Source: Sabellastarte sp. h YS-2021
Lineage: Eukaryota; Annelida; Polychaeta; Sabellida; Sabellidae
Direction of reading: 5' to 3'
Assembly: GCA_964017235.1 (NCBI GenBank)
Contig: OZ024936.1
Span: 48,845,028-48,909,027, forward strand
Length of the DNA stretch: 64,000 nucleotides
Shown piece after piece: positions 1 through 64,000 of the stretch. Under the pieces are notes generated by a model, which had not been told where the DNA came from, searched no databases, and worked only from the letters and a program-made list of their open reading frames with translations. Position 1 is the first letter of the stretch; every line of letters starts with the position of its first letter. The translations under genes and the position numbers were made by a program.

Positions 1-2093
1 TAGACGCTTTAATACCCACACTCGAGTTTTTAAAATTGATATAGCTCGTGCTTTCAGGCATGTCCCTATTGATCCAGGGGACGCAATTCACTTGGGAATG
101 AAGTGGAGAAACAAGTATTATATCGACAAGTTCCTAGCCTTTGGGGCAGTACATGGGACAGCAATATTTCCGAGAATAACGGACTTCATACGGTTTATCT
201 TGGCAAAACAAGGAGTTCATGTTTTCAATTACATAGATGATATCTATGCATGTTGACACAGCTGAACATGCTTTTCAAAGTCTCATCTCGGTCATTACAG
301 AAGTTGGCCTGCCCATGAATCCTCAGAAGGTATTCTCGCCTACCACTTCACTAACCATTATGGGAATTGTAGTGGATGTAAATAGAGCTTCCTTCAGTAT
401 TGATAAAGCAAAATTAGACGAGATTAGAGTAATTTGTGCACAGACTTTTCTGCGAGATGTGGTTTCAAAACGAGAGTTTCAATCGTTGTTGGGAAAGTTG
501 TTATACATATCTTGTTGCGTGAAATCATCGAGAATTTTTCTGAATCGACTATTGATAACCCTTAGGAATCATACGGATAAAGCTAGGGTCACACTAGATC
601 ACGGAACATACGAGAGTTTGGCATGGTTCCTCACCTTCATGCATTCATTCAATGGAGTGGTTTATTTTAAGAAACCTCCCATCCAACATCACATTTATGT
701 AGATGCAAGTCTGAAGTATTTGGGGGGCACCTGGGTTTCACGAGTTTATTCAACTGTCGTTCCAGTTGAAACAATTGGTGAAAGATCTATTACTCAATAT
801 GAATTATATAATGTCCTCTTAGCTATTCGTCTTTGGGCTTCAGATCTAGCAAACAAAACTGTATGTGTACATTGTGACAATCAGAGCGCGGTTACAGTCA
901 TCAACTCAGGGAAAACGAAAGACACTTTCTTAGATATGTGCATTCGACAGTTAGCAATGTTGTGTGCACTACATAACATAGATCTTAGGTTACAGCATGT
1001 GAGAGGGGTAGATAATGCTATGGCTGATTCACTGTCTAGAGGCAAATATAATAATCTTGGGGAGGTACAATGGGATATTGTCCCTCATCATTTGCTTGCT
1101 GTTTTTTAGATATCCCCAATGCCTTGGGCAGGTGGCTTTATCAAGCCATGGGGACACTTCAGAAAGGACTTCGTCCACATACCAGAGCTCAGTACATCAA
1201 GCAGTTTAAACTATTTGTAGCATTTATGTTACAATATAAATGTAAAAAATGGGACTCTGTCTCATCAGTATTGTGTTTCTTGGAGTTCCTTGCAGCCAAT
1301 GCATTAACATTTAGGGTGATTAATAATTATATGTCAGCATTGAAGCACCATTTTGCCAGATATTCTTGGGGAGTTGATGTCTTTGAGTCACCATTAGTTA
1401 GGAAATTCCTGCGTGGACTTCAGTATACAGTACCCCCTAATCCCCGACCAAAAGGTTTGTTCTCGCTAAACCAAATCCATGAGATCTCGCAATTGTGTGA
1501 ATCCTTTGAGAGCTCCTTAACATACCGAGCTGCATATTTATTGGCATTTTATGGCCTTTTCCGCATCTCTAACCTGGCACCAGTTTCTTCTACCCAATTT
1601 GACAAGAAACGTCATCTTCTTCGTTCTGACATTACATTTGCCCCCCCGGGTGTACATATAAAGATCAAATGGGCAAAAAATATACAGGCCCCTGAAAAGA
1701 TACACTTTGTTAAACTCCCAACTATTCGCGTACCAAATATGTGCCCTGTCAAGCAGCATTGTTGAAGAAATTCCGTTTGCAGCCAGACGATCCTCTTCTG
1801 GTTTTAGACGATTATCACTTGTTAACACAATCTAACTTGAGGTCTCGCCTGGCCTCATTCCTTCCTATGGGAGCTCCGTTACAAGCTCATGGATTTCACA
1901 CATTCCGTCGCTCTGCAGCTACAATAACATATGATGCTAATGCTTCACTGTCTGCAATCAAATCTCATGGCTTATGGAGTAGTGATGCGGTTTGGTGTTA
2001 CATTTCTGACAATACCTCACAAGCTTTACAAGTCCCCCTTACATTCCAATGCCTGGTTAACACTACTTTTTCATAAATGCTCTGTTTGGGTTT

Positions 2094-2297
2094 GGGCTTA
2101 TTGTGTGTGTAATTCTGAGTCTCGTCAATGAGATTAGAAGTATTATGAAGTTGAAATCTCGTATTGTGAGATCTCATGAACATGTATGTAGAATTAACCA
2201 ATATAGACATTAATAAATGGTAGTGCCCAAATCTCGGAGTGTTTATTAAATCTCGTCTGAGGTTATAGTCGTCTTATGCGTGTGTGATTTAAACTGT
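2094..2297 (+). repeat. Split direct repeat B1 of the first YR element
   Basis: This 204-bp block recurs at 2587-2790, offset 493 bp, with three mismatches. It lies just downstream of the YR region. This B1-A2-B2 layout is the terminal organisation known for Ngaro/PAT-type elements. Confidence 0.9.
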
Positions 2298-2586
2298 AAC
2301 GGCAAACCCCCTATAGGGTTGCATTTCAGTCGTAATGAACTGGTCTACGCATTTTGAACTTACCCTGATGCCTCTAGCCAATCATAGTCCTCCTTCTAAA
2401 GCCAACCAATCAGAAGCCTTTTATGGTTGTGGCGTGGGTGAAGAGCTTGTATCTCATCATTTGTGTTCTGATACCTGAACAAGTAACATGTTTTAAAATT
2501 AATGTTTTTAACCCACCCAATTCCCTCCCTTCTTTTAATTTATGGTTTTATGTGTTTTTTAGTTGTTATATTATTGTGCCTCGTGT
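2298..2586 (+). repeat. Putative A2 segment between the B repeats
   Basis: Sequence between the two 204-bp blocks. In the split-repeat model its partner A1 would lie at the left end of the element, outside the window, so this assignment is by position only. Confidence 0.5.
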
Positions 2587-2790
2587 GGGCTTATTGTGTG
2601 TGTAATTCTGAGTCTCGTCAATGAGATTAGAAGTATTATGAAGTTGAAATCTCGTATTGTGAGATCTCGTGAACATGTATGTAGAATTAACCAATATAGA
2701 CATTAATAAATGGTAGTGCCCAAATCTCGGAGTGTTTATTAAATCTCGTCTGAGGTTATAGTCATCTTATGCGTGTGTGATTTAGACTGT
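2587..2790 (+). repeat. Split direct repeat B2 of the first YR element
   Basis: Second copy of the 204-bp block at 2094-2297. Similarity ends after 2790, which marks the likely right boundary of the element. Confidence 0.88.
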
Positions 2791-3130
2791 TATATATAAG
2801 GACATTCTACAAGTGTGTCTTTTAACAAGGGCAAAGTTGTGTGTTTCACAGGGCACTGAGTGCAGAGTTCTTGTATCAAATAAGGACATTGAATTATTGA
2901 TTTTTTTCTGTGTAGTTTACAGAATTGGTTTGGCTTGTGGTGACCTCTCTAGTATAAAACTGGAAATGTATTGTGTATTCTTTCTAGAACCTTCCGGTCA
3001 TTCTATTGTGTACTTTTTCTAGAACCTTCAATATCTCCAATATACATAGGGTTAAAAATCTGCCCACACAGCAGAGTGTATTTCGTTATGTACATTTTGT
3101 GGTTGACTCTTGTTACAGTGAACTGGATAT

Positions 3131-3318
3131 AATGTGTGGATCTACCAGAGAGTAAATTTGCTGTATTTTGGACATTGTTTATATCTAGATACAGTGTGTC
3201 GATCTACCAGAGAGTTAATTTGATGTATTTCGGATATTGTTTATATCTGGTTACAATGTGCTGATCTACCAGAAAGTGGATTTGCTTATTTGGGATATTA
3301 TACATATCTTGGAGTGAA
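3131..3318 (+). repeat. Tandem repeat, three 62-bp units
   Basis: The word gatctaccagagag (with variants) starts at 3139, 3201 and 3263, exactly 62 bp apart. Each unit continues through a TTTATATCT-like stretch. The units have diverged from one another. Confidence 0.85.
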
Positions 3319-3592
3319 CAGCATAGTTGTGCACACACCCTGAACATCTGGATATAAATATTGTGTGATAGTGGACACTGAACCGGCCACAAGACGGTAC
3401 AGACATTGTGTGTGAGTGGACGTCAAATGGATAAAAAATCAATTAAAATTAAAAAAAAATAAATCTAAATAAGATCCATTGACAGACCTCTGCCTTTCTA
3501 AGTGATCGACTATGCCACAATGTATCTACCTGTACTTGTATTCCAAGGTGAGAGTGTTAGCCACCGTCCTACATTGATTCTGTGAGAAATGG

Positions 3593-3660
3593 GTCCACAA
3601 GTGATAAATGCCGAGGGCTTGTACGGGTATGACCCTGACTGTTGAACTGGATGCAAAACC
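3593..3660 (+). repeat. Fragment of tRNA-related SINE, family 2
   Basis: Matches the 3' half of the copies at 15846 and 44039 (a ccacaagtg word, then a gtatgaccctg-like word and a ttgaac...aaaacc ending). It is a short degenerate remnant. Confidence 0.55.
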
Positions 3661-4417
3661 TTAAATTGATCTAAACTAGAGGTTAGCTAAAGGTAACAAA
3701 ATATAGATTGGTTATAGAAGCTAGAAACCAACACATTTTAAAATGAATTTAGAGTGGCCCTGTATTACCCAAGTAGTAAATATGTTTGGTATTTGTTCAT
3801 CACATATCTCTCACCTGTGTGGTTAAGGGTTCAAACTAGGTTCATGGCAACATTCAGAGTTATTCAGGAACTGTGCCGATATGACTGTTAAAATGATAGC
3901 CCAAGTTTGACTTCTGACTGTCAGGTAAATAGGTACATGTTATCATATTGTGATGTTAAAATATACTGGGATGATGTATCACATCCTGTCAATCTAGTGC
4001 TCTCAACACACACTATAACACAGTGAAGTTTTCTTCCTTTTGAGATCTTTGAGTGATGTCAAAATGACACCTGTGCCTACACGCAGATCATATTACAATT
4101 TTTAAGACAGCTAAATAAAGACTTATCAAAGCTCACAGAAAGAAATTATAGGCCACCATGAGGCGTGCAAGAAGTGGAAATTGGCCCTTCAATATATTCA
4201 GAGAAAAGGATAGAGTTTCAAAAGTTGAAAAAAAAAGTTTAACCTATGATGATTTTGTGGTTTACTATTCTTATTTTATTAAATCAAGCTGGACTGTTTA
4301 GAACTGTCATATTAACATCATAACAGTCCTTTGGTCCAGTACATGCTATTATCAGAAGATAAACATATGGAGTAAACTACAATGGATTTTTGCTAAAGAC
4401 ATGAAAAAACATTAAAT
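3661..4417. other. No gene recognised
   Basis: AT-rich DNA between a SINE remnant and the membrane-protein ORF. It may hold the promoter or upstream exons of that gene, but I see no convincing core promoter or splice-bounded reading frame. Confidence 0.4.
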
Positions 4418-5356
4418 ATGGTGCCAAACAAGTTTAAGATTTTATTTGTTATCCAGTGGTTGCTTATCATAAGTTTAACTATTGCAACAATTGTGGTTGT
4501 ATTACCAAAGAACTATTCATCTGAAGGTAACTCTAGTGCCCAGGAAGCAGACAATCATATTGCTGATGAAGGTAATAAACCAAGTGTGAATGAAACAAAG
4601 TCAGAGATATTTCCAAACAGTAATCAGCAAGAACTACCAACTGAAGGGGCAGAATCACTACACATTCAGGTTCAGCCAAATAAATATGCCTTTGACTTGC
4701 TAGAAGAACAACTGAAGCTACACAGGAAAACAAGTGAACAAAAGGAATTTGTAAAAATTCTGGCAGAAATTGGAAAATTGTTGAGCAATCTTCCAGAGTT
4801 TCAGAAAAGACCAGATGGAAATATGATATCCAAAGAACAAGAACTAGATGACACAGAGTCATCCTCTATTCTTAATGACCTTGCGGTGATGCCTTTTGTA
4901 AAGTCAGTTTGTTCCACTGGATTTCAATCTGCACTATGGAAAAGGTCGCTTGGGAATAATCCTCATAAGGAAATACACATATTTGCCAAGGAGTATGATA
5001 CTGGATATATAAAGGATGTTAGGAAGAAAGTTATTGTCCATAGAGGCCCAACTATTGAAGAATCAATTTTAAGATATTCTGCCCTCAATCCAAGAGCAAC
5101 ATGTGAACTTATTGCATTAAGGTCTCCTAGCCATACCGGTGGAATTGAAATTTTATTTAACTCTTTTCGGGATATTGCTAACATTAAAGGACATATCATG
5201 TGCCTACAATATTCTCATGGACTCAGGAAAATGCAGAGGAATGGTGCAGAAAAATTTTGGGAAAAAGTCAAAGCAAAAGGAAAGATGTATGAATTTTTCA
5301 GAATCAAAACTACTATTCCAAATACTTTTCTTACATGTGGCATGTGTGTCCCGTAA
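4418..5356 (+). CDS. Predicted type II membrane protein of unknown family
   Basis: A 312-codon ORF. Residues 8-30 form a hydrophobic segment (LFVIQWLLIISLTIATIVVV) behind a short basic N-terminus, fitting a signal anchor with the rest outside the cell or in the lumen. Residues 31-80 are polar and carry three N-glycosylation sequons (N32, N38, N58). Residues 91-130 look helical. The C-terminal half (from about 160) looks globular, with all five Cys (165, 229, 262, 307, 310), the last two in a CGMC motif at the end. A poly(A) signal lies about 165 bp after the stop. It could be an intronless gene, a terminal coding exon or an old retrocopy. I do not recognise the family. Being open over 939 bp in AT-rich DNA makes a real gene likely. 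Confidence 0.7.
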   Translation: MVPNKFKILFVIQWLLIISLTIATIVVVLPKNYSSEGNSSAQEADNHIADEGNKPSVNETKSEIFPNSNQQELPTEGAESLHIQVQPNKYAFDLLEEQLKLHRKTSEQKEFVKILAEIGKLLSNLPEFQKRPDGNMISKEQELDDTESSSILNDLAVMPFVKSVCSTGFQSALWKRSLGNNPHKEIHIFAKEYDTGYIKDVRKKVIVHRGPTIEESILRYSALNPRATCELIALRSPSHTGGIEILFNSFRDIANIKGHIMCLQYSHGLRKMQRNGAEKFWEKVKAKGKMYEFFRIKTTIPNTFLTCGMCVP

Positions 5357-5519
5357 GCTATCAAAAAATTGCAAAATAGACCATGTAAAGCAAGCTATAA
5401 TGAAATAAGTATTGTTCACATAAGTGAATCAATTAAACTCGAGTATCCGATAAAATAGCCTTTATGTAACCCTTATTTGTAAATTGTGTCTGTAAAGATT
5501 GACCTTGTGTCACATAACT

Positions 5520-5525
5520 AATAAA
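5520..5525 (+). terminator. Poly(A) signal AATAAA for the 4418-5356 gene
   Basis: Canonical AATAAA hexamer about 165 bp downstream of the stop codon, followed by a TG/T-rich stretch (tcttctcaatgttcttt). Confidence 0.6.
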
Positions 5526-7383
5526 GAGTATGATCTTCTCAATGTTCTTTAAATATTGTTTAAGTGATTGTACAGATAGCCCAAGTTTAAGACAAATAAA
5601 TACAGTTAAACATGTATCAATTATATAGAAAACAGTTTTTGTCAGTTACATATTGTTCATACTAAATATTTTTCTTGTTTTCGGGTCTTTCATGTCAAAC
5701 TAATTGAGATTCATCTTAGTAAATGTTACTATTTGGTTTTCATCTTGTTCATTTTGTGTAGTTTTACCGTAGATGAATCAATTTAGAATTTCTGACTTTT
5801 GCTCCTGTTTGCAAGGTCAGTGTTTAGTGCAGTGTGTCAAAAAGTCGAGGCTTGCTTCATGGATTAATAGAGATGCAAACAATTGTGATGCAGTCTTAGA
5901 GTCTTCGGAGTAACTTTGACCTATTTTCCCATATTCTATTGCATTTCAAGAAAAATACCTATGTATTGAAAGTCCACGGGGCCTATGGCGAGTAGATGAT
6001 AGCCAAATTACAAAATATTAAGTTTTATTAACCACAAGGCAAATTAGGCTTTTTATTGTCACACACTATTGATATTCTGGAAACAATTTTCTACAAAGAC
6101 CGGTTATATGCATCAAACACAAAGCACCGACCAGTCAGTTGTTATTGCCTTCTTTAAGCATACAAATTAAGGTTGACAGCACAAACAGTAACGCATATAG
6201 TATACATAATAAACTTAGTTCCATAAATTTGACAGAGAATGTAAAATGGAGATCAGGTGAAAAACAAAACAAAAAAAAAAACGGGGTTGTATAGCAAAAC
6301 ATTTGTTAATTTATCTATGGATTCAAGCAATCCTGTTTCTAGATAGTGTCAATAATTTATTGGAAATTAATTATGAATTTAGAGTCTGGATCATATTTGA
6401 AACGTCCATCCAATTTCTGTTAGAGTGAATGGTAGAATAAGTTATAACTGACAGATATGGCTGTTCTTCAAAGACACTCATGATATTTTAACAGCAAGGT
6501 ATATAAGCCTGATTTAGAACACTTTTACATATTTAAAGTGTGACAGAATTGTGCTGTAAGGATAATGAAATTTCAATGGTTCCAATTTCAAGGCTAGGGT
6601 ACCCAGACCGTGAAAACCGTATAAGAATGATGTTTGTGTATATCAAAAGTAGAATTGGTTTCCTGACCGAGCCAGTGTTTAATACAGAATCATATCTGGG
6701 AAGAGTTTTGGCAGCAGGCAAAGACAAGGATTAAGGGTTTTGGTACAGTGTCAAAAAATCACTGCTCCTATCAGATACGCTCATATAAGTTTTGTAGGAA
6801 TGGACCTTCAGTTGTTTCCAGTCATTGTTTTGCGTACAAACAGGCAGACAAACAGACACAGGGACAACATGAAGCTGAAAAGGCAATACACATAAATTTC
6901 AGGGTTACAGAATTTTTGAAGGATCAGTGATCATTTTAGATTCACATATTCTTTATAGTATTCTTTTGGTTAAAAATCCTGGCCAATTGTTATTGCTTGC
7001 CATTACAATGTTTGAAAACAAGAAAACAGTTAAACACTTTTTTAATAAACATCCACATTTTGGCCATCAAATGGGTACTGCTTAGTTTTACTTCAGTTTC
7101 TGTCACGATATAACCAAAATAATGGTTTAAAAGTAATGTTAACATTCCCATATATATCTAAATACTCTTTTCTCCTTTGAAATAAGGTCACCTCTGAAGT
7201 TCAATGATGCAATTTCTTTCTTTGATTTTCACCCTGAGGCACTTTTAACTTCAAAGGTATTTGCACATGTAATACTTTCTCATTCTTTCAAAGTCATCAG
7301 CATCAGGATTATCTTCCAAACTACTTTGGCATTTGAATCCAGGGAACTGGGAACACTGATAGCTACAGCTAAATAGGGTCAGG
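5526..7383. other. No gene recognised
   Basis: About 1.9 kb of AT-rich DNA with only short chance ORFs (for example 6540-6734). I see no domain, splice-bounded exon or repeat structure. Confidence 0.4.
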
Positions 7384-7436
7384 TCTGGGGTGCAAAAAAG
7401 CCGGCCTCAGAGGTGGGAGGCAAGTGTGTCACTAAT
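7384..7436 (-). repeat. Remnant of tRNA-derived SINE, family 1
   Basis: On the minus strand it matches the tRNA-like head of family 1: an A-box-like region, then ttgcctcccacctctgaggccgg. The rest of the element is missing. Confidence 0.55.
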
Positions 7437-7877
7437 ACACTACCAAAATACCTGCTAATATTGTTAGCAGCTGCCATCATGTTTAAGACATTTAAGTATA
7501 CTTACACTGTTAAGAACTACCATTGCATTTAAGTATATTAATATTGTCACTAATATTGTCAATACAAACATACCTTCAAAGTGTAATTTTGTCCAGTTAC
7601 AAGTAAAACACACAAAAACATTAAGACAATGCAACAATGAGTTAAACATCCAGTAAATATATTGTACATCACAATAATACATTATTATAGACATGAGTAC
7701 ATTATGACATTGTAGATTATATGGATACATGCTCTAGCAGCAGTGAACAACACATTTATGCTCTAACCATTCCAAATCACAGAACTGTATATTCATTGGT
7801 CGGGAAGCCTATTTAGGACATTAGGTTCACGTATAAATAACACATTAAAAGTCCCTCCAAAAATAGGATGATAATGC
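7437..7877. other. No gene recognised
   Basis: AT-rich flank left of the second YR element. Nothing with coding or repeat structure seen. Confidence 0.35.
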
Positions 7878-7967
7878 GGGATGGCATTAGGGTGCCATCT
7901 AGGTCATTTCTGACACTTCCCCCCTTTGTAGTTTAGAGTGTCACCTTATTTGCATACTAAACTGTCA
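7878..7967 (+). repeat. Left 90-bp terminal direct repeat
   Basis: Identical over 90 bp to 13869-13958. It contains a hairpin with arms GATGGCA and TGCCATC around a 6-nt loop, and a second inverted pair AGTTTAG / CTAAACT. Confidence 0.9.
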
Positions 7968-8327
7968 TTGGTCAAGTGGTCAAGCGTGGGACCTCGCTGA
8001 TTTCAACCCTTAATCCTGCCATTTATATGTTGGACACACGAGGACACACATCAAGAATTTAGAATTCTTATTCTAGTCAACTGAACACGTATTGTATTGT
8101 ATGGTTTTTCCTTTTTATATGACTGCATTTTATATTTTTAGTATTTTACAGTAACAATTATTTTATATGTATTTCTGACTCGTGTGTCCGTACAATCTTC
8201 CAGACAAGTATTGTTGTCATTATACGTTACTGTGACCATTTTATTTAACGTGTATATAGTGTCGGATACTAATTGCTAGTACTTGGTGTTCATTCAACCG
8301 ACATATACTGAGTTCTCCCACTGAAGT

Positions 8328-9500
8328 ATGTACAATTTGCGATCTAATAAACAGAATACTGTGCATTTACCTATTGAAATACAACTTGCTGGAGATACAC
8401 AGTTTATTGACTCAGTACTTCATACAAACTCTCACAATTCGGATTTTCCTGAAAATATGTCGGATTCTGACACTTCGGCTAGTGATTTGAATTGCAGTGA
8501 CCTTATGCAAAACAGTTTTGACGGTGTTTCAGATGGCAAAAATTGTGCCAGTGGATCTAGTACTTCTAAATCCGACAAAGATTTGTCTGTTAAGAGTTCT
8601 GATTCGGATCAACAGGCGGTCATAAATGCACAAATATTGGAACAGTTGCATCGGATTGGCAAGAGGCTTGATCATATTGAACAGAAAGACTGTAAGAAAA
8701 CTTCGGATAAAACAAAGATAAAAAATGTTAAAACTAAAGGAAAGAAAGTGAAGCAAACTTCTGATGTCACAGAACAGCGGCAATCTTTGCCAGTGCCACA
8801 TAACTTATGGCAGTCTTCAGTTTCGGATGAAGCTCTTCTGCAACTCAGAGTTGATCAGAGATTGCAGGAACTTACAGATTTGGCAAAAACAGGTACAAAT
8901 TCAAAAATTAAGTCACAAAGAGGAGGAAATTTTGAAGTTTTGGTTAAACAAAGGGTTAAATGGCCTCATGAGTATGTTTTGTCAGGCTTGAATAAAGAAC
9001 GTGTCACTTATGATCAGTTGAATGTGACACAATGGGTGGCTGGTTTTGGTCGAACCATGAGGGATGAGTCTGATGCGATTATGAAACAACATATGTTAGA
9101 ATATCTTATAGCCCTCATGGACGATGCCAATGATTTTTCGTGGACGTCGGCCAAAGCTAGCCATGCTGTCTTATTGTGTCGCATGGAGCAGGGAGAAATA
9201 AAAGATTTCTCAGACATTGCCTCTATCGATCGGATCCGACGAGCAAATGCTCAAAAACACGTGTCTGCAAGTGTTGCTGCAACTCATGCTTCAATGAATA
9301 AGAGGCAATCAAAGGTCACAAGGTCAATGCCCTGTACTTATTTTAATCAGGGAACCTGTATGCAGCAAAAAACCCATGAGACAAGGGGGGTCTTATATAA
9401 ACACATTTGTGCTGTTTGCTTTGCAAATACTGGTCGAACTTTTTCACATGCAGAAACTGAGTGTAAAAATAAAAATAAACAGATGTCAAAAAACGAGTAA
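8328..9500 (+). CDS. Gag-like protein of the second YR element
   Basis: A 390-aa ORF starting at an ATG. The N-terminal third is acidic and Ser/Asp-rich, followed by a basic Lys-rich stretch. The C-terminus carries a Cys/His cluster (CTYFNQGTC, then H, CAVC, H and C) resembling the zinc-binding tail of Gag-like proteins in DIRS/Ngaro elements. By family analogy it would bind element RNA and form the nucleoprotein particle. The RT/RNase H ORF follows at once. Confidence 0.8.
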   Translation: MYNLRSNKQNTVHLPIEIQLAGDTQFIDSVLHTNSHNSDFPENMSDSDTSASDLNCSDLMQNSFDGVSDGKNCASGSSTSKSDKDLSVKSSDSDQQAVINAQILEQLHRIGKRLDHIEQKDCKKTSDKTKIKNVKTKGKKVKQTSDVTEQRQSLPVPHNLWQSSVSDEALLQLRVDQRLQELTDLAKTGTNSKIKSQRGGNFEVLVKQRVKWPHEYVLSGLNKERVTYDQLNVTQWVAGFGRTMRDESDAIMKQHMLEYLIALMDDANDFSWTSAKASHAVLLCRMEQGEIKDFSDIASIDRIRRANAQKHVSASVAATHASMNKRQSKVTRSMPCTYFNQGTCMQQKTHETRGVLYKHICAVCFANTGRTFSHAETECKNKNKQMSKNE

Positions 9501-9502
9501 CT

Positions 9503-12283
9503 TTGGATGGGCAAAAAATTAAGCCCATCCATAAAACCAGAGTTATTCTTAATAGTTCTTTATCTCAAAATCAAGTTCAAGAACTGAAAGCAAATCAGGT
9601 CCAATGGGCTTTCTGGTTGGCTAAAGCCAATGCTTTCAAACATTCAGTTAGCAATCTCTCTTATGCTACCATATTGAAACGTGGCAAACAAGTGGTTCAA
9701 TCTCGATCCAAAACTGGTCATATAAACCAAAAAGTCACAAAAAATTGCCATAATTCGATGATCAAAACACCTCGTTCTGAAAACAAGGACAAATGGACTT
9801 ACAAACCAAAGAAAGGTCATATCACGGCTGTACAGGTTTCTCAAGTCAAGGAATGCCCTATTGTACTGTCAAATCGATTTGAAGTTCTGCAATATGAACA
9901 GGAACAAATAGAGGTAAATGAATTGACAAATGGTACAGTAACTCCCATTGCTACTGTTACTTCTTCTTTCAAGGGCAATAAAAACAAAACTGGGCAAAAT
10001 CGGGTTACAGTAGCAAATACTGGAGATACTTATGATATTCACATGAATAATTTGGACAATACATTCACGGGCAATAAAAACAAAACTGGGCAAATATTGG
10101 GAAAATTGAAAGCATGTGATGACAACTCAGGTACCAATACACATACAAATGTCCAGCATGAATTAAATGGTCAACAGCATACCAATTCTCTTTTGTCGGT
10201 CAATAAAAACGGAACTGGGTCCAAATTGGGCAGTATGCTGGCATCTGTGCACACTGACCAGGACAGTGCACACACTTTTAACGCACCTAGTGTTAAACAT
10301 GTTAACCAAATTGTAGATGGCCATGAACAATTATGTTTCAGGGGCAATAAAAACAAAACTGGGCAAACATTGGGAATCATGGCCCCTTTGGCGGAAAATT
10401 CTTCTTTCTTGGGTTCACACATTGCCCTTGACCAATTGCAAGCAGTGGATCCTATTGTGGATCACAACCAACGTACAATTGTATCTACAGCTCCACAAAA
10501 AATACCTGAGGATATCCTCAAAAATAGATTCCAATCATTGGACCATAAAAACTGTATATATCAGAATGAGAATACTTTCGGTTTTGTTCCGTTGAATGAT
10601 CTTATGGTATATACGGGGAAGGAAGTGATTTGGGGTTCAATTCCAGATATTGTAGAAGCTCATAGGAAAATTCGGAATTCAGGTCTTCCAAATTTCATGG
10701 GACTTAGAATCCCAGTTCAGAGTCAGCTTAAAATATCATCTTGGAAAAAATATTTGAGACAATATTGGGATCACCAACTGTTAGATCTTATAGAATACGG
10801 TTTCCCTCTGGATTTTAATCGAACAGTCCAATTAACATCTACAGAAACCAATCATTATTCTGCTTTGCAATATCCTGACCATGTGTCAAAATATCTCCAG
10901 GAAGAAATTCAACATAAGGCGATTATCGGACCTTTTCAGCAAATGCCATTCCCTTGTCATATTTCCCCATTTCTCACCAGAGACAAACCCAATTCTACAA
11001 ACAGAAGGGTTATCCTAGACCTTAGTTTTCCCCTAGGTCACTCTGTAAATGAAGGGGTACCTAAAAATAAATATCTAGGGACTTATTTTCAACTTTCGTA
11101 CCCTTCTATAGATGATATGGTTTCCAAACTCAAACAACTTGGTCCTGAAGCCCTGATATACAAAATAGATATTAGCAGGGCCTTCAGACATATCAGGATA
11201 GATCCTGGTGACTTAGATCTTTTAGGACTTAAGCATGATAATTATTACATTGACGTTACGTTACCGTTCGGATTTCGGCACGGTTCCGTATTCTTCCAGC
11301 GGTGTACGGATGCCGTACGGTATGTCATGAAAGAACATTTTCACTGTCCTAACTTATACAACTATATAGACGATTTAATCTATATTGCTTTGCCTGGTCA
11401 CATTGATGAAGCGTACAGTGCCCTTATGAGCTTATTGACGGAACTAGGTCTTGATATTAGTATCTCCAAGCTCGTACCACCTACTACAGTGGCTATTTGT
11501 CTTGGTATTGAAATTGATACTGTTAATCAAACTTTGCGTATTCCAGATGACAAATTACAAGAAATACGACAAATGGTGCATAATTATTCAAAGAAAACTC
11601 AAGTAACTAAAAAACAGTTACAGTCTTTACTAGGATCCCTATTATACATCACCAAATGTGTTAAACCAGCCAGATATTTTCTCAACCGTATGCTGCACTT
11701 GCTACGAGCTAGCCATAATACTGCACATATTGTCTTGAATCAGCAATTCCATAGGGATCTTAACTGGTTTAATATATTTTTGAAGCAGTATAATGGAGTT
11801 ACCTTTTATGATAACCATGACATTCAGGATACGGTTCACCTAGATGCTTCCCTTCAAGGCCTAGGGGGTGTGTATCAAAATATGGTGTATGCATTAACTA
11901 TACCTCTAGGTTTTATGCAATACTCCATTGTTCATCTCGAAATACTTAATTTAATTGTAGCCCTTAAATTATGGGGTCACCTATGGAGAGATAAAGTCAT
12001 TCAAATTAAATGTGATAACATGGCAGTTGTGGAAGTCATTAGGACTGGTCGAGCTAGAGATCAAATTTTGGCTACATGTGCCAGAAATATATGGCTACTG
12101 ACTTCCATGTTTAACATTCAATTAGTAGTTGATCATATTCCAGGAGTTAAAAACGTCATAGCCGATTTACTATCCAGATGGCAAGGTTCATCTGTTCAAC
12201 ATAATCAGTTACATATCTTGGTCCCACAGCATCACTGGATGCCTGTACATATTGATTTCACGAAGTTGAATCAACATATATAA
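9503..12283 (+). CDS. Reverse transcriptase / RNase H of the second YR element
   Basis: A 926-codon ORF. Roughly the first 350 codons are a polar region with a repeated GNKNKTGQ motif (four occurrences, one degenerate). The RT follows: the palm motifs include KIDISRAFRH, then FGFRHGSVFFQR and YIDDLIY near the catalytic Asp pair. RNase H follows with HLDASLQGLGG, CDNMAVVEV and a terminal DLLSRW. No methyltransferase follows. It would copy element RNA into DNA. I did not determine how translation of this ORF begins after the Gag-like ORF. Confidence 0.88.
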   Translation: MDGQKIKPIHKTRVILNSSLSQNQVQELKANQVQWAFWLAKANAFKHSVSNLSYATILKRGKQVVQSRSKTGHINQKVTKNCHNSMIKTPRSENKDKWTYKPKKGHITAVQVSQVKECPIVLSNRFEVLQYEQEQIEVNELTNGTVTPIATVTSSFKGNKNKTGQNRVTVANTGDTYDIHMNNLDNTFTGNKNKTGQILGKLKACDDNSGTNTHTNVQHELNGQQHTNSLLSVNKNGTGSKLGSMLASVHTDQDSAHTFNAPSVKHVNQIVDGHEQLCFRGNKNKTGQTLGIMAPLAENSSFLGSHIALDQLQAVDPIVDHNQRTIVSTAPQKIPEDILKNRFQSLDHKNCIYQNENTFGFVPLNDLMVYTGKEVIWGSIPDIVEAHRKIRNSGLPNFMGLRIPVQSQLKISSWKKYLRQYWDHQLLDLIEYGFPLDFNRTVQLTSTETNHYSALQYPDHVSKYLQEEIQHKAIIGPFQQMPFPCHISPFLTRDKPNSTNRRVILDLSFPLGHSVNEGVPKNKYLGTYFQLSYPSIDDMVSKLKQLGPEALIYKIDISRAFRHIRIDPGDLDLLGLKHDNYYIDVTLPFGFRHGSVFFQRCTDAVRYVMKEHFHCPNLYNYIDDLIYIALPGHIDEAYSALMSLLTELGLDISISKLVPPTTVAICLGIEIDTVNQTLRIPDDKLQEIRQMVHNYSKKTQVTKKQLQSLLGSLLYITKCVKPARYFLNRMLHLLRASHNTAHIVLNQQFHRDLNWFNIFLKQYNGVTFYDNHDIQDTVHLDASLQGLGGVYQNMVYALTIPLGFMQYSIVHLEILNLIVALKLWGHLWRDKVIQIKCDNMAVVEVIRTGRARDQILATCARNIWLLTSMFNIQLVVDHIPGVKNVIADLLSRWQGSSVQHNQLHILVPQHHWMPVHIDFTKLNQHI

Positions 12284-12286
12284 TAT

Positions 12287-13285
12287 GTGTTAATATATTT
12301 CTTTGCAGAAGTCAACGGTGCCACTGCCTGTTTGGCTTCTTGGGCCTTGCAAAGGTTGTATTCTGGCTTCAGACCAGCCACTTGGGCCCAGTACTCCAGG
12401 ATGTTTAGGGACTTCCTGACATTCCTGGAGAAGTCACAAATTCCTATCTTTAAGGTGAACACATTGTTATTACTTTCATATATGGAATATCTACATCAGA
12501 AAGGATTCTCTCACGCTAACATATCCAATAACATGGCAGCCATACGTGCATCATTTATCATATATGGCTTGGAGACCACTTCTTTCAAAGATGAGAGAAT
12601 CCCCCTCTTTATAAAAGCCTTGCGCATTAATGCTCCCTTGACATTGAAACCAAACCACAACATTTCTATTGAAATGTTGCAAAACATTATTCGCATTTGT
12701 GAAACCTTACAAGCACCTGTTGTGTTTAAAGCCTTATATCTATTCACATATTTCTCATTTTTGAGGTTGTCTAACATCTTGCCTCATGCAGCCAAACAAT
12801 TCGATCCTACAAGGCACTTAACCAGAGGAGACTTGATTTTTTCACCATCTTTTTGTACCATTATTATTAAATGGTCAAAAACTCTGCAAGACAGGAAATC
12901 ATGCACTACCATCACCATCCCCCTTTTACCATCTTCACCTCTTTGTCCAGTTACGGCTGTACAAGCCATGTTTGCAGCTATTCCAGCATCAAAAAATGAA
13001 CCTCTGTTTTCCTTGTTCAAAGGTGGTGCTGTAGTCCCTTTGACGGATTCCGTAGCTAGAAAACATCTCAAACAAGTCTCCACAGTTTTAAATATTCACC
13101 CTTCTTTGACCTTTCACACCTTTAGAAGGTCAGCCACTACATGGGCTTTTCACAATGGCGTTCCTATGCAACACATTATGCATCAAGGTACTTGGTCATC
13201 TAATGCTGTGTGGAGATACATTCAATCTCTTCCCTCTCAGTCTTCCTTAGTTGCACAGACTTTCCAGCAGCACCTTTCACCCTAG
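12287..13285 (+). CDS. Tyrosine recombinase of the second YR element
   Basis: An ORF of about 332 codons. The N-terminal part resembles a SAM-like core-binding domain (FRPATWAQYSRMF). The catalytic domain has the first Arg in FLRLSN, then HTFRRSATTWAF (H-x-x-R), a GTWSS box and a following WRYI with the candidate nucleophilic Tyr. It would integrate the circular DNA copy without a target duplication. It follows the RT/RNase H ORF within a few bases. Confidence 0.88.
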   Translation: MLIYFFAEVNGATACLASWALQRLYSGFRPATWAQYSRMFRDFLTFLEKSQIPIFKVNTLLLLSYMEYLHQKGFSHANISNNMAAIRASFIIYGLETTSFKDERIPLFIKALRINAPLTLKPNHNISIEMLQNIIRICETLQAPVVFKALYLFTYFSFLRLSNILPHAAKQFDPTRHLTRGDLIFSPSFCTIIIKWSKTLQDRKSCTTITIPLLPSSPLCPVTAVQAMFAAIPASKNEPLFSLFKGGAVVPLTDSVARKHLKQVSTVLNIHPSLTFHTFRRSATTWAFHNGVPMQHIMHQGTWSSNAVWRYIQSLPSQSSLVAQTFQQHLSP

Positions 13286-13868
13286 TCTTTTAGTTTGGGG
13301 TTTGGCACATTTTTACAGACATTTACTGCTATTATTATCAACATATCTGTATATTATCTCTTATTATACTAGTTACTTGCAAGGCAATACTATTTTACAT
13401 ACGTTTTACATATTAGTGTTTATATAGTGCCTTGCAGTTTGATAGTGTTTCCTGTCACGTTGTGATCATCTCACATCATGGGCTTAGTTAGTAAAGTTTA
13501 TAAATTTGGGGGTGGAGGTCAATAACCTAATTATTCCCTCTTTTGACCTTGAGGGTTTTAAATTATTGCGTAATAGGCAATGTCCGATTTGTTAATAAAT
13601 TATTCTATGTATAACTCACTCTTTGGGGGCAATAACATTGATTATTGCCTCCAATGTATTGGGGTCTAGGTGGCTTTCATTTATATCTTGAATTACTTAT
13701 GTTAATTATTACTGTCGTGACAGGGACTGATGTACTGCCATACTTTGTTAACTATATATATGTGATACAAAACTGTTTTAATAACTATATAATATTATAA
13801 AATAATAAATATTTTAATCCCATTTCGTGGTATCATTGCTTTGGGGGGGAAGTTCTTGGGAAATGTGT
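13286..13868 (+). other. 3' non-coding region of the second YR element
   Basis: About 580 bp after the YR ORF, AT-rich. It has local inverted words such as ggcaataacattgattattgcc (shown as arms GGCAATAA / TTATTGCC). I could not find a B1/B2 pair like that of the first element. Confidence 0.5.
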
Positions 13869-13958
13869 GGGATGGCATTAGGGTGCCATCTAGGTCATTT
13901 CTGACACTTCCCCCCTTTGTAGTTTAGAGTGTCACCTTATTTGCATACTAAACTGTCA
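13869..13958 (+). repeat. Right 90-bp terminal direct repeat
   Basis: Identical copy of 7878-7967, including the six-C run and the hairpin. Similarity stops on both sides. Confidence 0.9.
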
Positions 13959-14560
13959 CGCTATGCAAATTGAAAGTTTTACCTAGGCCTGTGGTGTTGC
14001 ATGGTCTAAACAAAGTAACCTTCTTTAACTAGATTTTATATAACATATCATACTAATCTACTGTTTTGGGGAAATGCTTTCCAAACAAGTTGATCAATTG
14101 AGATTAATTAGTTATATTCAACTTGCGATAGATTTAAAAATATATTTCCAATTAGTACTGAACAAAAATAACACTCTAAGAGAGTACAAAAATCTGGATC
14201 TGTTTTGAAATGGAGCATAGCCTGTATTTTTAACGTGGAATAAATTCTCAGAAGATTGGAAGTCGACTGTTTCTGACGACACAATGAGCATTTTGAACTC
14301 TCCTCAACCAATGAGAGTTTCAATCTTTCATTACTTTTCTAATATGCCAGGGCTATTGAGAGTGCTGAAAATGTCTTCATTTTCACCGATATTGTGATCT
14401 AATTCAAGATAGTAGAATTATATCAGAACTACTTAATGATAATGAATTATGCACATTCATAGACCCTATAAAATTGAAAACATAGGGACATTTTATTTAT
14501 TTGTACATATGTTAAAGCTCAATCTCTTTTCAGAATTTTCCTGCACCCATGTTTCTGAAT
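13959..14560. other. No gene recognised
   Basis: AT-rich DNA right of the YR element and left of the duplicated block. Only short chance ORFs. Confidence 0.35.
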
Positions 14561-15238
14561 GATTGTGTATTTGGATCAAACCATAAGGTGGGAGAGACAA
14601 TATTTGTTTTCCCAGGGCCAAGGGATTACAGAATTTTGATCACGTATATGGTCAAGTACCGACCATAATATAACTTATAAAATGACAAGTGACACCTTCA
14701 CCTGACCACTGGCCATCTTACTGCTGAATATCAGGATGCGTAGATGGAGACTCTTGTTCTTCACCGGGATGAAGCCCATCAATTGACAACAAAAACTCAA
14801 AATTAATAAGACCAAGATACTTTCAACTTACAATTATCCTCACTTGGTTTCTTTTACTCTGTTGGGAACCACTAGAGGAGAGGGGTGAAGCAGAGATTGG
14901 TGCATGTAGCTTTACTTGCAGAAACAAGTTGCCCAATAAATATTTCTGAGAAGCAAGAAAGTTAAAAATAAACAATCAAATGAAGTGTTTAACAACAAAT
15001 TATATTTACTTTTTTTGTTTCACTGATGCACAGGGTTAATGACTATTGATTGAAACGTCTGTCTCTTTGTGGAGCATTTTACGTGAACAAAAGTCTGTTT
15101 TTTCTTTTATATTAAGAAAAATACAATAGATTTCAATACATCACCATTGAATGCATAATTTATGACTTTCCATAAGGACCTAACAATTATATAGCAACAT
15201 TTCCCTCTGTTATTCCCCAGTGCCACCCACAGACTTAC

Positions 15239-15304
15239 TGAAAGAGCCAGCCGTTTTCAGGTGCATCCTGTGCTTTTCAACATATTGTTCCTTTGGACCA
15301 AATC
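15239..15304 (-). other. Possible isolated coding exon
   Basis: On the minus strand a 66-bp open stretch lies between a polypyrimidine acceptor (cttctttttag) and a GTAAGT donor. It would encode a run ending KTAGSF. I found no partner exon and no counterpart in unit B, so chance is quite possible. Confidence 0.2.
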
Positions 15305-15845
15305 TAAAAAGAAGGCACTAGCTATCACCTTATTGGGTTTTAAGGAATGTTTCCTCTGTTTCCATTACCTCTTCTTATGCTTCATAGTATACTAGCAAAG
15401 CAGGTAACAAGAATATTAAATCATATTTTAAATCAATAACCTATGCATAAGGTAATCCTATGTATTCAAGTCAGATTTGTTTACCTGGTATTGGGTTTTC
15501 GAATAATTTCCTTATTTTAACAGATTTTTAACATTTTTATTTCAATCACATTTCTTTACATCATCCACCATGCTTGCTTCACTGTCATTTTGGGTAACAC
15601 CTAAATTGAGGTTACCTGAATTCAGATCAGTTCTTTCCAAACAATCATCCAATCTCATTTTCTAATGAAGTCACAGCCTTATTAGATGCAAGCTCGACAC
15701 AAAGTTGAAATGAAACATATACTACTCTTATACAAATGACTGCCTATATGATCTTATTTCAATGAAGGAAAACTTATGTTGATAACCTCACAATGATCAC
15801 TGTCATTTGACCTCCACCATATTTTTAAGCCAGAAAAAGAGGTCT

Positions 15846-15995
15846 TAGATGACCTAGTGGTTAGCTAATTTGACATCTAATCACAGACTGTCAACTCTGT
15901 GTGGGTTCAACTCCCACAAGTGATAATACTGGAAGCCTGTCCCATTATGACCTTGGCTGTTAAAACCCCCACCTTGACTTTGTTTATGAAGCCAG
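15846..15995 (+). mobile_element. tRNA-derived SINE, family 2
   Basis: A-box-like tgacctagtggttagc and B-box-like gggttcaactcc near the 5' end, followed by the shared body ending in a Leu-like gctgtt(a/g)aa...aaaaccccc. Close relative of the copy at 44039-44205. Confidence 0.7.
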
Positions 15996-16859
15996 AAAAC
16001 ATGCCGTGACTGGTTAAAACCCTGTGTTTTCTTACTACTATTTGAAGATAGGCACAATAGTGTTTCTTTTTTCTTTTTTTTTTTTTTGCCGCAGCACATT
16101 CAAACTCTTCAAATGGTTCTCTTAACCTTTCTTAAGCACTGACAATGACTTTTTTCATAGTATTTGTGTAGAAGAAAATTTGAAATCCTAAAATATTGAC
16201 TAAATCAAGGACAACCACTAGCAATGGTTAATACACTATTGATCTTCCATTCATGTCAGGTGTACAATAAGAAATACATTTGTAAAGACTACAAAGAGAA
16301 TTGAATAAAGAAAGAATAGTTTTAAAAATCAATCAGTTCTAAATCTCACTGATATCTATGTCCTGACTGTGATTAATGGGAATGCTAAAAATAAATTATA
16401 TAATTTCTATAGTTTTGGTGAAAGTCTCATGTAATTCCATGTATATTATTTTGAATAGTTGTCACTGATTAAACATTGGTACAGAGTTTTTATATTGCTT
16501 CTATTTATTGTTCTTTTCAGTGTTTATGTCTCAACTGCTGGTGTGAATTTTCAACTATTAAATTTCATTTTTGATGCATGGAAAGAGTTGATGAATTTAT
16601 TATTCGAAGACATCCTCACTTCATATAAAAGAGTATAACATAGAAACTAGCACTGCCTGAAGCAAACAGAGACTAAGCTGACGATCCAGAGCCAGATAAT
16701 GGTGCAAAAAATCCTGAAACATATTTTAAAGTCACAATGAGGATCCAGATCAAGTTTGGGGAGGATCCATCCAGGGGTCATGAAGTAGATATCATTGAAA
16801 AATCCCTAAAATATTATGATTAAACTTATTCATGCTTTGCTTTTGGTGGCACTCTATTA

Positions 16860-17490
16860 AGATGTTCCAGTCGTTCCAGCCTACCTTTAATGTACAAAGA
16901 ATGGTTCAACTCAAGAGACTTTTGTTTGGTGTCACGCACAGTTCAGTCCAGGTCAGTAAGGCCAGTAATAGACATCCTTTTTTATAAGTTTCACTTTTAT
17001 ACTGATGACACTCATCTTTTGTACACTCACTCATAAAACTGTAACTCAGTCATTTGAAAGAACTAAGATGATGTAAAAAATGGCAATTAAGTTGAAACTC
17101 AATCCTTATAAAAACAAAGTTTATAAATTTTCAGTTTAAAGATTCAGTGTGAAAACTGAAGACCTGCTTGCCACTCAATATTGTTAGCAATAGGTTATAC
17201 CCAGCAAAAGTGGTAAAAGACTCTGTGTGAGGTTTGGCTTTGATTTGGCTTTGTCAATGCATGTTCAAAGTGCCTGTAAGGCCTGTTTTGTCACATTTAG
17301 GGATCTTAGGAGGGTCAGACAGTATAAGCTGCAAATGCACTTGTGCACAGCTGGCTTGACTATTGTGTTTCCTTGCGCAGGAGTACTTTAGGTTTCAAAA
17401 ATAGGAACCTATAAAGTGTCCAAAACAGCTTAGCTGGCATTATCACCAACATTATCAGATATTCACATACATTTAAGAGTTTCATTGTTC
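16860..17490 (+). mobile_element. Decayed L2-like LINE fragment
   Basis: Conceptual translation gives an RT palm word FHFYTDDTHLLY and, downstream, remains of the LDYCNSL / QNSLARI region in several frames. It is heavily broken by stops and frameshifts. Confidence 0.6.
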
Positions 17491-17779
17491 AATCAAGAGT
17501 TAAATCATTGTTCAACAGTCAGTAAGTCAGTCAAACTTTTTGGCCATTAAATTTTGTACTTATAATAAGAAGATTCTATATTTTGACTATTGCAAGAAAG
17601 TGTGGCAAACTAAATGTGTATCACCTCAAAAGTTCAATTGAAAGAAAATATGGTAAACAAGACATGCTATCGAAGATGCTGTCAAATCTGCTGTTCTGCA
17701 GGTACACTCTCTTCCCAACAAAGGGGAACTCAATGCGCTGGTTAACAGAAATCATTTATCATAAGGAGAGTTGAGGGGC

Positions 17780-19330
17780 AGTCAAGGTCAGTGATCCGGA
17801 GTTATGTGTGTGACCAAAAGGGAAGGAAACTACGTTGGGAAATTGGTGTTGAAGAGGTGGGATTTAAGGTGTTCCATGAATGATGCAACAAAGAGGCTAT
17901 TTCTTACTTGGAAGGGGAAAGAGTTCCAAAGAAAAGTGTTTGATTTATGAACTCTACAGCCAAGAGTGGGGGTATGGAGGAACTTAAGTTGGGGGGGTGC
18001 TTCGCCTTGTATTTCTGGAAGAGGTGTAGGGGTGAATTAATTCTCTTAGGTAAGCTGGTTGACCTTAGTTGAGAATTTTGTATGTAATGAGGCCTATTTC
18101 AAATTGTACCCTGTGCCTGACTGGGAGCCAATGGGTTTTTTTTTTCAGTTGAGGGGTAATGTGTGAGAAATTAGGGGAATGGGTGACAACCCTGCAGAGT
18201 GAGTTTTGGACCTGCTGTGTTCTCTTTAACTCATATTCAGTGACTGATATGAACAGAGAATTGCAATAGTCCAATATGCTGCTCACCAAAGCATTTGCTA
18301 AGAGAACAGATGTTTTAAGGTCTAGAAGGGACGAATTCTATAGAGTTTTCTAGCATGAACTCTGGTAGACTGTATGACCTGTGACACATTGTCTGAGAGA
18401 TTGAAGTTAGAATCAAACACCACTCCAATGTTCTTGACACTTTGTGCTGGTGAGACCTGATTAATAAATATATTGATTGGAAAGTGAGGAAGGAGTTGTC
18501 TACAGTTGTTTTTGAGCCTATCAAAATAAACTTGCTTTTGTCAGGATTCAGTTTTAATTTATTTGTGAACATGAAATTTTGAATATCATTTAGGCAGTTT
18601 TCTAATGTTTGTACAGAGTGAGAAAAATTAACTGTTGAGAATGTTATATATAACTGGGTATCATCAGTGTAGAAGTGGTAATTAATACCACTGTGAGAGT
18701 GAATGATTGTGCTGATTGGGTTTGTATAGAGGGAAAAAAGAATTGGACCAAGGATAGAGCATTGGGGCACCCCAAACTGGGAGCACAGCAGGGTGTGAGA
18801 GTGTGCTACCTACATGGACCGAGAGTGTCCTTCCTGACAGGTTTTGATTTAAAACAGCCAAGTCCTAGTTCACTGATTCCATAGTAATCATTAAGTCTGT
18901 CAAGGAGGATGGTGTGGTCAATGTTATTGAAGGTGGCGGAGAGATCCAATAAGGTGAGGGCTGTAACATATCCCTTGGCCATGTTGAGAAGAAAATCATT
19001 CTGAATATTAAGGAGGGCACTTTCAGTAGAGTGATGTTTTCTATAAGCAGACTGGCAAGTGGTCATGAGGCTGGCTACATCAAGATGAGTTTGTAGCTGA
19101 ACTGCTACTACCCTTTCAAGTATCTTTGAAATAAAGTTAAGATTAGAGACAGGCCTGTAGTTGTTGAAACTTCTTTGTCTAAGGATTATATTTTGCGGAT
19201 TGAGGTAACATGGGACGGTTTGAAGAAGTTAGAACACTTACCTTGTTCGAGAGAGGTGTTAATTATTAAAGTGATAGGGGTGATGAGGATGCCCAGATAA
19301 GTGGGCCAAGGGAACATGATTTATGTGGAG
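17780..19330 (-). mobile_element. 5'-truncated L2-like LINE
   Basis: On the minus strand RT motifs appear in order: [69 protein letters not shown] and the terminal LDYCNSLF and LPVRHRVQFE. These are typical of L2/CR1-group LINEs. The reading frame is interrupted (three separate ORFs at 18806-19066, 18315-18770 and 18065-18289). The endonuclease and 5' part are absent. It lies in the 3' flank of gene A and has no counterpart at the matching place in unit B. Confidence 0.85.
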
Positions 19331-19802
19331 AGTTCATGTTGGCAACTCAATCATTGGTTACAGTAGAGAAAGTGGAAAACATGGAGGGAGAGTCCAAGGT
19401 GATGTGTTGAGAGCTCCGGAAAGCAGGGAAAGTTGAGCTTAGTGTTTAGAGTATTTTTTGTTTGTTTGTCAATCTTCATCTTATATTTAAAAATAATGGA
19501 CAATTACATCTTTACGGTTCCCATAATACATATTTACCTGTTATTATTTTTCTTTTTTACAAAATTAAACTATAAGTATTGTTAACTGAAATTTAACTTT
19601 GTCTAAAGCCATGCTTTATGTTAAATTTGTGTTATCACTGTGTATTTGTGTTCATCAAAAAGTTGAAGATGAAGACCAATAAACTGACTTTTTGTCCTGT
19701 TTCTAATACTATTAATATACTAATGATACACGATGAACAGAGTTTCCATTTACTTATTTTCTGTGTAAATCCTGGTATGTATATCAACCCGTTTTTGAAA
19801 TA

Positions 19803-20533
19803 TATATGTTATGTACAAGCTGAGATTTTGTACAAGTTGCAACTTATACAGATTTCCTGTACAAGTTGCAACTTGTACAAACAGCTGGTACAAGTTGCAA
19901 CTTGCACAGGTCCAAAATCTGTACACGTTGCAACTAGTACAAGTCACAAAATATCCCTAATGCTACAGGAAGCCATACCAAGACAATTGATTGCATTTAG
20001 AGGATTTATATTTCTTAGTTAACTTTCTTCTTTGAAGTCTGATAAATATTGTTTAAACATTTCTGCTTGAAGACTCCAGTCCACAGTACCATAACTTGGA
20101 TGAGTAGGAATTAAGTCTAACAAACATCAATAAAGTCACATCTCACACTCATGCTGAATTTAGTAACAAGCACAAAAGCTTTAATTTTTTCTGCATGATG
20201 AACAATGTCAAAAACCTTTACTCTTGATTAATAAACGACCAACATGATCAATTAATATTAATATATTAACAACTTTTTTTGCATTTAAGTGTTTTTCTAA
20301 GACTTTTCTCTTAACGTTAAGGCAATTTTTTGTCTAAGACCTTTTGTGAATCCCGGCCCAGTATTGTACATGTTGGGATTATTTGACGGTGAAATTCTGT
20401 ACAAGTTACAACTTGTACAGCCAATGTTGTACGAGTTGCAACTTGTACAAACTGCTTGTACAAATTGCAACTTGTACAGGCATTTTGTACAAGTTGCAAC
20501 TCGTACAAAAACTCAACTTGTACATAACATATA
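19803..20533. mobile_element. Foldback element with palindromic subrepeats
   Basis: Two inverted arms (19803-19945 and 20389-20533, about 145 bp each) enclose about 440 bp. Each arm has four copies of a motif close to the 20-bp palindrome GTACAAGTTGCAACTTGTAC. The arms align as reverse complements over their whole length, spacers included. Internal DNA shows no transposase ORF; the ORF at 19618-20022 merely reads through an arm. It is a non-autonomous inverted-repeat element; its superfamily is unknown. Confidence 0.8.
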
Positions 20534-20929
20534 CATAACTTCACATTACTGTCCTCTTATCATGCATTGTATTCCTGCAGTGCCTGAAACATTTGCTCTC
20601 ATGTGGGTAAATGTGGCTATTTGGAGAGACTGTAAAGTGTCTAATGACTCATTTAAAGGGATATTAAAATAAATGTATTAATTACTTGCTGTTCACGATT
20701 TACACCTAGAACAAGTACATTAGAATTCAGTCTCTTGCAACTGCGTTCTATCAGCATAGTAATAGCATTTTGACTGGACAGAAACTCAGGCTAAGGTTCA
20801 TTTGCGTCATTCTCTTTGTTCATTATTTCATCATCTGATCAAGTGGGCCTGGTTAGATATTTTCCCTGAAATATTATTCTTTCACCTTTTAAATCGAGTG
20901 GAGCAGGGACTTGGGCTAATAACACAAGT

Positions 20930-21366
20930 ATAGTTAGTTTGAAAAAAACTTTATTTCTTTAGTTTTAAACGTGAATTACATTTTCTACATGTAGTTCAAT
21001 ATGCAACAATCTGCTTATTGCTTCAAGGCTCAAATATCTGGCTTTCCATATTCTGAAACATAATTTATACAATCGTGTTATGACTTAAACAGCTAAAAAG
21101 TCAGTACACAAAAGAAGCTTTACTCATTTGATATCTTGCAAGTTTAACAGCCCATCTGCCTGAAACTGATCCAATACAACAAATAAAATAGGTTTAGATA
21201 TAACAGGCCTTTCTCAAACTGAACAAAAGGTGAACTTCTGTTTAAAGTCAGTCCATAAAGAAAGTTCTTGTCAGTTTTTGAATCTTTATGGTATAATATG
21301 TAGAATGTAGGTACTGATCCAATAGAAATTGGACAATTTTTTAAAGTAAAAGTCCTTTTGTATCAG
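20930..21366 (-). other. Gene A terminal 3'UTR exon
   Basis: Inferred non-coding exon. Its acceptor (acaag|ctgatac) aligns with tacag|cctgatac at 50456 in unit B, and both run to a conserved poly(A) signal. A shared donor after the stop codon of both genes (21916 and 51218) supports a 3'UTR intron. Confidence 0.6.
20950..20955 (-). terminator. Poly(A) signal of gene A
   Basis: AATAAA on the minus strand. The sequence around it (AAAGAAATAAA) is conserved at 50024-50029 in unit B. Confidence 0.65.
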
Positions 21367-21584
21367 CTTGTTCGGTATTGTAATTACTGCCCATACAGTT
21401 AAGGTATATTATTGCAATTGAAACTTCATTATTACCAGTTGTATCATTTTAGATTATTTTATTGAATACAGGCTTTATTGATAGACAAAAGAACAGAAAA
21501 GAAAATACTCAAGCATTGAACTGACACTAGATTGTAGCAAACTTAACCTTTTCGTTTTACATACTTTGCTTATCAATACATTAT

Positions 21585-21818
21585 GGGGCCACGGTGGCAG
21601 AGTGGTAACACTCTCGCCTCCCACTTCTGAGGCCGGGGTTCGATCCCCGAGATGGCCTCAAGTGGGAAAGCTGGTAGTTGCTTGCCGTTGGTCGGCAGTT
21701 TACAGTACAGAACCCTAACAAACTATATGTACTGGTTTCCTCTGCCCTTCCAACTACCCGTCGTGATATGACCTGTACAGTGTTGAAAACGACGTAAAAC
21801 CCCAAATAAATAAATAAA
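21585..21818 (+). mobile_element. tRNA-derived SINE, family 1, full length
   Basis: The tRNA-like head has A box tggcagagtggtaac and B box ggttcgatccc. The body ends in a (AAAT)n tail. It is flanked by a perfect 13-bp target duplication, tatcaatacatta (21571-21583 and 21819-21831). It sits inside the 3'UTR intron of gene A. Confidence 0.93.
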
Positions 21819-21910
21819 TATCAATACATTACCCCTAAATATGGGTGTCTATCATATATATATATATAGTCAACATCAAGAATGGTTGTTACAAAGTTAA
21901 ATAAAAACAT

Positions 21911-21916
21911 ACTTAC
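21911..21916 (-). other. Conserved splice donor after the gene A stop codon
   Basis: GTAAGT on the minus strand 22 bp after the stop. The matching place in gene B has GTGAGT (51213-51218). Implies a 3'UTR intron of about 0.55 kb. Confidence 0.6.
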
Positions 21917-21938
21917 TGCATATTAGGTGCACATTCAA

Positions 21939-22082
21939 TCAAGGAATGCAAATTACTAATCCCAATCCTTTGTATACCATCTCTTGACCTGGCAAGGGAG
22001 TCATATTAATCTCAATCAAACTTATGTGGACGGCTTCTTGATTTTCCGGATCAAATCTCCAAGAGAATACATTTTGCTTTTT
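21939..22082 (-). CDS. Gene A exon 7 (last coding exon)
   Basis: Acceptor tttctgaaatt reads aatttcag|AA on the minus strand. Codes for residues 263-309 from KKQNVFSWRF to LGLVICIP, then TGA. Homologous to exon 4 of the same gene. The exon continues untranslated to a GTAAGT donor after 21917. Confidence 0.9.
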   Translation of the reverse strand, partial: KKQNVFSWRFDPENQEAVHISLIEINMTPLPGQEMVYKGLGLVICIP

Positions 22083-25000
22083 CTGAAATTACCAAAATTA
22101 TATAACTGTGATGATATGGTGGTAATAATTTAATATTGTCATTGATTACATTAAATTAAATTATTCAGTATGTTTGGGAATTAATAAAAGTAAAAATAAA
22201 ACAGTTTTTATTGCATATTGTCAAAATAAATCAAAACAACAAAAATGAGATTCTAAAGTTGCAGAAAAAGCTTGATTTGTTAAATAAATATGCTACACCA
22301 AACAGAGACAAAAATTGAGGAATCTAAGAACAGACTTGATAAACTGTTGAAAATACAAACAAGAGGGGCCTTTATTAGATGAAAGAATGTATGGTGTGAC
22401 AGTGATGTAAAAGTACCAAGGTTTTTCTCAATTATGAAAAAGAGGCAAACCTCAAACGTAATAAAACAAGTTCAAGATTATGATGGCAATGTTATAAGTA
22501 ATGACCATGACATTTTAATTGAACTTCAAAGGTTCTATGTTTCCCTCTTTAAAAGTAGTCTGGTTAAAACAGGTGACATAACAAATTATTTAAACACAGT
22601 GAATGTATCAAAACCTCTCTCACTAACTGAGAAAATGAAACTCAATAACCCAATACAAAAGGCTGAACTTGATATTGCTGTTAAAAATTTAAAATCTGGC
22701 AAATCTCCTGGTTTAGATGGCTTAACGCCAGAATTCTATAAATGTTTTTGGGAAGATTTATACATGCCATTTAGTAAAATGGTGGAAATTACCTTTGGAA
22801 TAGGTAGTCTTCCAGAAAAAAAAATTGCTGTAGCTCAACTTATTTTCAAAAATGGAAACTCTCAGTTGCTCAAGAATTATCGACCTATTAGCCTAACAAA
22901 TTATGGTTATAAGATAATAGCTTTTGTTCTATTGGAAAGAATTTAAAAAGTTATACAAAATTTGATTTCACATGATCAGACAGCGTATATAAAGGAAATA
23001 TCCATTGGTAATAATGTTAGATTGTTAAGTGATATCATGGACTATTGTTATTTGGCAAAATAATGGCATTCTTCTTTCTGTAGACTTTGAAAATGTATTT
23101 GATACAGTTGAATGGAACTTTAAATATGAATATTTGAGAAAGTTCAACTTTAGTGAAAGATTTATCAAATGGGTTGAGGTAGTATATACTGACAAAAATA
23201 ATGGTTGCAAATATAATGGATACTTTACTGAAAAATAAAACTAATTAACCAGGGGACTAAGACAAGGTTGTCCAATATCAGCCTTTTTGTTCATCATAGT
23301 GGATGAAATATTAGCAATTAAAATCTGAAGCAATGATGCCATCAATAGAATGTCAATTCAAGATTGTACATTTAAAGTAAGCCAATATGCTGATGATTTA
23401 ACTCTTACACCCTCTGATCTTCAATCTGTCTCATAAAGTATGAATACAATGAAGTAATTTTCAAAGGTTGCTGGACCAAAGCTAAATTTAGATAAAACAG
23501 AAGGTTTGCTTATTGGCAACCTGAAAAACAGTAACATTGAGGAATATTTGGGTATTTCAATAACAAACAGACTCACAAAAGTTTTAGGAATTTGCATTGG
23601 TAATACCTAACTTAACTGGAATGCAAAATCAAATAAAATACAAAATATTATGAATTTATGGGTTAAAAGAAACTTACCAATATTTGGAAAGACTGCTGTT
23701 ATAAATACATTGTGTATACCAAAGCTTGTATACAATTTCCTTTTAATACCTGTACTAGAATATGCTATAAAGAGGCTTGAAAATATGATGATTAACTTCC
23801 TGTTTAAAAATAGGCAGCCTCTAAATGGTAAATGTTTGATCAATATAGTTGAAAATGGTGGCATTAATCTTGTAGATATCAGATACAAAATATCAGCTCT
23901 AAAGGCATCATGGATATGTTGGTAGTCAAATGAAGCACCTTAGGTAGCTTTTGGAAACTGTTTCTTGCAATGCACTGGATGTAATTGTGACATGTTCTTG
24001 CATATGAATATATGTGACAGCAATGACTCCATACTAAAACATTTGCCAAGATTCCGCAAAGAAGTTTGGCTTTCCTATTATTCATGTACACTTAAAACTG
24101 AAATACAAGATCATAATTTCTTAACTAGCATCATATGGGGCAATAAATATATTCAATTTAAGGAATAATGTTTGTATTTTAAAAACTGTATTAATGCTGG
24201 AATTGGAGGGTCTGTGCTGAATTGATTTGTCGTTGAGATGGACATAAAAATATTTTCCTTTAACTTGCTCCATATTTACACTCATGAGGTTGGGGAGAAT
24301 AACTGTGGCTATAACTAGTCCTTTTGTTATATCTTTTGTGCCACAACCTATGCAGTCCACTCTTTTGGTGATACACCCAATCTTTTCCCAAAAATAGAGG
24401 TGAGTGAACTCAACCATGAGTCAACACCTTGGAGAGCATATCTGTTTACCTGTCCATGGGCAATGCTCAGGACATTACTTTTCATACTGTGTACATACAT
24501 GCCAGTTTCATTGAGGATTTCAACTCTTTTGTCGAGGGTGATGCTCTATCATGTTGTGAACAATATAATATTGATTGACTTAAATCTACATCTGGACAAA
24601 CAGGATATTTGGTCACAGAAATTTACTACCTCTGTCAATACGATTTTACCCAAATCATTGACTCCCCAACCCATATCCATGGCCATAACTTAGAAGCCCC
24701 GTGTGTGAAGGACACCTCACAGGTGGTTTGTCAAATGGTTATAGGGGGTGCTATCTGACCATCTTGCCATCATCTTTTCCGTCAAGATACCTACCAAGGT
24801 ACCCTGCAAATTCAGGCAGTTTAATACACAGAAAATTGACAAGATAAATATTACTGACTCCAGAGATGATATCCTAAATTCTGATCTAATGAAGCATTCT
24901 CACACAACAGCCAGTTTACTAAGTCAGGCTCTAGACCCTAGGCACTTTGGAACACTTTCAAAAGAATCCTACAAAAATCATCAACCGTCATTTTACCTGA

Positions 25001-28000
25001 TCATATCAGTGCTGTTGATTTAGCCAATACCTTTGGACATTTTTTCAGTGTCAAAATTATGAAAGTCAGAGTCATTACAGTCATAGGCGGCAGTCTCTGC
25101 TACTAGACCAAGAATAACTAACAGCACCCTATCCTCTTTCAGGCCAGCATCTGAGGATGGCATCCTCAAAATTCTAAAATCTCCTACCAAATCATGTGAT
25201 CTTGACCAAATACCAACTTCACTGGTTAAAGAGTGTGTTGACATCCAAGTCCCTCCAATTACCAATATTGTAAATTACTCGCTCAAAGAAGGAAGTTTCC
25301 CCAAACTGCTTCAAAACCTCATATGTCACCCCCTTCTCAAGAAACCTTGTCTTGACAGAAATATTCTAAAAATTACAGACTGGTGTCCAATCTAAATTTC
25401 ATGTCCAAACTGATTGAAAAGCAGTGGCTTAACAGTTAAATAGTTACATTAATATGGAAGGATTCTCCAATGTTAACCACTCTGCTTACAGGTGATTGTA
25501 TTCTACAGAAACTGTACCCCCTAAAATGCAAGACAATATTACTGCTTCAATGGACTCAGCTAAAGCTATTGCGCTCACATTGCTGGACCTCTTAGCAGCA
25601 TTTGATACTATTGACCACAATGTTTTTGACTGCCTCAGGAACTGGTTTGGTGTTGATGGCACTGTGTTGAGGTGGATCAATCCCTATCTTACAAACCACA
25701 AAAGAAAGGTTAAACTTTTAATAGCTTTTCAGATATTTTCTCACTCCCCTATGGTGTACCCCAGGGTTCTGTCCTGCGGCAACTCCTTTTTACCCTTTAC
25801 ACTACCACCCTTCAGTAATATTATTCCCAGTTTTAATATCACCAACCATCTGTATGCTGATGACACCCAAATATATCTAGCAACAATAGGAAGTTTGATT
25901 CCAGTTTTGCTGAGCTTACTGAGTGTCTTACTTATGTGCAAAAGTGGATGGATGGTGTGAAACTGAAACTCAACCAGAGAAACCAGAATTTATCGTAATC
26001 GGTGATAGACATGCCAGAGAGTCCCTTGTGCAAAAGTTTTCCCACCCAGTTTCTTGAAAATTCTATCTCCTGTACTGATGAAGTAGAGAAGCTAGGTGTA
26101 ACTTTCGACCCTGGAAACACTTTCACCAGTCATATAAGGAAGGTTTGTTGTGTCTGCTACTATCATTTCAAGGACCTAAGATGCAACCAGAAATTCTGCA
26201 GTGTAAAGACTGCAGCATTGCTTACAAACTCAATGATTAGCAGTCAAATTTAGTACTTCAATTCCCTACCCTATGGCATAAATAAAAAAACATGTGGCTA
26301 AACTCCAAAAGATTCAAAATGCCTTTTGTAGAATTGTCTTTAGACTTGATAGAACAAGCCATGTTACTCCAATCTTCAATAACTACACTGGCTCCCCATT
26401 TAATACCCAACTTTATTCAAATGCATGATCTCAGGCGGATCAGATAGTATCTGATGGATGATTCTGCTGTCCGGGCGAGAAATGCCCTGGTGAGCAGTCA
26501 TCTGGTCAACAGTCATCTGGTCAGTTTCAACATGCACAAATTGCAGTGTATTCAAAACACCTTGTAGGATTGTTACAAATTGCAATAGATACTCACAGGC
26601 TACTCCTATTCTAAAAAACTTTTTAAAAAAACGTTTGAATTTTGGTGTATTTTCAAACTGCCACTTTAGTTTATAAATTTCTTCACAGTGGTCACCCAAG
26701 CTATTTCAGCCCTCATCTGTCTATTCATTGTGGAAAATATGGCACAAAATACAACCACCCAGATAAAAGGTTCCTTGAGGTTCCTCAATACTACTCATCA
26801 GTACACAAATCCAAAAAAACACTTCGGTCACAGTTTTGCTTTTGATGCTCCCACACTCTGGAATGATCAACCTGATGATGTCCATTCTGCTCCAAATCTT
26901 GCCTGTTTCAGGAAAAAGCTAAAATCTTATCTCTTTCATAAGGCTTTCCCACCTTATCATGTAAACTTCCCGGCATCCATGGTGGCGACCTGGCTATGTC
27001 TATGGAATGATGATTATTGATTATGTACCTGGTGTTGTGCCTTAGAGACTGCCTTGGCAGAGATTAAGCACTAAAAAAGTTCTGAATAGAATAGAAAAGA
27101 ATAGAATAGAATCTCATGACATTCAATGCCATTACATTCTCCCAGGCTTATCATCCTTGATCAAAAACAGTAGTCTCACTCGTAGAAATTGACTCTTTCC
27201 TCAGGTTGTGCTAGAAAGGCCATTGGTAGGCGAGGCTTTGGAATGGCTTCCCCCACTGAATTTAACAGACTCCCACCATTGGTCCACACACAATAACAGG
27301 TTTCTGAAGCCTACTTGTTAAGACTAGCATATCCTCCACCATAGTATATCCCTCCCAGTGGGCACTAATTTAGATCGCTACCTGCCATGTTCCTGTACTT
27401 GCCCTTTTTGACCTCAAGCATATTAGAGGATGTTGTTTCAATCGTGCGCTACATAAATGTTTCTATTCTATTCTTTTCTTCCAAGAGAATGCTAGTTGCT
27501 AAAGTGGGCCGATTAATCTTCCTTACTTTCCATAAGTGATCTGAACGTCGTGTTAAATATAATCTTTGTGAATCGTGGAAGGTAATTTTGGATGTGTTTT
27601 TTTTGTTTGTTTGTCTATTTATGTTCAAAATTACTCCAAACCTAATGAATACAAAATATTTATGTGGGTAAGGCCTGACCAAATCAGGAGCTAATTATAT
27701 TGGGGGAAAGGCCAGATCATACTCTGGATACAAAAACATTCCAAACTCTTAACAGTCCCATTTGAGTATTTGGGTGGAATTACAACATGGGGATACTCTG
27801 CTGCCTTTGTAGATTTAAGAGCACTAAGAGTGCTAATCAGTCCAAGCAGGTCTCGAGTCTAAAATTGGCTAAATCTTAAAATCTGTTGTGAATGTGGAAC
27901 TGGGGTAAAATATTTTTATTTGTTAACAGATTACCTTAACACCTTCCAGTGTAGTTTTTACTCCATGTGGGTTGGTTTCAACTTTGAATTCTGCAATATC

Positions 28001-31000
28001 TGTAACTTCAATTCGAAGTAGAATAAGCAGGAAGAATGATCTAGGAACTGAAATGTATTTACACATTTTAACAGATAAAGTATTATTATGTGGCCAATTC
28101 CTAAATTAGGTCTTGTATGTTACTTCTTATCAGTGACATTTGGTAAAACTTGTATTAATACAACATAACATAACGTAACATGGTCAATCTTATAGAAAAG
28201 TACTTTGATGGCAAAGATGACAAAATGAATAAAAATAATTAGGTTATAAAATGTATTCTTTAAAGTTATTAATTAGGACCAAGTGGGACATATACCTGGT
28301 ACATATATAGGTGAAAATATAGAAATTCTTTACAGTGTCATGCATATATCGTCTTAATTGATTTCAAAAATGATTTTGTCTCTATAGAATAAATTTGTTG
28401 TATCAAAACAACTGAATTATGGAAATATTGTAGATAAATATATAAAAGTGTGAAAATATGCAGTTTCTTGAAATATTTTGCTTAAAATAAATATGTTTCT
28501 CATGTAAACTTAACATATTTACATAAAAGTTGCAAAGCATTTCCAGCAGAGTTTTCATATCATTACTGACCTTACTGACAGATGCTTCCCTGCTGTTGAT
28601 TTTATTAAAAATCAGAAGTAGTACCAAAGACAACAGATAACAGACAATAACATTCAGTTAAAGTAGACAACAATCTGTTCAAGTTAATTTCATCATGCAC
28701 ATTTTTTTGCAAATATTCAAAGATAAGGATTTTCCACTCAGGGTAAAATTGGGATGGGTCTTTGGCATTTAATAGGGCTGTTCCATTTGCAGGATATATC
28801 ATAAACTTTGCTCCCAATCAAGATAACATTGCCACTTTTTGGGAATCTATCTTAAGGCAATCACAAAGCCATCTTGTATGGAAAATACAGTATTGCCCGA
28901 TGGGTATGTGAAAATGCTCATAAGTCCATCTGGTACAGTTTACGACAATTTCCAACTGTTAGAAATTATATTAAAAGTCTCCAGATCCTTTTCATACTTT
29001 TATCATCTTAAACCCATCGTAAAGTCATCTTTTTAATCTTACAGATATCTTAAACCTATCTTAACAGTTGCAAAGCAAAACTTCCACTCTTATATATAGT
29101 GATTGTAAACCTACCTTTTCATCTTAAGTCAATCTTTAAGGGTCAATAAACCAATTGGATGGATAGGGAGATAATTCCAAACCTATCGGAAGATTTTTGG
29201 AGACAATGGCAATGTCAATTGGAAAGGTATTGGAAAAGTATTATATACATTGGGACACATCTTAAACCTGTTATAAACTACACCCCTGGAGTGTGCATTT
29301 TGTATTTCTTCCAATTATGTAGCAATCATAAACTCCTGGAAATGGAACAACGCAATAAGAAGCTGGAATTAATGCCTCACTTATAAATGTGGTCTTAGTT
29401 GAAATTTGTACCTAAACGTTATTTTAATTTTATTACAAACATTTCTTGTGCATTACCTGATTATATTACAGTAGTGTCTTGTGCCTTACCTTATTATATT
29501 GCAGCAGTGTCTTGTGCCTTACCTGATTATATTTACAGCAGTGTCTTGTGCATTACCTGATTATATTACAGCAGTGTCTTGTGCATTACCTGATTATATT
29601 ACAGCAGTGTCTTGTGCATTACCTTATTATATTTACAGCAGTGTCTTGTGCATTACCTGATTATATTACAGCAGTGTCTTGTGCATTACCTTATTATATT
29701 TACAGCAGTGTCTTGTGCATTACCTGATTATATTAACAGTAGTGTCTTGTGCATTACCTTATTATATTACAGCAGTGTCTTGTGCATTACCTGATTATAT
29801 TTACAGCAGTGTCTTGTGCATTACCTGATTATATTAACAGTAGTGTCTTGTGCATTACCTTATTATATTACAGCAGTGTCTTGTGCATTACCTGATTATA
29901 TTACAGCAGTGTCCTGTGCCTTACCTGATTATATTTACAGCAGTGTCTTGTGCATTACCTTATTATATTACATCAGTGTCTTGTGTATTACCCCGATTTT
30001 ATTACAGCAGTGTCTTGTGCATTACCTGATTATATTACATCAGTGTCTTGTGCCTTACCTGATTATATTTACAGCAGTGTCTTGTGCATTACCTGATTAT
30101 ATTAACAGTAGTGTCTTGTGCATTACCTGATTATATTACATCAGTGTCTTGTGCCTTACCTGATTATATTTACAGCAGTGTCTTGTGCCTTACCTGATTA
30201 TATTTACAGCAGTGTCTTGTGCATTACCTGATTATATTACAGCAGTGTCTTGTGCATTACCTGATTATATTACAGCAGTGTCTTGTGCCTTACCTGATTA
30301 TATTTACAGCAGTGTCTTGTGCCTTACCTGATTATATTTACAGCAGTGTCTTGTGCATTACCTGATTATATTACAGCAGTGTCTTGTGCATTACCTGATT
30401 ATATTACAGCAGTGTCTTGTGCCTTACCTGATTATATTTACAGTAGTGTCTTGTGCATTACCTTATTATATTACATCAGTGTCTTGTGTATTACCCCGAT
30501 TTTATTACAGCAGTGTCTTGTGCATTACCTGATTATATTACATCAGTGTCTTGTGCATTACCTGATTATATTACATCAGTGTCTTGTGTATTACCCCGAT
30601 TTTATTACAGCAGTGTCTTGTGCATTACCTGATTATATTACATCAGTGTCTTGTGCATTACCTGATTATATTACATCAGTGTCTTGTGCATTACCTGATT
30701 ATATTACATCAGTGTCTTGTGCATTACCTGATTATATTACATCAGTGTCTTGTGTATTACCCCGATTTTATTACAGCAGTGTCTTGTGCATTACCTGATT
30801 ATATTACATCAGTGTCTTGTGCATTACCTGATTATATTACATCAGTGTCTTGTGCATTACCTGATTATATTACATCAGTGTCTTGTGCATTACCTGATTA
30901 TATTACATCAGTGTCTTGTGCCTTACCTTATTATATTACAGTAGTGTCTTGTGCCTTACCTTATTATATTACAGCAGTGTCTTGTGCATTACCTGATTAT

Positions 31001-34000
31001 ATTAACAGTAGTGTCTTGTGCATTACCCCGATTTTATTACAGCAGTGTCGTGTGCATTACCTGACTATATTACAGCTGTGTAAGTCCTTCAGTCTGAATG
31101 AATGAGAAGATTTGCTGTACCATAAGATTCCAATGATATAAAACACCACAGATACCCACATATAATTGGTATAGAATCTATACCTATATATCTAAGATTA
31201 GGGTTGTGACAGAGTGTTTTGGTACTCCAAAACAGACCAAGTATTTTGACTAACTGAATGCAAACTAACAAATTTGGAAACTCATGAAACTATAAAAATA
31301 TTGTGCATTACCATAAAAATCAATTTACACCCTTATTATCACTCAAAATTAGTCTACTGAATATTTATTTTTGAGGTATGTTTTTCTCATAAAATATTTT
31401 CGACGAATTTGTTTTCAACATACAACCATATTTGTCTTCAAGACTACCCCAGTTGATTTAACAATAACGTTTGGTACTCGGAGTTTGGTTGTTTACTAAA
31501 CAACAGATACTCCAAAAACTGGTTTTCTCTAAGTCACATCCCTCATATAAATAAAGTCCTGTGTTGCATATCAATAACAAACTTACGTAGGATGTTTAAT
31601 TTTACAGGCACTCTGCTTTTCATGGAAGTTGTAGACCCAAACAGAGCATTGTTTGCAGCTCCACCCGGTACAGCCGTAAAGGTAAAGCCTTGTGTGTCTC
31701 GGAACGTCACTCTTCGTTTTTTTGGACAATCCCTTGGACACTCATTTTTTCCCAGATTTTCTGTTTCTAATGATAAAAAATTATGTATTATTAGTGACAT
31801 GTATTCTCTGGCTTGTTACAATATGAAACAACATTTAAGTGTACTTAATATTGATATACTGGGTTAACACTTCATTTTTGTGGCTGTTTCTGTAATTTCT
31901 AATGCATATACTCATAACAGTAAGCTAAATCAAACTACTACTTTTCTATTAGTAACCAATATGTGTGAGCTGTCAGTTTCCCCAATTTAAGAGGCTACCA
32001 AGGGTAGGAAATTGTTTATACTATGTGATGTTTGAATTCTAATGCATTTCATTGTTATTGGATTGTAACTAACCATACGGTACATAACCACAAAAGTCAA
32101 TAACCACAAATGTAAATAACCATAAAAGTAAATAACCACAAATAAATTTGATTGATCCATGGTATAGTGTGTCATAGAACCAATATGTCAATGACTAAAC
32201 TGACCCATTTCAGGGGTCATGACTTTGTTATGTGAATATGTGTGACAATGGAATGTGTGACTATTAAGTTTAAATCTTTAAATTCAGAAAAGGTATAAGA
32301 TTGGTGAATAAAAATGCAAATTTATGAATAGTACAAACCATTAACACAGACTATAATTCTCAGATCACCATAGTTAATCAATTGTCCTGACAATGGTGTC
32401 AAATCAATTTCAAAGAACTGAATTTTCTGTGGATCCCCTTCTTTATTGTTGATCTTCCATCTGTAGATATTGTTCTTTTTCTGTGTTCAAAAGGGAAACA
32501 TAAAACATTAATTATCTTAAAACTGTTGATTACCACAGAGCTCAAACATTCGCCCCCAAAACCCGTCAGCACCAATCAAACCGAAATATTGTTCACACAA
32601 TTTTATAATTTCGTGAATTGATTTTTATAATCATTTTCCATTAATCACCAAGTTAACAGAGTTTCAAATTATTAATACTCCAATCTATTCAAGTCTTATC
32701 AATCTTCAAATCTGGTCAAAGGGCCAAATCATTCTCCACTTGAAGGCCAAACTTTTACAAATAAAACCTTTTCATAAGTACAATGACGTAACTTGAAATA
32801 ACTTGACCTTAGAATCAACAAATTGTTGGTGGTATTCAATTTGTTTTTATATAAAACTTTCTGATTTTTAATGAAAGCGGGGTCTGACGACAGGAAGAAA
32901 TAATTTAATTTTGGGAAAGATCTGGATCATATTCTGGATACAGAAAAGAAATCCCATTTTCAAAGTAATAATATTTTCAGCTACTTTAATTTTCTGGTTG
33001 GCTATATTTCAAAAGCAATGAGCTGATATGATATATAATCATTGAATTATGATGAGGGTAGGGGCTAAGGGCCCGCCAAAGAAGGAAGAGATTATATTTT
33101 AGAAAAAGATCTGAATCATATTCTATACACAAACAAATCTTAATCTAAAACATGATATCAGAACTTCTTAACTCATGTATGCAACTGGTAAGTTGAATCT
33201 TTGGTCTAGTCTGTTAATTAGAAATTACCAAGAAATACATACATTATAACCACAACAACTTTAACGTGCAAATTCTTTGTAAAAGACTTCCTTTACTCGA
33301 ATCCTTTGTAAACTATTACCTGTATAGGGGATAGTGGCTGCACAATCTCTGACACACCAGTCATTGATGCCTCTACGGCTCTGGCATTTTCCGCAAAGAT
33401 ACTGAATCCATACAGTATAAATGGGTCATCCACTGAACATGATGAAAGCAAAAATGGAATAGAATAAAATTTAGTTTATAAGTAAATATGACTAGATTAC
33501 ACGACTGGACCTGAATTGCAGTAATTTAGAAATTATTAGTTTTACTGAATGATCTGCTGTCTGTTTCACACTAAGACAAAATAATCATAGTAGAGCATGA
33601 GTATTTCTAAAGACAGATGTTATATTTTTATCTAAAAATCAAAAATAACCCCCTAACTGCCGCACTTTTGAATGTGTTTTGAACTGTTAAGCATAGTACA
33701 ATCAGAATCATCATTACAATGAGAAACTCAAATGTCAGAATTATGGAATCTCCAGGGAGTTCACAAGATGCTGCCCAAATGCAAGGTGACAGAGGTTATT
33801 CAATCAATACTGAACAGATAAATTTGACACATTGATAATACAAACATTATAAGGCACGGTATTGTTTCTGAAACATTAACAGTGCTATGTAAACTGAAAG
33901 ATCATTTTAATTGGGATTCTTTGCAAACATTCAGTTTTATATGGCAATTGGTGTTCTCTCCGGTCACTGTGCTCTAGAAAAGGGACATTTGTACTAGTGT

Positions 34001-37000
34001 ACTATTGCTCTACTGTGTCAAGTGTCATAATGAATACACTGGACTCTCAAAACAAAAATATGGACCTGGAAGATCAGTCTGTCCTAATTGAGGGGTAAGA
34101 CTGGGAGGGTAGATTCTGAAATAGCAATTCAGTAGTAGAGGTGTGGCATCTTAACAACAAGAGAAAAATGCAGGTTGATATTACTTCAGTTTTACATGAT
34201 GATGATGGTAGATTTCTTTTATTACAATGCAGCTATGACACCTACTCATCGATAATAGCACATGCATGCATATGCCCCTATCTCAGATATTTTAGTTCAG
34301 CTCTTTTTTGTTGCAGCTTATGATCACACAGACAGTATGATATCACCTGCATTTGTGACATTTTTATCTTGACTGTACAGTTACAATCCATATATAACTT
34401 AAAATTATGTATCTATGAAATCTTGGTCAGTCATTCATAATTCACATACAAATTCTCAATCCTATATTATTGCTGCATCAGAGTAAGATGGATATAATAA
34501 AGAAGGTTTGGTAATCTGAATTAATTTACCACTCTCAGGATTTTTTTCAGAAGAAGTTAATGAAATACTGAAATCACTTTTTTAAGTAACGGCTAATATC
34601 AATTTAAAGCTACATTTAGTAAGAGGCTAATAATTTTAGCCACACAACCCCACACTATAGAATCTCCATTTCAGAGTTATAATAATACCAAGTAAAATAC
34701 TAATCCATATCCAACCAAAGCTAAATTTGGTAAATTGTTTTACTGAAACACACTGTGGCAGCAAGTATATTGGTCTTTAAAATTAGGTCAAGGCAACCCC
34801 TAAAAACTGAGCTTTGTAACAGTGTGCTTCTTTGCAACTTTGTTACTTCATTGTTTAGTGTAAACTAGATATCAATTATAATAATCCTAATGAACGTTTG
34901 GAGCATGTCAAACAGAGGCCACATGCAGCACTGCCTGTGAAAACCAGGCTCCAAAGAATGTAACTGAGTGGCTATTTCTTAAGAGGAAAGTAAGAAAGTT
35001 CCACAAAGTTGGTGCATAATGGCTTAAGGATTGTGCATAGAGATTTCTCAGTTATGGTTGTGGAGTATGGGAAACCTAGAGGACCAAGTGGCAACACTGC
35101 AGAGTGCAGAGTTTTTGGCTCATTGCGACATTCTAAACTCAAAGCTGTCCCCTGTGGACACTTATCAACATGGGAGTCGTATTGGAGGCCAAGATTTGGA
35201 TATATGAGGAGGGTGACACCTGATTTCAAAGAATGTCAATTGCAAAAGTACAAAGGAGTTGTTTACAATGTTCTTTGAGCCTAAAAATAAATTCATATCA
35301 TTCGGACTCACTTTCAGAGTTTGCATGCAGTGAGGAAATTTGTTGGTGATAGTGTTATACATAATTGGGTGTGAGTGTAAACAAGGCCGAAAGGGGTTTC
35401 GGTCTACTAGCATGAGTCACAAAGCCATAAAAGAAACGAGTTGTGCACAGAAGCGGTCACCCATCCCAGTACTAGCGTAGCCCATTACCGCCAGACTTCA
35501 GTGAAGAGGCAGGCACTCATCACACTTTGCCACAATTCATGGAAGTCCGGAGACAAAAAAATGAAAAAAAGTGATTTCTAGAAGAGCAAGCCTCATTAGA
35601 GCTCACACTTAAAAATATTAGTTGATGTTACTATAAGACTGGACAATTGACTGGATATTTTTAGATCAGCCAACTACAATAGGTTACAGTATTCGGACCC
35701 TATTTAAAATAGATGTACTTACTTGATATTCTGATGGATACTGGTTGATCTGTACTAAATCTCACTCCAGACCCCTTAAATACATCCTCTGGGTCGCCAG
35801 TGAAGAGAGGTGGGCTTATAGTGGCTTCAAAAGGAGGTCTATTGTGGTGTTTTATCTTCCTCATAATAGGGCAATCGCCTGGACAATCTTTAAATGTTGC
35901 TGTAAAAAGTAAATGTTTTTACTACTATGTATCCCTCAAAACTTCATCTAGTTTGAGAAAGGACAAATCTCCACAGCTTGTGGATCCGGCATAAAATCGA
36001 CCAAATAGCATTTTGTTATCAATATTTTCTTTTACACCGCAATGGTGAATAAACTTATCAAAATTGAGCAACAAATAAGGTAGTTTTGATCATTTAAAGA
36101 AATTTATATTGTTTGTTAACTTATTTTCCTTTTGATTTTCCTTTGTTAACTTATGAGCAATTGCCAAAAAACGGATACTGTGGATCATATAGATTGAAAA
36201 CCGAAGGACGCTGAAGTTGTTTGCCTTAATTTTTAGCAACGCTCTAAATATGTCACATTTACAAGCTCCCACAAGTAAGACTCTATATTTATTAAGCAAT
36301 GAATGACAAAAAGTGATCAGACCATAAGTAAGGATGTTATAAGCATTAAAAGAAATTGTCTTGTCTAAGTTAATTTCTTTCCTGCAAAAATATATAAGCA
36401 TAAAACTGCAAGTCTCATTTGCAGCCATGAACATGGGATTTGTCGATACATTTGTTTCAGTTTGTCTACGTTATTGACAGTTCTTGGCGTCATTTTTGTG
36501 CAGTATAAATAAAAGTTTGCTTAATAAATAGAGCATATTTATTCATTCTCTATGTTGGTGTTATTATCATAAATATAAATGCTGCTATTTCCTAATATTT
36601 TCTAATCAACGACTCCTTATGTGTTATGATGGTGACATTGTAAGTTACCTCACACTATAACCATGTTAATTATTCTAATTAAGAGCAGTTTATAAGCCCT
36701 TCAGGGCTGGACAATGCTACATTTTTCTTGTTCCTGTTTGTATATTGTATATTACATTTCACTATAATAAAAAGAAATGGAAATATATATTTGGAAATCA
36801 AATAAAGAAAAGTACGAACAAAATCGTGGCCTGTTGATTTAATTTTTGGCAATTATAATAGTATGAAAAATATTAATGTTCCACATATTCAAAATATAAG
36901 GAAAAACAAACTTAAATTGTTTTCAAAAAATATAATTATACTGTAGACATTTCAAGCAATTACCGTTACCTTGCTGTCATCTGTATCTTGATTTTGATAA

Positions 37001-40000
37001 TTGTGCAAAAACTCTATCAGATGCTGCCGGTAGGACCCTAGACTGTATAATTACTAAATTCAAACAGTATAAAAATATTGGTTACATTTTATTTTATTTA
37101 TTTATTTGGGGTTTTACATCGCTTTCAACACTGTACAGGTCATATCATGACGGGTAGTTGAAAGGGCAGAGGAATCCAGTACATACAGTTCATCAGGATT
37201 CTGTACTGTAAACTGCCAACCAATGGCAAGCAACTACCAGCTTTCCCACTTGAGGCCATGTCGGGAACCGAACCCCGGCCTCAGAGGTGAGAGGCGAGAG
37301 TGTTACCACTCTGCCACCGTGGCCCCAAAATATTGGTTACAAGACATTTACTAAGTTACATATAACAGTGGAGGTAAAAAAAGCTTGACTATGGAGCTAG
37401 TGTTTGGGGTTTTGGTAACTATTCACATGGACAGCCAGTTTAAAATAGGGTCATTTAATATTTCTTGGTGTTCGTAAAGATGCTCCAAATCTTGCTGTTG
37501 AATGCAAAATGGGTAACTTAATGTTATGTATCATTTCTACAGATGGGCATTCAGATATTGGAACATGCTTCTAAAAATAGGTGAAGAACATTTGACTGAA
37601 ATGATTGCTGAATATTAATAAATAAACTTTGAAAAAAATGAGGTTTATATTTATTGGTGCCCCTAAAGTTTTGACAGTATTTTTGTATATATATATTTTT
37701 AATGTGTGTTTACTTTAGTAATTATTCACAAAAAGGTGGATAATAAGATTAAATCACCTCCTATTGGATGTATAGAAAAATATATCAATCATTAACATTA
37801 ACATCATAGACTCGACCGTTTATCAAATCTGCCCCTGTCAAACTGACCCCGAGAGAAAAACAGTCACCTAGTCAAATTGTCTCCTATGAAACTGTACCTT
37901 GGCCAAATCGGACCTCAGAAATTCATAGGATATTAAATATCTAGACATAGTAGATCTACATTAATAATTCATTTCTTCTATGTATCACAAATAAAAAGAA
38001 TTTCAGATTTAGTTGTTGAAGTTACAAAGAAATAGACAAGTTTTCATATTTCTATTAAGGTTGAGTTATTTACGTAAATTAAATTCATAATGTAAAATTC
38101 CATGATATGCAAATTTCGTTTAGCATTAAGCCATGTAATTTGATAGTGGACACTAAATGTCAATTGTTCTCGTTGATGTTCAAGCTGGAGGATATATGTT
38201 AAACAAATATCAAAGATAGCAGTTATAATCCAGTTGACAGAAGCCATGTATTTAATTTAATTGTCCTTTTAATTATTTTAGCACGCAGAAGTGTTTTATC
38301 AACATAGATTGAAAGAAATGTAGAAATAAACTATATATGCGCAGACTTTATTTATTTAGAGGGTATTTTTGTGACTGTGTCACCGAAAAAGTCTGAGCAA
38401 AAGTGGTTTATTAACGCTCGACGATAGGAGAGGGTTATTGTAATCAGTTTGTTTCTGTCTGTCTGTCTGTCAGTCTGTCTGTGCACCGTTTCGCTCTTAT
38501 AACTCAAAAACTATAACACCAATCAAGCTCAAATTCGGTGGGCAGGTATTTTATGGGGTACAGACAGATTCTTTCAAATTTGGTGCAATTTGTGTGAAAA
38601 CTAAAGCCAGGAGAGAGTTTTTCTTATTTTTAATTGGGCTTTTACAGTGAAATCTGCTTCTCTGTCTGTGCACCATTTTGCCCTTATAACTCAAAAACTA
38701 TAACATCAATCAATCTCAAATTTGGTGGAAAGGTATTTCATGGGGTACAGACAGATTCTTCCAAATTTGGTCTAATTTGTTTGAAAATTAGCCAGGAGAG
38801 AGTTTTTCTTATTTTAATTGGGAATACACAGTGAAACTGCTTCTCTTAATCACATACGTAAAAATCAATATTTTGCATTCTGATGAAGTCATTACTAAGT
38901 GATGTCACAATGTAACTGCCTTTGTGAGGTCACAAACCTAGCTTGTGATACTTGATGTCTTTAAGTAAAAATATTTCTTCTCATTGTTTGTCTTGAAATT
39001 GACATAAACATAATAAAGAGGGAGGTGGTATATTCATCATTTTTATTAATTATTATTTCTGTTTTATTTTCTCTTTTTTCTTTCAATTCCTTGACAGTCC
39101 ATCACAAAAAATTACCATGCATGATTTTAACCAAGAAGTGACCTTTAAGCAGAATTTTTACCTCCACCAGCAGTTTATGTTTTTGTGTGTTAATTGTTTA
39201 TGTTTGTTTTATTTTTTGTGTGTGTGTGTGGGGGGGGGGGTGTGTGTTTAGATTACTCCAAAACTAATGAACAGATCTTTATTTAAAAATTTGTGAGTAG
39301 GACTTGACTGAAGGAAGAAGTTACTAAAAGAAAGATCAGGATCTTATTTTAGATACAAAAAATTCATGATTTTTCAGAGGTCCCATTTCAATGTATTTTT
39401 AATGGCTTTAGCTTTCTACTTGATATTTCTATGAAAATTAATTTACATGTTTGGTTTTATTTTATTGTCTTCCTTACAATATTTTATATCACTTGAGAGA
39501 CTGGTCAAATGGAGTCGAGCGTTTTGCTCTCTCTGAGTGCATCTTGTTTATATTATAAAACAATTTTTGATGTTTTATCCAATGTTCACTACTTTTGTTT
39601 GATTTTGAAATTTATTTTTGAGATTATATTTCACAATCATGCTCGTGGAATGGAACAGCGTACAATAGTTTCTCTATAATGGACTATAACAAAATTTCCG
39701 AGACGCGTTCTTGACTGTGCAGCTTTCACAACTTTTTACAGAATGCAAGTATCTTTGATATGTATTTATCAGTCATATCTAAATATCACTTTAGAAATTG
39801 TCCCCCTTGGCTCTCCCATGTTGGAAACAGAAGATGAAGAAGTAGTCACATTACAGTGCATTACATATTATTGGTTGGTTTCAAATGGTCGAGGACTTTG
39901 AAAGGGTCTGATTTGTCAAAGTTTTTAAAAGCCTATTTGCTGAAGGCCGACTTGGCAAAGGGCCAATTTGTCCATTTCCCAACACAAATGAATATGGAAA

Positions 40001-40964
40001 GTTCAATTTTCAGATTGAAGTTTCTCCATCATCCTGTATTCTGATTTTTAAATAAAAATAGTATGAACAGCAGTTCTGCAAAAACATATTTCTAATTATA
40101 TTTATAGCATATTTATTGGTTACACAATTCGAGAAATATTGGTGAAAATCTGGACAAAAACAACAAAATGTATCCATAGAAACATAAAAATATGAATTAA
40201 CTGTTCCTTATTTCTGGGTATTTTATGTCAAATACATTATGTGGTAAACAAATTTGATTTTAAAAACCTTCTCAAATAAATAAATAAATGAATAACAAGA
40301 TGCACTCAGAGAGACCAGTGTGACCTCATGTGACCAGTCTCTAAAGTGATATAAAGTATTGTAAGGAACACAATAAAATAAAACCAAGCATGTAAATTAA
40401 TTTTCGAAGAAATATCAAGTAGAAAGCCAAATTTATTAAAAATACATTGAAATGGAACCTCTGAAAAGTCTTGATTTTTTTTTGTATCCAAAGTAAGATC
40501 CAGATCTTTCTTTTAGTAACTTCTTCCTTTAACCAGGTCCTACCCACAAAAATTTTTTAATAAAGATTTGTTCATTAATTCTTGAGTAATCTAAACACCA
40601 AACAAACAGACAGACAGACAAATAAACAAAGAATTTGCACCCAAAAACATAAACTGCTGGTGGAGGTAAAATATAGCTTAAAAGTCACTTCTTGATGAAA
40701 ATCACTCATGGTAAGTTTTTGTGATGGACTGTCAAGGAATTGAAAGAAAAAAAAAGAGAAAATAAAAACAGAAATAATAATTAATTAAAATGATGAATAT
40801 ACCACCCACCTCCCTCTTTATTATCTTTGTGTCAATTTCAAGACATAAAATGAGAAGAAATATTTTTACTTAAAGACAGCAAGTATCACAAATTCTAACT
40901 AACCTGATACTGCAACAATTAAGACAGCCACTGTGCAAAGAGTAAATGCTATGGTATGAGACAT
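21939..40964 (-). CDS. Gene A: secreted two-module CPxDCP protein, seven coding exons
   Basis: Seven coding exons (40904-40964, 35723-35899, 33320-33432, 32339-32480, 31587-31766, 27935-28047, 21939-22082) join through GT-AG introns with consistent phases, giving 309 aa. Residues 1-20 are a signal peptide (MSHTIAFTLCTVAVLIVAVS). Module 1 runs from C26 to C162, module 2 from C174 to C307. Each opens with CPxDCP, has a central FxLYGFSI- or FFLLIxxR-type strand and a KKxNxxxW...L(T)PL...Y stretch, and ends in a VCV/VCI strand. Each module uses three exons with the same phases, so the modules arose by internal duplication. The mature protein is probably extracellular with two or three disulfides. 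Paralogue B is about 75% identical. I do not recognise the family. A Reeler-like or other beta-sandwich fold is conceivable, but only from general shape. Introns 5 and 6 are swollen by a minisatellite and LINEs. Confidence 0.9.
22230..24180 (+). mobile_element. Tx1/L1-like LINE fragment
   Basis: RT motifs in order: GKSPGLDGLTPEFYK, NYRPISLTNYGYK, a GILLSVDFENVFDTVEW region, GLRQGCPISAF, QYADDLT, and a C-terminal part with FGKTAVINTLCIPKL and NGGINLVDI. The frame is broken several times. Both ends of the element are missing. It lies in intron 6 of gene A. Confidence 0.85.
24390..27100 (+). mobile_element. L2-like LINE, decayed
   Basis: Begins within an endonuclease (DLNLHLDKQDIW near 24580, SDHLAIIF at 24750). 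The RT follows: LLAAFDTIDHN, LRWINPYLTNHK, NHLYADDTQIYL. The usual C-terminus is FAFDAPTLWNDQPDDV...FRKKLKSYLFHKAF. The 3' end is a short (agaat)n-type tail at 27080-27115. Multiple stops and frameshifts. Inserted next to the Tx1-like piece in gene A intron 6. Confidence 0.82.
27115..27480 (+). mobile_element. 3' end of another L2-like LINE
   Basis: The sequence ends cgctacataaatgtttctat plus a tattct tail, a 3' end typical of L2/CR1 copies, and the preceding text gives broken C-terminal RT remains. Weaker than its neighbours. Confidence 0.5.
27580..27745 (+). repeat. Copy of dispersed attactccaaa repeat
   Basis: Shares an ordered series of words (tttgtttgtttgt, attactccaaacctaatga, gtgggtaagg, gatcatactctggatacaaa) with 32850-33140, 39140-39440, 40440-40660 (inverted) and 55715-56055. 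Confidence 0.65.
27935..28047 (-). CDS. Gene A exon 6
   Basis: 113 bp, phase 1 to 0, between tttcag and GTAATC. Codes for residues 225-262, containing PRSFFLLILLRIEV and ending LEGVK. Homologous to exon 3 of the same gene. Confidence 0.9.
28048..29408 (-). other. Gene A intron 5, 3' part
   Basis: AT-rich intron. The stretch around 28590-28650 aligns with 52905-52990 in gene B. No exon seen. Confidence 0.6.
29409..31080 (+). repeat. Minisatellite, 33/34-bp unit, about 50 copies
   Basis: Nearly uninterrupted tandem units of the form acagcagtgtcttgtgcatt plus acctgattatatt, 33 or 34 bp long. Variant units (ccccgatttt; acatcagtg in place of acagcagtg) recur in the same order, so there is higher-order structure. 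The 33-bp period keeps long frames open, which creates spurious ORFs. It lies in intron 5 of gene A and is absent from gene B intron 5. Confidence 0.95.
31587..31766 (-). CDS. Gene A exon 5
   Basis: 180 bp, phase 1 to 1, between atcattag and GTAAGT. Codes for residues 165-225, with GKNECPRDCPKKRRVTF opening module 2 (C174, C178). Homologous to exon 2 of the same gene and to 54223-54402 in gene B. Confidence 0.92.
32339..32480 (-). CDS. Gene A exon 4
   Basis: 142 bp, phase 0 to 1, between gaacacag and GTTTGT. Codes for residues 118-165, from KKNNIYRWKINNKEGD to GDLRIIVCVN, ending module 1 with C162. Confidence 0.92.
32850..33140 (+). repeat. Copy of dispersed repeat, two partial units
   Basis: Two tandem partial copies share gaagaa...tttgggaaagatctggatcatattctggatac with the copies at 27580, 39140 and 55715. 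Lies in gene A intron 3. Confidence 0.6.
33320..33432 (-). CDS. Gene A exon 3
   Basis: 113 bp, phase 1 to 0, between atgttcag and GTAATA. Codes for residues 80-117 with DDPFILYGFSIFAENA and MTGVSEIVQPL. Very close to 56451-56563 in gene B. Confidence 0.92.
33433..35372 (-). other. Gene A intron 2
   Basis: About 2 kb of AT-rich intron, up to the 5S-derived element. ORFs such as 34141-34323 are short and unsupported. Confidence 0.5.
35380..35556 (-). mobile_element. 5S rRNA-derived SINE-like repeat, copy 1
   Basis: On the minus strand it reads like 5S rRNA from the middle onward: a GAAG word, then a TAGTACTGGGATGGGTGACCG box C. It is then followed by a shared non-5S tail including tagtagaccgaaacccctttcgg. 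The same composite occurs on the plus strand at 60443-60622. A repeated 5S-plus-tail structure is the hallmark of SINE3-type elements. Confidence 0.75.
35723..35899 (-). CDS. Gene A exon 2
   Basis: 177 bp, phase 1 to 1, between ttttacag and GTAAGT. Codes for residues 21-80 with TFKDCPGDCPIMRK (C26, C30), RPPFEATISPP and DVFKGSGVRFSTD. Opens module 1. Confidence 0.92.
35900..36950 (-). other. Gene A intron 1, 3' part
   Basis: AT-rich, no exon or repeat recognised. The 114-codon minus-strand ORF at 36090-36434 has no recognisable domain or paralogue. Confidence 0.45.
36960..37630 (+). mobile_element. LINE 3' fragment split by a SINE
   Basis: Translations on both sides of the SINE fit one LINE RT C-terminal region: AGRTLDCII-like before it, and DYGASVWGFG plus FLGVRKDAPNLAVEC after it, in broken frames. 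The SINE at 37087-37326 interrupts it. Probably Tx1/L1-like. Confidence 0.6.
37087..37326 (-). mobile_element. tRNA-derived SINE, family 1, full length
   Basis: Minus-strand copy with A and B boxes and a tail rendered as tttatttattt. Perfect 15-bp target duplication aaaatattggttaca (37072-37086 and 37327-37341). Nested in a LINE fragment. Confidence 0.93.
38455..38845 (+). repeat. Two-copy tandem repeat of about 190 bp
   Basis: Two diverged units each start at tctgtctgtgcacc, continue with cttataactcaaaaactata and ggggtacagacagattctt, and end gccaggagagagtttttctt. A (tctg)n stretch precedes the first. Confidence 0.85.
38943..40891. mobile_element. 1.95-kb element with about 600-bp inverted arms
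   Basis: Arms 38943-39552 and 40293-40891 are near-perfect reverse complements (outer word ttgtgatacttg / caagtatcacaa; inner word gagtgcatcttgttta / aacaagatgcactc). The spacer is about 740 bp with no transposase ORF. No clear target duplication. The arms contain copies of the dispersed attactccaaa repeat. The right arm ends 13 bp from the splice donor of gene A exon 1 (first intron base 40903), so it forms the start of intron 1. Gene B intron 1 lacks it. Confidence 0.8.
40904..40964 (-). CDS. Gene A exon 1 (signal peptide)
   Basis: 61 bp of coding from ATG to a CAG|GTTAGT donor, phase 1. Codes for the whole 20-residue signal peptide. The ATG follows CTCACAAAG, identical upstream of the gene B ATG. 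Confidence 0.9.
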
Positions 40965-41010
40965 CTTTGTGAGAAATACTTTCTCATTGATGTTAAGACA
41001 ACAAAACACC

Positions 41011-41020
41011 TTTATTTATA
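41011..41020 (-). promoter_or_regulatory. Putative TATA box of gene A
   Basis: TATAAATAAA on the minus strand, about 47 bp upstream of the ATG, implying a short 5'UTR. Gene B has CATAAATA at the aligned place, inside a region otherwise conserved between the two promoters. Confidence 0.5.
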
Positions 41021-41635
41021 GTGCTTTATGACCATGGGGACTATAGATTTGATTTTAAATTTGCACATTAGCACGTGGTTGTGCCAATAAGACATCTATC
41101 ATCAGAAAATGTCAATTATTTTCTGATGAATTGTAACAGCTTCAGCATTCTGCCAGCCACCTGATGCAAATATATTAAGAAATAGTAGGTTAAAGTTTGT
41201 TAAATGAATTAATTTTGTACCTCAGCATGACCTCAAACCTGAGTAGATTGTGGATCAAGATTACTTTGTTTTGGAAGCCCTTTTGGATCAGGAGTCCCTT
41301 GTTTTGGAAGCCCCATTGAACATTTAAACAATGGGGGTTATGCTTCAGATCATTTTTAATATGTCAAGACAATGCAAATGGCGAAACTGTCCCTATTTGC
41401 AGTGAAATTGTAATTTTTCTGGGCTATTGGACTACACCAGAGCTACTGAGACTGATACTGAACATGTCATACTAAAAATGTACTGTTCCACCAAAATCAC
41501 ACAGATGTTTATTTATCTGAAAAAAAAACCTTAAAAGTTTTTTCTCTATTTTCTTGAATTTCCCTTGCTTTGTTTCAGAAAGGTTGTGAGTTTGGACCCC
41601 ACCATCAAATGGAAGAGATAATGGTTGGTTTTCCT

Positions 41636-42755
41636 GGGGCCGGTTTGTTAAACTTGGCCAAGTTTTGGCTAAGTCAGGGACTTAAATCTAGGACTTTGGT
41701 GTTAGCTAGGTTTGGGACTTTAATGGTTTCACAAAGGGTAACTTATCCAAGCTTATCAAATAACCGTAGTGGTTTTCTGTGTCCTGTGACAGTTTATTTC
41801 TATCCACAATATAATATTGGTGCCAAATATCCTTCTGAGAAAAGATGTCGCGTGCTAGTCAGAGGTAAATGCCTGATATATGACTTTCATGATTGCATAT
41901 ATTTCGACCTTCTAAAATTGACTTGGTCTCATCAGAGGCTGAAGATTCATATGATCTGACCCCGTAAGGTACTATATTTGGCTCCGGCAGACTCCAGCAA
42001 AAATGTACCCCGGAGTTGCCACGGATTGCCAACCCACACTCACATAATTTATACTATGTGGGGAACCAAGTATTGGTGGATCAATAAATCCATTTAGAGA
42101 GTGGATAAAAGCATAATCTTCAGTGGCAGAATTACTGATAATATATGCTACACCAATCCTAACATTTCCACTTAACAACACCACACTCACAAACATATGA
42201 GTCTCAGTGTGATTGAATGGCTAAGCACTATACTCAACCCACATACCAAACATAGGCACAACGCCTAACTTGGTATCCATTTGGGATGTGCGGACCATCA
42301 ACCTATTGGCATCAATCAACTGTGTAATAGTTTTCCTCTTATTGTATAGTTGGTGCCACTATACCCCTTACCCCCTTGTTTGACAAATATCCTCCATTTG
42401 ACACATTTTATCTAAGGATAAGTGTGGTTTTGAAATGAAAAACCTTGTTACGACATAAAAATGTCCCAATGACTACATTAGGGGAGTGTTCTATATATTT
42501 ATACTTTATTTACAGCCATTTCAAATCTTGAAGTGGAGAGAAATTTAAGGTGGCCATATTTAAGTCTTTGTTTACAAAAGTTAAGCCCACTCCCAGGCGA
42601 ACTTAACTTTGAGGCCCAGGACTTAGCCAAAACTTGGATTTTGCTGCTTTGTGAAATCAAATAAATCTTAGACCACGGACTTAGCATGAATTAAAGACAA
42701 AAGTCTTAAGTTTAAGTCTAAGTCTAGACTAAGTCCTTTTTGTGAAATCGGCCCC
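41636..42755. mobile_element. Non-autonomous TIR element, about 1.1 kb
   Basis: Ends are ggggccggtttgttaaa and, inverted, ggggccgatttcacaaa. Inner ends also share ccaagttttggctaagtc in inverted orientation. Unit A has uninterrupted sequence at the equivalent place (14615-14630), so this is an insertion in unit B. No transposase ORF; no clean target duplication. Confidence 0.65.
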
Positions 42756-42894
42756 TGAGGATTACAGTGCAGAATTTGGATCATGGAGCATTTACTCCAT
42801 AAATATGACGTATACAATGTGTTTCTAGTGACAATGAAACACTGAACATTAATGAGACCAAAATCATTTTAAATTACAAATAACCTCATTTGTT

Positions 42895-43260
42895 TTACTT
42901 TACTTTGTTTGGAACCACCAAGAGAGGGGTAGTAACTGATACATATAGCTTTACTGACACATTGCCCTTTATTATTTCTGAGAAATAAGAATGTAAAGAT
43001 AGACATTTTGAATGAAATATATTTACTTTCTTGTTTTATGATGTACACATTTTATGTCTATTGATTGAAACGTCTCTCTGTTTTGAACAAAAGACTCTAT
43101 CTTGTGTTCCTTTAAGAGAAGGACAAAGATTCCAATACATCACCATGAAAATGTTAAATTCATGGTTTAACATTCGGGGACATTGCAATTACTTATCAAC
43201 ATGTGTCTCCTATGCATCAACATACGTTTTGAATATGTCTGTGGTGCCTCTGACCTTTAA
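42895..43260. other. Duplicated non-coding flank, unit B
   Basis: Aligns with 14870-15170 in unit A (tggaaccac...agagg, atttctgaga, gattgaaacgtct). Short ORFs here are not conserved between the units. Confidence 0.5.
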
Positions 43261-43535
43261 GGCTGAAAAATAGGTCATAAAACCAGTAATTTTGCTGCTA
43301 GATTTTATGTTTCATCGTTTAAACACAAAACAAAGTTGTGTATTTTTCCTTCTGTAGGCATTAAATTCATCCGATGCAATACAACAATCTCATATAGGAG
43401 ATTTTTTTCCAAATTTTTTATAAAAAGTCTGTGACTTGAGTACTCTGTTCTTTGCTGACAATATCTATTGATGTGATAACTCGAGAATTCTTCAGAAGTC
43501 AAATCGTTCGGTATCACATTATTGTGGTCAGTGCA

Positions 43536-43588
43536 TTTATTTATTTATTTATTTGGGGGTTTTACTTCGCTTTCAACACTGTACAAGT
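43536..43588 (-). repeat. SINE family 1, 3' fragment
   Basis: Only the tail region (tttatttattt, ggggttttac, tcgctttcaacactgtaca) is present, abutting a 5S-derived fragment. Confidence 0.8.
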
Positions 43589-43591
43589 TTT

Positions 43592-43712
43592 TATTGAAGT
43601 TAATCAGCGATAGGCTGACCTTACTACCTGATTGGGTGACCTTCTGAGTGCACCAATCTTGTCTCTGGTGGTTTTGCAGCTCTCTCATGTAGATAAAAAA
43701 CTCTTTGGATTT
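43592..43712 (+). repeat. 5S rRNA-derived repeat, copy 3, degenerate
   Basis: Aligns with 60494-60612: tgaag...ctgattgggtgac in place of the 5S box C, then gagtgcacc...tggttttgcagct. Lower similarity than the other two copies. Confidence 0.55.
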
Positions 43713-44038
43713 GTTTATTGGTGTTTTTTCTTCAGGGAGTAATTTATAAAACAAAAACCTGGTTAACTGTCACTTCCTGTTTTATGTAAAGGCCAATATG
43801 CCCTAGACTCTATTGCCTTGGCTATTGTTTTCCTCTGTTCAAGTGAGACCTTTTTACTAATATATGTGTGTGCTAGTTTCTAGATATGAAAGAATGTGTA
43901 CCTTAATTATTGCACAGCAAGTGTCAATATGAAATCATTTTCCAGACTGCTACTTTCTATAATAGTAAGTATTGTATTGTTTGTATTGTCTGTGTTATAT
44001 TTCTGTATTTATACTCAGTGCAATATATTCTTTACTGC

Positions 44039-44205
44039 AAGAGGTCCTCAGTGGCCTAGTGGTTGGTAAGTTTGGAATCTAATCACAGGCTGTCACCTCT
44101 GTGTGATTTGAGTCCCACAAGTGGCAATACTGAGGACCTGTCCCAACATGACCCTGGCTATTGAACGGGGTGTAAAACCCCAACGTTGACCTTTGACCTT
44201 TGTCA
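44039..44205 (+). mobile_element. tRNA-derived SINE, family 2
   Basis: A-box-like tggcctagtggttgg and B-box-like gatttgagtcccac, then the same body as 15846-15995, ending ggggtgtaaaacccc. Confidence 0.75.
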
Positions 44206-44430
44206 AGATATATGGGGCCATGATGGGATTTCCTAGCAAGAGTTTACAAATGGAAGGTCCAATACCAATCACTTATACTTTCACACAGAAACTCGAGAAA
44301 TGTGAGGGCACAGGATTATCTGAGGTTTTCTAACAATATGTTACTCTCACCATACCCACTGTTGAACAAGTACACTTCAGTAAAGGACATAAGATGCCAT
44401 GGTGACCTTCATATGTCTCCTAGGCTTTTA

Positions 44431-44634
44431 TTTATTTATTTGGGGTTTTACATCGCTTTCAACACTGTACAGGTTATATCACGACGAGTAGTTGGAAGGG
44501 CAGAGCAAACCAGTACATACAGTTCGTCACGGTTCTGTACTGTAAACTGCCGACCAACGGCAAGCAAATACCAGCTTTCCCTTTTGAGGCCTTGCCGGGA
44601 ACCGAACCCCGGCCTCAGAGGTGGGAGGCCAGGT
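44431..44634 (-). mobile_element. tRNA-derived SINE, family 1, 5'-truncated
   Basis: Contains tail, body and B box but lacks the A-box head. Flanked by an imperfect 12-bp repeat, cct(a/g)ggctttta, at 44419-44430 and 44635-44646. Confidence 0.85.
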
Positions 44635-44979
44635 CCTGGGCTTTTAAAAATTATTTTTCTTTAGATCAAATTTAAAAATAAAATACTGGCTATCTTATCA
44701 TGTTTTGACAAATAATTCATTTTCCCCTCTCCCTCCTTTCAAACTTCATGCACCCTTAGAAATCATTAAATTCTACCCGAGTGTTAGGGTGAATTTACAT
44801 GCTGTTTTATTCTGTCTTAAATTAATCATCTTTACCTGTACTGTGTTTTCTTGATCTTTAACCCCAGCACTAAACTGTCTAAAAATTTAATTTTTAAATG
44901 TAATGTCTTAATTGCATAATGTTTTGTGCTCCTATGTCATATGTGCCATAAATTGATTATTTTGTAATTTGCTTTAATC

Positions 44980-45185
44980 ATGTATGATAATGTTCATGCT
45001 CTTCCTGATGAGATTCGTGTGTCTCCCTCCCTAGCCTCTTTCAAAGGCAGCTTAAAACCTGCCTGTGATGCTTGGCCTTTTTTTCTGTCCCTGGATACTG
45101 AAATTGGTTGACGTTTTTGGTTATGTTAGAGCCCTCCTTGTAAAGGGGGATTAAGCACTATAAAAATCTCATTAGAATTACAATA
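44980..45185 (+). mobile_element. L2-like LINE 3' fragment
   Basis: Translation gives LPDEIRVSPSLASFKGSLKT, the usual L2 C-terminus, then a 3'UTR ending ggattaagcactataaaaat. Confidence 0.7.
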
Positions 45186-45959
45186 ATGATATTTTTAGTA
45201 GAATATTATTTTTATAGTTTTGATTAATTATAAAAGTCATATTGCATGCTACTATCTTGGGAGAGGGCAGTTGTCGAGGTATTTTGTGAAAAAGTAAGAC
45301 AAATTGACAGTAATCAGATCCATTCCAACTCAAAATTTATCATAAGGAAGTGAATTTATAGCATAGCTAGTGCATTTCTCCTTGACCTATTGTCACTTTT
45401 CTTATTTATATTGATAAATCATTTTACAATAAAAGTAAGACTTTCTATTGGTTAATAAATTTACAAAGATATTTGACGAAAATAGAAACAAAGGGAATCC
45501 ATTAAACAGTAATTATTGTTTAAAATTCTGATCAATACAAATGTCATTGTGCGAATTGTTTCTTTAAATATAATTGACGTTGAGGAAGCTGTAAAACATT
45601 CTGATTTACGTATTTTGTAACTTTATATTAATTTGTTTACATTTCATACAAAATTCAAATTTTACATAATTTTGGGTAAATTGTAAATATTAATGTTTGA
45701 TACAAATTTTATGAGTATTTGGTTTCTTATATTTAGAACTCAACTTTTTATGTTTCATTGATTTCATATCAACATAATAACGACCCAATGAAATATTTTT
45801 GCCTCAATCTCTTCAATCTTGGTCCATTCCTACCTACCCCTTCTATATGTTTCGCTATTTTTCCTCAGACAAAATATGACACATCAATTCTAATTTTAAC
45901 AGTTTTTTATAGTACTTAATCTCTATCTATGGACAGATTCAAAGGCAGATAATACTGGC

Positions 45960-46390
45960 AAAAAACAGAGATCTATAATCATTTATCCAGAGACATAGTA
46001 GGGGTCAGCGCCATAGAAAAAGGCTGAGACAAGACCAGGAAACCAGGGTGGGTATGTAAAGAGATAGGTCTTCAACTTCTTTCTGAAAGAAGAGAGAGAA
46101 TTGGCCGAGCGTACACCATTTGGCAGATCATTCCAAATCTTTGGGGCATCATATGCAAATTCAAAATGCTTTGTAGACTGATGTCGTTCAGACAGGAGTG
46201 ATATGTGAGTACTTGAGGTATTGGCAACAATTCTAACAATACTATTATGAGTACACTGAAGCTTGAGTTGAGAAACTCCTAAACAAGGCATTACAGTAGT
46301 CAAGAAAACTTCTAACCAAAGCGTTGCAGCCGAAAGAGCAGCATCATGCCTGAAGTACCCTCTGAGTCACTTATACTCCCTGAGATGAAC
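45960..46390 (-). mobile_element. L2-like LINE 3' fragment
   Basis: Minus-strand translation has VMPCLGVSQLKLQ, NSIVRIVANTS, FEFAYDAPKIWNDLPNGV and FRKKLKTYLF, matching L2 C-termini. The ORF is open for 106 codons. Confidence 0.8.
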
Positions 46391-49090
46391 AAAACAGGCA
46401 TGTTTCTGACATGGACACAAAATGACAACAAGTAACATATTAATACAAACATTACCTTCAAATATCTGAATCCAAATGTACCAACACAAATGCTATGAAT
46501 TTTACCTCAGCACAAGTTACGTAAAAATCACCTTACAGCAAACTGAATACACTTTAATCGTAATATAGGCTTCTTAACACAAATGCACTGTAAAGAACTG
46601 GATTAACCAAAATGATAGGATAAGATTATAATTTTATGACTCGAATCATATTATTTATGTACACTGAGGATGAGACAATACAATCAGGTATCAAACAACC
46701 TTTATTCTACCGTTTGGTATACTCAATACATAACACAGAGTCCAATTAAAAAGCAACAGGACTTTCACAGTTTTCTCCAGTTTAAATAGGCTTCATATCT
46801 GTGTATATCAGATCGAATTATACTGGTTCCTGGCATCAATTCACACACATAAGAGATACTAAGGCTACGATATAGGTTATCCGAAAACGGTCCTAATTTG
46901 TTGAGAAACCGAGTACAAAACAGCAAAGTGGGTAACTGAAATACTAATAAAATATGGTTTAAATAACTGAACCCCTTGGTTAAACCTATGTAGTCAGATT
47001 TGTCTTCCTGGTGTTAGTTTCTCATGTTATTTTCCTCAGTATCACGGAAATCTAGCATTTCATTTCCAACATATTTGTTTACATCATCCACCTTGGTTGT
47101 TTCACGGGCATTTCCAGTTCGTTACACTTAAATGTAGTGACCCAAATTCAGACTGGTTCTTTCCAAACGAACACTTGGTCTTGTTTTCTAATGGTGTCAT
47201 GGCGTAAGTAGATGCAAGCTAGACACCCTTTGCCTCTTCAGTGAAAGAAAAATGATGTTGACTATGATTTTTTACTACCAGTGCAAGATATGCATAGTGG
47301 GTTTTTTTTCATTTATTGCAGTGCATTCAAACTCTTGACATGGTTCTCCTAACCTTTTTTCAGGACACTGACAATAATTTTTGATTATATTTTCACAGAA
47401 AAACATTGAAAGCAATCCTTATATATGACTTAATCAAGTACAGCGACTAACAATGATTGATACATCATTAAATCCTGTATATTTCATTTCACATTTATGG
47501 TAAGAAAAACACATGTAAAACTAAATGAAGAATAAATATTTGAAAAAATGCAAAATTAAGGAAACCCACTTAGGTCTAAATCTCACTGATAACTAAGCCT
47601 TGTTGTGATTAATTGGATTGTTAAATAGTTTTTGAGTCATTGAGCAGATATTGTTGGAAAATCCCCCAAAATTATGCTTAAAGTAAGCCCTGGTTGTGGA
47701 TAATAGGATTGTTAAATATAGGCTAAATAATGTCCACAGTTTTGGCAAAGGTGTTAAGCAATTCTATGTAGATTATTTTGTATGGTTGTCACTGATTAAT
47801 AGAGGTCAGTTCCACTTCCAAGGACTGTCTGGGAGCAATCCGGGAGAGTTTTGTTTTTGCCAAATGTATGTTTCTGGACGTGTCCCTGGATGATCTACAT
47901 GGCCCTAAGTACATGCAAAATTGCTTCCAGTTCACTCAAAGATGGACAGGAATTGTCTCCCAAACATGACCATGTAGAGAGGCCTCCTATTCACCTCAAT
48001 CAGAGAGAGATTGTAAAGGACTCTAAAAAGTCATGTTAAAGTATAATCAAGTACCCACTATAGTCCCCCATAGACCAACCCCAGAAGGAGGTAAAACTTT
48101 TCACTCCCAGACTGCTCTCAGAAGTTATGTAATAACACTTAATATTCTGGGGAATGAAATGGTGGGCCTTACATGGCCAAGTTTCATTTAGTGTTCTCCC
48201 AGATCAGTTATGTAGGCCTGTAAGATTTGAGGTAAAATCAACGACTTTTCCTCATTTGAAGACAATACTAGAGTTCTTCCTCAAAAATGCTACTTAAATG
48301 TGGGCGCAGAGTTTTTTTATATCTGTTTTATTTATTGTCCTTTGCAGTGTTTATGTCTCTACTGCGTGGTGAATTTCCATTTATTAAATGTCATTTTTGA
48401 TGCACTGAAATTGTTGATTAATTTATTATTCTAAGAGATTCTCATTTCATACAAAAGAGTATAACATACAAAAACAAGCACTACCCTTGGGGGAGCAAAA
48501 GACTCAGCTGATGATCCACAGCCAGAGATTGGTGAAAAAATCCTTAACATATTTCCGAGTCCCAATGAGATTCCAGACCAAGTTTGAGTAGGACAGAGCC
48601 AGAGGTAGGCAGACAATATGTGAAAATAAGACCAAAATGTGATTAAAATGTATTTGAGTCATGTAGCAGATATTGTTGGAAAATCTCTAACTTATTAACA
48701 GTTTAATAGTTTTAAATGGTTCCAATACAGTCATACATTTTTGTATACCATTATGATAGGTTTTAGTTGTACATGTTAGTAAAAGCATATAAATTAATAG
48801 AAAGCATTTCAATTCTGCATTTACATACTTTTGAATAATAAAAAGTCAGTTACAAATAAATAAAAAGTCAGTTACATTAGACTTAAAGCTGAATCGTAAA
48901 TAGGGTGTATTCCACATTGCAAGTATTTGCTAGTCATCCAGGTTCATTAAGGTTGGAAATCTGTATTATTTACAGGGGGATCTCGGGGTCAGCTGAGTCC
49001 AGCCTAATTTCCCTTTGCTCCAGTATCCACACCAGGCCAGTCCAATCAAAGGACACCTCCCAAGAACTGTATTCTTGAAGGAGTCAAGAT
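46391..49090. other. Duplicated non-coding flank, unit B
   Basis: Segments align with unit A (46920-47220 with 15380-15700; 47690-47800 with 16370-16480; 48340-48560 with 16510-16760). ORFs in these segments are not preserved between the units because of single-base indels, so I treat the block as non-coding. Confidence 0.55.
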
Positions 49091-49091
49091 G

Positions 49092-49225
49092 AATTGTAAC
49101 CTAAGGTCTGCCACATCAATTCAAATGAATTCCAGAAAATTGCAACCTAAGGCCTGCCACATCAATTCAAATGAATTCCAGAAAATTGTAACCTAAGGCC
49201 TGCTACATCAATTCAACAAAAGCTC
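49092..49225 (+). repeat. Tandem repeat, three 46-bp units
   Basis: The word attg(t/c)aacctaagg starts at 49093, 49139 and 49185, 46 bp apart, each followed by ctgccacatcaattcaa. Very similar units. Confidence 0.85.
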
Positions 49226-49776
49226 CCTAAAGATGAGTTAAGACATATGAACTGGACCAACTCATTGTGTAACAAAAATGATCTGGTTAGAAGGAGCTTT
49301 GGAGTGAGATCATATTTTCAGTGACTGTTGTTTCAAGACTGCGATGGTGGGAAAATAAATGTTTGTGTTTAATTATGGCTGCAATGATCAAAGTGACACT
49401 TATTTGAAACCAGTGGCAAATGAATCGTGATCAATGATTTCACTGGCTGGCTAAAGGTCAGTGAGCATTTCCATGGTTGTTTATGCAAAGAATACCCTGA
49501 CTATTTTCATAAAGCCTTTCCCTGAATACCTTTCTGGTGTTGGTTTCAATTTTGTTGTTTTGTGTGCTTTTGCTGCTTAACATATTGTCATTCACTCTCA
49601 CTGAAGTAATCACTTCTGAATCTCTTTGTGATTTGTTTTACACAAATCGAGATCGAGAATCTGGAAAGGATGTACATATTCTTGCAGGAGACACAGAATA
49701 TGGCCTTACGCATTGTATGGGGGACACAGCATCGGGCACTACACCAGAAATGCACTGCACATGTTGTTTCATAATT

Positions 49777-49920
49777 GGGGGAAAGTTGGTAGTTGCTTAC
49801 CGATGGTTGGCAGTTTACAATACAGATCCTTGACCAAATATATGTACTGGTTTCCTCTGCCCACAAAACTATCGTGATATGACCTGTACAGTGTTGAAAG
49901 AGATGTAAACCCAAATAAAT
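49777..49920 (+). mobile_element. SINE family 1 fragment, head missing
   Basis: Body and tail match family 1 (ttggtagttgcttac, tatgtactggtttcctctgc, gacctgtacagtgttgaaag), but the tRNA-like head is replaced by unrelated sequence. Diverged, so an old copy. Confidence 0.8.
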
Positions 49921-50009
49921 CAAATTCTCTGAAATGGATTATTTTCTTACTTTGTCATATTCTAATTCAGGTGGAGCAGGAGTCTGGGACTAATAATACA
50001 ACTGCAATT

Positions 50010-50456
50010 AGTTTCAAAAAGATTTTATTTCTTTTATCTGAATTGTGAATTATATGTACTTCACATGAAATTCGAAATGCAACACTCAGCTCATTGTCTT
50101 CAAGGCTCTAATCTCTGGCCATCTATATTCTGAAACATGATTCATACAAACTTGTTATGATTTAAACAGCAAAATATCAATACACAAAGAAGCTTTAAAC
50201 ATTTTAATATTTTCTCTTTGTTGTAAGTTTGAAGGTCTATATGCACCCAAACTGATCTAATATGACAAATGCAATAATCTCAGACATGATGAGCCTTTCT
50301 ACATCTGAACTAAATGGTGAAAACATGTTTAAAGTCAGGCCATAAATAAGGAAGTTCTTGTCATTTTAACTGAATCACTATGGTATATGCTAACCATAAC
50401 CTACTGATCTGACAAAAGTTGGATACTTTTTCAAATAAAAATAAATTTGTATCAGG
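50010..50456 (-). other. Gene B terminal 3'UTR exon
   Basis: Begins after tacag at 50457-50458, aligned with the gene A acceptor, and runs to the conserved poly(A) signal. No coding content expected. Confidence 0.6.
50024..50029 (-). terminator. Poly(A) signal of gene B
   Basis: AATAAA on the minus strand within AAAAGAAATAAAA, aligned with 20950-20955 in gene A. Confidence 0.65.
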
Positions 50457-50639
50457 CTGTAACATACTATTATATCTACTTTTATGACAGGACTAAGAGC
50501 ATTATTTTATTTATCCCAACTGCACAGTTACAGCCAAAGCTCTGAAGTGACTAACATTCCCCGAACTGAAAGACAGAGGCTAAAAGGATGACCAATTATC
50601 AATGCAAATGAGGTTCTTTAGTCTGCCACTAGGGATAGG

Positions 50640-50764
50640 ACCAGTAACAGTGGACCACCGTTTTAAGTGGTAATCCAAGCCATTAGGTATTACCTATACC
50701 TGGATTTGAACCTAAGTTCTCTGTGTTCTTAGGCAAGTGTGTTACCCACTAGGCCACCGTGACA
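50640..50764 (-). repeat. tRNA-derived SINE or tRNA relic, third type
   Basis: On the minus strand an A box tggcctagtgggtaacac and a B box ggttcaaatcc have correct order and spacing, followed by a body unlike families 1 and 2. Not foldable by eye into a full cloverleaf, so a SINE head or relic. Confidence 0.6.
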
Positions 50765-50816
50765 GAGGTTTAAGTTTGGTCTTAGTAAACATTGACAAAT
50801 ACAGTCACATCAGGTG

Positions 50817-51164
50817 CCGAAGCCTCCTTTGGAAAGGATCTCCTTTAGTAAAGGCAGGTCATTTTTATTCCTTTGGGAAGGCCACCTTAAAATTCAGTTT
50901 CACAAAGCCTCCTTTAATTTTCCTTGCCAAAGGTCTTCCTTGAAACTTAAGGAGGAAGCAAATATTCAATAAAGTGATTAAACATTCCTTGAAGGACACT
51001 TCCTTAAATTTAAGGTAGGTCCTTAGCTTCCTTGAACTTTAAGGTTTCCTTTAAGGAAGAAGGTTTTGTAAAACTGAGAATTTTTAAAAGGGGGGGGGGG
51101 GGTTGAAAGAATTCCTTGAATTTAAGGTGACCTTTATCTTAAGGAGGCTTTGTGAAACTGGCTC
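50817..51164. mobile_element. Palindromic MITE-like element
   Basis: Many inverted copies of a ttaaggagg / cctccttaa word and of tttcacaaagcctcc / ggaggctttgtgaaac. It is flanked by a direct repeat caggtg (50811-50816 and 51165-51170). Contains a 12-G run. Lies in the 3'UTR intron of gene B and is absent from gene A. Confidence 0.55.
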
Positions 51165-51212
51165 CAGGTGTGGTTCTTGCCAGTTAGATGTAGAACATAT
51201 TTACTCACCGCA

Positions 51213-51218
51213 TATTGT
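51213..51218 (-). other. Conserved splice donor after the gene B stop codon
   Basis: GTGAGT on the minus strand 8 bp after the TAA, aligned with GTAAGT in gene A. Confidence 0.6.
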
Positions 51219-51226
51219 TGCACATG

Positions 51227-51373
51227 TTATGAAGGAATGCAGACTACTAATCCCAGTCCTTTATATTCCATCTCCTGACCTAATAAGGGAGTCATGGTAA
51301 TCTCAATCAAACTTATGTGGATGGCTTCTTGATTGTCTGGTTTAAATATCCAAAAGAATCTGTTGTCCTTTTT
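51227..51373 (-). CDS. Gene B exon 7 (last coding exon)
   Basis: 147 bp from atttcag to TAA. Codes KKDNRFFWIFKPDNQEAIH through LGLVVCIPS, one residue longer than gene A. Confidence 0.9.
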   Translation of the reverse strand, partial: KKDNRFFWIFKPDNQEAIHISLIEITMTPLLGQEMEYKGLGLVVCIPS

Positions 51374-54300
51374 CTGAAATGACCAAAAACTGCATAAATT
51401 GTGATGATACAGGGATTATAATGTTGTATGATGAGAATACCTTTCGACACTGGTAGCGTTTGATTAAATTATTCGTTATGTGTAGTATTTTAATATGAAT
51501 ATGAATTTGTCTTTACAGCAATGATAAACCTATGGGAGATGAATATTATTTTCCTTCTTGTCAGATATGACATAAAAAAGATATTTTCCAAAAATTAATA
51601 TATATAGATTTACCCTAATTTCATTGTTGTGATTTCAATGGAAAATTTATTGTCATTTTGATATTCAGTAAAAACATTGTTAAAAATCTTGAGATATTTG
51701 GTAACACATTACCTTAACACCTTGCAATTCTTTCTTCACGCCATTTGGATTGGTTTGCACTTTGAATTCTGCAATATCTAAAACTTCAATTCTAAATCCA
51801 ATCAGCAGGAAAAAGGATCTTGGAACTGAAAAGTATTTCCACAGTTTTACCAATAAAATTTTATGTTACATTTTGTTCTGTTTATTTTATCAGTGACTAT
51901 TGATCAACCAATATGGAACTCTAACAAGAACCTGTTGAATAATATTATTTTGGGTTAGAATAAGCTCTCGACACATTGATCTAAAACACCATTTCATCGA
52001 TGAAAAAGTCAGTATGAAGTCATTTTTAGCATTTTTTCTATGTTGTAAATACACAGGAGGTACCCTATGAACATATGCAGCTACAAATGTGTGTCAGAAG
52101 GAAGAATTAATGAAAAATAGAATACCAAATATGAAAAGTGTATTAGAACAGTGTTACGGTAGTTCAGATTATAAAAAATGGTTAAAAATCATAAGGTTAT
52201 GTAAAATGTTTTCTTTCAAATCATTATTTAGCATCAAGTATTCTATATCCACCTTGAAGATATACAGGTAAAATATCTTCAAGGTGTCATATCACATATT
52301 GACTTAATTGACCTGATTCAACATTAATAGCATGTACAAGTTGTTAATTTTGCATTCTTCTTGTTTTTGACAGACTGATTGCATGCTTCACTATCCCACT
52401 GGTTGACAAGTTTGACAGATGATCGCCAGTGTGGCCATGAGTTTTAATTTTCTACAAGACAGTATTGGGAAATAATGATTTATAACAATAGCTGTTCTTA
52501 ATCCTAGGCGTTTTCATTGTACTTATAAATTAAACTTGAAATATGAAAATGTTGCAGATAATTATTCAACTGCATTTCAAATTTTCAATTTCTAAGCAAT
52601 ATTTTATAATAAGTATAAAAGGTTTTATCCTCTTATTATTCGGTATCCTGCGAGATGCTCCTTTTTGTAAAGGTCCTGGTGAGTGGTTTCAGAACCCCAT
52701 TTACTCTGCACCAGGTTTCTGAAACCTTGTTTTTTTAAATGGGAAATAGAAGAAAAAGAATTGCGTGTTAAAACCAAAAAAAATGTTGTACAGAAATATT
52801 TCTTTATTCTAACATAATATAAATGGGGAAAAATCTACATGTATATCAAAGCATTTACAGTGGAGTTTCGGTGTCATTCATGTCATCAGGTGTTTCCCTG
52901 TTGTTAATTTCATTAAAATTCCAGCAGTATGGTCAAATAAAGCAAATTAATGGCTAATGAACAACACAGAGAATAACACTAAGTTAAAGTGCAATTATAC
53001 CAGATGCATAGCCTCTGTAGATGGGATCATAACATTCTGTTCAAGTTAATTGAATGATATTTTGCAAAAAGGTCTAATTTGGGGTTGTATGCTACCATCA
53101 ACAGCAAGGGTAAAATTGTCAAACGCCCTTACCATTGCCATTGGGAGATGAATCCATACAGAGATCACAGCCTGTGATTAGATGCTAAACTTGCAATGAC
53201 CACACACTATCTCAAACATTTTCAAAGAAGCTACAATTAATGTCTCATTTTTCATGCGGTCATACTTTAAATTTTCACCAAAAGGTTAATTTCAGTTTTA
53301 TAAAAGGTTTCTTTTTTTCGCATAGGCCTCACTGCATAACAGCAGTGTGAGACCTTAAGTCTGGGTGAAAGAGGAGAATTTACTACACCAGGAAACCTGT
53401 AACAACAGAACACCACAGACAATCACCGCATAATTGGTATAAATCAGGACTGTGACATAGTGAACAAGTAGAAAGTTTAGCTAAAATTTCACTAATTTCA
53501 AAGATACTGAAAATGATTAATTTTCACCAAGTCTCCCCTAAAGAAATCAACACACATTAAAAGTTTTCACTTGGCATTAATTTTCACCATACAATCTGAT
53601 TAGTTAAAATAGCTAAACTTAATGCCCAGAGTAAATTTACAGTTACACATAAATCAATGAGTTCTGATAAATAAGCCAGGTAATTTAATAAACCAAATAC
53701 AAAGTATTAAACTATGTAATTGTAAAACTATTAAAATATTGTGTATTAATACCGTAAATTAGGGTAAACCTTATTATCAGTCAAATATGTCAATGTATTA
53801 TCTATTTTTGTTATAATTTTTCATAGTTTCACATATATTTGACACTCGATAATCGATAAATTGTTCAAATCAGCTGCCATATTTACTTATCTGGTACTTC
53901 CTGTTGGTTTACCCATATGAAGGTACCAGAATTGGGTTGGTTAAAACCCAACAAATACACAACCCAGGGGAGCTAGGATTTTTGTATCTGTCACTCCTTG
54001 ATTTTTCAACCTATTATGGTTTTATGATGGTAGGGGGAGCTTCTCTGCGTGGCTGTATAACATGTTGAGGTGGGTAGCCTGGCTTTTCACAAATATATAA
54101 AAATGGTCTGCATGGGCATACTGGCTAAAACATAAGCTATGCCCCAAAGCCCCAGTTTTCACCTCCAAGTAAGATCCCTCATATAAATACAGTCTTACGT
54201 TGTATTCAAACAAGAAACTTACACAGGATTGTTAGTGTCACAGGGACTATGCTTTTCATAGACCTGCCAGACTTGAACAAGGCATCGTTTGCAGGTCCAC

Positions 54301-57300
54301 CAGGTACAGCCGTAAATTGAAAACCTTGTGTGTTTGGAAATGTCACACTTCGCCTGTTCGGACAGTCCCTCGGACACTCATTTTTTCCCAGTTTTTCTGT
54401 GGCTAATAATAAAAAAAACAAGTGTTATTAGTGACATTTACTCAGAGGATGACTCTCTGGTTTGTTGTAAGAGTAACCAATATTAACATGCAACCACTTT
54501 CCTTATACTGAAGAAAAAAAATTACACTGTCAATGAAAATCGATAGGAAGAAGCAAGGCTATAACATGTCATTAAATACCTGTAATTAAAATTTATATAT
54601 TACATATGCTTGTAACTAAATATGCTTGTGTCCTGAATTTGTAATCTGTAAAGGTCACTTATTTTATTTCCTGGTCTTTATTCCCCAATATTTTAGGGCA
54701 AATAATAATGCATAATGAATAATAAATGGGGACACCCCCAGTAATTAAATCTCAGACAATATATTCCTAACCAAATTTTCCTATTTGGCTAGACAAAAAT
54801 ATTATTAATTCACGGTTTTATGTGCCAAAGAACCAGCTTCTCACCTATAAAATAAACCATTTTGGGGGGTTATAATTCAGATAAATTGATTTATGTAATA
54901 TTAAATGAGTGACAGTTTCAATTGAAATCTTTGAATTTTGAAAAATATTAGATGGTTCAAAAATAAGTGCAAGTTTATAAACAGTACAAACCATTAACAC
55001 AGACTATGATTCTCAGATCACCATAGTTAAGTACTTCTTCTGGCAATGGTGTCAAAACAATTTCAATGAATAGAATTTTCTGTGGATCACCTTCTTTATT
55101 ATTAATACGCCATCTGTAGATATTGTTCTTTTCCTGTGTTAAAAAGGGTGAGATAATACATTAATACTTTACAATAAGGCTCAAAATTGCCTCAAAACCC
55201 AGTCAGCACCATTTAAATTGATATAGTGCATAAATAATTTTATAATTTTATCATTGTAATTTAAACAAACCAGTTTACATCAGTCAGTACATTAATAGGC
55301 TTTTATAATTATTAGTGTTTATAATAATTTAAGCATATAAATTAACGAATCTGTTTAAACAGAATATTACTGAGATATCTAAATGTTTTGTTAAATAATT
55401 CTTTGCTTAAAAGTAAAACTTTTACAAATGCATCCTTTTACAAATACAATAACACATTTTTTTAGATTGAAACTACTCATGTAAATAAACATATTTACAC
55501 AGAAATTTGTCAGTGAGTGAACCCCCCTCTAATGAAACCAATTATAACACAATTATTATTGTTATCGCAATATTAGATCTTTACTCTCTCTTGATGCAAA
55601 AATTGGCACAAACTGTGACTATTTTTTTATTTTACTTTTAAAGGGTGCTTCTAGTGGGGAATTTCACATAATGTGGTAAATTTTACATTTTTCGGCTCAC
55701 ACATGAATCATGCAAGCATGTGTTTGTTTTGTCTGTGTTTATCAGTGTTTATGGTAATTCTAAAAGTGATGAACAAATCTTCCTAACATTTTGGCGTGGG
55801 TAGGGCTTGGCATATGGAAGAAGTGATTTAATTTCGGGAAATGATCCAAATCATATTCTAGACACAAAAAATCCCAAGTTCTCAAAGGTTCCCTGTACAA
55901 CGTATTTTCAATTGCTGTGGCTTTCTGATTGACATAACTCCAAAAGTAATGAGTGGACCTTTATTAAAATATATAAATATTTTTATGTTGGTAATGTCTG
56001 TTGAAAGGAAAATGATCCTGATTGTATTCTGGATACAAAAAGAAATCCCAAATATTCAGAAACACCCTTCTAAGGAAAAATATATGTACCCTACACCCCA
56101 AACCAAAATAATCTGATCTAATACGGTAAGCTCAGATGCACGCCCTATGAATCTACTGGGAATTTTTATAATTTTACATGTTGTATGCTGACATTACCTG
56201 CCAATCCTTTAGGCGTTCCACAACATCAATGTGAGGTCAAGGTATATAATGTAACTTCTAATTTTACTCTCAGGCCGTGCCATGCTTTAACATGGACTTA
56301 AAATACTTATGTGTGCAACATCATAATGTAAATATAATCGAGCCTGTTCAGCAAAATTACCTAGTTGAATATAGTTTGACCTCAACAACCTAAACATGGA
56401 AATTTTACGAGAAAGGGCCTTCCTTGCTCCAACCCAAAACACACTGATACCTGTACAGGGCCTAGTGGCTGCACGATCTCTGACACTCCAGTCATTGATG
56501 CATCAATGGCTCCAGCATTTTCAGCTGAGATACTGAATCCATACAGAACAAACGGTTCATCCACTTGTGGTTGGTGAAAGCAAACAAATAAATACAACAA
56601 TATTACAATATTATATTGAAATTATTACTGGCATGGGACCTGCTGGATCAGTTTGGAAATACCTTAACCTTATTTTTGCCTATATTATTTGGGTCAACTA
56701 ACCATGTAACTGTAACAAATTAACAGCTCCCCCCCTCTTTCTGTAGGGCTCACTTTTCAAAGTGATGTTGACAAGTACATGTCAGATTTACCCACAAACC
56801 CATCCCTAACATAGAACTTTATCTTCTCTACAAATAGGCTAAGCCAGGTGGTCCTTGGTTACCCCTCTCTGATGTGACTTATGAGCCCTTGTAGTTTCGA
56901 GGCAGTGCCAGGTATGACCCCGGTAGATCCCTCTTGATAACATACAAAATGTATACCTAGATGAACTTATCTAGGTCCAATAGGGGAATAAGGTTATGAG
57001 CTTTGATGGTTAACAAGGTTATTAGTGTGTGGTTTGGATTAGTATATTTAAACACAGGTGGAAAAATGACTAGCAATTCACATATTTTATACTTCAGGTA
57101 CCTTTAATTAATGCACTACTATCAAGAATCACTGGCTTTGGTTTTAGTGTAGAAGAGAATTAGATATGGGGAGGACAATGCACCAGCAGAAACGCGCTTG
57201 CTGACGATTTAATACAAAAAGATACTACAGATACACAGAAAGAAAGAGAATAACAGAGAATAGGCCGACAAAGTAGCGGAAGAGCTGCAGAAATGAAGCA

Positions 57301-60042
57301 ACCTGAAGCTACTGGCATTGAACTCCATACTACCTATAATAGATGGAAGATCTGAACTGTATAAAATTTCTGCCTACTTTCCAAAGGAAAGGGAAGATTA
57401 AAGAAGGAATCTAATCTGTCTAATCCAACATGGATTTTCATAACACTCAACATTCATCATTTAATAGACTCTAAGGTGCAACTAGGCATAAACAAATGGA
57501 ATATAAGTAGGCCTGGCAGGTGATGTGAGGGATGTAACACACTGTATTAGTTGGAGGAAAGTTATAAATTTCAAAATTTCAAATCTAGGTGTTACTGTTT
57601 TTGTACAAATACCAGTTCTGTATAGGTTAATGGCCAAGTAAGTGTCCAGTATTAGAAAATAATGAATTGTTTACGAGGTCCCAAAAGGGGTCACAGTGGC
57701 AGAGTGGTAACACTCTCGCCTCCCACCTGTGAGGCCGGGGTTCGATCCCCGTCACGGCCTCAAGTGGGAAAGCTGGTAGTTGCTTGCCGTTGGTCGGCAG
57801 TTTACAGTACAGAACCCTAACGAACTCTATGTACTGGTTTCCTCTGCCCTTCCAACTACCCGTCGTGATATGACCTGTACAGTGTTGAAAGCGACGTAAA
57901 ACCCCAAATAAATAAATAACGAGGTCCCAAAGGGACCGAGTCAACAGTGTATTATCTTCTAATATTTGACACTTATGGAGCTATTATACCTATTTAAAAT
58001 ACACCCATTCCTTAGTTTGTTATTTTAAAGATGTTGTTATCATCCTTACTTTTTATTCCTATATTTCTGGTGTGCTGGTGTGTATTTTTTGTTTTTGTGA
58101 TCATTTTAGTTGAAATAAATGTAAAAGGTGTCTTTGGAAATGTTTTTAAAAGGGCTTTTTTATGGCCAAAATCACAGAGCGGAACAACTGATATTGGACA
58201 CTTTTAACAAAAGCATATCACTCAGGTGTAATTTAAACAGTGTACACAAACACACATTGTACCATGAAGGGCAGGCTATATTTGGAGTGTGTGAATTGCT
58301 GTCTGCCAATAAAACAGGCATAATATGATAATAAAAAATGTGCTGTCGTATTTAGTAGAAAACAAACTTATAATGGGTGTACTAATTATCCCGTTTAACT
58401 ACAGTATTAAGAGGTTATTTATATTAACATGTGTATTTTAATAACAGTTTTATAAATATAATTCTAAAGTGTTCACTGAATTGATATATCTTATTGGACT
58501 TCCTCCCCTCAGCTGCATTGGGCACAGCCGGGTGTTAACCAATAAGAGGTTTCGGGTAGCTATGATGGATACGCTTTTGCAAACTGGTATGTGTTAAGTT
58601 TTTTCTTAAAGGAGGCAATAGGTGTTGCATTGTGTACATTGTCAGGGAGGTCATTCCACATCTTAGGAGTATCAAAGGCAAAACTATTTCCAAAGAATGA
58701 CTTGTAGTGTGAAGGGTTGAAAGAAGGAGGTGTCAGGTAGTGATTATCAGGATGCATTATGCCTGGAGCAACCACAATTTAGGAAAGGAGACAACTAAAA
58801 CAACCTCAAGTAACTGGTGGAGATTAACTGTGGAGGGGGCAGTTATTTCTATAACTTGTAACTTTAATACCCAACTTGTTGAAGTGTGATGAGGCAATGT
58901 ATCACATATATACTATATATACATTTATTTATTTGGGGTTTTACGTCGCTTTCAACACTGTACAGGTCATATCACGACGGGTAGTTGGAAGGGCAGAGGA
59001 AACCAGTACATAGAGTTCGCTAGGGTTGTGTACTGTAAACTGCCGACCAACGGCAAGCAACTACCAGCTTTCCCACTTGAGCCCGTGCGGGGATCGAACC
59101 CCGGCCTCAGAGGTGGGAGGCGAGAGTGTTACCACTCTGCCACCGTGGCCCCTTACTATATATACAGTACACATTTGTGGATCCGTCAACCACAATAGGT
59201 GACACAAAGTTTTTACCCTCTTTAAAATAGATGTACTTACTTGAAACACGGATAGATACTGCTTGCTCTGTACTAAATGTCACCCCAGACCCCTTGAACA
59301 CATCATTTGGGTCACCATCAACTGGACTTGGGCTTATGGTTGCTTCAAAAGGAGGTCTGTTACGGTGTTTTACCTTCCTCAGAATTGGACAATCAGCTGG
59401 ACAATCTCGGAATGTTGCTGTAAAGACATTGTATGTTTCATAAAGAATTTCCTCTCAAAATAACAATTTTGAAATACTCTGAAAAGCAAAGAAAATTTTC
59501 CACAACTTGTAGATCTGGCAAAAATCGGCCCCTGCTTGCAAGTTGCGGTATGCTCCATTCAGCACATGCAACCAGCCCCCTATTTTACTGTGCTAGAATC
59601 TGGGCCATTGCTGCGTAACATACTGTAATCCTGATACATTCCACCTACAATAAAAACTCACTTTACTCTGGTGGGTGCTGTATTTACGGTTTGCAGTGTA
59701 TGGCAATATTTGGACAGTGGCCTTTTAGTGCTTGATTCTCAACCTATCATAAAATATGGAGGTCAAGTGTTTCTGTATATTATGTCAGGTTATGTGTATC
59801 AAACTTGTTTCACATTATACTGAAAAAAAGGTATAAAAGTTCTTATAAATTTAGCAACAAAAAACGGAGCTCTGATCATTTAAAGAACCAAAAATTGTCT
59901 CTATGTTATTTCATTGGAAATTAAGTAGTGAAGCTTAAATTGTTTTCCCGTTATAATTTTTTAAAAATGGAAAAAACTAACCTGATACCGTAATAAATAA
60001 GACAGTCACTATGCAAAAAACAAAAACTTTTGTGTGAGACAT
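51227..60042 (-). CDS. Gene B: secreted two-module CPxDCP protein, seven coding exons
   Basis: Tandem paralogue of gene A. Coding exons are 59982-60042, 59241-59417, 56451-56563, 54992-55133, 54223-54402, 51713-51825 and 51227-51373. They match gene A exon for exon in phase and (except the last, +3 bp) in length, giving 310 aa. The signal peptide is MSHTKVFVFCIVTVLFITVS. All six module Cys are conserved. By hand count about 77 of 309 aligned residues differ. Differences fall most in the signal peptide and the tail of exon 2; the CPxDCP motifs, YGFSI, GDLRIIVCVN and YKGLGLV are nearly fixed. Preserved frames and splice sites despite diverged introns indicate selection on both copies. Its introns are mostly shorter (intron 1 is 0.56 kb against 5.0 kb). 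Function is unknown; probably extracellular like A. Confidence 0.9.
51713..51825 (-). CDS. Gene B exon 6
   Basis: 113 bp, phase 1 to 0, between tttcag and GTAATG. Codes FPRSFFLLIGFRIEV to LQGVK. Confidence 0.9.
51826..54222 (-). other. Gene B intron 5
   Basis: AT-rich, 2.4 kb. Parts align with gene A intron 5. No minisatellite here and no exon-like segment recognised. Confidence 0.55.
54223..54402 (-). CDS. Gene B exon 5
   Basis: 180 bp, phase 1 to 1, between ttattag and GTAAGT. Codes GKNECPRDCPNRRSVTF, opening module 2. Confidence 0.92.
54992..55133 (-). CDS. Gene B exon 4
   Basis: 142 bp, phase 0 to 1, between aacacag and GTTTGT. Codes EKNNIYRWRINNKEGD to GDLRIIVCVN. Confidence 0.92.
55715..56055 (+). 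repeat. Copy of dispersed attactccaaa repeat
   Basis: Shares gtgggtagggctt, gaagaagtgattt, gatccaaatcatattctaga and a second half-unit with the other copies. Lies in gene B intron 3. Confidence 0.65.
56451..56563 (-). CDS. Gene B exon 3
   Basis: 113 bp, phase 1 to 0, between accacaag and GTATCA. Codes DEPFVLYGFSISAENA and MTGVSEIVQPLGPVQ. Confidence 0.92.
56564..57672 (-). other. Gene B intron 2, 3' part
   Basis: About 1.1 kb without a recognised exon or repeat. Confidence 0.45.
57687..57918 (+). mobile_element. tRNA-derived SINE, family 1, full length
   Basis: Complete head with A and B boxes, body and (AAAT)n tail. Perfect 13-bp target duplication acgaggtcccaaa (57673-57685 and 57919-57931). 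In gene B intron 2. Confidence 0.93.
58545..58790 (-). mobile_element. L2-like LINE 3' fragment
   Basis: Minus-strand translation has FGNSFAFDTPKMWNDLPDNV and FKKKLNTYQFAKAY, an L2 C-terminus. 5' part absent. Confidence 0.75.
58924..59154 (-). mobile_element. tRNA-derived SINE, family 1, full length
   Basis: Minus-strand copy. Perfect 12-bp target duplication actatatataca (58912-58923 and 59155-59166). It ends about 75 bp from gene B exon 2. Confidence 0.93.
59241..59417 (-). CDS. Gene B exon 2
   Basis: 177 bp, phase 1 to 1, between tttacag and GTAAGT. Codes TFRDCPADCPILRK, RPPFEATISPS and DVFKGSGVTFSTEQ. Confidence 0.92.
59982..60042 (-). CDS. Gene B exon 1 (signal peptide)
   Basis: 61 bp of coding from ATG to CAG|GTTAGT, phase 1, encoding the 20-residue signal peptide. 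Confidence 0.9.
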
Positions 60043-60076
60043 CTTTGTGAGAAATATTTCAAACACAAAACATATG

Positions 60077-60084
60077 TATTTATG
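60077..60084 (-). promoter_or_regulatory. Putative TATA-like element of gene B
   Basis: CATAAATA on the minus strand, about 35 bp upstream of the ATG, within promoter sequence conserved with gene A up to about 60240. Confidence 0.4.
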
Positions 60085-60442
60085 ATAAAGGGGACTATAT
60101 ATTTTGATTTTTAAATTCGTTTTCCCCTCCTTGTAACAATTGACTGTCTGAGCCAATAACACATTAATCACCACAGAATGTCAATGTTTTACTGATTAAT
60201 TGCAACAGGTTTGTGTTCTATTGGCCACTTGGTGCAGACATGTGAGGAAACACATGATTGAAGTTGTTACTTGAATTATTTGGGTTATCCAAGAGAAAAC
60301 CAAATTAATTGTGGTTTTTGTACATATGTGGCCCTGGTATTTTCAAGTTCTAGTAGACCGGACATGGATTTGAATAAGGAATTTATTTTTAAGCACAAGC
60401 TTTAGTGAGGCTCTGGCTTCTAGGAATCACTCTTTATCCATC

Positions 60443-60622
60443 CTTTTTGTCTCCGGACTTTCATGAATTGTTGCGTAGTGTGATGAGTATCTGTCTCTTC
60501 ACTGAAGATAAGTGACAATGAGCTACATTAATACTGGGATGGGTGACTGCTTTGGTGCACTACTGCAGTCTCTGATGGCTTTGCAGCTCACGCTAGTAGA
60601 CTGAAACCCCTTTCGGCCTTGT
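60443..60622 (+). mobile_element. 5S rRNA-derived SINE-like repeat, copy 2
   Basis: Order along the plus strand: ttgtctccggactttcatga, then 5S-like atctgtctcttcactgaag, then a box C (taatactgggatgggtgac), then a shared tail ctagtagactgaaacccc and tcggccttgtt. Same composite as 35380-35556. Confidence 0.75.
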
Positions 60623-61044
60623 TAATATAGGGCATCACATTCATCTTCACTGTCTTAGATTGGCATCCTAATCAAGTAGAAAAGCTGAAAGTGGTTTGCT
60701 GCTGGAAACTTTTGTAAAATGTTTTGGGTAAAACTATCAGCTTGTATTATACACTACACAACATATTCAACCTATATATTGAGACATAAATACCAAGGAA
60801 TATTTAATTATATTCCCTGGAGCCGCTTAACCTGGATATGTAGCATTACAAATAATAATTTTAATAAATAAAATAATTGGCTTAAACGCTGCAGTATGCG
60901 GCAATCTACATATGCAAGCCATATGCACATGGCATACAAGAAAACATTTGTTTATTTTTTGTGTGCTAGAATTTGAGCCATTACTGTATACGTCACACCA
61001 CATACTAGGAAAACCCATTGTATGCCAGTGTGGCTTGTGTTTGA

Positions 61045-61277
61045 TTGTTTGTTTATTTGGGGTTTTACGTCGCTTTCAACACTGTACAGGTCATATCACG
61101 ACGGGTAGTTGGAAGGGCAGAGGAAACCAGTACATATAGTTCGCTAGGGTTCTGTACTGTAAACTGCCGACCAACGGCAAGCAACTACCAGCTTTCCCAC
61201 TTACGGCCATGACGGGGATCGAACCCCGGCCACAGAGGTGGGAGGCGAGAGTGTTACCACTCTGCCACCGTGGCCCC
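61045..61277 (-). mobile_element. tRNA-derived SINE, family 1, full length
   Basis: Minus-strand copy with complete head. Perfect 13-bp target duplication ggcttgtgtttga (61032-61044 and 61278-61290). Confidence 0.93.
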
Positions 61278-61290
61278 GGCTTGTGTTTGA

Positions 61291-62480
61291 GATTTGCAGT
61301 GTAATTATTGTTGCATCTACAACCCACAAAAAAGTATGAAGGTCATGTGTTTTTTGCACAATTTTTCAGGTTCTTGTAACAATACTTTTCTTCACATTAT
61401 ATTGAGTAAATGGCAAAAAAGGTGATCAAATCTGGACAAAAATAAAAGAGTTATAAGCATTTTAAAGAAATATATATTATCTTTGTGAATTTGTTGGAAA
61501 TTAAGTGAAAAATATTTTTAACTTAAGATTTTTAGTCATTTTGGCATAGATGTAATGCAGCAAAAAAGTAACAGAAGCTCTGTTAAGTACATTTCCAGTG
61601 ATGTATGTAACATAATTGAAGTTCATACCATTAATGAAATATTATCAAAAAGCAGCTCTCGTTGGTGAATTTTGAATACCCATGAAGGCGGTCCGGATAA
61701 CATAATAGGAAACATTTCGGAATGACATATACAGACAATATATCACGAATGAAGATAACGATATTAAATGAGTGTGTAGCGCGTGTTTTATATTGTTAAT
61801 CTTTATGATTGATACATTTTTTCCCGTATATGTCAAATGAGGGATGTTTTTACTTTTACTATCCAACATTTTGTACGACTCATGAGTTAACTAATAAATA
61901 TTTTATGAGAAAATGTGAAAAAAACGCCGTCAAAAAGCATGGGAATCAGTGAATATAAAAACTTCAATTTTCAAACTACAACATCACAGTTATTTCTGCA
62001 TGGAAAGTTTATGCAACGAACGCAAACAGAAGCGCTATACAAAGACCTTTCTAATTATATATAATACATATTTGTAGGTTACATAGTTTCCAAGATATCA
62101 GTGAAAAACCGGACGTTATTGACATTTATTATCCATGGTACGGAGGCGCCTTTTTTTACAAAATATATATCCGGCTCTGTATATCCCCTTATATTGGCTA
62201 AATACGGCTTGTTGTGGATTAAAAAATATTTCCCTTGTCTGCATGTCTTATGCAGCGTTCTTACTGGCCGTAAACACGACCTCACAGCCTGTAAATTTGT
62301 TAAGAACGGTCTCATAGGTCGTATATACGACTGGTGAGTTGGGTACCTCCAGAGACTTTCCAAACTTTGACCTTCACCTCTAATGACAACAACGATGCAG
62401 AATACACGTGCTTAATGTTAAATGAAGTGCTTCGGTACTCGGTATTTGGATAAAAAACCTCAGAAAACGTATAACAAATG
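61291..62480. other. No gene recognised
   Basis: AT-rich DNA between the SINE and the DIRS-type end. ORFs up to 94 codons on both strands overlap one another and show no domain. Confidence 0.4.
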
Positions 62481-62552
62481 AAATTTTCATATTTTTAAAT
62501 GTAAAATCCATTTTTATGAATAAAAATGTAAATATACTTACCATATGAAAAC
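62481..62552 (+). repeat. Inverted/direct repeat arm of the DIRS-type end
   Basis: Reverse complement of 62782-62850 with about three gap positions. Its right half (gtaaatatact...accatatgaaaacactt) recurs directly at 62852-62894. Such combined inverted and direct copies recall DIRS terminal and internal complementary repeats. Confidence 0.75.
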
Positions 62553-62781
62553 ACTTGGGTAAGCTTTGCTTGGCATTCGGTGACCGCCACGTACACCGTA
62601 CATAGAATTTAAACTATGAGGGGAGACCCTCTTTAAACCTATATACTTGCTACCCTTTGACCCCTGGTGACCTAGTTCACTCTGCCATGTGCATTAATGC
62701 AGAAATAGTTCATTCTTTTGTGAATAAACCTAGATGCTGGAAAAAGGCCTAAAAGCGGGGCAGGCGGGAGGGTGATTTGCT

Positions 62782-62850
62782 GTTTTCATATGGTAAGTAT
62801 ATACATTTTTATTCATAAAAATGGATTTTACATTTAAAAATATGAAATTT
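62782..62850 (-). repeat. Inverted partner arm of the DIRS-type end
   Basis: Pairs with 62481-62552 and is followed directly by a further copy of the gaaaacactt-ending half. Confidence 0.75.
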
Positions 62851-63252
62851 TATTTCATAAAAATGTAAATATACTGTACCATATGAAAACACTTGAGTTG
62901 AATGCCCACATGGAAGGATGGTGGGAAAAAAGACAGACTAAGGAGGAAACCACCCATGGTTAAAGTGCACTAAAAAAGGAAAATTCCTGGTGCATAACCA
63001 AAAACCCCTGTGATGAAGGTGCAACTTGACTAAGTGTGAAGTAGTTAACTACTTATTACCTTCAGCACTGCTGTCTATACCCAAGAGGTCAGCTCTAAGA
63101 GGATAAGCACAAAAGTGTCAAAAACCCAGAAGATGTGCCAAAAGTACACTACCAAGCACAGTCCCCAAAAAAGGAAGTCCCCAAAAAAGGAATACCCCCC
63201 CCCCCCTTTTCTGAGGCTAAGAAGCCTCAGAAAGGATCAAGAAAAAGGAAGA

Positions 63253-63966
63253 TCAAGTAGAAAGGGAGATTACACGTTGTGCAGCCACAATATCTCCCAA
63301 TCTATAGGTATCCTCAAGATTCTTGAGAGCCACATTCCTAAAGTAGAAGGATGTAAAAGTGGAATGGCTCTTCCACGTGCAGGATCTCATGATATCAAGG
63401 AGTGGGATTCCACCCTTAAAGAACCAGGATGCAGCCTGTGCCCTTACATCATGAGCCTTGACACCATGAAGAGATGCATTCTCTGTGGAACAGTTCTTAA
63501 GGGTGAAATGGATTAAGTCTTTAATCCAATTAGAAATCGTCTGGGCAGCGATATCACCCTGTTTTGACTTCAAGAGTGAAACAAAGAGAAGAGATCTACC
63601 CTGCCTGAGGTCAAAAGTCCTAGACAAATAATGTCTAAGGGCTCTGACAGGACATAGAGACCTATCTTCTGTATCCTGTTGACCAAGGCACTTAGTCAAA
63701 GCAGGAATTTGAATTTCCGAAAAAATTGAAGCACCCTGTGAAGCTAACTGGTTCTTAGCCAGAAAAGCAGGATCTGTTTTAAGGATGACCTTAGACCATC
63801 CTTTAGAGTGAGAACAACCCTTAAAAGTAAAGGCATGAGTCTCACTCCTTCTCCTTCCAGATGCAAGGGCAATAAGAAAAACCATCTTCCAAGTGAGGAA
63901 CTTTGGCTCAGCAAGAGACAAAGGTTCAAAAGGAGCCTTGGTAAAAGCCTGCAAAACCAAGGTCAA
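63253..63966 (-). CDS. Tyrosine recombinase of DIRS-type element (partial)
   Basis: About 237 codons on the minus strand. Catalytic landmarks: ALASGRRRSE with the first Arg, KAHDVRAQAASW (H-x-x-R), IMRSCTWKSHSTFTSFY with the W and the candidate Tyr. This resembles DIRS1-group recombinases rather than the HTFRRSA type of the Ngaro-like elements. The N-terminal domain lies toward or past the window edge. Confidence 0.8.
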   Translation of the reverse strand: MTLVLQAFTKAPFEPLSLAEPKFLTWKMVFLIALASGRRRSETHAFTFKGCSHSKGWSKVILKTDPAFLAKNQLASQGASIFSEIQIPALTKCLGQQDTEDRSLCPVRALRHYLSRTFDLRQGRSLLFVSLLKSKQGDIAAQTISNWIKDLIHFTLKNCSTENASLHGVKAHDVRAQAASWFFKGGIPLLDIMRSCTWKSHSTFTSFYFRNVALKNLEDTYRLGDIVAAQRVISLST

Positions 63967-64000
63967 GTCCCAGGAAGGAATGTGATGAGTAGCCTTAGGC

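What the first reader, a model, noticed from the sequence alone, without database searches (positions are those of the whole stretch)
21939..60042. Tandem pair of genes for an unrecognised secreted two-module CPxDCP protein
Seen: 14 coding exons with matching phases and lengths, GT-AG borders, signal peptides, about 75% protein identity by hand count, and six conserved module Cys (26, 30, 162, 174, 178, 307 in A). Introns are far more diverged than exons, so both copies are under coding constraint. I cannot place the family; the extracellular role is inferred from the signal peptide only. It may be a lineage-specific secreted family.
Basis: partly seen in the sequence, partly recalled or inferred. 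Interest (0 to 1): 0.82.

Follow-up and report, generated by a model that had tools for sequence, protein, structure and literature searches.

The report
Tandem genes for unplaced secreted protein
Two neighbouring, well-preserved animal genes, with a diverged relative and a leftover first exon close by, encode a secreted protein built from two copies of a three-cysteine module that matched no catalogued protein family; it is real and orderly, but its job is unknown and unplaced secreted families are common.

Summary
On the MINUS strand lie two 7-exon genes: A (40964-21939, 309 aa) and B (60042-51227, 310 aa), with equal intron phases, equal exon lengths except the last (144/147 nt), GT-AG introns, signal peptides, 232/310 identity and conserved Cys 26/30/162/174/178/307. 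dN/dS is 0.31 (bootstrap 0.22-0.42); codon-position differences are 53/37/82. The two modules are homologous (28%, E=5e-15), each a three-exon cassette of the same phases.

The "pair" belongs to a larger array. Just outside the window lie a diverged member C with one recognisable module of the same exon plan and an orphan promoter plus first exon D. Protein and 5'-flank searches of the host genome found no other credible member, but the first two had missed C.

No family was found: Pfam none for A, B and their modules, sub-threshold hits for C; NCBIfam and PDB none. Reeler was tested and not supported. Best reading: a small orphan family of secreted, disulfide-closed, probably beta-rich, non-enzymatic binding or matrix proteins. 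Taxonomic spread, expression, structure and function are untested.

The parts
40904..40964 (-). Gene A exon 1: signal peptide MSHTIAFTLCTVAVLIVAVS, ends phase 1
35723..35899 (-). Gene A exon 2: module 1, CPGDC motif (177 nt)
33320..33432 (-). Gene A exon 3: module 1 middle (113 nt)
32339..32480 (-). Gene A exon 4: module 1 end, C162 (142 nt)
31587..31766 (-). Gene A exon 5: module 2, CPRDC motif (180 nt)
27935..28047 (-). Gene A exon 6: module 2 middle (113 nt)
21939..22082 (-). Gene A exon 7: module 2 end, C307, stop (144 nt)
59982..60042 (-). Gene B exon 1: signal peptide MSHTKVFVFCIVTVLFITVS
59241..59417 (-). Gene B exon 2: module 1, CPADC motif
56451..56563 (-). Gene B exon 3
54992..55133 (-). 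Gene B exon 4, C162
54223..54402 (-). Gene B exon 5: module 2, CPRDC motif
51713..51825 (-). Gene B exon 6
51227..51373 (-). Gene B exon 7, C307, stop (147 nt)
40965..41214 (-). 5' flank of A, similar to those of B and of orphan exon D; TATAAATA about 56 bases before the ATG
60043..60341 (-). 5' flank of B, similar to D (311 of 441 columns, exon 1 included) and A; CATAAATA at the TATA position
61320..61506 (-). Fragment similar to intron 1 of B (135 of 191 columns): probable relic of the D copy

Best explanation
A and B are working, tandemly duplicated genes of a small orphan family of secreted animal proteins. SHOWN by sequence: the protein is a signal peptide followed by two homologous modules of about 140 residues, each encoded by a three-exon cassette entered in phase 1 (module 1 is also left in phase 1, so a cassette can be duplicated without breaking the frame); the module duplication is the older (28% identity), the gene duplication the younger (75%). 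Each of five modules (two in A, two in B, one in C) has exactly three cysteines, in the pattern C-P-x-D-C ... C. INFERRED: the genes are expressed; the module is a compact, mostly beta domain; one N-terminal Cys pairs with the C-terminal Cys and clamps the domain ends, while the other bridges the two modules (or, in a one-module member, two chains). The invariant residues are mostly structural (C, P, F, L, I, W, T, Y, one D), with no catalytic-looking constellation, so the protein most likely acts as a non-enzymatic extracellular binding or matrix protein (body fluid, mucus or shell/cuticle matrix).
For: Gene models, phases, Cys; coding constraint; module homology (alignments). C: joined exons score 47.2 bits, E 2.3e-13, with a profile of the four A/B modules, the best of 2000 shuffles 10.1 bits; in an unselected scan of 2307 open frames its last exon scores E 1.3e-5 and the other two E 0.11 and 0.12, in order and on the same strand; splice sites of the same phases are available. 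The 15 invariant columns of five modules are C2 P3 D5 C6 F20 F60 L62 I67 W101 I113 I118 T121 P122 Y130 C138. Similar 5' flank with TATA-like box found at three places of the host genome, all in this array. Sequon N164 in both A and B; residue propensities lean to sheet for A and B (helix 0.26, sheet 0.38), hardly for C (0.35, 0.37) (a crude count). That phase 1-1 cassettes are typical of shuffled extracellular domains is established knowledge (Patthy), recalled.
Against: No expression data, so transcription and splicing are not shown. Disulfide pairing and function are inference only. C's first exon was not identified and its exons were picked by similarity before the shuffle test, so that test overstates the case; C could be a fragment.
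Confidence: 0.55

Rival explanations
1. The module is a diverged member of a known beta-sandwich family below sequence detection, most plausibly Reeler-like (ECM or microbe-binding), and the gene is an ordinary divergent member.
For: By eye the order 'PVSIRIS..F.LYGFSI.A...' then 'K..NIYRW' then 'QKIQF..I' runs parallel to Reeler's V-strand, F-x-G-F-x-x-x-A and K...W motifs; the global profile alignment pairs these strands. Reeler matches exist in this genome (9 places), and a Reeler protein is reported among shell matrix proteins of Crepidula, with mention of Mytilus edulis (PMC9365450, passages seen).
Against: hhalign probability 0.1 (global) and 0.05 (local), in per cent, against five host Reeler sequences; Reeler not among Pfam hits at E<=10 for A, B, their four modules or C (HMMER's filters drop most weak matches); by eye Reeler's C...TH motif is absent and the cysteine plan and exon borders differ. 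The Reeler profile was thin.
Confidence: 0.2
2. Secreted immune recognition or effector protein diversified in an array.
For: Array with duplication, divergence (C) and loss (D), a pattern reported for the bivalve C1q-domain family (PMC6835236, title and start of abstract only).
Against: Few copies found; purifying selection on both modules (dN/dS about 0.29 and 0.28). No inducibility data.
Confidence: 0.2
3. One or both copies are decaying pseudogenes.
For: An orphan first exon D and an intron-1-like fragment suggest that copies in this array do decay.
Against: Both A and B have full open frames, all 12 introns GT-AG, dN/dS 0.31 with bootstrap upper bound 0.42.
Confidence: 0.04
4. Side question: orphan exon D is an alternative first exon of B rather than a dead copy.
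For: D keeps a B-like and A-like 5' flank, TATAAATA, ATG, signal peptide MSHTMAFTLCITAVLFVVAS and a GTAAGT donor of the same phase; no later exon of its own was found before B.
Against: An intron-1-like fragment at 61320-61506 suggests that D was once a whole copy; no expression data.
Confidence: 0.3

Closest known systems
Reeler domain (PF02014)
   Same: Secreted, about 130 residues, similar order of a few strand motifs and one Trp, by eye
   Different: No statistical similarity (Pfam scans); by eye a different Cys plan, no C...TH motif, and exon borders unlike those of the host's Reeler frames
Lipocalin_7 / FABP (PF14651)
   Same: Part of module C, mainly its last exon, gives a sub-threshold hit, E 0.002, 18.5 bits
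   Different: Below the curated cut-off of 25.4; none of the four A/B modules matches at E<=10; covers part of the profile only
Fetuin/cystatin-type proteins (recalled)
   Same: Seven exons, two homologous modules of three exons each (recalled for fetuins)
   Different: No Pfam cystatin match; by eye no cystatin helix, Cys plan different
Lineage-restricted mollusc shell matrix proteins, as a class (PMC9365450, passages seen)
   Same: Secreted and without a recognised domain
   Different: Phylum of this genome not established here; no proteomic link; taxonomic restriction untested

Membership tests
Reeler (PF02014) | Match to the Pfam Reeler profile over its cut-off | tested here: not met
   0 families for A, B and their four modules at E<=10; Reeler not among the three hits of C
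Reeler (PF02014) | Profile-profile similarity to Reeler domains | tested here: not met
   hhalign Prob 0.1 (global), 0.05 (local), in per cent, against five host Reeler sequences; the profile was thin
Reeler (PF02014) | Reeler fold (beta-sandwich) | not testable with these tools
   spliced protein not eligible for the fold tool; exon peptides uninformative
Lipocalin_7 / FABP (PF14651) | Score over the curated cut-off | tested here: not met
   C 18.5 bits against 25.4; A and B modules no match
Cystatin/fetuin | Pfam cystatin match | tested here: not met
   no match at E<=10
This orphan module (defined here) | CPxDC near the start, one C-terminal Cys, no other Cys | tested here: met
   5 of 5 modules; the definition was drawn from these modules, so this is a description, not an independent test
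This orphan module (defined here) | Three-exon cassette entered in phase 1, internal introns in phases 1 and 0 | tested here: met
   4 of 4 modules of A and B; C fits with the splice sites listed, the start of its first exon being chosen between two acceptors of the same phase

The most novel reading that the evidence does not exclude
The three-exon C-P-x-D-C...C unit is a new extracellular domain family, confined to one animal lineage, that spread by in-frame cassette duplication into one- and two-module proteins, with an orphan promoter and signal exon (D) now serving as an alternative start of gene B.
Probability: 0.3. Interest if true: 0.45.

Novelty: new member of a known kind. Interest (0 to 1): 0.33.

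Why it matters
It is a clean, testable example of how a secreted protein family grows: cassette duplication inside a gene, then gene duplication, divergence and partial loss in one array. If relatives turn out to be limited to one lineage, it is a new extracellular module to characterise; otherwise it fills a gap in the domain catalogues. Unplaced secreted families are common in invertebrate genomes, so without function or structure the surprise is moderate.

Tried and rejected
Dreissena as the source: genome size (1.786 Gb) and the window's GC (about 35%) resemble the figures in PMC9210306 (passages seen), but quagga byssal proteins Dbfp7 and Dbfp4 (sequences from PMC6474901, passages seen) found nothing (without a positive control, as the tool notes) and the host contig with COX1 is 15,345 bases against 67 kb reported for the D. 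polymorpha mitogenome. The species stays open; COX1 reads open with the invertebrate mitochondrial code. A search with a recalled Dpfp1 repeat was empty and uninformative.

Reeler, Lipocalin_7, cystatin/fetuin and FN3 were considered; FN3 only by eye and through the empty Pfam scans; Reeler was tested by profile comparison and dropped as a membership claim. PDB sequence hits (penicillin-binding proteins, best E 0.35; Nup159 E 0.32) are chance level. Viral and prokaryotic contigs gave no relative (352 and 228 pattern matches, none confirmed). Literature: 'CPxDCP' 0 papers; six peptide strings, one paper, on conotoxins, taken as a chance short match and not opened; nothing in the listings points to this family (listings only, except the passages named). 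The loose pattern scan, the bacterial-type promoter scan and Rfam (0 matches at gathering score in the window) did not help. The host-genome protein searches with B and with a module of A missed gene C, which a local search found, so absence elsewhere in the genome is not proven. The only other hit with C, on contig C1 at E 5.8, lies in a charged, low-complexity-looking open frame and was taken as chance.

Full report
Observation. Six-frame reading finds the CPxDCP motif four times, all on the minus strand, at 35885, 31740, 59403 and 54376. Requiring GT-AG borders, matching phases and conserved peptides between the copies gives two complete models: A, seven exons from 40964 to 21939, 309 aa; B, seven exons from 60042 to 51227, 310 aa. 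The signal exons were found by listing ATG-started, hydrophobic, stop-free stretches ending in a phase-1 donor; among many candidates one matching pair stands out, MSHTIAFTLCTVAVLIVAVS and MSHTKVFVFCIVTVLFITVS, both 61 nt and both ending G|GTTAGT. Exon lengths are equal for six of seven exons, the last differing by one codon. Identity is 232 of 310 alignment columns.

Is it coding? Differences fall 53/37/82 on codon positions 1/2/3; dN 0.150, dS 0.484; ratio 0.31, 500 codon bootstraps 0.22-0.42; the short signal peptide alone gives 0.264/0.330. Exons are 77-87% identical end to end, while introns align only in patches and intron 6 not at all at E<=1e-3. So both copies have been kept under purifying selection on the protein.

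Anatomy. Modules 1 and 2 of B are 28% identical (E 5e-15 for the single comparison). In A and B the internal introns of the two modules fall at the same alignment columns (in B after ...IRVS / ...LTIL, phase 1, and after ...PVQ / ...GVK, phase 0), and each cassette is entered in phase 1; module 1 also leaves in phase 1, module 2 ends in the stop codon. Hence a three-exon cassette was duplicated inside the gene before the gene itself was duplicated. Cysteines outside the signal peptide are confined to C26, C30, C162, C174, C178, C307; N164 is a sequon in both copies, A has one more at N288.

Surroundings. A tblastn of A and B against 50 kb on either side of the window, and later a scan of 4250 open frames of at least 25 residues in the 184 kb held (50 kb left, window, 70 kb right) with a five-module profile, show more of the family to the right only. 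Gene C (window-extended coordinates 85778-85662, 83870-83755, 82965-82822, minus strand) has one recognisable module with three exons of the same phases; the start 85778 is one of two possible acceptors. A profile of the four A/B modules scores its joined exons 47.2 bits, E 2.3e-13 among 2001 sequences, the best of 2000 shuffles scoring 10.1; since the exons were picked by similarity this overstates the case, but in a scan of 2307 unselected open frames the last exon alone has E 1.3e-5 and the other two rank next after it, at E 0.11 and 0.12. C's first exon was not identified: 15 weak candidates up to 110000, none like MSHT. D (69304-69244) is an orphan first exon with an A/B-like 5' flank, TATAAATA box, signal peptide and GTAAGT donor; a fragment like intron 1 of B lies at 61320-61506, but no later D exon was found. 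The 5' flank was found in three places in the genome: A, B and D. No further family exon was seen in the 50 kb to the left or in the last 20 kb fetched to the right (remaining hits E 1.1 or worse). Genome-wide protein searches with B (13 matches), with module 2 of A (8), with C (4) and with a signal-plus-module start (3) returned only this array, apart from one chance-level hit with C at E 5.8; these searches score only a few candidates and the first two had missed C, so they are lower bounds.

Placing it. Pfam: 0 families for A, B and the four A/B modules at E<=10 (weak matches are mostly filtered out). C: three sub-threshold hits, Lipocalin_7 E 0.002 (18.5 bits against a cut-off of 25.4), PKD_5 E 0.024, Zn_ribbon_NOB1 E 0.12. 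NCBIfam: none. PDB by sequence: nothing better than E 0.3 in three searches. Prokaryotic and viral contigs: no relative confirmed. By eye the module resembles Reeler in strand order; five Reeler sequences of the host genome (frames) were aligned and compared by hhalign: probability 0.1% global, 0.05% local. Membership is therefore not claimed; a shared fold stays possible. The spliced protein could not be folded here; AlphaFold on exon peptides was uninformative (mean pLDDT 47.2 and 73.7) and Foldseek found nothing in the PDB for the better one.

Mechanism. The five modules keep 15 invariant columns: the three Cys, P3, D5, F20, F60, L62, I67, W101, I113, I118, T121, P122 and Y130. Except for D5 and T121 these are hydrophobic, aromatic, Pro or Cys. 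With a signal peptide, three Cys per module and a sequon in the linker, the most economical reading is a secreted, disulfide-clamped, non-enzymatic domain used in single or tandem form as a binding or matrix component. The odd Cys count predicts either an inter-module bridge (A, B) or a dimer (a one-module C). These last steps are inference.

Source organism. G000 has 1.786 Gb in 647 contigs; its COX1 reads open under the invertebrate mitochondrial code. Dreissena was considered and is not supported. The phylum was not established, so 'lineage-specific' is untested.

Verdict. Ordinary in kind, new in detail.

Noticed in passing
window 29444-31081, intron 5 of gene A: A 33-bp minisatellite of about 49 copies (92% matches) whose unit is a multiple of three and reads open over long stretches of the + strand, giving spurious ORFs.
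   Followed up: no
window 237-1109, 9479-13285, 18315-18809, 25496-25960; L038 225-2492: Retroelement debris: reverse-transcriptase matches over the cut-off at 9479-12283, 18315-18809 and in L038, weaker ones at 237-1109 and 25496-25960, none at 22383-22946; a tyrosine-recombinase match at 12284-13285 beside a reverse-transcriptase frame, as in DIRS-like elements (label recalled).
   Followed up: partly
window 4397-5356 +: A single-exon frame (312 aa from MVPNKFKILFVIQWLLIISL) with a hydrophobic stretch near its N-terminus and no Pfam match at E<=0.01.
   Followed up: partly
window 37094-37326, 58923-59155, 61045-61277; window-extended 71332-71573, 88622-88864: An interspersed repeat of about 230-240 bp, roughly 90-97% identical between the copies compared, sprinkled through the array; the copy at 61045-61277 sits near where exon 2 of the orphan copy D would be expected.
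   Followed up: partly
G000 C14:48805-48811 kb (about 34-40 kb left of the window): Collagen-like Gly-Pro-rich frames with a signal-peptide-like start nearby: a possible short collagen gene.
   Followed up: no
window-extended 69304-69244 (G000 C14:48914271-48914331): Orphan promoter plus signal exon D, phase-compatible with exon 2 of B.
   Followed up: partly
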